This document shows, piece by piece, positions 1-64,000 of a stretch of 64,000 nucleotides of DNA; position 1 is the stretch's first letter, and every line of letters begins with the position of its first letter. Source of the DNA: Brachyhypopomus gauderio (taxonomy: Eukaryota > Chordata > Actinopteri > Gymnotiformes > Hypopomidae); the NCBI RefSeq assembly GCF_052324685.1, contig NC_135224.1:23446451-23510450 (forward strand), given 5' to 3'. Both the position numbers and the translations under genes were made by a program. The notes under the pieces were generated by a model, which saw only the letters and a list, made by a program, of their open reading frames with translations, made no database searches and was not told the DNA's origin.

Positions 1-1096
1 TGTTACAAAAGGCAGTACAGGAACATTTACTGGTCCACCAGATGGATGTGAAAACGGCGTTCTTACACGCCCCCATCGACTATGAGGTCTACATAAATAC
101 ACCAGAGGGTTATCAAGAAAAAGAGGGTGTAATATATAAGCTGGAGAAATCACTTTATGGACTCAAACAGTCTGGACGAAATTGGAATAGGGTTTTACAT
201 AATTGTTTAACAGAAAATGGATTCACACAAAACCAAGCTGACCATTGTGTATATTCTCAAGAGTCAAAAGAAGGGAAAGTGATCATAATTGTATGGTTCT
301 ATGATCTAATCATCGCTGCAAGGGATGGAAATTAATTGAAAAGAGTGAAAGGGATGCTTGCACAGCAATTCAAGATGAAGGATTTGGGGCAACTCAAGCA
401 TTTTCTTGGTATACATTTTGATTTTTCTGGTGGGTGTATTAAGATGTCACAAGAAAAGTACACGAACAAAACTCTACAGCGTTTTAACATGTCAGAATGT
501 AGGGTAAGAGAAACTCCTTGTGAGCAAAAGCTTGAATACAGTGATGATGCAGTTAAAATGACAGACATCAGAGAGAGAGATGTACAGAGAGGCCGTGGGC
601 AGTCTGATATACCTGACAACCTGCACTAGGCCTGATCTGAGTTTTGTGGTGAGCAGGCTGTCACAGTACCTAGCTGAGCCTACACAGGAGCAATGGGTCA
701 CTGTGAAACATGTCCTGCGATACCTTAAAGGTACATCAAACAAAGGTTTAACCTTTAGGAGAAACAACACTGAGAATCTTGGTATACAAGCCTACAGCGA
801 TGCAGACTGGGCGGCTGATACCAGTGATCGCCGCAGTACAACAGGATACTGTGTGAGCCTAAGTGAGAACAGCGCACTTATTTCATGGAAGACGAAGAAG
901 CAACCTACTGTTGCACTTTCCACATGCGAAGCAGAGTATATGGCACTTGCTTCTACTGTTCAAGAGTGTCTTTACCTAGAACAATTACTGGGGAATATGG
1001 AAAGTTACAAATACACACAAACAATAATACATGAGGACAATCAGGGGACAATGGCATATGTGCACGCTGTTAAGTGACGTAATTTCTGCTAAAAGT
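1..1096 (+). mobile_element. Ty1/copia pol relic, copy 0
   Basis: Reading frames at 42-335, 336-629 and 580-1077 together resemble copia reverse transcriptase followed by RNase H. The first carries MDVKTAFLHA and YGLKQSGRNW motifs; the last carries SDADWA, TGYCVS and CEAEYMAL. The copy is dead. A stop codon separates the first two frames, a GA-rich length change near 570 shifts the third, and the polymerase active-site motif usually written YVDD reads FYDL near 294. The frame ends in a stop after HAVK, and the ISL2EU-like element begins about 22 bp further on. No long terminal repeats are visible. The 5' part lies off the window. Confidence 0.9.
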
Positions 1097-1237
1097 TTAG
1101 GATGGTTGTTGACATCCGGTAGCCATTGAAAGCGTACACTGTGCTAGCTATTCACCTCACCAGTCTTGTAACGAGCATATTTACCGTTATTTACTTGGAA
1201 GTTTCCTTCATCTCCTGTCCGTTTACGTGTCCTAAAC

Positions 1238-2976
1238 ATGACAGTTAAACAAAAAAAAGTATCGTTTCAACAACGTACAGACAGCAGGTCCAACCACCAC
1301 TGCTGTGTACCATTGTGCACAGCATCGACAAGGTGTAATTCCTACCTGAGCTTCCACACCTTTCCAAAGGACTCAGAACTGCAGAAACAATGGGTGGTTA
1401 AGATCAGGAGAGATCATTTTATTATCACGAGTACTTCCCGTGTGTGTTTGCGATATTTTATCGCTGCTCGAACCTCCCAATCCTACTGGACGACGACGAC
1501 TGCGACCTGGAGCTTTTCCTGTGCTATTTCAATGGAATAACTATACTATTCCAACTCCACGACCTGGAGTATGGGAAAGAACAGAGCGTCCACCCAACAC
1601 TGATCTAACAGAGATGCAGACTGACCATGATGATGATGACCCCTTACCGTGTCATGAACATGACTACTGCGTCAGTAATGAGCCTGCTGCTCTTGATCTC
1701 TCCCTCAATGAAAATGAAGAGCTACGCGAGGAGATACCAAGGCTCCGAAAACAAATCGAAGACTTAACTGTCAGCAGCAAGTTCTGTTTGGAGCGGTTTT
1801 CTGCCTCTGATGATGACATACGATTCTTTACCAGGTAAATAAAAAATATGGCAGGACACAGTACACGGATGGGCCTTCTCTGGTGTCTGAAATACATTGT
1901 GAATGAATTAGCCATTATATAACTTTATATATAACTTTTATATTCCACAGATTTGCAAGCCATGCCCACCTCATGGGCTTTTGGAAGCAAATAGAGCCAG
2001 CCACCCACATCATACGGGTTACAAGAGGACAGACTGTTGAGAAGACTGATCAGGTCCCTCACTCTGCCAGTGCAACGGTAAATGTTTTCGTCTTGTCCAT
2101 ACAAAGCATGTTATGTCATCATTTTCAAATTAATCTTTACATCAAAAGAAGTTTTGATAGTCATAATGTAATATGACAATAGGATAATGTATTTTTTCCC
2201 CAGGTTCTTCAACCAATTGATGAGTTTTTTCTCTTCATGAACTACCTGTCATTGGGACTGATGCAAAAGGATTTGGCCCACAGATTTAGAATACATCGGT
2301 CAACTGTTAGTCGTATTATTAACACCTGGGCCAACTTCCTTTATACTGTATTGGGAGCTGTTTCTATTTGGTTAGATGTGGACACTGTGAAAACTCACCT
2401 CCCAGATGTGTTTCAGGACTACGCTGACACTCAAATAATTTTAGATTGCACAGAACTGAGATGTCAAACTCCAAATTCCCTTCTCCTCCAGAGTGAAGTG
2501 TTTTCCACTTATAAATCACACTGTAAATATTCAAAGGGTTGATTGGGATAGCCCCTCATGGCGCAGTGACCTTTGTGTCTTCTCTTTATCAAGGTGCTAT
2601 CAGTGATAAAGAGATCTTAAAGCAGTCTGGCATTGTGGCCCTCCTAGACCCATCTATGGCCATCATGGTGGACAAGGGTTTCCTTGTTGAAGACTGCGTT
2701 CCATGCAAAGTCCACATACCCACGTTTCTGTCAAAGAGAGCTCAACTGTCTAGGTCAGAGATCAGAACGTCACAGTCCATTGCAAGACTGAGAGTCCATG
2801 TTGAGCGTGTGATTCGCAGAGTCAAAGAACATAAAATATTCAGCACAGTGATCCCCCTTTCAATCACAGGGAGCATAAACCAAATTTTTTACTGTTGCCT
2901 GTCTTTTGGTGAATTATCAAAATGGCCCCTTGGTAAAAGCCTGGGCAAACAATGGCTAATCTCAATCCAGAATTAG
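1238..2976 (+). pseudogene. THAP-DDE transposase, copy 0 (broken)
   Basis: There are three exons with GT/AG boundaries: 1238-1834, 1951-2077 and 2204-2976. Exon 1 starts with a THAP zinc finger (CCVPLC, FHTFPKD) whose last part reads VCLRYF where the family has C-x2-H, so a zinc ligand is replaced by Tyr. A frameshift near 1465 separates it from the coiled-coil segment (NEELREEIPRLRKQ). Exon 3 has an HTH-like stretch (HRFRIHRSTVSRII) and the DDE_4 catalytic signatures DCTE, DKGF and HVER. In this copy two extra bases near 2525 shift the frame between the first two catalytic residues. Dead gene. Confidence 0.85.
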
Positions 2977-3054
2977 ACAGATGATGTAATGTGAATGATG
3001 GTGATTTATTATTATTTTATATTTTCTCCAACCTTAAAATGATCCCTTTAAGGT

Positions 3055-3288
3055 CAGGGGTCGGCAAGCCGCGGCTCCAGAGCCGCATGCAGCTAAGCTT
3101 TTGAATAGAATTAATGAGTATTTAATTAACGTATATTATTTTTGAGACTTAAAAAATGTTCGGGTGGAATTTCACAAATGTCCAGTATTTAGTTTCGGTT
3201 CGCTTGAGTGACATTGTCATCGTCACTGAAATAAATTTCCAATTATTTTGCTTTTGTGGCTCCGAGTCAAAAAGCTTGCCGACCCCTG
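3055..3288. mobile_element. hAT-type MITE nested in ISL2EU, copy 0
   Basis: This is a 234-bp non-coding element with inverted ends CAGGGGTCGGCAAG and CTTGCCGACCCCTG. Flanking 8-mers tttaaggt and ctttaggt form an imperfect target duplication, consistent with hAT transposition. The same insertion is at 20898-21131 and 39731-39964, so it predates the array amplification. Confidence 0.85.
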
Positions 3289-3517
3289 CTTTAGGTCATG
3301 CTAGTCTGTAAATATTGGCTGCAATGTTAAGGTACAGTGCAATATGATAAATAGTATAAAATGCTTTCACTTTTATATGTAAAATTGACAACACAATACA
3401 ACATTATGTATTTCTTAACTTTTACTGTATTTGTAAAAATGAAATGAATACAATAGTAATACAATTGACAGAATAATTTGAAATTGTTTTAATTGTTCAT
3501 GAGTTCATTATGATTTT

Positions 3518-5812
3518 CTATTGCTTGGGCATAGAGAGGTATTTTGGCATGTAAGTGTTAAAGAAAAACATGTCACACCTCCTTTTCACCTCTTCTAATA
3601 CACTGCTATCTCTGTAAACTCGCTGCACAAAAATATCATCATGGGCACAGATAACTAAATCACACCACTGCATACCAGTAATCAATAACTGGCCCTGGAT
3701 TTGCCAATAATAACAATGGCTCTCCTTCAATCTGTGTAGGCCTTGTGCCACTTTGAGGAATTTGCAGTCTACATAGCTTTGTGCATTTGGGCACTTAATT
3801 TCAACAAGCCCAAATGATGGACGCTCAAGTGGGTCAAGTTCAAGTTTTTCAGAACCGCATAGTCCTTTAAGGCCCCCGTTTCCATTTCAAGTCCCCTCTT
3901 CATGTGTGCTGTTTGTCGTGTCCCTCGGATTATCCTTTCTGCCAGGCTTTTTGCAGAATGCAGAGATGTTCATTGTGCAGATGAGTGGAAGAGAATCTGC
4001 TTTCATTCCAGCGTAGACTGGTCCAGGATTGAGGGTGGCCCGGTGTGGGAACTCACCGCTGTAGCCCTTGAAAAGTGTACTAAAAGAAGAGTGAATAACA
4101 TTTATTTTTACACATTGTAATCTGTTCACCAGCACAACTGATTGTGAATCACATATCACATGTTATCTGAAGTACAACGAGGCTAAATTAAATTTTGAAG
4201 AGAACAGGGTCTTATCAGATGATCAAAAGCATTTATTTTTTTTACCACACACTGTAATCTGCCTATTAAATTTGGTACTACATACCTAACTCCACTGGCT
4301 GTAGTAGCACCTGGTTTTGGCTTTAGGACAACCATGGCATCCACGGGTCCAGGTTTCACCCACTATTAATTTAAAAGATGGTGTTAGTAAAGTGACTGTG
4401 ATACATTAACTAACATTAAATAATGAAATAAGACAAACCATTGTTGGTGGTTTATGCCACTTCTGTTCTGTCTGTGTGCATGAAAGGACAGGAGGCACGA
4501 CAGACATGCCAGATTCAGAATAATGAGCAGTCTGGAAAAGCAATGCAACCAAGTGGTTGCAGATTCCGCAACCAGCAACACAAGAGCAGTTGCTGTTAAT
4601 GAGCACAACTGGCATTGAATCACGTAATGTCATCCGAAATACACAAGAGGCAAAATGTAATATCTTGAAAAGAAGACTTCAGCAATGTCAATAGGCGCAA
4701 TTTCTGTCCCATCATGTTGTTAGTGGTGAATGTCACTTGTCTATTGTCTCATGTAACGTTTGTGCTGTTTTGCATCACTCTTAAAACACTTGGCTATACT
4801 GTCGTTCTATTCTACAGTGTTGTGCATGGTTCAATCTACTAGTTCACTGAGCAACTATAAACTATAAAATATATTTTAGATTTAAACTTCATTTTCACTC
4901 CAGATGAAATGCTTACACATAGGAGTGAAACAGGCCTACTTATATTTATATTATTTTGTTGTTTCCACCACCAACAACAGAACAGTGCAGGTTTTACTTC
5001 AACTGCTTCTTGAAGAGTGTTATCAGAATATGTTAATATGGTATAAGTGTTGAAGCCATATGTTAATAAAGAAGATAAAAGATTTGAAAGACAGATTGAC
5101 AGATTTGAGAAAATGCAGTTTGAAGAATAGCTGAGGTGAACTATATTCTGCTTTTGAGTCATAGAAGTAGATAACAATAGCTCGAACTGTAAAATAAACT
5201 CCCATTTGTTTACTATAGGCAAAACAGACTGCTAATGATTCCCACTCAGCTACTCTGCATTTGGCTACCATTGTAAGCTTTGAAAACCAATGCCTATGGC
5301 TATCACAGCTTACGTGAAGTAAGAGCAAGGATAAAAGATTGAACTTGTGTTGAACTAACTTTTGAACTTGTTCAACAGAACTTTGAACGTGACACTGAAC
5401 AGAACTCGTGTCATTTTAACCAGTCCTACTCTCAGCTGGTGTGGCGTATCTGTTTTCTTCATAGATCTGTAGCAGTGAGCCCTCACTGTTATCTCGTTAG
5501 CCTTACTTTTGCCTGATACTTCCATCAGAAATACAAACATGTTTTTAAAAGGCATTTCTAGTACTAGGACAGGTCGGTTCGTTACTAAAAACAACATCAC
5601 TTCATTAGACTGCCACCTCAGGCTAGCTAGCTAACTAGCGTCAGCCACTTACCTTCAAAATTGCAGAGGTAGGATGAAACGTAGAACTTGAAACCCTTTT
5701 CAAGTTTACTCTGTGGCGTTGTACTTGATGCTCTGACAATACGACGCACATCGTTGACGGTAAACTTCGGTAACTCCAACAGGCACCTTGTGAATTTCAT
5801 AGACTCGGCCAT
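3518..5812 (-). pseudogene. YqaJ/SWIM companion gene of ISL2EU, copy 0
   Basis: The first exon is 5653-5812, starting MAESMKFTR and ending at a GT donor after NFEG. A frame at about 5423-5600 carries HCYRSMKKTDTPHQ. A SWIM-type zinc finger (CSCVAG...CNHLVALL) lies at about 4406-4600. The YqaJ nuclease core is near 3518-3830, with FGLVEIKCP (the E-x-K pair) and YYWQIQGQLLITG. In known ISL2EU elements this gene accompanies the transposase; its role in transposition is not settled. Exons between the SWIM and nuclease parts could not be joined in one frame and a frameshift is likely near 3850-3890, so I treat it as decayed. Confidence 0.75.
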
Positions 5813-5860
5813 AAACATCTGCACTTCCGCATACCAACCGGAAATATGGTTACATCCTTA

Positions 5861-7446
5861 CACCAAACGAGGAAGTGGTGCGTGCACCTAGTTTCAAATG
5901 ACAGTAAAATTGACCAATCATATCTTCCCTCTTAGTGGGCGGGCTTAACTGTATGATAATTTCCGCCCGCTGTGGCGACGCTAGCAGACGTGCGCGTTGT
6001 TTACAAAGAGGATCACGGAGCTGTGGACCATATTGTTGGAACCTTATTTTGCTTAAAAAGTTATCTAGTACAGATATTATTGTTTATTGCGTTTCTATAA
6101 CAGTCTATAGCACCAATGACATTTGAAAATCCTAGAGAATTCAATGCGTTTTGAATTGAATGAATTTTAGCATGAAATAGTTGATTAAGATGATAGTTGA
6201 TTTGGTAAGTGCTCTGGATAAGAGCATCTGTTAAAGTCGTATACATTTAACTCCAGTGCCAGCCCCCTACTGCCTGACCGGATAAACCTACACCATGATG
6301 GACATTACTACATCTTTTCCTTTTCTTTATTTTCTTTCTGTCTAAATTGTTGTTGTTGTCATGGTGACCGGTGTCGGCCAGAGGAGGATGGGTTCCCCCC
6401 CTGAGTCTTGGTTCCTCTCAAGGTTTCTTCCTCATGCAAAAAACTAGGGAGTTTTTCCTTGCCACTGTCGCCTTTGGCTTGCTCACTAGGGGCTAGGACT
6501 CGGCACTTGTAAAGCTGCTTTGTGACAACAACTGTTGTAAAAAGTGCTATATAAATAAAATTTGATTGATTGATTGAGTTGGGGAAAATGGCTTTTTCAT
6601 TGTATGCGCCTTATGTTTGGAATGAGCGTCAAGCTGTCTTAAACCTAGGCTTCTTACCCTCTCTGAAATTGTGTTGTGTATAGAAGTATTGTATGTCATT
6701 GTGTATAATTGTTTTGTTCTGCAAATATTGGCCAGGACTCCCTGGGAGAAGAGTTATTGTAACTCAGTGAGATTCCTCCTGGTTGAATAAATGTTAAATA
6801 AAAATAAATATATAAAACAGATGATGCATCTGAAATAAACATAATTTAAAAACAAAATACTAAAATAGGCTAAAACAAACAAAAATGGACTAACAAACAA
6901 ACAAACAAAAAAGCCCAGACACTGCAGTATTGAAATTCTGTAATAAAGTCATTTTTTTCAGGTAAGAAGAGCCTGCTGAGGGGTAGTTCAAAGTCAAAGT
7001 CTACTTTATTGTCAAATCTGTGATACGTGCGGGACATACACAGGATTGAAATTACGTTACTCTCAGACTCCATAGTGCAGCGGTAAACATTTACATAAAA
7101 TTAACATTAACTAAAACAGTAAAAAAAGGAATAGTACAATAGTAACGGTAAGTACAATAGTAAAGATAAAAAATATAGCTGAGTTGTTTATATATATAAT
7201 AAAATAAATAGAGGTCTCTGAAATTTACATTCAAGTAAGTGGCGTATGCAGCAGTAAGTAAACATACTGTATGTGCAAAGTGAATGTATGAGGAATCTGG
7301 TGTAATTACGATTAAAGTGAACGTATGCAATGAATTAGAAATATAATGTGCAAATGTAACAGGAGTGCAAATTGAAGAAAGAGCAGGGAGTGAGTTGATC
7401 CTCCTGACTGGTGGACTGGTGCCAGGGGGATCTGCCTCCTGAACTG
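5861..7446. other. Repeat-rich spacer around the unit junction, copies 0/1
   Basis: No gene is seen. The implied duplication junction is at 6097/6098. Positions about 6205-6240 carry the tail motif GATAAGAGCATCTG common in fish SINE-like repeats. 6262-6577 is a separate interspersed repeat. About 7000-7100 contains a sequence around CTACTTTATTGTCAAATC that looks like another dispersed fish repeat. A minus-strand AATAAA at 7005-7010 could serve the HIPK-like gene. The same layout recurs at 23703-25288 and 42536-44121. Confidence 0.6.
6262..6577 (-). repeat. Teleost interspersed repeat with TTGA tail, copy 1
   Basis: This is the reverse complement of the repeat family found at 15569-15763 and 16039-16255; the shared core includes AGCTGCTTTGTGACAACA and the GGTTTCTTCCT segment. 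It ends in a short TTGA tandem tail, as retrotransposed non-LTR or SINE copies do. Copies are at 24104-24419 and 42937-43252. The family name is not assigned. Confidence 0.7.
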
Positions 7447-14054
<6,608 letters not shown>

Positions 14055-14293
14055 CCACACTTCCGATATCTCACGACGAAAAAAAATATCCAGTTTATTT
14101 ACCCCAGATCCACATATATGATTCAATACGTTACTAGTTCGCTAGCTCTGGCGCCATCCACCAGCGATATAACACTGAATCTGTGTCCATTTTACGTTCG
14201 CCACCCCCCCCTCCCCCGCTCAACAAAATACACTCGCCACCGGCTCCAGGTTAAAATCTCACTCCAAGCGAACGTCAAAAGTTGGCAACCCTG
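14055..14293 (-). mobile_element. Truncated CAGGGTTGCCAAC-family element, copy 1
   Basis: This 239-bp segment is present in copies 1 and 2 but replaced in copy 3 by a different 102-bp sequence (51072-51173). Read on the minus strand it begins CAGGGTTGCCAAC, a hAT-like terminus. Its remainder is similar to part of the interior of the 986-bp hAT element at about 37930-38110, including the GAGATATCGGAAGTGTGG stretch. The other terminus is missing. Confidence 0.65.
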
Positions 14294-14542
14294 TGAATGT
14301 GGCATTTAAAATCAAACCAGATTGAATTACACTTAAAGCTAGATTTTACATTCTTCTTCCTCCCTAAGTTAAAGCTACGAAATACACAAGCAGCGCGATC
14401 GTATGAGCCACTAAGAAGCCTAAAGACTCAAACAGAAATATACACTGGAAAATTATGCTATATTATTTTATGTAATTAATTAATATTATTAATATTATTA
14501 GCACAAAACAAAATTAAGTGAAAGGGATTTTCATTTAACATG

Positions 14543-15197
14543 TTTATTTAACAGAAAATCAACAATATGCAACAAACGTGTAACTAACAAATTAAAGATG
14601 AGCGTCTTGCTGGTGCCAGGTGGAGGTAGTCTTTTAGGCATTTTTCAGCCTCTGCTTTCATAGGAGCGGGTAGCGCTGGGTTCTTCACTGCGGCAGCTGT
14701 GTGTCAAAATGTAGAATATTATTACTATTCTTGTTAAAGAGGCATAAGGGCTACACATTTATCAGTTATATTACCCTGAATACATAAAGTAAACTGCATG
14801 TAAGAAATAAATCATCTAATGTATCTGTTATTAGGCTAGGCTTAAGGTATTAGGTTACAAGCATAGTAAGTAATTGGAGGAGGAGTAGTATTTTCCAAAA
14901 TATACAAAGGTGTTGTTATTTACCGGTCATTTTGCCGTAAAACTTTAAAAACCACATGACCTATAAGAGTCCGTAAATGCTATGCGCTTCATGCTAAAGC
15001 TAAAAATGTAAGATGTAAGTCGTTCTAATATACTCACCAATAACAAGCTGTCCACAGGCTGTCTGTTTTAATCCTCGCTTGTGTCCCCTGCCACACCAGT
15101 TAAGGCTTTTTGCCAGGTTTGGGGTGAAGACCTTGCTGGAGATCCACCATATCGTTCTCTTTATTGTGTGGCCTCCACTTAGTGACAGCATGTTGGT
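14543..15197 (-). CDS. DUF4806-type gene, 3' exons, copy 1
   Basis: Two exons, 15038-15197 and 14584-14696, have a good acceptor (ttatttcag), donor (GTGAGT) and second acceptor (acacag), and join in frame. The peptide contains GGHTIKRTIWWISSKVFT, then LAKSLNWCGRGHKR, then a tail with AEKCLKDYLHLAP and a TAG stop. This order matches the C-terminal DUF4806 domain of dispersed fish proteins, whose function is unknown. A minus-strand AATAAA lies at 14543-14548, about 36 bp past the stop, so this is a genuine 3' end. No upstream exons are recognised before the array's next elements, so the gene may be a 3' fragment that was carried into the unit. Confidence 0.65.
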
Positions 15198-15491
15198 CTG
15201 AAATAAAGCACAATAAGAATAGAAATGGATAAACAGCAATCTCACTGCACCAACTGCACCTTCATAACATATGTCCTAGGAAATGTACATTCTGTTTTGC
15301 ATTTTGTAATCAGGGTTCTTATTTAAAATCAGTTAATATCTTATTCATTGTATTGACTTAAAGTAAGTGATTAGAACGTTTTTGACTAATAATATAAAAC
15401 TGTATACAGTCTTGGCTAAAATATTTGCACTTCTTTTTAGAAAATATTTAGATGCAATATTGACAGATTGGTGAACCTCTACCCATCTCTG

Positions 15492-15500
15492 GAGAGAAAG

Positions 15501-15531
<31 letters not shown>

Positions 15532-15568
15532 TAGATAGATAGATAGAGAGAGAGATAGAGATAGATAG
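15492..15568. repeat. GATA/GA microsatellite, copy 1
   Basis: A mixed GATA and GA tract directly precedes an interspersed repeat. It is unchanged in copy 2 (33331-33407) but replaced by a nearly pure GA tract in copy 3 (52679-52750). Confidence 0.9.
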
Positions 15569-15763
15569 TCAAGTCAAATTTATTTATATAGCGCATTTTA
15601 CAAAACATGTTGTCACAAAGCAGCTTTACAATCATATGGGTCCAGATCCCTAATGAGCAAGCCAAAGGCAACAGTGGCGAGGAAAAACATGATGGTGGAG
15701 ATTAGGAAGAAACCTCGGGAGGACCAAGACTCAAAAGAGAACCCATCCTCCACTGGGCGGCCC
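15569..15763 (+). repeat. Teleost interspersed repeat (TTATTTATATAGCGC type), copy 1
   Basis: It begins GTCAAGTCAAATTTATTT, continues with a CAAAGCAGCTTTACA core and ends near GGGCGGCCC. The family occurs three times per unit, twice on plus and once on minus (6262-6577). Confidence 0.75.
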
Positions 15764-15819
15764 TTTAGCACAAGTCCATATTTGTGGAGATAGAGAGTTG
15801 GTGGTAGCTAGATTTGATT

Positions 15820-17022
15820 TACAGTTTTTCTCAGTCGATTTGGTACATTTCTTTCATCATGATTTTCAAAACAGTTGCAAAGCACATAATTCACTCAAAA
15901 TTCTTTGTTTTTGCTTCAAAAGCAAATATTTAGGTCAGTCAATTTGTCAGTGCCATCAGAGTATCTAGTCTGTGTGCCATTAACTATGAACAAGGCAGTC
16001 AAAATAATTATGTTGTCATGTTGTCAGTGCAACTATAAGTCAAAGTCAAATTTATTTATATAACGCTTTTCACAACACATGTTGTCACAAAGCAGCTTTA
16101 CAGGATTTACATGGTTAACAATACTATGGGTCCATATCCCTAATGAGCAAGCCAAAGGCGACAGTGGTGAGGAAAAACTCCCTATGATGGTGGGGAATAG
16201 GAAGAAACCTCGGGAGGACCAAGACTCAAAAGGGAACCCATCCATTGGGCGGCCCGTTACAGTCACAAGTCACAGTCAGTGCAGACTGTAAGTACATTCT
16301 GATGGAAACTAGCTAAGCTTTTGATTTCAAGAATGCTGCACATGCTGTGGTATATCAAATGAAACAATACATTTTACACACAAAATACAAAGTTACACAG
16401 AACACAAAGTTACACATGACTGTATTTGGGAGACTGATAGAAAGTAATTGGGCTGGAATCAATTTTGTACAGCAATATTGTTTGACTGTATTGTTTGCAC
16501 TGCAATTTGTTGACAAAAACAAATCTGATTGAAATTCAGAAAAGACAGACAGCTGACTGGAAAAACTGCAAAATTAGAAGAAACTTATTCTACACATTCA
16601 AAACAACCTGAGCACATACAGCCTCCAGAGAATATACACATTTCTGAATTTACATACATTTTCTCTATGAAATGTTTGAACAATTGAACACAGACACAGT
16701 TGTTCTTCCAATATTCAGCTGCACCCAGTGACCAGCTTCAGCCATTGTAAAACCATGACTTACATGTACAACATGGTCCACAATTGTTGCCCTTATTTCA
16801 CTGTTTTGTCCCCTCAGCCTTACACCACACAGTCTTACTCCTCTTCTTGGCTGTTCACCCTGCACATGGCCTTGTGTTTCCATTATGAGACTTTGTGATA
16901 CTGCAGTGTTTAGCCTCTATAAATGTTTGCCAATTACAGTAAAGGTTCATGAGACGCACCTCTGACCTGTAGTTGAGACCATTGGTTGATCTAAACCTTC
17001 ACAAATTCCCTTTTTTACTGTA
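15820..17022 (-). mobile_element. Tc1/mariner-like remnant, copy 1
   Basis: The ends read TACAGT and ACTGTA, giving CAGT/ACTG termini within TA dinucleotides. Inside, on the minus strand at 16665-16883, a frame contains SEIRATIVDHV and TMAEAGHWVQ, resembling the N-terminal helix-turn-helix of fish IS630/Tc1-type transposases. No catalytic domain is seen. An interspersed repeat (16039-16255) is nested within. Family assignment is tentative. Confidence 0.55.
16039..16255 (+). repeat. Teleost interspersed repeat nested in mariner-like remnant, copy 1
   Basis: This is a second plus-strand member of the family at 15569-15763, sharing the CAAAGCAGCTTTACA core and the GAAACCTCGGGAGGACCAAG segment. 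It splits the mariner-like sequence, so it inserted later. Confidence 0.7.
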
Positions 17023-17442
17023 TCTGAATGTTCACCTGCGAAAAATTTAATCAAGTTAGGAAAAAATTACCAAAATGTAACGACAAAAAAAAGAAGTAAA
17101 ATGATGCCTTAGAGATTATGACGACATGTTCAGCACTTTTGCATCTAATGACCCAGGCGTTGGGTCTAAATGTTTTGGAGAGTAAGACAATTCAACAGAC
17201 AATACGTACAACACATTTTGATAAACATGACATAAGCAATAATGTATTTGTTCTGTTCCGGACACTTGCAGCGGGATTTGTTCGTTTGTTTAATCCCAGT
17301 TGGTGAACATTTTAATTCTCTTTTGCGCCACAAGGGGGCAGCCTTGCTACATTTGTGCTCCTGTTTTTGTTTAAATCGCGCCATCTAACGGTTAGTGGCT
17401 ATAAGCAGCAAGGAGATTAGGAAACAGCCATTCGAGCACAAA
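17023..17442. other. Spacer between mariner-like remnant and copia relic, no gene seen
   Basis: This is about 420 bp of AT-rich sequence with no supported gene. It could include degraded 5' copia sequence, but no terminal repeat or integrase signature is visible. Equivalents are 34862-35281 and 54208-54562; the last has a deletion near 54290. Confidence 0.45.
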
Positions 17443-18941
17443 AAATCCAACTAGAGATAGAAGGGCACCAAATTACCTAGGTGACTACGTAACTGAAGAC
17501 GAGGATAGTGATGGAATGCATATCACAGTAGACTACTGCTGTAGAGCAGTGTGTGGCATTCCACAGACTAATGATGAAGCAATGCAATCAGACAATTCAA
17601 AAGAATGGAGAAAAGCAATGGATGAAGAAATCCAATCTCTAAATGAGACAAAACCTTCACCCCGACAACACTAGCAGTGGGCAAGAAACCCGTGGGGGGT
17701 AGGTGGGTTTACGCAATCAAGTCTGGTGTAGATGGGAATGACCAATACAAGGCTCGATTTACCGCTAAGGGCTACAGCCAGAAAATGGGAGTAGACTATG
17801 GGGAAACGTTTTCACCAACAGCAGACCTAACGAGTATAAGAGTTGTGTTACAAAAGGCAGTACAGGAACATTTACTGGTCCACCAGATGGATGTGAAAAC
17901 GGCGTTCTTACACGCCCCCATCGACTATGAGGTCTACATAAATACACCAGAGGGTTATCAAGAAAAAGAGGGTGTAATATATAAGCTGGAGAAATCACTT
18001 TATGGACTCAAACAGTCTGGACGAAATTGGAATAGGGTTTTACATAATTGTTTAACAGAAAATGGATTCACACAAAACCAAGCTGACCATTGTGTATATT
18101 CTCAAGAGTCAAAAGAAGGGAAAGTGATCATAATTGTATGGTTCTATGATCTAATCATCGCTGCAAGGGATGGAAATTAATTGAAAAGAGTGAAAGGGAT
18201 GCTTGCACAGCAATTCAAGATGAAGGATTTGGGGCAACTCAAGCATTTTCTTGGTATACATTTTGATTTTTCTGGTGGGTGTATTAAGATGTCACAAGAA
18301 AAGTACACGAACAAAACTCTACAGCGTTTTAACATGTCAGAATGTAGGGTAAGAGAAACTCCTTGTGAGCAAAAGCTTGAATACAGTGATGATGCAGTTA
18401 AAATGACAGACATCAGAGAGAGAGATGTACAGAGAGGCCGTGGGCAGTCTGATATACCTGACAACCTGCACTAGGCCTGATCTGAGTTTTGTGGTGAGCA
18501 GGCTGTCACAGTACCTAGCTGAGCCTACACAGGAGCAATGGGTCACTGTGAAACATGTCCTGCGATACCTTAAAGGTACATCAAACAAAGGTTTAACCTT
18601 TAGGAGAAACAACACTGAGAATCTTGGTATACAAGCCTACAGCGATGCAGACTGGGCGGCTGATACCAGTGATCGCCGCAGTACAACAGGATACTGTGTG
18701 AGCCTAAGTGAGAACAGCGCACTTATTTCATGGAAGACGAAGAAGCAACCTACTGTTGCACTTTCCACATGCGAAGCAGAGTATATGGCACTTGCTTCTA
18801 CTGTTCAAGAGTGTCTTTACCTAGAACAATTACTGGGGAATATGGAAAGTTACAAATACACACAAACAATAATACATGAGGACAATCAGGGGACAATGGC
18901 ATATGTGCACGCTGTTAAGTGACGTAATTTCTGCTAAAAGT
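17443..18941 (+). mobile_element. Ty1/copia pol relic, copy 1
   Basis: The frame starts with a linker (TRDRRAPNYLGDY) and continues to SKEWRKAMDEEIQSLNE. It is shifted by a missing base near 17645 and resumes at 17677 with GGRWVYAIKS, YKARFTAKGYSQ and the reverse-transcriptase segment to 18180. A stop follows, then frames at 18181-18474 and 18425-18922 (RNase H). The polymerase motif reads FYDL rather than YVDD. This copy shows about 200 codons more than copy 0 because it is not cut by the window edge. It is bounded on the right by the TTA flanking the ISL2EU-like element. Confidence 0.9.
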
Positions 18942-19082
18942 TTAGGATGGTTGTTGACATCCGGTAGCCATTGAAAGCGTACACTGTGCTAGCTATTCAC
19001 CTCACCAGTCTTGTAACGAGCATATTTACCGTTATTTACTTGGAAGTTTCCTTCATCTCCTGTCCGTTTACGTGTCCTAAAC

Positions 19083-20819
19083 ATGACAGTTAAACAAAAA
19101 AAAGTATCGTTTCAACAACGTACAGACAGCAGGTCCAACCACCACTGCTGTGTACCATTGTGCACAGCATCGACAAGGTGTAATTCCTACCTGAGCTTCC
19201 ACACCTTTCCAAAGGACTCAGAACTGCAGAAACAATGGGTGGTTAAGATCAGGAGAGATCATTTTATTATCACGAGTACTTCCCGTGTGTGTTTGCGATA
19301 TTTTATCGCTGCTCGAACCTCCCAATCCTACTGGACGACGACGACTGCGACCTGGAGCTTTTCCTGTGCTATTTCAATGGAATAACTATACTATTCCAAC
19401 TCCACGACCTGGAGTATGGGAAAGAACAGAGCGTCCACCCAACACTGATCTAACAGAGATGCAGACTGACCATGATGATGATGACCCCTTACCGTGTCAT
19501 GAACATGACTACTGCGTCAGTAATGAGCCTGCTGCTCTTGATCTCTCCCTCAATGAAAATGAAGAGCTACGCGAGGAGATACCAAGGCTCCGAAAACAAA
19601 TCGAAGACTTAACTGTCAGCAGCAAGTTCTGTTTGGAGCGGTTTTCTGCCTCTGATGATGACATACGATTCTTTACCAGGTAAATAAAAAATATGGCAGG
19701 ACACAGTACACGGATGGGCCTTCTCTGGTGTCTGAAATACATTGTGAATGAATTAGCCATTATATAACTTTATATATAACTTTTATATTCCACAGATTTG
19801 CAAGCCATGCCCACCTCATGGGCTTTTGGAAGCAAATAGAGCCAGCCACCCACATCATACGGGTTACAAGAGGACAGACTGTTGAGAAGACTGATCAGGT
19901 CCCTCACTCTGCCAGTGCAACGGTAAATGTTTTCGTCTTGTCCATACAAAGCATGTTATGTCATCATTTTCAAATTAATCTTTACATCAAAAGAAGTTTT
20001 GATAGTCATAATGTAATATGACAATAGGATAATGTATTTTTTCCCCAGGTTCTTCAACCAATTGATGAGTTTTTTCTCTTCATGAACTACCTGTCATTGG
20101 GACTGATGCAAAAGGATTTGGCCCACAGATTTAGAATACATCGGTCAACTGTTAGTCGTATTATTAACACCTGGGCCAACTTCCTTTATACTGTATTGGG
20201 AGCTGTTTCTATTTGGTTAGATGTGGACACTGTGAAAACTCACCTCCCAGATGTGTTTCAGGACTACGCTGACACTCAAATAATTTTAGATTGCACAGAA
20301 CTGAGATGTCAAACTCCAAATTCCCTTCTCCTCCAGAGTGAAGTGTTTTCCACTTATAAATCACACTGTATATTCAAAGGGTTGATTGGGATAGCCCCTC
20401 ATGGCGCAGTGACCTTTGTGTCTTCTCTTTATCAAGGTGCTATCAGTGATAAAGAGATCTTAAAGCAGTCTGGCATTGTGGCCCTCCTAGACCCATCTAT
20501 GGCCATCATGGTGGACAAGGGTTTCCTTGTTGAAGACTGCGTTCCATGCAAAGTCCACATACCCACGTTTCTGTCAAAGAGAGCTCAACTGTCTAGGTCA
20601 GAGATCAGAACGTCACAGTCCATTGCAAGACTGAGAGTCCATGTTGAGCGTGTGATTCGCAGAGTCAAAGAACATAAAATATTCAGCACAGTGATCCCCC
20701 TTTCAATCACAGGGAGCATAAACCAAATTTTTTACTGTTGCCTGTCTTTTGGTGAATTATCAAAATGGCCCCTTGGTAAAAGCCTGGGCAAACAATGGCT
20801 AATCTCAATCCAGAATTAG
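19083..20819 (+). pseudogene. THAP-DDE transposase, copy 1 (catalytic exon open)
   Basis: The exons are equivalent to those of copy 0: 19083-19679, 19796-19922 and 20049-20819. The last exon is open through all three catalytic signatures (DCTE, DKGF, HVER), unlike copy 0. The gene is still disabled by the frameshift after the THAP finger near 19310 and the His-to-Tyr change at the last zinc ligand. Confidence 0.85.
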
Positions 20820-20897
20820 ACAGATGATGTAATGTGAATGATGGTGATTTATTATTATTTTATATTTTCTCCAACCTTAAAATGATCCCTTTAAGGT

Positions 20898-21131
20898 CAG
20901 GGGTCGGCAAGCCGCGGCTCCAGAGCCGCATGCAGCTAAGCTTTTGAATAGAATTAATGAGTATTTAATTAACGTATATTATTTTTGAGACTTAAAAAAT
21001 GTTCGGGTGGAATTTCACAAATGTCCAGTATTTAGTTTCGGTTCGCTTGAGTGACATTGTCATCGTCACTGAAATAAATTTCCAATTATTTTGCTTTTGT
21101 GGCTCCGAGTCAAAAAGCTTGCCGACCCCTG
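20898..21131. mobile_element. hAT-type MITE nested in ISL2EU, copy 1
   Basis: This has the same 234-bp insertion, inverted ends and imperfect 8-bp flank as at 3055-3288. Confidence 0.85.
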
Positions 21132-21360
21132 CTTTAGGTCATGCTAGTCTGTAAATATTGGCTGCAATGTTAAGGTACAGTGCAATATGATAAATAGTAT
21201 AAAATGCTTTCACTTTTATATGTAAAATTGACAACACAATACAACATTATGTATTTCTTAACTTTTACTGTATTTGTAAAAATGAAATGAATACAATAGT
21301 AATACAATTGACAGAATAATTTGAAATTGTTTTAATTGTTCATGAGTTCATTATGATTTT

Positions 21361-23654
21361 CTATTGCTTGGGCATAGAGAGGTATTTTGGCATGTAAGTG
21401 TTAAAGAAAAACATGTCACACCTCCTTTTCACCTCTTCTAATACACTGCTATCTCTGTAAACTCGCTGCACAAAAATATCATCATGGGCACAGATAACTA
21501 AATCACACCACTGCATACCAGTAATCAATAACTGGCCCTGGATTTGCCAATAATAACAATGGCTCTCCTTCAATCTGTGTAGGCCTTGTGCCACTTTGAG
21601 GAATTTGCAGTCTACATAGCTTTGTGCATTTGGGCACTTAATTTCAACAAGCCCAAATGATGGACGCTCAAGTGGGTCAAGTTCAAGTTTTTCAGAACCG
21701 CATAGTCCTTTAAGGCCCCCGTTTCCATTTCAAGTCCCCTCTTCATGTGTGCTGTTTGTCGTGTCCCTCGGATTATCCTTTCTGCCAGGCTTTTTGCAGA
21801 ATGCAGAGATGTTCATTGTGCAGATGAGTGGAAGAGAATCTGCTTTCATTCCAGCGTAGACTGGTCCAGGATTGAGGGTGGCCCGGTGTGGGAACTCACC
21901 GCTGTAGCCCTTGAAAAGTGTACTAAAAGAAGAGTGAATAACATTTATTTTTACACATTGTAATCTGTTCACCAGCACAACTGATTGTGAATCACATATC
22001 ACATGTTATCTGAAGTACAACGAGGCTAAATTAAATTTTGAAGAGAACAGGGTCTTATCAGATGATCAAAAGCATTTATTTTTTTACCACACACTGTAAT
22101 CTGCCTATTAAATTTGGTACTACATACCTAACTCCACTGGCTGTAGTAGCACCTGGTTTTGGCTTTAGGACAACCATGGCATCCACGGGTCCAGGTTTCA
22201 CCCACTATTAATTTAAAAGATGGTGTTAGTAAAGTGACTGTGATACATTAACTAACATTAAATAATGAAATAAGACAAACCATTGTTGGTGGTTTATGCC
22301 ACTTCTGTTCTGTCTGTGTGCATGAAAGGACAGGAGGCACGACAGACATGCCAGATTCAGAATAATGAGCAGTCTGGAAAAGCAATGCAACCAAGTGGTT
22401 GCAGATTCCGCAACCAGCAACACAAGAGCAGTTGCTGTTAATGAGCACAACTGGCATTGAATCACGTAATGTCATCCGAAATACACAAGAGGCAAAATGT
22501 AATATCTTGAAAAGAAGACTTCAGCAATGTCAATAGGCGCAATTTCTGTCCCATCATGTTGTTAGTGGTGAATGTCACTTGTCTATTGTCTCATGTAACG
22601 TTTGTGCTGTTTTGCATCACTCTTAAAACACTTGGCTATACTGTCGTTCTATTCTACAGTGTTGTGCATGGTTCAATCTACTAGTTCACTGAGCAACTAT
22701 AAACTATAAAATATATTTTAGATTTAAACTTCATTTTCACTCCAGATGAAATGCTTACACATAGGAGTGAAACAGGCCTACTTATATTTATATTATTTTG
22801 TTGTTTCCACCACCAACAACAGAACAGTGCAGGTTTTACTTCAACTGCTTCTTGAAGAGTGTTATCAGAATATGTTAATATGGTATAAGTGTTGAAGCCA
22901 TATGTTAATAAAGAAGATAAAAGATTTGAAAGACAGATTGACAGATTTGAGAAAATGCAGTTTGAAGAATAGCTGAGGTGAACTATATTCTGCTTTTGAG
23001 TCATAGAAGTAGATAACAATAGCTCGAACTGTAAAATAAACTCCCATTTGTTTACTATAGGCAAAACAGACTGCTAATGATTCCCACTCAGCTACTCTGC
23101 ATTTGGCTACCATTGTAAGCTTTGAAAACCAATGCCTATGGCTATCACAGCTTACGTGAAGTAAGAGCAAGGATAAAAGATTGAACTTGTGTTGAACTAA
23201 CTTTTGAACTTGTTCAACAGAACTTTGAACGTGACACTGAACAGAACTCGTGTCATTTTAACCAGTCCTACTCTCAGCTGGTGTGGCGTATCTGTTTTCT
23301 TCATAGATCTGTAGCAGTGAGCCCTCACTGTTATCTCGTTAGCCTTACTTTTGCCTGATACTTCCATCAGAAATACAAACATGTTTTTAAAAGGCATTTC
23401 TAGTACTAGGACAGGTCGGTTCGTTACTAAAAACAACATCACTTCATTAGACTGCCACCTCAGGCTAGCTAGCTAACTAGCGTCAGCCACTTACCTTCAA
23501 AATTGCAGAGGTAGGATGAAACGTAGAACTTGAAACCCTTTTCAAGTTTACTCTGTGGCGTTGTACTTGATGCTCTGACAATACGACGCACATCGTTGAC
23601 GGTAAACTTCGGGAACTCCAACAGGCACCTTGTGAATTTCATAGACTCGGCCAT
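21361..23654 (-). pseudogene. YqaJ/SWIM companion gene, copy 1
   Basis: The layout matches copy 0. The first exon is 23495-23654, with one substitution giving EFPKF for ELPKF. The SWIM zinc finger lies near 22248-22440, and the YqaJ core with VEIK and QIQGQ motifs near 21361-21673. It has the same suspected breaks as copy 0. Confidence 0.75.
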
Positions 23655-24103
23655 AAACATCTGCACTTCCGCATACCAACCGGAAATATGGTTACATCCT
23701 TACACCAAACGAGGAAGTGGTGCGTGCACCTAGTTTCAAATGACAGTAAAATTGACCAATCATATCTTCCCTCTTAGTGGGCGGGCTTAACTGTATGATA
23801 ATTTCCGCCCGCTGTGGCGACGCTAGCAGACGTGCGCGTTGTTTACAAAGAGGATCACGGAGCTGTGGACCATATTGTTGGAACCTTATTTTGCTTAAAA
23901 AGTTATCTAGTACAGATATTATTGTTTATTGCGTTTCTATAACAGTCTATAGCACCAATGACATTTGAAAATCCTAGAGAATTCAATGCGTTTTGAATTG
24001 AATGAATTTTAGCATGAAATAGTTGATTAAGATGATAGTTGATTTGGTAAGTGCTCTGGATAAGAGCATCTGTTAAAGTCGTATACATTTAACTCCAGTG
24101 CCA

Positions 24104-24419
24104 GCCCCCTACTGCCTGACCGGATAAACCTACACCATGATGGACATTACTACATCTTTTCCTTTTCTTTATTTTCTTTCTGTCTAAATTGTTGTTGTTG
24201 TCATGGTGACCGGTGTCGGCCAGAGGAGGATGGGTTCCCCCCCTGAGTCTTGGTTCCTCTCAAGGTTTCTTCCTCATGCAAAAAACTAGGGAGTTTTTCC
24301 TTGCCACTGTCGCCTTTGGCTTGCTCACTGGGGGCTAGGACTCGGCACTTGTAAAGCTGCTTTGTGACAACAACTGTTGTAAAAAGTGCTATATAAATAA
24401 AATTTGATTGATTGATTGA
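24104..24419 (-). repeat. Teleost interspersed repeat with TTGA tail, copy 2
   Basis: This is the counterpart of 6262-6577, with a single visible substitution near 24329. Confidence 0.7.
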
Positions 24420-25288
24420 GTTGGGGAAAATGGCTTTTTCATTGTATGCGCCTTATGTTTGGAATGAGCGTCAAGCTGTCTTAAACCTAGGCTTCTTACC
24501 CTCTCTGAAATTGTGTTGTGTATAGAAGTATTGTATGTCATTGTGTATAATTGTTTTGTTCTGCAAATATTGGCCAGGACTCCCTGGGAGAAGAGTTATT
24601 GTAACTCAGTGAGATTCCTCCTGGTTGAATAAATGTTAAATAAAAATAAATATATAAAACAGATGATGCATCTGAAATAAACATAATTTAAAAACAAAAT
24701 ACTAAAATAGGCTAAAACAAACAAAAATGGACTAACAAACAAACAAACAAAAAAGCCCAGACACTGCAGTATTGAAATTCTGTAATAAAGTCATTTTTTT
24801 CAGGTAAGAAGAGCCTGCTGAGGGGTAGTTCAAAGTCAAAGTCTACTTTATTGTCAAATCTGTGATACGTGCGGGACATACACAGGATTGAAATTACGTT
24901 ACTCTCAGACTCCATAGTGCAGCGGTAAACATTTACATAAAATTAACATTAACTAAAACAGTAAAAAAAGGAATAGTACAATAGTAACGGTAAGTACAAT
25001 AGTAAAGATAAAAAATATAGCTGAGTTGTTTATATATATAATAAAATAAATAGAGGTCTCTGAAATTTACATTCAAGTAAGTGGCGTATGCAGCAGTAAG
25101 TAAACATACTGTATGTGCAAAGTGAATGTATGAGGAATCTGGTGTAATTACGATTAAAGTGAACGTATGCAATGAATTAGAAATATAATGTGCAAATGTA
25201 ACAGGAGTGCAAATTGAAGAAAGAGCAGGGAGTGAGTTGATCCTCCTGACTGGTGGACTGGTGCCAGGGGGATCTGCCTCCTGAACTG

Positions 25289-30781
<5,493 letters not shown>

Positions 30782-31893
30782 TTAACCAATCTGAATATCT
30801 TATTTAGTTATCTGGGTTAACTAACCTCAGAACAAACTCTTTGAATAAAAAGCAGAAGAAAACTACACGGAATTCATTCGTAGTCGACCGTAAATGTTGT
30901 TCTGTTTGCACATCACTATGACAACGCGTAATGTAAACTAGCGGTTTCCATGGAAGCTCAATTCGAATTCTACGATTGTGACGTGGTAACAGGCACCACA
31001 ACGCGCTACGCAGCGCTGCTTTATTAGCATATAAGATCAAATATAAGGTCGATTAATTTCAAAACAATACATAAACCAACAGCACTGTTTTAAATGTGCG
31101 TGTTTGGGTAGCCAGCTACAGTTTTGCTTTTTCTCTAATTCGCTCGCTAGCTATTACCTAACCACTCCCCCCCCAAACGATCACGTTGGCGTATTAATAT
31201 GTAGTTAAGATATATGCTCGTTTGGGTAGGATTTAATCCAGTAGCTCTACCTTACCTAACAAACTAGCAATATTTTATTTAATGGTAGTTTATTTTCAAA
31301 GCACACAATCTTAACGTCTTAATGCACTCTCGAGTTTACCGCTGGAATTACAAGAGGTTGATACATTTCTTATGTATTTGTAACTTATATATTTGTAACG
31401 TTATATAAGCGAACCATTCAGTCAAATAGCTATTTGTTGCGAAACGAAACACAGTTCATTTCAAGCATCTTCAAATGCTTTAGCCAATATCCAACACTTT
31501 TTTTTAATCTGAAAAAGCAACATTAAAATGAAAGTATTTCCAAGTATTTCAAGCAGTCGTACGAACCCTAAAATTGGGTCTGTCCACTACAAACTCCTTT
31601 ATGCTTTTAATTCTTCAGCCGAACGCTTGGTGAAGGGGGTTGTATAGAAGGATAAACTGATAGCACATGTACATCTCAGAGACTCTGCTGGATGTAACAC
31701 AGTTCGTCTGGAATACGTATTTAAGAGCGCGTGCTCATCGCCAACACGTCTCTGATAGTCTGTGGTGGATCGTGAAAGACCTCCAGCAGCTGCATTACAG
31801 ACCTACCTGGCTGCGTCATGATCGCGCCTGCGTCTCGGAGACGCTTATGAGATCTCTCCTAGACTATTTAATACGGCGTTTATTCATCTGCAG

Positions 31894-32132
31894 CCACACT
31901 TCCGATATCTCACGACGAAAAAAAATATCCAGTTTATTTACCCCAGATCCACATATATGATTCAATACGTTACTAGTTCGCTAGCTCTGGCGCCATCCAC
32001 CAGCGATATAACACTGAATCTGTGTCCATTTTACGTTCGCCACCCCCCCCTCCCCCGCTCAACAAAATACACTCGCCACCGGCTCCAGGTTAAAATCTCA
32101 CTCCAAGCGAACGTCAAAAGTTGGCAACCCTG
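31894..32132 (-). mobile_element. Truncated CAGGGTTGCCAAC-family element, copy 2
   Basis: This is the same insertion as 14055-14293 and lies upstream of the kinase gene and downstream of the DUF4806-type exons. Confidence 0.65.
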
Positions 32133-32381
32133 TGAATGTGGCATTTAAAATCAAACCAGATTGAATTACACTTAAAGCTAGATTTTACATTCTTCTTCCT
32201 CCCTAAGTTAAAGCTACGAAATACACAAGCAGCGCGATCGTATGAGCCACTAAGAAGCCTAAAGACTCAAACAGAAATATACACTGGAAAATTATGCTAT
32301 ATTATTTTATGTAATTAATTAATATTATTAATATTATTAGCACAAAACAAAATTAAGTGAAAGGGATTTTCATTTAACATG

Positions 32382-33036
32382 TTTATTTAACAGAAAATCA
32401 ACAATATGCAACAAACGTGTAACTAACAAATTAAAGATGAGCGTCTTGCTGGTGCCAGGTGGAGGTAGTCTTTTAGGCATTTTTCAGCCTCTGCTTTCAT
32501 AGGAGCGGGTAGCGCTGGGTTCTTCACTGCGGCAGCTGTGTGTCAAAATGTAGAATATTATTACTATTCTTGTTAAAGAGGCATAAGGGCTACACATTTA
32601 TCAGTTATATTACCCTGAATACATAAAGTAAACTGCATGTAAGAAATAAATCATCTAATGTATCTGTTATTAGGCTAGGCTTAAGGTATTAGGTTACAAG
32701 CATAGTAAGTAATTGGAGGAGGAGTAGTATTTTCCAAAATATACAAAGGTGTTGTTATTTACCGGTCATTTTGCCGTAAAACTTTAAAAACCACATGACC
32801 TATAAGAGTCCGTAAATGCTATGCGCTTCATGCTAAAGCTAAAAATGTAAGATGTAAGTCGTTCTAATATACTCACCAATAACAAGCTGTCCACAGGCTG
32901 TCTGTTTTAATCCTCGCTTGTGTCCCCTGCCACACCAGTTAAGGCTTTTTGCCAGGTTTGGGGTGAAGACCTTGCTGGAGATCCACCATATCGTTCTCTT
33001 TATTGTGTGGCCTCCACTTAGTGACAGCATGTTGGT
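32382..33036 (-). CDS. DUF4806-type gene, 3' exons, copy 2
   Basis: Exons are 32877-33036 and 32423-32535, with the polyadenylation signal at 32382-32387. The sequence appears identical to copy 1, with intact splice sites and stop. No upstream exons are recognised. Confidence 0.65.
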
Positions 33037-33330
33037 CTGAAATAAAGCACAATAAGAATAGAAATGGATAAACAGCAATCTCACTGCACCAACTGCACCT
33101 TCATAACATATGTCCTAGGAAATGTACATTCTGTTTTGCATTTTGTAATCAGGGTTCTTATTTAAAATCAGTTAATATCTTATTCATTGTATTGACTTAA
33201 AGTAAGTGATTAGAACGTTTTTGACTAATAATATAAAACTGTATACAGTCTTGGCTAAAATATTTGCACTTCTTTTTAGAAAATATTTAGATGCAATATT
33301 GACAGATTGGTGAACCTCTACCCATCTCTG

Positions 33331-33339
33331 GAGAGAAAG

Positions 33340-33370
<31 letters not shown>

Positions 33371-33407
33371 TAGATAGATAGATAGAGAGAGAGATAGAGA
33401 TAGATAG
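33331..33407. repeat. GATA/GA microsatellite, copy 2
   Basis: This has the same pattern and apparently the same length as 15492-15568. Confidence 0.9.
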
Positions 33408-33602
33408 TCAAGTCAAATTTATTTATATAGCGCATTTTACAAAACATGTTGTCACAAAGCAGCTTTACAATCATATGGGTCCAGATCCCTAATGAGCAAG
33501 CCAAAGGCAACAGTGGCGAGGAAAAACATGATGGTGGAGATTAGGAAGAAACCTCGGGAGGACCAAGACTCAAAAGAGAACCCATCCTCCACTGGGCGGC
33601 CC
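33408..33602 (+). repeat. Teleost interspersed repeat, copy 2
   Basis: This is the counterpart of 15569-15763. Confidence 0.75.
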
Positions 33603-33658
33603 TTTAGCACAAGTCCATATTTGTGGAGATAGAGAGTTGGTGGTAGCTAGATTTGATT

Positions 33659-34861
33659 TACAGTTTTTCTCAGTCGATTTGGTACATTTCTTTCATCATG
33701 ATTTTCAAAACAGTTGCAAAGCACATAATTCACTCAAAATTCTTTGTTTTTGCTTCAAAAGCAAATATTTAGGTCAGTCAATTTGTCAGTGCCATCAGAG
33801 TATCTAGTCTGTGTGCCATTAACTATGAACAAGGCAGTCAAAATAATTATGTTGTCATGTTGTCAGTGCAACTATAAGTCAAAGTCAAATTTATTTATAT
33901 AACGCTTTTCACAACACATGTTGTCACAAAGCAGCTTTACAGGATTTACATGGTTAACAATACTATGGGTCCATATCCCTAATGAGCAAGCCAAAGGCGA
34001 CAGTGGTGAGGAAAAACTCCCTATGATGGTGGGGAATAGGAAGAAACCTCGGGAGGACCAAGACTCAAAAGGGAACCCATCCATTGGGCGGCCCGTTACA
34101 GTCACAAGTCACAGTCAGTGCAGACTGTAAGTACATTCTGATGGAAACTAGCTAAGCTTTTGATTTCAAGAATGCTGCACATGCTGTGGTATATCAAATG
34201 AAACAATACATTTTACACACAAAATACAAAGTTACACAGAACACAAAGTTACACATGACTGTATTTGGGAGACTGATAGAAAGTAATTGGGCTGGAATCA
34301 ATTTTGTACAGCAATATTGTTTGACTGTATTGTTTGCACTGCAATTTGTTGACAAAAACAAATCTGATTGAAATTCAGAAAAGACAGACAGCTGACTGGA
34401 AAAACTGCAAAATTAGAAGAAACTTATTCTACACATTCAAAACAACCTGAGCACATACAGCCTCCAGAGAATATACACATTTCTGAATTTACATACATTT
34501 TCTCTATGAAATGTTTGAACAATTGAACACAGACACAGTTGTTCTTCCAATATTCAGCTGCACCCAGTGACCAGCTTCAGCCATTGTAAAACCATGACTT
34601 ACATGTACAACATGGTCCACAATTGTTGCCCTTATTTCACTGTTTTGTCCCCTCAGCCTTACACCACACAGTCTTACTCCTCTTCTTGGCTGTTCACCCT
34701 GCACATGGCCTTGTGTTTCCATTATGAGACTTTGTGATACTGCAGTGTTTAGCCTCTATAAATGTTTGCCAATTACAGTAAAGGTTCATGAGACGCACCT
34801 CTGACCTGTAGTTGAGACCATTGGTTGATCTAAACCTTCACAAATTCCCTTTTTTACTGTA
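33659..34861 (-). mobile_element. Tc1/mariner-like remnant, copy 2
   Basis: This is the counterpart of 15820-17022. The helix-turn-helix-like minus-strand frame is at 34504-34722 and the nested interspersed repeat at 33878-34094. Confidence 0.55.
33878..34094 (+). repeat. Teleost interspersed repeat nested in mariner-like remnant, copy 2
   Basis: This is the counterpart of 16039-16255. Confidence 0.7.
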
Positions 34862-35281
34862 TCTGAATGTTCACCTGCGAAAAATTTAATCAAGTTAGGA
34901 AAAAATTACCAAAATGTAACGACAAAAAAAAGAAGTAAAATGATGCCTTAGAGATTATGACGACATGTTCAGCACTTTTGCATCTAATGACCCAGGCGTT
35001 GGGTCTAAATGTTTTGGAGAGTAAGACAATTCAACAGACAATACGTACAACACATTTTGATAAACATGACATAAGCAATAATGTATTTGTTCTGTTCCGG
35101 ACACTTGCAGCGGGATTTGTTCGTTTGTTTAATCCCAGTTGGTGAACATTTTAATTCTCTTTTGCGCCACAAGGGGGCAGCCTTGCTACATTTGTGCTCC
35201 TGTTTTTGTTTAAATCGCGCCATCTAACGGTTAGTGGCTATAAGCAGCAAGGAGATTAGGAAACAGCCATTCGAGCACAAA

Positions 35282-36780
35282 AAATCCAACTAGAGATAGA
35301 AGGGCACCAAATTACCTAGGTGACTACGTAACTGAAGACGAGGATAGTGATGGAATGCATATCACAGTAGACTACTGCTGTAGAGCAGTGTGTGGCATTC
35401 CACAGACTAATGATGAAGCAATGCAATCAGACAATTCAAAAGAATGGAGAAAAGCAATGGATGAAGAAATCCAATCTCTAAATGAGACAAAACCTTCACC
35501 CCGACAACACTAGCAGTGGGCAAGAAACCCGTGGGGGGTAGGTGGGTTTACGCAATCAAGTCTGGTGTAGATGGGAATGACCAATACAAGGCTCGATTTA
35601 CCGCTAAGGGCTACAGCCAGAAAATGGGAGTAGACTATGGGGAAACGTTTTCACCAACAGCAGACCTAACGAGTATAAGAGTTGTGTTACAAAAGGCAGT
35701 ACAGGAACATTTACTGGTCCACCAGATGGATGTGAAAACGGCGTTCTTACACGCCCCCATCGACTATGAGGTCTACATAAATACACCAGAGGGTTATCAA
35801 GAAAAAGAGGGTGTAATATATAAGCTGGAGAAATCACTTTATGGACTCAAACAGTCTGGACGAAATTGGAATAGGGTTTTACATAATTGTTTAACAGAAA
35901 ATGGATTCACACAAAACCAAGCTGACCATTGTGTATATTCTCAAGAGTCAAAAGAAGGGAAAGTGATCATAATTGTATGGTTCTATGATCTAATCATCGC
36001 TGCAAGGGATGGAAATTAATTGAAAAGAGTGAAAGGGATGCTTGCACAGCAATTCAAGATGAAGGATTTGGGGCAACTCAAGCATTTTCTTGGTATACAT
36101 TTTGATTTTTCTGGTGGGTGTATTAAGATGTCACAAGAAAAGTACACGAACAAAACTCTACAGCGTTTTAACATGTCAGAATGTAGGGTAAGAGAAACTC
36201 CTTGTGAGCAAAAGCTTGAATACAGTGATGATGCAGTTAAAATGACAGACATCAGAGAGAGAGATGTACAGAGAGGCCGTGGGCAGTCTGATATACCTGA
36301 CAACCTGCACTAGGCCTGATCTGAGTTTTGTGGTGAGCAGGCTGTCACAGTACCTAGCTGAGCCTACACAGGAGCAATGGGTCACTGTGAAACATGTCCT
36401 GCGATACCTTAAAGGTACATCAAACAAAGGTTTAACCTTTAGGAGAAACAACACTGAGAATCTTGGTATACAAGCCTACAGCGATGCAGACTGGGCGGCT
36501 GATACCAGTGATCGCCGCAGTACAACAGGATACTGTGTGAGCCTAAGTGAGAACAGCGCACTTATTTCATGGAAGACGAAGAAGCAACCTACTGTTGCAC
36601 TTTCCACATGCGAAGCAGAGTATATGGCACTTGCTTCTACTGTTCAAGAGTGTCTTTACCTAGAACAATTACTGGGGAATATGGAAAGTTACAAATACAC
36701 ACAAACAATAATACATGAGGACAATCAGGGGACAATGGCATATGTGCACGCTGTTAAGTGACGTAATTTCTGCTAAAAGT
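35282..36780 (+). mobile_element. Ty1/copia pol relic, copy 2
   Basis: This is the same as 17443-18941: frames at 35516-36019, 36020-36313 and 36264-36761, with the same missing base near 35484, internal stop at 36017-36019, GA-rich frameshift near 36255 and FYDL motif. It adjoins the third ISL2EU-like element. Confidence 0.9.
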
Positions 36781-36921
36781 TTAGGATGGTTGTTGACATC
36801 CGGTAGCCATTGAAAGCGTACACTGTGCTAGCTATTCACCTCACCAGTCTTGTAACGAGCATATTTACCGTTATTTACTTGGAAGTTTCCTTCATCTCCT
36901 GTCCGTTTACGTGTCCTAAAC

Positions 36922-39652
36922 ATGACAGTTAAACAAAAAAAAGTATCGTTTCAACAACGTACAGACAGCAGGTCCAACCACCACTGCTGTGTACCATTGT
37001 GCACAGCATCGACAAGGTGTAATTCCTACCTGAGCTTCCACACCTTTCCAAAGGACTCAGAACTGCAGAAACAATGGGTGGTTAAGATCAGGAGAGATCA
37101 TTTTATTATCACGAGTACTTCCCGTGTGTGTTTGCGATATTTTATCGCTGCTCGAACCTCCCAATCCTACTGGACGACGACGACTGCGACCTGGAGCTTT
37201 TCCTGTGCTATTTCAATGGAATAACTATACTATTCCAACTCCACGACCTGGAGTATGGGAAAGAACAGAGCGTCCACCCAACACTGATCTAACAGAGATG
37301 CAGACTGACCATGATGATGATGACCCCTTACCGTGTCATGAACATGACTACTGCGTCAGTAATGAGCCTGCTGCTCTTGATCTCTCCCTCAATGAAAATG
37401 AAGAGCTACGCGAGGAGATACCAAGGCTCCGAAAACAAATCGAAGACTTAACTGTCAGCAGCAAGTTCTGTTTGGAGCGGTTTTCTGCCTCTGATGATGA
37501 CATACGATCAGTGATGCCGGTAACGCGTTACTTAGTAACGCGTTACTGTAGTCGGACTACTTTTTTCAGTAACGAGTAGTCTAACGCAACTACTATTTAA
37601 AAACTAGTAGTCAGATTAAAGTTACTTATCTAAAACATCGTGCGTTACTATTTCTGCATTTCGGGGGAACGTAGGTTATATTTATTCATTCTTATTTTTT
37701 GGCTACACGTTTCTTACGCGGTTACGTCATCTCTGCTCTGCGGCGCCAAAGTCAGATGGAAGGAGAGGTTCGCCTTTAGCAGCTGGAAATACAGGCATTA
37801 TTTTGATTTTATTTCGGCTAAGGAAGACAACATTAAGGTCCGTTGTACACTCTGTCCTGGCGACAGAGTGCTGTCTACTTTCAAAAACACAACGTCAAAC
37901 CTGAAAAAAAAAAAAAAACCGGGGCTTGGCGGCGAACGTAAATTGTTACCGGGCGGGGTGTAAAATTGACTAAATTCAGTATTATATCGCGATCGATCGA
38001 TCGCCGGTGGTTGGCGCCAGATCGAACTAGTAACTCATTGAATCATAGATGTGGATCAGAGGTAAATAAACTGGATTTTTTTTTCGGCGTGAGATATCGG
38101 AAGTGTGGCGTAAGCGTGTGAAGACAGTCAAATGCGTGTGTCTCAATGCGTGACAGTTGGCAACCCTGTAAGTGGGCGGAGTTGAACAGAAAGACTGTCT
38201 TATTTATTTATTTAAAAAACATGTAAGCCTATTTCAAGAAAAAGTTTACAAATGCCAGTGTCATTTTTGATGTTCCGGTTAAAATACATGTCAATAAAGT
38301 GAGTATTGGCAGAACTGGTAGTCATTTTCATGTTATAGGGGCGGGGGATCAGCCTCTGCTGAAAGTAACTAAAAGTAATCTAACTTAGTTACTTTTAAAA
38401 GCAAGTAGTCAGTAACTTAACTGAGTTACTTTTTAAAGAAGTAGTCAGTAGTCAGTAGTCGGATTACTGTTTCAAAGTAACTATGGCAACACTGCATACG
38501 ATTCTTTACCAGGTAAATAAAAAATATGGCAGGACACAGTACACGGATGGGCCTTCTCTGGTGTCTGAAATACATTGTGAATGAATTAGCCATTATATAA
38601 CTTTATATATAACTTTTATATTCCACAGATTTGCAAGCCATGCCCACCTCATGGGCTTTTGGAAGCAAATAGAGCCAGCCACCCACATCATACGGGTTAC
38701 AAGAGGACAGACTGTTGAGAAGACTGATCAGGTCCCTCACTCTGCCAGTGCAACGGTAAATGTTTTCGTCTTGTCCATACAAAGCATGTTATGTCATCAT
38801 TTTCAAATTAATCTTTACATCAAAAGAAGTTTTGATAGTCATAATGTAATATGACAATAGGATAATGTATTTTTTCCCCAGGTTCTTCAACCAATTGATG
38901 AGTTTTTTCTCTTCATGAACTACCTGTCATTGGGACTGATGCAAAAGGATTTGGCCCACAGATTTAGAATACATCGGTCAACTGTTAGTCGTATTATTAA
39001 CACCTGGGCCAACTTCCTTTATACTGTATTGGGAGCTGTTTCTATTTGGTTAGATGTGGACACTGTGAAAACTCACCTCCCAGATGTGTTTCAGGACTAC
39101 GCTGACACTCAAATAATTTTAGATTGCACAGAACTGAGATGTCAAACTCCAAATTCCCTTCTCCTCCAGAGTGAAGTGTTTTCCACTTATAAATCACACT
39201 GTATATTCAAAGGGTTGATTGGGATAGCCCCTCATGGCGCAGTGACCTTTGTGTCTTCTCTTTATCAAGGTGCTATCAGTGATAAAGAGATCTTAAAGCA
39301 GTCTGGCATTGTGGCCCTCCTAGACCCATCTATGGCCATCATGGTGGACAAGGGTTTCCTTGTTGAAGACTGCGTTCCATGCAAAGTCCACATACCCACG
39401 TTTCTGTCAAAGAGAGCTCAACTGTCTAGGTCAGAGATCAGAACGTCACAGTCCATTGCAAGACTGAGAGTCCATGTTGAGCGTGTGATTCGCAGAGTCA
39501 AAGAACATAAAATATTCAGCACAGTGATCCCCCTTTCAATCACAGGGAGCATAAACCAAATTTTTTACTGTTGCCTGTCTTTTGGTGAATTATCAAAATG
39601 GCCCCTTGGTAAAAGCCTGGGCAAACAATGGCTAATCTCAATCCAGAATTAG
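36922..39652 (+). pseudogene. THAP-DDE transposase, copy 2 (interrupted by hAT)
   Basis: Exon 1 starts at 36922 and its last codons (DDDIR) are interrupted at 37508 by the hAT insertion, which resumes at 38503. Exon 2 is at 38629-38755 and exon 3 at 38882-39652. The DDE catalytic exon is open. The gene already had the THAP-region frameshift and the His-to-Tyr zinc-ligand change before the insertion, so the hAT entered a dead gene. Confidence 0.85.
37509..38494. mobile_element. hAT-type element, 986 bp, unique to copy 2
   Basis: Inverted ends CAGTGATGCC and GGCAACACTG sit inside a perfect 8-bp duplication catacgat (37501-37508 and 38495-38502). Copies 0, 1 and 3 show the unoccupied site at about 1829, 19669 and 55928. 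A plus-strand frame at 37640-37963 contains WKYRHYFDF and RCTLCPGD, then NTTSNLKKK, resembling a BED zinc finger cut off before its final His ligands. The rest of the transposase is absent, so the element is non-autonomous. Subterminal GTAACGCGTTAC and AGTTACTTT motifs recur at both ends. Confidence 0.93.
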
Positions 39653-39730
39653 ACAGATGATGTAATGTGAATGATGGTGATTTATTATTATTTTATATTT
39701 TCTCCAACCTTAAAATGATCCCTTTAAGGT

Positions 39731-39964
39731 CAGGGGTCGGCAAGCCGCGGCTCCAGAGCCGCATGCAGCTAAGCTTTTGAATAGAATTAATGAGTATTTA
39801 ATTAACGTATATTATTTTTGAGACTTAAAAAATGTTCGGGTGGAATTTCACAAATGTCCAGTATTTAGTTTCGGTTCGCTTGAGTGACATTGTCATCGTC
39901 ACTGAAATAAATTTCCAATTATTTTGCTTTTGTGGCTCCGAGTCAAAAAGCTTGCCGACCCCTG
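39731..39964. mobile_element. hAT-type MITE nested in ISL2EU, copy 2
   Basis: This is the same 234-bp element as at 3055-3288. Confidence 0.85.
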
Positions 39965-40193
39965 CTTTAGGTCATGCTAGTCTGTAAATATTGGCTGCAA
40001 TGTTAAGGTACAGTGCAATATGATAAATAGTATAAAATGCTTTCACTTTTATATGTAAAATTGACAACACAATACAACATTATGTATTTCTTAACTTTTA
40101 CTGTATTTGTAAAAATGAAATGAATACAATAGTAATACAATTGACAGAATAATTTGAAATTGTTTTAATTGTTCATGAGTTCATTATGATTTT

Positions 40194-42487
40194 CTATTGC
40201 TTGGGCATAGAGAGGTATTTTGGCATGTAAGTGTTAAAGAAAAACATGTCACACCTCCTTTTCACCTCTTCTAATACACTGCTATCTCTGTAAACTCGCT
40301 GCACAAAAATATCATCATGGGCACAGATAACTAAATCACACCACTGCATACCAGTAATCAATAACTGGCCCTGGATTTGCCAATAATAACAATGGCTCTC
40401 CTTCAATCTGTGTAGGCCTTGTGCCACTTTGAGGAATTTGCAGTCTACATAGCTTTGTGCATTTGGGCACTTAATTTCAACAAGCCCAAATGATGGACGC
40501 TCAAGTGGGTCAAGTTCAAGTTTTTCAGAACCGCATAGTCCTTTAAGGCCCCCGTTTCCATTTCAAGTCCCCTCTTCATGTGTGCTGTTTGTCGTGTCCC
40601 TCGGATTATCCTTTCTGCCAGGCTTTTTGCAGAATGCAGAGATGTTCATTGTGCAGATGAGTGGAAGAGAATCTGCTTTCATTCCAGCGTAGACTGGTCC
40701 AGGATTGAGGGTGGCCCGGTGTGGGAACTCACCGCTGTAGCCCTTGAAAAGTGTACTAAAAGAAGAGTGAATAACATTTATTTTTACACATTGTAATCTG
40801 TTCACCAGCACAACTGATTGTGAATCACATATCACATGTTATCTGAAGTACAACGAGGCTAAATTAAATTTTGAAGAGAACAGGGTCTTATCAGATGATC
40901 AAAAGCATTTATTTTTTTACCACACACTGTAATCTGCCTATTAAATTTGGTACTACATACCTAACTCCACTGGCTGTAGTAGCACCTGGTTTTGGCTTTA
41001 GGACAACCATGGCATCCACGGGTCCAGGTTTCACCCACTATTAATTTAAAAGATGGTGTTAGTAAAGTGACTGTGATACATTAACTAACATTAAATAATG
41101 AAATAAGACAAACCATTGTTGGTGGTTTATGCCACTTCTGTTCTGTCTGTGTGCATGAAAGGACAGGAGGCACGACAGACATGCCAGATTCAGAATAATG
41201 AGCAGTCTGGAAAAGCAATGCAACCAAGTGGTTGCAGATTCCGCAACCAGCAACACAAGAGCAGTTGCTGTTAATGAGCACAACTGGCATTGAATCACGT
41301 AATGTCATCCGAAATACACAAGAGGCAAAATGTAATATCTTGAAAAGAAGACTTCAGCAATGTCAATAGGCGCAATTTCTGTCCCATCATGTTGTTAGTG
41401 GTGAATGTCACTTGTCTATTGTCTCATGTAACGTTTGTGCTGTTTTGCATCACTCTTAAAACACTTGGCTATACTGTCGTTCTATTCTACAGTGTTGTGC
41501 ATGGTTCAATCTACTAGTTCACTGAGCAACTATAAACTATAAAATATATTTTAGATTTAAACTTCATTTTCACTCCAGATGAAATGCTTACACATAGGAG
41601 TGAAACAGGCCTACTTATATTTATATTATTTTGTTGTTTCCACCACCAACAACAGAACAGTGCAGGTTTTACTTCAACTGCTTCTTGAAGAGTGTTATCA
41701 GAATATGTTAATATGGTATAAGTGTTGAAGCCATATGTTAATAAAGAAGATAAAAGATTTGAAAGACAGATTGACAGATTTGAGAAAATGCAGTTTGAAG
41801 AATAGCTGAGGTGAACTATATTCTGCTTTTGAGTCATAGAAGTAGATAACAATAGCTCGAACTGTAAAATAAACTCCCATTTGTTTACTATAGGCAAAAC
41901 AGACTGCTAATGATTCCCACTCAGCTACTCTGCATTTGGCTACCATTGTAAGCTTTGAAAACCAATGCCTATGGCTATCACAGCTTACGTGAAGTAAGAG
42001 CAAGGATAAAAGATTGAACTTGTGTTGAACTAACTTTTGAACTTGTTCAACAGAACTTTGAACGTGACACTGAACAGAACTCGTGTCATTTTAACCAGTC
42101 CTACTCTCAGCTGGTGTGGCGTATCTGTTTTCTTCATAGATCTGTAGCAGTGAGCCCTCACTGTTATCTCGTTAGCCTTACTTTTGCCTGATACTTCCAT
42201 CAGAAATACAAACATGTTTTTAAAAGGCATTTCTAGTACTAGGACAGGTCGGTTCGTTACTAAAAACAACATCACTTCATTAGACTGCCACCTCAGGCTA
42301 GCTAGCTAACTAGCGTCAGCCACTTACCTTCAAAATTGCAGAGGTAGGATGAAACGTAGAACTTGAAACCCTTTTCAAGTTTACTCTGTGGCGTTGTACT
42401 TGATGCTCTGACAATACGACGCACATCGTTGACGGTAAACTTCGGGAACTCCAACAGGCACCTTGTGAATTTCATAGACTCGGCCAT
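40194..42487 (-). pseudogene. YqaJ/SWIM companion gene, copy 2
   Basis: This matches copy 1 (first exon 42328-42487 with EFPKF). The SWIM finger is near 41081-41273 and the YqaJ core near 40194-40506. It shares the suspected breaks. Confidence 0.75.
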
Positions 42488-42936
42488 AAACATCTGCACT
42501 TCCGCATACCAACCGGAAATATGGTTACATCCTTACACCAAACGAGGAAGTGGTGCGTGCACCTAGTTTCAAATGACAGTAAAATTGACCAATCATATCT
42601 TCCCTCTTAGTGGGCGGGCTTAACTGTATGATAATTTCCGCCCGCTGTGGCGACGCTAGCAGACGTGCGCGTTGTTTACAAAGAGGATCACGGAGCTGTG
42701 GACCATATTGTTGGAACCTTATTTTGCTTAAAAAGTTATCTAGTACAGATATTATTGTTTATTGCGTTTCTATAACAGTCTATAGCACCAATGACATTTG
42801 AAAATCCTAGAGAATTCAATGCGTTTTGAATTGAATGAATTTTAGCATGAAATAGTTGATTAAGATGATAGTTGATTTGGTAAGTGCTCTGGATAAGAGC
42901 ATCTGTTAAAGTCGTATACATTTAACTCCAGTGCCA

Positions 42937-43252
42937 GCCCCCTACTGCCTGACCGGATAAACCTACACCATGATGGACATTACTACATCTTTTCCTTTTC
43001 TTTATTTTCTTTCTGTCTAAATTGTTGTTGTTGTCATGGTGACCGGTGTCGGCCAGAGGAGGATGGGTTCCCCCCCTGAGTCTTGGTTCCTCTCAAGGTT
43101 TCTTCCTCATGCAAAAAACTAGGGAGTTTTTCCTTGCCACTGTCGCCTTTGGCTTGCTCACTAGGGGCTAGGACTCGGCACTTGTAAAGCTGCTTTGTGA
43201 CAACAACTGTTGTAAAAAGTGCTATATAAATAAAATTTGATTGATTGATTGA
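42937..43252 (-). repeat. Teleost interspersed repeat with TTGA tail, copy 3
   Basis: This is the counterpart of 6262-6577. Confidence 0.7.
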
Positions 43253-44121
43253 GTTGGGGAAAATGGCTTTTTCATTGTATGCGCCTTATGTTTGGAATGA
43301 GCGTCAAGCTGTCTTAAACCTAGGCTTCTTACCCTCTCTGAAATTGTGTTGTGTATAGAAGTATTGTATGTCATTGTGTATAATTGTTTTGTTCTGCAAA
43401 TATTGGCCAGGACTCCCTGGGAGAAGAGTTATTGTAACTCAGTGAGATTCCTCCTGGTTGAATAAATGTTAAATAAAAATAAATATATAAAACAGATGAT
43501 GCATCTGAAATAAACATAATTTAAAAACAAAATACTAAAATAGGCTAAAACAAACAAAAATGGACTAACAAACAAACAAACAAAAAAGCCCAGACACTGC
43601 AGTATTGAAATTCTGTAATAAAGTCATTTTTTTCAGGTAAGAAGAGCCTGCTGAGGGGTAGTTCAAAGTCAAAGTCTACTTTATTGTCAAATCTGTGATA
43701 CGTGCGGGACATACACAGGATTGAAATTACGTTACTCTCAGACTCCATAGTGCAGCGGTAAACATTTACATAAAATTAACATTAACTAAAACAGTAAAAA
43801 AAGGAATAGTACAATAGTAACGGTAAGTACAATAGTAAAGATAAAAAATATAGCTGAGTTGTTTATATATATAATAAAATAAATAGAGGTCTCTGAAATT
43901 TACATTCAAGTAAGTGGCGTATGCAGCAGTAAGTAAACATACTGTATGTGCAAAGTGAATGTATGAGGAATCTGGTGTAATTACGATTAAAGTGAACGTA
44001 TGCAATGAATTAGAAATATAATGTGCAAATGTAACAGGAGTGCAAATTGAAGAAAGAGCAGGGAGTGAGTTGATCCTCCTGACTGGTGGACTGGTGCCAG
44101 GGGGATCTGCCTCCTGAACTG

Positions 44122-49970
<5,849 letters not shown>

Positions 49971-50335
49971 TTAACCAATCTGAATATCTTATTTAGTTAT
50001 TAGAACAAACTTTTTGAATAAAAAGCAGAAGAAAACGACACGGAATTCATTCGTAGTCGACCGTAAATGTTGTTCTGTTTGCACATCACTATGACAACGC
50101 GTAATGTAAACTAGCGGTTTCCATGGAAGCTCAATTCGAATTCTACGATTGTGGTAACAGGCGCCACAACGCGCTACGCAGCGCTGCTTTATTAGCATAT
50201 AAGATCAAATATAAGGTCGTTTGATTTCAAAACAATACACAAAACAACAGCACTGTTTTAAATGTGCGTGTTTGGGTAGCCAGCTACAGTTTTGCTTTTT
50301 CTCTAATTCGCTCGCTAGCTATTACCTAACCACCA

Positions 50336-50359
50336 CCCCCCCCCCCCCCCCCCCCCCCC
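50336..50359. repeat. Poly-C run, copy 3
   Basis: The C tract is about 24 bp here, against about 12 bp at 13325 and 8 bp at 31167. It lies upstream of the kinase gene. Confidence 0.85.
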
Positions 50360-51071
50360 AAACGATATTAATATGTAGTTAAGATATATGCTCGTTTGGG
50401 TAGGATTTAATCCAGTAGCTCTACCTTACCTAACAAACTAGCAATATTTTATTTAATGGTAGTTTATTTTCAAAGCACACAATCTTAACGTCTTAATGCA
50501 CTCTCGAGTTTACCGCTGGAATTACAAGAGGTTGATACATTTCTTTATGTATTTGTAACTTATATATTTGTAACGTTATATAAGCGAACCATTCAGTCAA
50601 ATAGCTATTTGTTGCGAAACGAAACACAGTTCATTTCAAGCATCTTCAAATGCTTTAGCCAATATCCAACACTTTTTTTTTTATCTGAAAAAGCAACATT
50701 AAAATGAAAGTATTTCCAAGTATTTCAAGCAGTCGTACGAACCCTAAAATTGGGTCTGTCCACTACAAACTCCTTTATGCTTTTAATTCTTCAGCCGAAC
50801 GCTTGGTGAAGGGGGTTGTATAGAAGGATAAACTGATAGCACATGTACATCTCAGAGACTCTGCTGGATGTAACACAGTTCGTCTGGAATACGTATTTAA
50901 TAGAGCGCGTGCTCATCGCCAACACGTCTCTGATAGTCTGTGGTGGATCGTGAAAGACCTCCAGCAGCTGCATTACAGACCTACCTGGCTGCGTCATGAT
51001 CGCGCCTGCGTCTCGGAGACGCTTATGAGATCTCTCCTAGACTATTTAATACGGCGTTTATTCATCTGCAG

Positions 51072-51173
51072 TACGTCTTTTAAACAGCAGGCTTTGATGC
51101 CAAAATGACGTTCATACGCTGCATTCCAGACTTATATGTACAGTATAGCTAAAATGCAGAATCTGAACGTACC
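51072..51173. other. Copy 3-specific replacement segment
   Basis: These 102 bp stand where copies 1 and 2 carry the truncated CAGGGTTGCCAAC element. They may be the older sequence, replaced in the other copies by an insertion with deletion. Nothing recognisable is inside. Confidence 0.6.
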
Positions 51174-51418
51174 TGAATGTGGCATTTAAAATCAAACCAG
51201 ATTGAATTACATTTAAAGCTAGATTTTATATTCTTCTTCCTCCCTAAGTTAAAGCTACGAAATACACAAGCAGCGCGATCGTATGAGCCACTAAGAAGCC
51301 TAAAGACTCAAACAGAAATATACACTGGAAAATTATGCTATATTATTTTATGTAATTAATATTATTAATATTATTACCACAAAACAAAATTAAGTGAAAG
51401 GGATTTTCATTTAACATG

Positions 51419-52385
51419 TTTATTTAACAGAAAATCAACAATATGCAACAAACGTGTAATTAACAAATTAAAGATGAGCGTCTTGCTGGTGCCAGGTGGA
51501 GGTAGTCTTTTAGGCATTTTTCAGCCTCTGATTTCATGGGAGCGGGTAGCGCTGGGTTCTTCACTGCGGCAGCTGTGTATCAAAATGTAGAATATTATTA
51601 CTATTCTTGTTAAAGAGGCATAAGGGCTACACATTTATCAGCTATATAACCCTGCAACTCTTATAGTCAATGAATCCCACCCCATGTTTGAGACTTTATC
51701 AGCTCTGGGCAGCACCTTCTGTGACCGACTGCGTCACCCAAGGTGTGTTACAGAGCGTTACCGGAGATCCTTCACCCCTGCTGCAGTTAGACTGTACAAT
51801 CAGCACTGCTCTCGTTAGCAATACACTTTTTGCCTATAGTTCTTTTCGCTTATATTCTATGTATATATGTATCATGTAAGTTTGGAGTCTTGTCCTCTGT
51901 ACCACTGTCACTTTGCTGCTGGGAGTTGTGAATTTCCCCATTGCGGGACTAATAAAGGCTTATCTTAATACATTAATTAAACTGCATGTAAGAAATAAAT
52001 CATCTAATGTATCTGTTATTAGGCTAGGCTTAAGGTATTAGGTTACAAGCATAGTAAGTAATTGGAGGAGGAGTAGTATTTTCCAAAATATACAAAGGTG
52101 TTGTTATTTACCGGTCATTTTGCCGTAAAACTTTAAAAACCACATGACCTATAAGAGTCCGTAAATGCTATGCGCTTCATGCTAAAGCTAAAAATGTAAC
52201 ATGTAAGTCGTTCCAATATACTCACCAATAACAAGCTGTCCACAGGCTGTCTGTTTTAATACTCGCTTGTGTCCCCTGCCACACCAGTTAAGGCTTTTTG
52301 CCAGGTTTGGGGTGAAGACCTTGCTGGAGATCCACCATATCGTTCTCTTTATTGTATGGCCTCCACTTAGTGACAACGTGTTGGT
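51419..52385 (-). CDS. DUF4806-type gene, 3' exons, copy 3
   Basis: Exons are 52226-52385 and 51460-51572, with a polyadenylation signal at 51419-51424. Compared with copies 1 and 2 the stop is TAA rather than TAG, and several residues differ (for example NTLSLS for NMLSLS, and KRVLK for KRGLK). The frame and splice sites remain intact. The intron between the two exons has gained a LINE-like tail at about 51655-51977. Confidence 0.6.
51655..51977 (+). mobile_element. LINE-type 3' fragment, copy 3 only
   Basis: The plus frame contains FCDRLRHPRC, then TERYRRSFTPAAVRLYN, the C-terminal signature of fish non-LTR retrotransposon proteins. An untranslated stretch follows, ending in AATAAAGGCTTATCTTA. 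It is 5' truncated, as expected for LINE insertions, and absent from copies 1 and 2. Confidence 0.75.
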
Positions 52386-52677
52386 CTGAAATAAAGCACA
52401 ATAAGAATAGAAATGGATAAACAGCAATCTCACTGCACCAACTGAACCTTCATAACATATGTCCTAGGAAATGCACATTCTGTTTTGCATTTTGTAATCA
52501 GGGTTCTTATTTAAAATCAGTTAATATCTTATTCATTGTATTGACTTAAAGTAAGTGATTAGAACGTTTTTGACTAATAATATAAAACTGTATACAGTCT
52601 TGGCTAAAATATTTGCACTTCTTTTTAGAAAATATTTAGATGCAATATTGACAGATTGGTGAACCTCTACCCATCTC

Positions 52678-52678
<1 letters not shown>

Positions 52679-52743
<65 letters not shown>

Positions 52744-52750
52744 TAGATAG
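52679..52750. repeat. GA microsatellite, copy 3
   Basis: A nearly pure GA run replaces the GATA/GA mixture of the other copies. Confidence 0.9.
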
Positions 52751-52753
52751 TCA

Positions 52754-52950
52754 GTCAAGTCAAATTTATTTATATAGCGCATTTTACAAAACATGTTGTC
52801 ACAAAGCAGCTTTACAAATCATATGGGTCCAGATCCCTAATGAGCAAGCCAAAGGCAACAGTGGCGAGGAAAAACATGATGGTGGAGATTAGGAAGAAAC
52901 CTCGGGAGGACCAAGACTCTAAAGAGAACCCATCCTCCACTGGGCGGCCC
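52754..52950 (+). repeat. Teleost interspersed repeat, copy 3
   Basis: This is the counterpart of 15569-15763. Confidence 0.75.
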
Positions 52951-53006
52951 TTTAGCACAAGTCCATATTTGTGGAGATAGAGAGTTGGTGGTAGCTAGAT
53001 TTGATT

Positions 53007-54207
53007 TACAGTTTTTCTCAGTCGATTTGGTACATTTCTTTCATCATGATTTTCAAAACAGTTGCAAAGCACATAATTCACTCAAAATTCTTTGTTTTTG
53101 CTTCAAAAGCAAATATTTAGGTCAGTCAATTTGTCAGTGCCATCAGAGTATCTAGTCTGTGTGCCATTGCCTATGAACAAGGCAGTCAAAATAATTAGTC
53201 ATGTTGTCAGTGCAACTATAAGTCAAAGTCAAATTTATTTATATAACGCTTTTCACAACACATGTTGTCACAAAGCAGCTTTACAGGATTTACATGGTTA
53301 ACAATACTATGGGTCCATATCCCTAATGAGCAAGCCAAAGGCGACAGTGGTGAGGAAAAACTCCCTATGATGGTGGGGAATAGGAAGAAACCTCGGGAGG
53401 ACCAAGACTCAAAAGGGAACCCATCCATTGGGCGGCCCGTTACAGTCACAAGTCACAGTCAGTGCAGACTGTAAGTACATTCTGATGGAAACTAGCTAAG
53501 CTTTTGATTTCAAGAATGCTGCACATGCTGTGGTATATATCAAATGAAACAATACATTTTACACACAAAATACAAAGTTACACAGAACACAAAGTTACAC
53601 ATGACTGTATTTGGGAGACTGATAGAAAGAAATTGGGCTGGAATCAATTTTGTACAGCAATATTGTTTGACTGTATTGTTTGCACTGCAATTTGTTGACA
53701 AAAACAAATCTGATTGAAATTCAGAAAAGACAGACAGCTGACTGGAAAAACTGCAAAATTAGAAGAAACTTATTCTACACATTCAAAACAACCTGAGCAC
53801 ATACAGCCTCCAGAGAATATACACATTTCTGAATTTACATACATTTTCTCTATGAAATGTTTGAACAATTGAACACAGACACAGTTGTTCTTCCAATATT
53901 CAGCTGCACCCAGTGACCAGCTTCAGCCATTGTAAAACCATGACTTACATGTACAACATGGTCCACAATTGTTGCCCTTATTTCACTGTTTTGTCCCCTC
54001 AGCCTTACACCACACAGTCTTACTCCTCTTCTTGGCTGTTCACCCTGCACATGGCCTTGTGTTTCCATTATGAGACTTTGTGATACTGCAGTGTTTAGCC
54101 TCTATAAATGTTTGCCAATTACAGTAAAGGTTCATGAGACGCACCTCTGACCTGTAGTTGAGACCATTGGTTGATCTAAACCTTCACAAATTCCCTTTTT
54201 TACTGTA
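53007..54207 (-). mobile_element. Tc1/mariner-like remnant, copy 3
   Basis: This is the counterpart of 15820-17022, with TACAGT/ACTGTA ends kept. The minus-strand helix-turn-helix frame is at 53850-54068 and the nested interspersed repeat at 53222-53438. Confidence 0.55.
53222..53438 (+). repeat. Teleost interspersed repeat nested in mariner-like remnant, copy 3
   Basis: This is the counterpart of 16039-16255. Confidence 0.7.
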
Positions 54208-54562
54208 TCTGAATGTTCACCTGCGAATAATTTAATCAAGTTAGGAAAAAATTACCAAAATGTAACGACAAAAAAAAAGAAGTAAGACGATGTTTTGGAG
54301 AGTAAGACAATTCAACAGACAATACGTACAACACATTTTGATAAACATGACATAAGCAATAATGTATTTGTTCTGTCCCGCACACTTGCAGCGGGATTTG
54401 TTAGTTTGTTTAATCCCAGTTGGTGAACATTTTAATTCTCTTTTGCGCCACAAGGGGGCAGCCTTGCTACATTTGTGCTCCTGTTTTTGTTTAAATCGCG
54501 CCATCTAACGGTTAGTGGCTATAAGCAGCAAGGAGATTAGGAAACAGCCATTCGAGCACAAA

Positions 54563-55594
54563 AAATCCAACTAGAGATAGAAGGGCACCAAGTTACCTAG
54601 GTGACTACGTAACTGAAGACGAGGATAGTGATGGAATGCATATCACAGTAGACTACTGCTGTAGAGCAGTGTGTGGCATTCCACAGACTTATGACGAAGC
54701 AATGCAATCAGACAATTCAAAAGAATGGAGAAAAGCAATGGATGAAGAAATCCAATCTCTAAATGAGAACAAAACCTTCACCCCAACAACACTAGCAGTG
54801 GGCAAGAAACCCGTGGGGGGTAGGTGGGTTTACGCAATCAAGTCTGGTGTAGATGGGAATGACCAATACAAGGCTCGATTTACCGCTAAGGGCTACAGCC
54901 AGAAAATGGGAGTAGACTATGGGGAAACGTTTTCACCAACAGCAGACCTAACGAGTAAATAGGGTTTTACATAATTGTTTAACAGAAAATGGATTCACAC
55001 AAAACCAAGTGTCACAAACTCCTTGTGAGCAAAAGCTTGAATACAGTGATGATGCAGTTAAAATGACAGACATCAGAATGTACAGAGAGGCCGTGGGCAG
55101 TCTGATATACCTGACAACCTGCACTAGGCCTGATCTGAGTTTTGTGGTGAGCAGGCTGTCACAGTACCTAGCTGAGCCTACACAGGAGCAATGGGTCACC
55201 GTGAAACATGTCCTGCGATACCTTAAAGGTACATCAAACAAAGGTTTAACCTTTAGGAGAAACAACACTGAGAATCTTGGTATACAAGCCTACAGCGATG
55301 CAGACTGGGTGGCTGATACCAGTGATCGCCGCAGTACAACAGGATACTGTGTAAGCCTAAGTGAGAACAGCGCACTTATTTCATGGAAGACGAAGAAGCA
55401 ACCTACTTTTGCACTTTCCACATGCGAAGCAGAGTATATGGCACTTGCTTCTACTGTTCAAGAGTGTCTTTACCTAAAACAATTACTGGGGAATATGGAA
55501 AGTTACAAATACACACAAACAATAATACATGAGGACAATCAGGGGACAATGGCCTATGTGCACGCTGTTAAGTGACGTAATTTCCGCTAAAAGG
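54563..55594 (+). mobile_element. Ty1/copia pol relic, copy 3 (internally deleted)
   Basis: This copy keeps the base missing near 17645 in copies 1 and 2, so its 5' frame runs open from 54636 to 54962. It also lacks the 7-bp GA-rich expansion, so the RNase H frame runs 55009-55575. It has lost most of the reverse transcriptase through at least three deletions, at about 54958, 55009 and 55016, including the region of the polymerase motif. Each array type is therefore broken differently. Confidence 0.88.
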
Positions 55595-55623
55595 TTAGGA
55601 TGGTTGTTGACATCCGGTAGCCA

Positions 55624-55943
55624 TTGAAAGCGTACACTGTGCTAGCTAACGATACTATTCCAACTCCACGACCTGGAGTATGGGAAAGAACAGAGCGTCC
55701 ACCCAACACTGATCTAACAGAGATGCAGACTGACCATGATGATGATGACCCCTTACCGTGTCATGAACATGACTACTGCGTCAGTAATGAGCCTGCTGCG
55801 CTTGATCTCTCCCTCAATGAAAATGAAGAGCTACGCGAGGAGATACCAAGGCTCCGAAAACAAATCGAAGACTTAACTGTCAGCAGCAAGTTCTTTTTGG
55901 AGCGGTTTTCTGCCTCTGATGATGACATACGATTCTTTACCAG
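55624..55943 (+). pseudogene. Transposase exon 1 remnant, copy 3
   Basis: Only the coiled-coil part of exon 1 survives (NEELREEIPRLRKQ through DDDIRFFTR and the GT donor). The THAP finger and the catalytic exons are deleted. Confidence 0.8.
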
Positions 55944-56132
55944 GTAAATAAAAAATATGGCAGGACACAGTACACGAATGGGCCTTCTCTGGTGTCTGAA
56001 ATACATTGTGAATGAATTAGCCATTATATAACTTTATATATAACTTTTATAACAGGGTCTTATCAGATTATCAAAAGCATTTATTTTTTTACCACACACT
56101 GTAATCTGCCTATTAAATTTGGTACTACATAC

Positions 56133-57589
56133 CTAACTCCACTGGCTGTAGTAGCACCTGGTTTTGGCTTTAGGACAACCATGGCATCCACGGGTCCAGG
56201 CTTCACCCCCTATTAATTTAAAAGATGGTGTTAGTAAAGTGACTGTGATACATGAACTAACATTAAATAATGAAATAAGACAAACCATTGTTGGTGGTTT
56301 ATGCCACTTCTGTTCTGTCTGTGTGCATGAAAGGACAGGAGGCACGACAGACATGCCAGATTCAGAATAATGAGCAGTCTGGAAAAGCAATGCAACCAAG
56401 TGGTTGCAGATTCCGCAACCAGCAACACAAGAGCAGTTGCTGTTAATGAGCACAACTGGCATTGAATCACGTAATGTCATCTGAAATACACAAGAGGCAA
56501 AATGTAATATCTTGAAAAGAAGACTTCAGCAATGTCAATAGGCGCAATTTCTGTCCCATCATGTTGTTAGTGGTGAATGTCACTTGTCTATTGTCTCATG
56601 TAACGTTTGTGCTGTTTTGCATCACTCTTAAAACACTTGGCTATACTGTCTTTCTATTCTACAGTGTTGTGCATGGTTCAATCTACTAGTTCACTGAGCA
56701 ACTATAAACTATAAAATATATTTTAGATTTAAACTTCATTTTCACTCCAGATGAAATGCTTACACATAGGAGTGAAACAGGCCTACTTATATTTATATTA
56801 TTTTGTTGTTTCCACCACCAACAACAGAACAGTGCAGGTTTTACTTCAACTGCTTCTTGAAGAGTGTTATCAGACAGATTTTAGAAAATGCAGTTTGAAG
56901 AATAGCTGAGGTGGACTATATTCTGCTTTTGAGTCATAGAGGTAGATAACAATAGCTCGAACTGTAAAATAAACTCCCATTTGTTTACTATAGGCAAAAC
57001 AGACTGCTAATGATTCCCACTCAGCTACTCTGCATTTGGCTACCATTGTAAGCTTTGAAAACCAATGCCTATGGCTATCACAGCTTACGTGAAAAGTAAG
57101 AGCAAGGATAAAAGATTGAACTTGTGTTGAACTAACTTTTGAACTTGTTCAACAGAACTTTGAACGTGACACTGAACAGAACTCGTGTCATTTTAACCAG
57201 TCCTACTCTCAGCTGGTGTGGCGTATCTGTTTTCTTCATAGATCTGTAGCAGTGAGCCCTCACTGTTATCTCGTTAGCCTTACTTTTGCCTGATACTTCC
57301 ATCAGAAATACAAACATGTTTTTAAAAGGCATTTCTAGTACTAGGACAGGTTGGTTCGTTACTAAAAACAACATCACTTCATTAGACTGCCACCTCAGGC
57401 TAGCTAGCTAACTAGCGTCAGCCACTTACCTTCAAAATTGCAGAGGTAGGATGAAACGTAGAACTTGAAACCCTTTTCAAGTGTACTCTGTGGCGTTGTA
57501 CTTGATGCTCTGACAATACGACGCACATCGTTGACGGTAAACTTCGGTAACTCCAACAGGCACCTTGTGAATTTCATAGACTCGGCCAT
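56133..57589 (-). pseudogene. SWIM companion gene remnant, copy 3
   Basis: The first exon (57430-57589), the HCYRSMKKTD frame (about 57200-57377) and the SWIM zinc finger (about 56250-56470) remain. The YqaJ nuclease core is deleted. Confidence 0.7.
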
Positions 57590-57876
57590 AAACATCTGCA
57601 CTTCCGCATACCAACCGGAAATATGGTACCATCCTTACACCAAACGACGAAGTCGCGCGTGCACCTAGTTTCAAATGACAGTAAAATTGACCAATCATAT
57701 CTTCCCTCTTAGTGGGCGGGATTAACTGTATGATAATTTCCGCCCGCTGTGGTGACGCTAGCTGACGTGCGAGTTGTTTACAAGGAGGAACACGGAGTTG
57801 TGGACCTTATTTTGTTGGAACCTTATTTTGCTTAAAAAGTTATCTAGTACAGATATTTTTGTTTATTGCGTTTCTA

Positions 57877-58335
57877 AAGCTGTACTGTCGTCTCAGTTTT
57901 TTTTATTTTTTATTGCAGTTAATTAGGAAAGGGGGGCCCACTTTTAATGGTCACGGTTCGCTACTGATATATATACGGTCTCTGGTATGAACCCTTTGGG
58001 TACAAGCCAGGCTGCATCAGGTTATTGTAGCAGCCTGGCTGATTTGGTGTTTTAGTTAAAAAAATAGGAAATTGTGATATGACGTGCTACTCAACTTTGG
58101 AATGTTTGGATTAGAATGTTTGGTTGGGAAGGTGGAATGTTTGGATTTCAATTTCGATGCTGAAAAGCTGAGAAGTAGTCGCATGACATTTTGCTGTGAT
58201 TTACAATACTTACAAACATTACAAATCTTACAAATAATATCTAATTTACAATCGCAGATCTTTCTATTTGTTCTATATCTTTCTGTCTTTCTATTTTTTC
58301 TAATTTTTTATCTCGAGAATGAGTTTTTTCCACAG
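57877..58335. other. Unique sequence at the right edge of the array, no gene seen
   Basis: This is the first sequence not repeated elsewhere in the window. It is AT-rich and contains a CT/T-rich stretch just before the acceptor at 58335. No supported coding exon. Confidence 0.5.
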
Positions 58336-59397
58336 GAGAACCGACCAGCCAAGGCCTGGGCAGGAACAGAAGAACTTCATAGACACACCAGGTTTTACAA
58401 CTCATGGTGAGAAAATTACATTTTCATATACTGTACATAATTTTATACTTCTATGTAAGACAGTATATTTAGTTCTTATGAGTATGGATTTCCATAGGCT
58501 TATTCATAATAATTAAAAATTAAATATACACATTTATGTAGTAGGTTTCTAAGGTTCAGAAAAATAACATGTATATTTATTCTACTGTCAACTGTCAAGA
58601 TCTTTATTTTACATTTACACATGGTACAGTATAATATAATTAATAGACCATGGGTTATTTCTTTGATTTCTTTGACCATGGAAAAAGCAAATAAAAATAA
58701 ACATTTTTAAAAAGAAACAGATTTCTAACATGACATCACAAATTCTTAAGCATTCTAATGACATCACATGGCACCATAACCCTTCTTATAATCACTTGTT
58801 CATTGGGAAACACACAAGGTTTTTGAGCCTCACTGGGAGGCGTGCTGGGTTTCACTTTACCTGCTGTGGGATTTTCAGGTGTGCCCTACAACCCCCAAGC
58901 GACAGTGATCCACACGGATCCCTGTGGACCAGCACCCTTCCCTCACAGAAGGACGGCGGGACCCTCAGATGTCGGCCATGTTAACACCCCTGTAGAAGGA
59001 CCACTCCACACTGGTACTGTGTAACACTGAAGATTACATGCGTATTCAACAAACCAAATAACCATGCATGATGAAGTAGAAAAAAACATTTATTACATTT
59101 GTTTGTAAGGACTGGCAGAGGTGCAGAACCATCAGCTTTCTGCACATGACCTGACCAGTAAAACATCAGTTTTATCAGAAAATATGACATGACATATTCT
59201 TCAACATTGTAATGAATTCAAATGGCACTGTAGCCCTTCTTATAGACCTGATGATCTTAACAGTACACATTCCTCTGTGCCCTGGGTTGGTGTTTTGCAT
59301 TTAGGCCCTGACATGGAGAGGCAGAGACACCTTGCTCAGCCCCATGTTCAAGGCGAGGTCCTGAAACAGATGGATCCAGTCAACCTCCAGCCTGCTG
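58336..59397 (+). CDS. Unrecognised gene, three exons upstream of cep164
   Basis: Candidate exons are 58336-58406, 58879-59013 and 59305-59397. Each has AG and GT boundaries, and the open frame continues through all three with phase-1 junctions. The first acceptor has a good pyrimidine tract (ttttttccacag). The predicted peptide is rich in Pro, His and Gln (segments QPRPGQEQKNFID, TVIHTDPCGPAPF and HLAQPHVQGEV). I recognise no domain. No start codon is assigned; an ATG at 58319 lies just before the acceptor. The exons may belong to a gene truncated by the array, or may extend cep164 at its 5' end, because the last exon is phase-compatible with an acceptor at 59615. Confidence 0.4.
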
Positions 59398-59605
59398 GTG
59401 GGTATTTGGGTATTTTGGTTATAACGTTGCTTTGTGTGGAATGCTACGGTTGCTGTGGACGCTATTATTGCTATGGAATTCTATTATTGGCTAGTTAGTT
59501 AGGTTAGCCTAGCGAACAGTACCACGGAGAGTTTAGAGACAATATGGCGAGGTGATCTGTCTACTCCACTGTTATTCATAATCTTTTTCTTAATGTTCAA
59601 TCAAC

Positions 59606-61770
59606 ATGACAGCAGATGGCCTTCAGAGACCAGTTGGAGACCAGTTGATCCTGGAAGAGGATTATGATGAGAATTATATCCCATCTGAACAAGGTACATT
59701 AGCTGTTGCATACTACCTGTTACAGTTTAGGACCCTGGATAAAACTTTTAACAGAGCCGGAGTGGCTAATCGGGAGATTCGGGAGGATTCTCGATGGGCC
59801 GGCTCATGTCAATCTCTAGTTTGGGCCGATTGGGATGGAAAAATAATTTTGGGCCGGATTTGGGCATGAAACTCCCGGGCTGAAAAAGTGGCCCTGAACT
59901 CCGGCCCTGAACTTTAATATATGTTACTGAAATGGTATAATTTAATATCCACCATTGATAAAGTCTACAAGCTACAACAGTTCCACCATTTAAAAACTAA
60001 ATTATAACATTGACATAATAACTTAATAATATATAATAATATTATAATAATAATATTATCAACACAGTTCCAGTTGGGACTCCTGTATGTTCGTCCAAGC
60101 TATAGCTACACTTTATAACATAGAATCAATCTCCATGCATTATGAACTTAAATATTTGAATTTGTGGGATTTTGTCTTGATTTGAAAATATCATACTGAT
60201 TGTGGGTATATTCTTCTTATCTGTATTGCTCCTCAGATATCCATGATTTTGCCAGACAAATTGGCATTGACCCTGAGAGGGAGCCAGAGCTCCTATGGCT
60301 GGCCAGAGAGGTGGCTGTAGCCCCACTACCTCCTGAATGGAAACCCTGGTAGGACAAGCTCATTCTCATACAGTCACCCATAATGAAACAGTTTTCTTAT
60401 CCTTACACACAGAACAGTGAGTGTTGGTGTGAGCGTTGGTTCCTTTTAGAAAAATCCAAGCATACTCTAATGTGCCCTTAATTGAGGAATGGCTTCCATT
60501 CCAAGAACTCTACATCTCATTCATGCTGGCTCGTTCATTCAGGTTCTCGATTACCTGATGTACCAAGGCCCTTTGTCCCCTGTAACTCAGTTATAATTTT
60601 AAGTACCATTTATAGAGGTAGGATGCATCAGGACTTTATTGTGAGTGTCATAATGTCACACGGACTCTCTGGAAGCTTGCAAGAAGTGGGCATTAAATCA
60701 CTTATGACCTAGGTGATTTGATGAGCAAATTAGACAGCCCAACTTTTTTTTAAAGACCATGGAACTGCAAGTCTGGAGAAGACTGAATATTTTGACTGGG
60801 AAATAAGATTGGGCAAGAGAAAATATAACAGGCAGAAGAGGATTGTTTTTGAAGTTGGGGAGTTTGATGTGACATGAAAGATCAGACACATTTTAACATA
60901 TGAAATCATTTTTGGATTCTGTATTCAAATGGTTTGGGGGAAAGTATGACCTTATTGTCAGGTGTGACAGTGGTGTCAGTACCTTCATAGATAAAACACA
61001 CAAAGACAAGATCCAGGAGATATTTAATGTTAGTTGTCCCCGAAACTAACAATTGCAAAGTATAAAATTAATATTTCATCACTCTGTGCAGCAGATTTGC
61101 TTGTAGACTTGGCCTTCTGGCACTATTAATCTGAGCAATGAGACCCAGAGCACCACTCAGTGTTTCAGATGTTGTCCTGTTGACACCTTTGTGGACAGTC
61201 CTGTGCTGGAGAACCTAGGCTTGTCTACATGTCATGTGTTTTTATGTGTGTGTTTATCTATGTGATGAGCTTGTCTCCCTTTCCTACTCTCCAGTCAGGA
61301 TGTGACTGGAGAAGTGTATTACTTCAACTTCTCCACGGGCCAGTCCACCTGGGACCACCCCTGTGATGAGCACTACCGCCAACTAGTGGCCCAGGAGCGG
61401 GAGCGTGCTCAGACATGCCACGGCCGGACTGCCTCTGCCATCTCAGGCTCCGCCTCCACAGGAACCAGAAAGAACAAGGAGAAGAAGAAGAAGAAGAAGG
61501 AGAAAAAAAAGAAGGAACCAGAGGGACTGAAGGCCCCAAGAGTGAGTTTGGATCTGTGTACCCTAAAATGTATTTTGTTACACAGCAGTTATATTTGTCA
61601 CACTTTCTCTTCCATTCTACACATTCTTGACTGCTGTGTTTCTAATAACACTGAAATGAATTGAACAATTATTTGCTCATCGAAGTATATCAAAAGATTT
61701 AGGACAGCAGTCGCCTAAAGTTGAGCAGAAAGGAGAAAGAAAGCTAAATTGTGTGTGCCATTCTGCTAAA

Positions 61771-61826
<56 letters not shown>

Positions 61827-62825
61827 TCACACACTCACTCACTCTATCACTGTCTCTCAGCTGCTGGCTCCTCTGGCTCCACTGAGAGGGATGTGTGACC
61901 TTTCAGTTCCAGGACTGCGAGGTTCCCTGGGCAACTCCACAGACCTTCATCCTTTAAAGTCCTCATTAGGGGTAAATGTACGGTCTATATCCTCTAGTAG
62001 GGGTGAACATGTACAGTCTATATCCTCTAGTAGGGGTGAACATGTACGGTCTATATCCTCTAGTAGGGGTGAACATGTACGGTCTATATCCTCTAGTAGG
62101 GGTAAATGTACTGTCTATATCCTCTAGTAGGGGTGAACATGTACAGTCTATATCCTCTAGTAGGGGAATGAAACCTCATTGTATACTTTTATAAGGTGGT
62201 GTAAGAACAAACCCTACATACGTCACTGGAGGTAAAAGAACACGTCACTCCTCTGCAAAGTTTAGCTTTTACCAAATTGACTTTGAAGTGATGGAGGTCT
62301 GAGTTCATGGCAGAGGTGCAGAGCGTATGATGGTGTGTATCTTAGGATGTATCCAGAGCAAATTTGCATTCGCTAAGAGGACGACAGCTGGAGAGTCTGG
62401 CTCCGCCCATATTTAATTCAGATCTGGAGGTGGATGAAGAGGAGGATGAAGAGCAGAAGGCGGCGTCTGTCCATGAGGTGAAAACACCTGCTAGAATATA
62501 ATACTCTGATTTTTAGCTCACTGTCACCTTTGTAGTCTTTACAGTGCAGTAAAGTATGAGGAATGATTTTCTGTATCCGTGTTGCGGTGTGTGTTTGTGT
62601 GTACGTAGAGTCTGCTAGGGTCATCAGACCTGTTGCAGAACATACACTTGGACCTGGACATCCTGAAAGGGGGACTGCAGTATGAGGTGGCCACGATGTT
62701 CTTCACTCTCCCCCACACACACATTATGTTCCCAGCTTTTCACACACATTTATACAGCGCCACTAACATCACTGTGTGTGCTCACGTGATCTTGGTGTTA
62801 CTGTAGCACCTTGCTCTACCTTTCA

Positions 62826-62905
<80 letters not shown>

Positions 62906-64000
62906 GATCTTGTGAATGTCTGTACATGCATGTTCATGCATATGTGTTTGCATGTGTTGGTGTGTTTGTGTTTGTCTGTGTATGAACAGGACAGTGAAGT
63001 CAGTGGCAGTGTTCCTGTGGAGGAGAGATCCGAACCAGAACGCCAAGATCTTGCTCCGTTAAGAGACCACAGCCCTGACCCACCCTTGCAGGTACTCATT
63101 AACACTCACACTGCCTCTCTTCCTATATGTCTCTCCCTCCCTCCCTCCCTCTCTCTGTCTGTCTGCCTGTCTTTCTCTACAAACACTATAGCAGTGGTAT
63201 AAGTGAGGGGACCTCAAAGTTTATTTGAGGTTAGGGTTTTATTTGAAGTCATGCGCCAGAGTGTTTCTTTCTTTCAGTGTTTCTTTTTGTCTTCTTCCTT
63301 TCTGTCCATCCATCCATCCATTTATCCATTCGTCTGTTAGTCTCAGGATGAGAAAGATGGAGAGAGAGAGGAAGATGAGAAGATGAGACCACAAGTGGCA
63401 GAGAGGTTGGTCTCACTAATGCTGTTGATACCAGAATGTGGTCAACACACGCACACACATGCATAGACACACACAGCTTTTGATAATTCAACTTCAATTC
63501 AGTTCAAAATTTGGACATCGTCCATGAACATTATCATATTTAATCTTAAATCTACTTCTGTTGTGCAGTCAGATTGTGTGACTTCCAAGTCAGAATGCAC
63601 AAATGCTCACAAGTTCAGCAAATTGACTCGGAGAATTTGACTTTGTTTCAATAAATTGTTTTAAGTGAGGAAATCACAATTGCATGTTTCTACTTTCAAG
63701 ATACTGTATAATATCACTGAGGTGTGAACGTTTTCCATAAATTTCACCTGAAAGCCAAACATGTCTATAACTTTGTGAGTAGTGTGTGTGTCATGATTGG
63801 TAACATTACACTGTTGGGTGTTACAGGATGATGTTGGAGCCTTCCTCCCCTCCATCCTCTTCCTCACTCTCCAAACCCTCTGGTGGACTGCAAGAGCCAC
63901 TGAAGAACAGTAGCGCCCTCTGCTGGCTGAGGCCGGAGACGGTTCGCGGGACAGCGAGCAGGAGCAGCGTGGCAGAGGAGACTGAGCTGGACGTGGAGGA
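59606..64000 (+). CDS. cep164: Centrosomal protein 164, N-terminal exons (runs off window)
   Basis: CEP164 is a centriole distal appendage protein needed for primary cilium assembly; its N-terminal WW region recruits TTBK2. Exons: 59606-59693, 60237-60348, 61295-61541, 61861-61971, 62346-62477, 62609-62686, 62990-63091, 63347-63405 and 63827 to the window end. All junctions are phase-compatible. The start ATG at 59606 is followed by [19 protein letters not shown], which matches the vertebrate N-terminus. The WW domain spans exons 2-3 (PEWKP, then [17 protein letters not shown]), followed by a lysine-rich stretch. Exon 4 has APLAPLRG, exon 5 an acidic run, and exon 6 [16 protein letters not shown]. 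The exon 8 donor (GTTGGT) is weak. Long coiled coils expected downstream are outside the window. Confidence 0.93.
59752..59909. mobile_element. 158-bp hAT-type MITE in cep164 intron 1
   Basis: The ends CAGAGCCGGAGTGG and (reverse complement) CAGGGCCGGAGTTC match at 11 of 14 positions. Flanks acttttaa and aactttaa form an imperfect 8-bp duplication. The interior is rich in GGGCCGG motifs. Confidence 0.6.
59910..60236. other. cep164 intron 1 remainder, no gene seen
   Basis: AT-rich intronic sequence with an ATAATA-rich tract near 60030-60060. Nothing else is seen. Confidence 0.6.
60349..61294. other. cep164 intron 2, no gene seen
   Basis: This is a 946-bp intron bounded by GTAGGA and CTCTCCAG. 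No repeat with recognisable ends and no coding exon is seen. Confidence 0.6.
61773..61838. repeat. CT/CA microsatellite before cep164 exon 4
   Basis: A CT run of about 38 bp is followed by CA and CACT repeats, ending about 20 bp before the exon 4 acceptor at 61860. It doubles as the polypyrimidine tract region. Confidence 0.9.
61967..62166. repeat. 33-bp minisatellite at the cep164 exon 4 donor
   Basis: About six units of 31-33 bp carry GGGGTGAACATGTAC (or GGGGTAAATGTAC), then GTCTATATCCTCTAGTA. The first unit overlaps the exon 4 splice donor (GGG then GTAAAT at 61971/61972), so later units re-create donor-like GGG-GTAAAT or GGG-GTGAAC sites. Units are contiguous with no spacers. Confidence 0.9.
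62828..62903. repeat. AC microsatellite in cep164 intron 6
   Basis: About 38 AC dinucleotides, lying about 85 bp before exon 7. Confidence 0.95.

Follow-up and report, generated by a model that had tools for sequence, protein, structure and literature searches.

Mammalian Y amplicons and arrays of the DXZ4/D4Z4 type are ampliconic and macrosatellite gene arrays. Among fishes, the HIPK kinase family has been called expanded in the genome paper of the anglerfish Lophius litulon (PMC7729161), two passages of which do not mention arrays or macro-units. A literature search, which returned mostly listings with the beginnings of abstracts, retrieved no published account of the array described below, and we do not claim that none exists. 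The window, a stretch of 64,000 nucleotides from Brachyhypopomus gauderio, probably holds most of a tandem array of recent origin, in which a 17.84-kb segment (a HIPK-like gene with copia and Harbinger pieces) is present four times. This array would have grown by unequal crossing-over inside the kinase gene and is nested in a far larger three-gene array.

The initial annotation had proposed a recent head-to-tail array of a 17.84-kb unit reaching up to 57,876, and the assembly bears this out, with four units. Self-comparison of the window aligned 1-19669 with 17846-37508 at 99.95% identity over 19,669 bases and 1817-12153 with 38495-48826 at 99.84%; towards the right end the match breaks up into pieces of 96.7-99.3% and stops at 57,876. 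The same annotation held that the array continues past the left edge with more copies there. It does run off that edge, but for just 11.9 kb and with one further kinase copy. The units carry one HIPK-like gene each, and their natural borders lie at 6097/6100, 23939/23942 and 42772/42775:

-11859 to 6097 (its right part, 1 to 6097, in the window): unit A, with its own HIPK-like gene left of the window
6098 to 23939: unit B, from self-comparison, unit alignment and junction probe
23940 to 42772: unit C, with an extra hAT-like insertion
42773 to 57876: unit D, rightmost in the array; beyond about 47.6 kb it is diverged and has deletions
23800 to 24080, plus strand: span of the probe for the unit junction (join 23939/23942), which recurs at the other two borders

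At the junction the end of an 8.16-kb repeat that adjoins cep164 is fused to an element of about 480 bp, which occurs elsewhere in the macro-unit in inverted orientation. The 281-base junction probe was found whole at 3 of the 40 places scored among 1817 first-look candidates, all three in the window, whereas the remaining 37 were partial (left part alone 33, right part alone 4). Recombination between two Harbinger copies was considered as the source of the first duplication and rejected. Since the sequences on the two sides of the junction are unlike each other, with 2 bases between them that can be assigned to neither, an end-joining or microhomology event fits better.

The claim that every unit carries a HIPK-like gene with open kinase exons proved correct:

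7874 to 12923, minus strand: HIPK-like gene of unit B, with 9 exons, retained AG/GT borders and an open kinase frame
25716 to 30763, minus strand: HIPK-like gene of unit C, with modelled exon borders and start codon
30763-30530, 29411-29047, 28381-28258, 27582-27463 and 27363-27277, minus strand: exons 1 to 5 of the unit C model
26987-26806, 26458-26283, 26082-25985 and 25864-25716, minus strand: exons 6 to 9 of the unit C model
44549 to 49952, minus strand: HIPK-like gene of unit D, its kinase part with two amino-acid changes compared to B and C

The best PDB match of the kinase domain was HIPK2 (6p5s, E 1.1e-193), the next family being DYRK1A at 1e-61. The VAIK lysine, DLKPDN, DFG and the activation-loop YLQTRYY are present, identically in the six copies that were read completely on the contig of the window (C14), and each of these also keeps the modelled splice borders and the open kinase frame. 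Behind the kinase domain the frame is shifted (in exon 7) in each of these six, and the long in-frame C-terminal regulatory region of the HIPK family was not found in them. According to frames derived by hand, the shift also occurs in the paralog on C29 and not in those on C3 or at C21:9.31; a further paralog, C21:7.61, lacks the catalytic aspartate. Each gene copy would make a short HIPK with little beyond the kinase domain, the dose of which would track copy number. Compared to HIPK1-3 the array gene has the same full-length kinase domain (best PDB matches HIPK2, 6p5s and 7ncf, and HIPK3, 7o7i), whereas it differs in a modelled start codon immediately ahead of that domain, in having DLKPDN instead of DLKPEN, and in the shifted frame. 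It also has an intron between IE and MS, where three ordinary-looking HIPK copies (two on C2, one on C11) read through. The DNA of exon 8 holds a stretch that we take to be SIM-like.

The units further contain pieces of transposable elements, some of them specific to one copy, as had been noted before:

37509 to 38494: hAT-like insertion of 986 bases in unit C, not in A or B; unit D is deleted at that site
48827 to 49175: MITE-like insertion of 349 bases with inverted ends, in unit D
17650 to 18919, plus strand: piece of a copia retrotransposon in unit B, RVT_2 (Pfam, E 2.3e-49) followed by an open frame
19017 to 20816, plus strand: THAP domain piece and Harbinger-type transposase in unit B (DDE_Tnp_4, HTH_Tnp_4)

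The insertions set units C and D apart. The hAT-like one is flanked by an 8-bp target duplication, CATACGAT, at 37501-37508 and 38495-38502, and its other 39 near-full-length places are 99-100% identical (40 scored of 4607 candidates). The copia piece is also present in units A and C and partly in D; the open frame that follows RVT_2 is a putative RNase H, for which Pfam gave no match. Within the array stretch the copia reverse transcriptase is full length and gap-free at 3 of 14 places. The Harbinger transposase occurs in unit C, has a broken frame in A and is lacking in D; of its 12 places in the array stretch, 10 have it complete with an open frame.

The distribution of the differences between the units is strongly uneven. 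Units A and B differ by 25 mismatches over 17,524 bases, 24 of which lie at or left of 10,663, whereas C departs from B by 2 substitutions over 17,839 bases plus its insertion. Between C and D there are 166 mismatches, one before 10,954 and 165 of the 166 from 10,954 rightwards, and A and D are 1.3% apart (187 mismatches over 14,086 bases). The outer units have thus diverged only toward their outer ends, and the inner units are more alike than the ends. In the assembly the units form the mosaic [a x][y x][y x][y d] and show the signature of concerted evolution, several head-to-tail units with a centre more homogeneous than the ends. Unequal crossing-over within the kinase gene would leave such a pattern:

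10702 to 10953 (unit B coordinates): inferred unequal-crossover interval, within the intron that separates HIPK-like exons 2 and 3

The bounds are given on one side by the last substitution between A and B at 10663 and an 8-bp gap at 10694, and on the other by the diverged run between C and D that starts at 10954. Exchange with other macro-units, and not age, may account for the outer ends of A and D; over 423 sites in the tail exons, unit A shows 2 differences to copy V1 and 5 to unit B. In the order of events that we propose, the novel junction would have arisen once, two units would have come to differ at their outer ends, unequal crossing-over inside the kinase gene would then have multiplied the middle segment, and the hAT-like element would have inserted into one copy afterwards. 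With its unique junction, a crossover narrowed down to about 250 bases inside the gene, graded end divergence and a fresh transposon marker, the array is an unusually readable record of growth.

The array itself is part of a much larger structure of about 3 Mb, composed of the end of C14 together with C22 and C160. Along it there is an alternation of cep164-like, TOG-like and HIPK-like genes, on C22 mostly at intervals of 40-60 kb and on C14 mostly at 50-135 kb, with a strand change inside. The nearest neighbour in the window is:

59606 to 64000, plus strand: first exons of a cep164-like gene, with matches continuing past the window to about 71.1 kb

TOG-like exons follow at 71.4-72.3 kb, an assignment that is weak (CLASP_N at 26.5 bits, with a cut-off of 27). 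The structure has 40 full-length copies of HIPK exon 2. C22 carries 29 HIPK marks (3 truncated) and 27 cep164 marks, which alternate save for three pairs of neighbouring HIPK marks with 52-233 kb between them; C160 carries 3 and 2, and C14 carries 11 and 6, including the run of four in the array of the window. Among the cep164 and HIPK marks, HIPK copies less than 20 kb apart were found solely in the macro-unit of the window. The same genes form other arrays elsewhere, on many contigs, several of which reach contig ends. A single-copy cep164 flank, which the initial annotation had assumed in naming cep164 as the reference for read depth, was rejected: the upstream 1 kb has 40 scored matches of 90-100% identity among 238 candidates, and the WW exon has 83 matches among 99 candidates, all scored. 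Depth relative to cep164 would mislead, because the gene belongs to the multi-copy macro-unit; the obvious single-copy control thus calls for caution in this genome.

The initial annotation also took the insertions as an argument against simple assembly duplication, while allowing for a phased-haplotype artefact. The copy-specific features are present in the assembly, and such an artefact is conceivable for B versus C, the 2 substitutions and the insertion being within the allelic range. In that case the two would be alleles of one unit, without and with the insertion, and each chromosome would carry three units, a reading that we consider unlikely. C14 and C160 end, and C22 starts, inside the 8.16-kb repeat, which indicates that the assembly breaks in such sequence. 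However, the one informative probe, located 0.85 Mb to the left of the window, was found full length once, and hence the assembly has no second haplotype copy of that place (another probe, L096, is a simple repeat without a match even to itself and is uninformative). Whatever the status of B and C, the mosaic ends of A and D require one exchange or more. Because an assembler loop, or two alleles placed one after the other, might account for B and C, three is the minimum robust count.

Growth by unequal crossing-over is compatible with two further readings, which concern what the copies do. It is somewhat unlikely that the kinase copies are recent pseudogenes carried along with transposons as inert repeat DNA, their number being neutral. 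Open frames in near-identical copies were rejected as a sign of selection and are weak evidence, because the Harbinger transposase is mostly open too; the shifted tail, the 3 truncated copies on C22, the paralog without catalytic aspartate and the kinase exons of the six C14 copies, not significantly less variable than their introns (7/1112 versus 35/3497, p 0.36), fit the inert reading as well. Some exon-2 dN/dS values are high, namely 0.54 against two ordinary HIPKs and 0.86 for one C14 copy against one from C22 (three replacement changes to one synonymous). Against the inert reading, stops occur in just 2 of 64 HIPK-like exon-2 copies, replacements account for 6 of 14 variable exon-2 codons in 28 of the 40 array copies, below the simple site-count expectation (P 0.005), and dN/dS is 0.29-0.41 among the C14, C29 and C3 copies. 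For the kinase part compared with diverged paralogs it is 0.35-0.51, unit C giving 0.35 versus C29, 0.40 versus C3 and 0.47 versus C21:9.31 (Fisher p 1.1e-5, 2.2e-5 and 2.1e-4). These ratios show past constraint and are no proof that the array copies work; selection would have kept the kinase, and not the tail, across the longer history of the family. Distinctly unlikely, in our view, is a sex-linked or drive-related amplicon in which the three genes compete by dosage in the germ line. One gene is CEP164-like and one weakly TOG-like, several arrays reach contig ends, and stop-free exon matches make up 150/150 of the scored TOG-like, 83/83 of the cep164-like and 62/64 of the HIPK-like ones, but the arrays are spread over many contigs instead of one chromosome.

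All the elements described here belong to known kinds; the scale and the gene trio are notable. As a decidedly speculative extension, genes for a CEP164-like centriole protein, a TOG-like protein of microtubule-binding type and a HIPK-like kinase might be co-amplified as one system in megabase arrays. Nested unequal crossing-over would then adjust their dosage, perhaps in a germline conflict (drive or sperm competition), and the HIPK-like member would be stripped down to its kinase and kept by lasting purifying selection. Were the three genes expressed in the germ line, their genome-wide co-amplification would amount to a testable dosage conflict in a fish. With the Y amplicons and the DXZ4/D4Z4-type arrays the locus shares large gene-bearing units, a homogenised centre, diverged edges and a strand change within the array. 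What distinguishes the locus from those systems is a three-gene macro-unit of tens of kb, in which 8.16-kb and 17.84-kb sub-arrays are nested.

The initial annotation had described more than three near-identical copies of one unit lying head to tail, and a comparison of the window with itself bears this out. Positions 1-19669 match 17846-37508 at 99.95% and 1817-12153 match 38495-48826 at 99.84%, both head-to-tail, while the right end of the array, reaching 57,876, is more diverged. A junction probe (window 23800-24080) was recovered whole at three places, all inside the window, among the 40 scored of 1817 candidates, and thus three junctions separate four units. At 33 of the 37 other scored places only bases 1-140 or 8-140 matched, the terminal part of an 8.16-kb repeat that adjoins cep164; at the other four only bases 143-281 did, an element that is inverted elsewhere in the macro-unit, the larger repeat with cep164-like, TOG-like and HIPK-like genes. 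The window occupies C14:23446451-23510450, and the stretch fetched around it was C14:23376451-23640450 (C14 is contig NC_135224.1). In window coordinates the features are:

Unit A, -11859..6097, one HIPK-like gene
Unit B, 6098..23939, one HIPK-like gene
Unit C, 23940..42772, one HIPK-like gene
Insertion in unit C, read as hAT-like, 37509-38494
Unit D, 42773..57876, one HIPK-like gene

The HIPK-like gene lies on the minus strand and was modelled with nine exons bordered by AG and GT. The product aligns with HIPK2 across 364 residues (E 1.1e-193); we infer the start codon and the absence of an N-terminal region. All six copies of the fetched stretch (one in each of units A-D, plus two single copies to their right) retain the modelled splice borders and an open kinase frame, and in all six the frame behind the kinase domain is shifted identically. 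Comparison by hand from the coordinates placed the same shift in the paralog on contig C29, and it is absent from the paralogs on C3 and at C21:9.31. A further paralog, C21:7610476-7610841 (C21:7.61), has an exon 2 that lacks the catalytic aspartate (two residues are missing) but is otherwise open.

The genome assembly comprises 796.5 Mb in 840 contigs. The sampled contigs range from 55.0 Mb (C1) down to 11.3 Mb (C21) and then fall to 4.17 Mb (C22), a drop that points to roughly 21 chromosomes and a set of unplaced pieces. Units A, C and D are mutually distinct by sequence. Units B and C may be alleles, as their distinction rests on two substitutions and the insertion; a probe at C14:22.6 Mb, the one informative probe, was found full length once, mild evidence against the retention of second haplotypes. 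The insertion measures 986 bases, is flanked on both sides by CATACGAT, and is read as hAT-like on the strength of its terminal sequence and its 8-bp target duplication. Since all 40 near-full-length places scored, its own included, are 99-100% identical (4607 candidates), the element appears to have moved recently, and apparently was active very recently.

Pairwise profiles gave 25 mismatches in 17,524 aligned bases for A-B, of which 24 fall no further right than position 10,663 of B; 2 in 17,839 for B-C; 166 in 14,401 for C-D, 165 of these at or to the right of 10,954; and 187 in 14,086 (1.3%) for A-D. The mosaic order of the four units is [a x][y x][y x][y d]. The array would have started from two units, after which the x-y segment would have been multiplied by exchange within B 10,702-10,953, an interval inside the intron that separates kinase exon 2 from exon 3; this time order is our inference. 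Alternatively, the outer ends of A and D could derive from exchange with other macro-units, in line with the tail exons of unit A, which differ at 2 of 423 positions from V1, a single copy, and at 5 of 423 from B.

The proposal of cep164 as a single-copy depth reference does not hold, because its upstream kilobase (40 scored matches among 238 candidates) and its WW exon (all 99 candidates scored, 83 matches, each free of stops) are both multi-copy. A protein-level search with HIPK exon 2 turned up 199 candidates, of which 150 were scored and 90 matched. We classed 64 of the matches as HIPK-like, two of these with a stop; five more are ordinary-looking HIPKs (C1, C2 twice, C11, C5 partial), and the other 21 match kinases more weakly. 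The TOG-like exon matched at all 150 scored places (271 candidates) without a single stop; it reached 26.5 bits with Pfam CLASP_N, below the cut-off of 27, and had no PDB match at E 0.001.

Distribution of HIPK-like exon 2
Full-length, 98-100%: 40 (C14 11, C22 26, C160 3)
Truncated: 3 on C22
Two arrays, roughly 12 kb period: 14 on C3
Others: 5 on C21, 1 on C29, 1 on C4

The two arrays on C3 (1.4-81.5 kb and 6.85-6.93 Mb) hold seven copies each, on opposite strands and mostly spaced by ~12 kb. Arrays of cep164-like and TOG-like genes with a period of ~21-22 kb occur at C10:25.15-25.27 Mb, C29:2.82-2.96 Mb and C16:3.44-3.56 Mb, intervals free of HIPK exon-2 matches; those on C10 and C29 extend to the contig end. 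Very large TOG-like exon arrays lie on C9 (17.5-19.0 and 22.5-23.2 Mb), C15, C25 and C10 (6.1-6.3 Mb), and a shorter 44-residue piece of the WW exon recurs with regular spacing on C16 (7.7 and 11.8-12.0 Mb) and C141. Four weakly HIPK-related matches spaced by ~14.4 kb at C7:25.69-25.73 Mb are perhaps another kinase tandem array.

HIPK exon-2 and cep164 WW matches served as marks for the order of the macro-array, which by their positions extends over roughly 3 Mb as assembled. On C22, 29 HIPK and 27 cep164 marks alternate, except for three HIPK-HIPK neighbours 52 to 233 kb apart, and somewhere from 0.82 to 1.05 Mb the HIPK marks switch strand, which divides the macro-array into two large inverted halves. 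C160 reads HIPK-WW-HIPK-WW-HIPK, and on C14 the only departures from alternation are the window's four adjoining HIPK copies and an isolated one at 22.11 Mb. One-kilobase samples of the C14 end, C22 start and C160 end are 98.7-99.6% identical to the 8.16-kb repeat and lack a telomere run; that of the C160 start has no match in the fetched C14 stretch. C22:1.36-1.73 Mb holds seven TOG-like places and neither HIPK exon-2 nor WW matches. At about 74-86 kb, counted rightwards from the start of the window, the macro-unit also contains a 1451-residue gypsy-like frame together with retrovirus-like frames.

For the kinase part, Nei-Gojobori dN/dS of unit C was 0.35 against C29 (34.8 synonymous, 45.2 replacement differences), 0.40 against C3 and 0.47 against C21:9.31, and that of C29 against C3 was 0.29; replacement changes per site were significantly fewer in all four pairs. 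In exon 2, compared for 28 of the 40 array copies, the variable codons were 8 synonymous and 6 replacement (P 0.005, simple site count). From these sequence comparisons we conclude that the family was constrained in its longer history, a function of the young array copies being only putative. The claim is weakened by exon-2 dN/dS values of 0.54 in comparison with two ordinary HIPKs and of 0.86 for a C14 copy compared with a C22 copy, by kinase exons not significantly less variable than introns among six C14 copies (7/1112 versus 35/3497, p 0.36), by the shifted tail, by the aspartate loss in C21:7.61, and by the Harbinger transposase, whose frame is open at 10 of its 12 places in the fetched stretch. 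The copia RT, by contrast, is complete and ungapped at only 3 of 14 places there.

Mammalian amplicons provide a comparison for the array. The parts of the literature searched yielded a single related work, which reports an expansion of the HIPK family in the anglerfish Lophius litulon (PMC7729161), and nothing else on such arrays.
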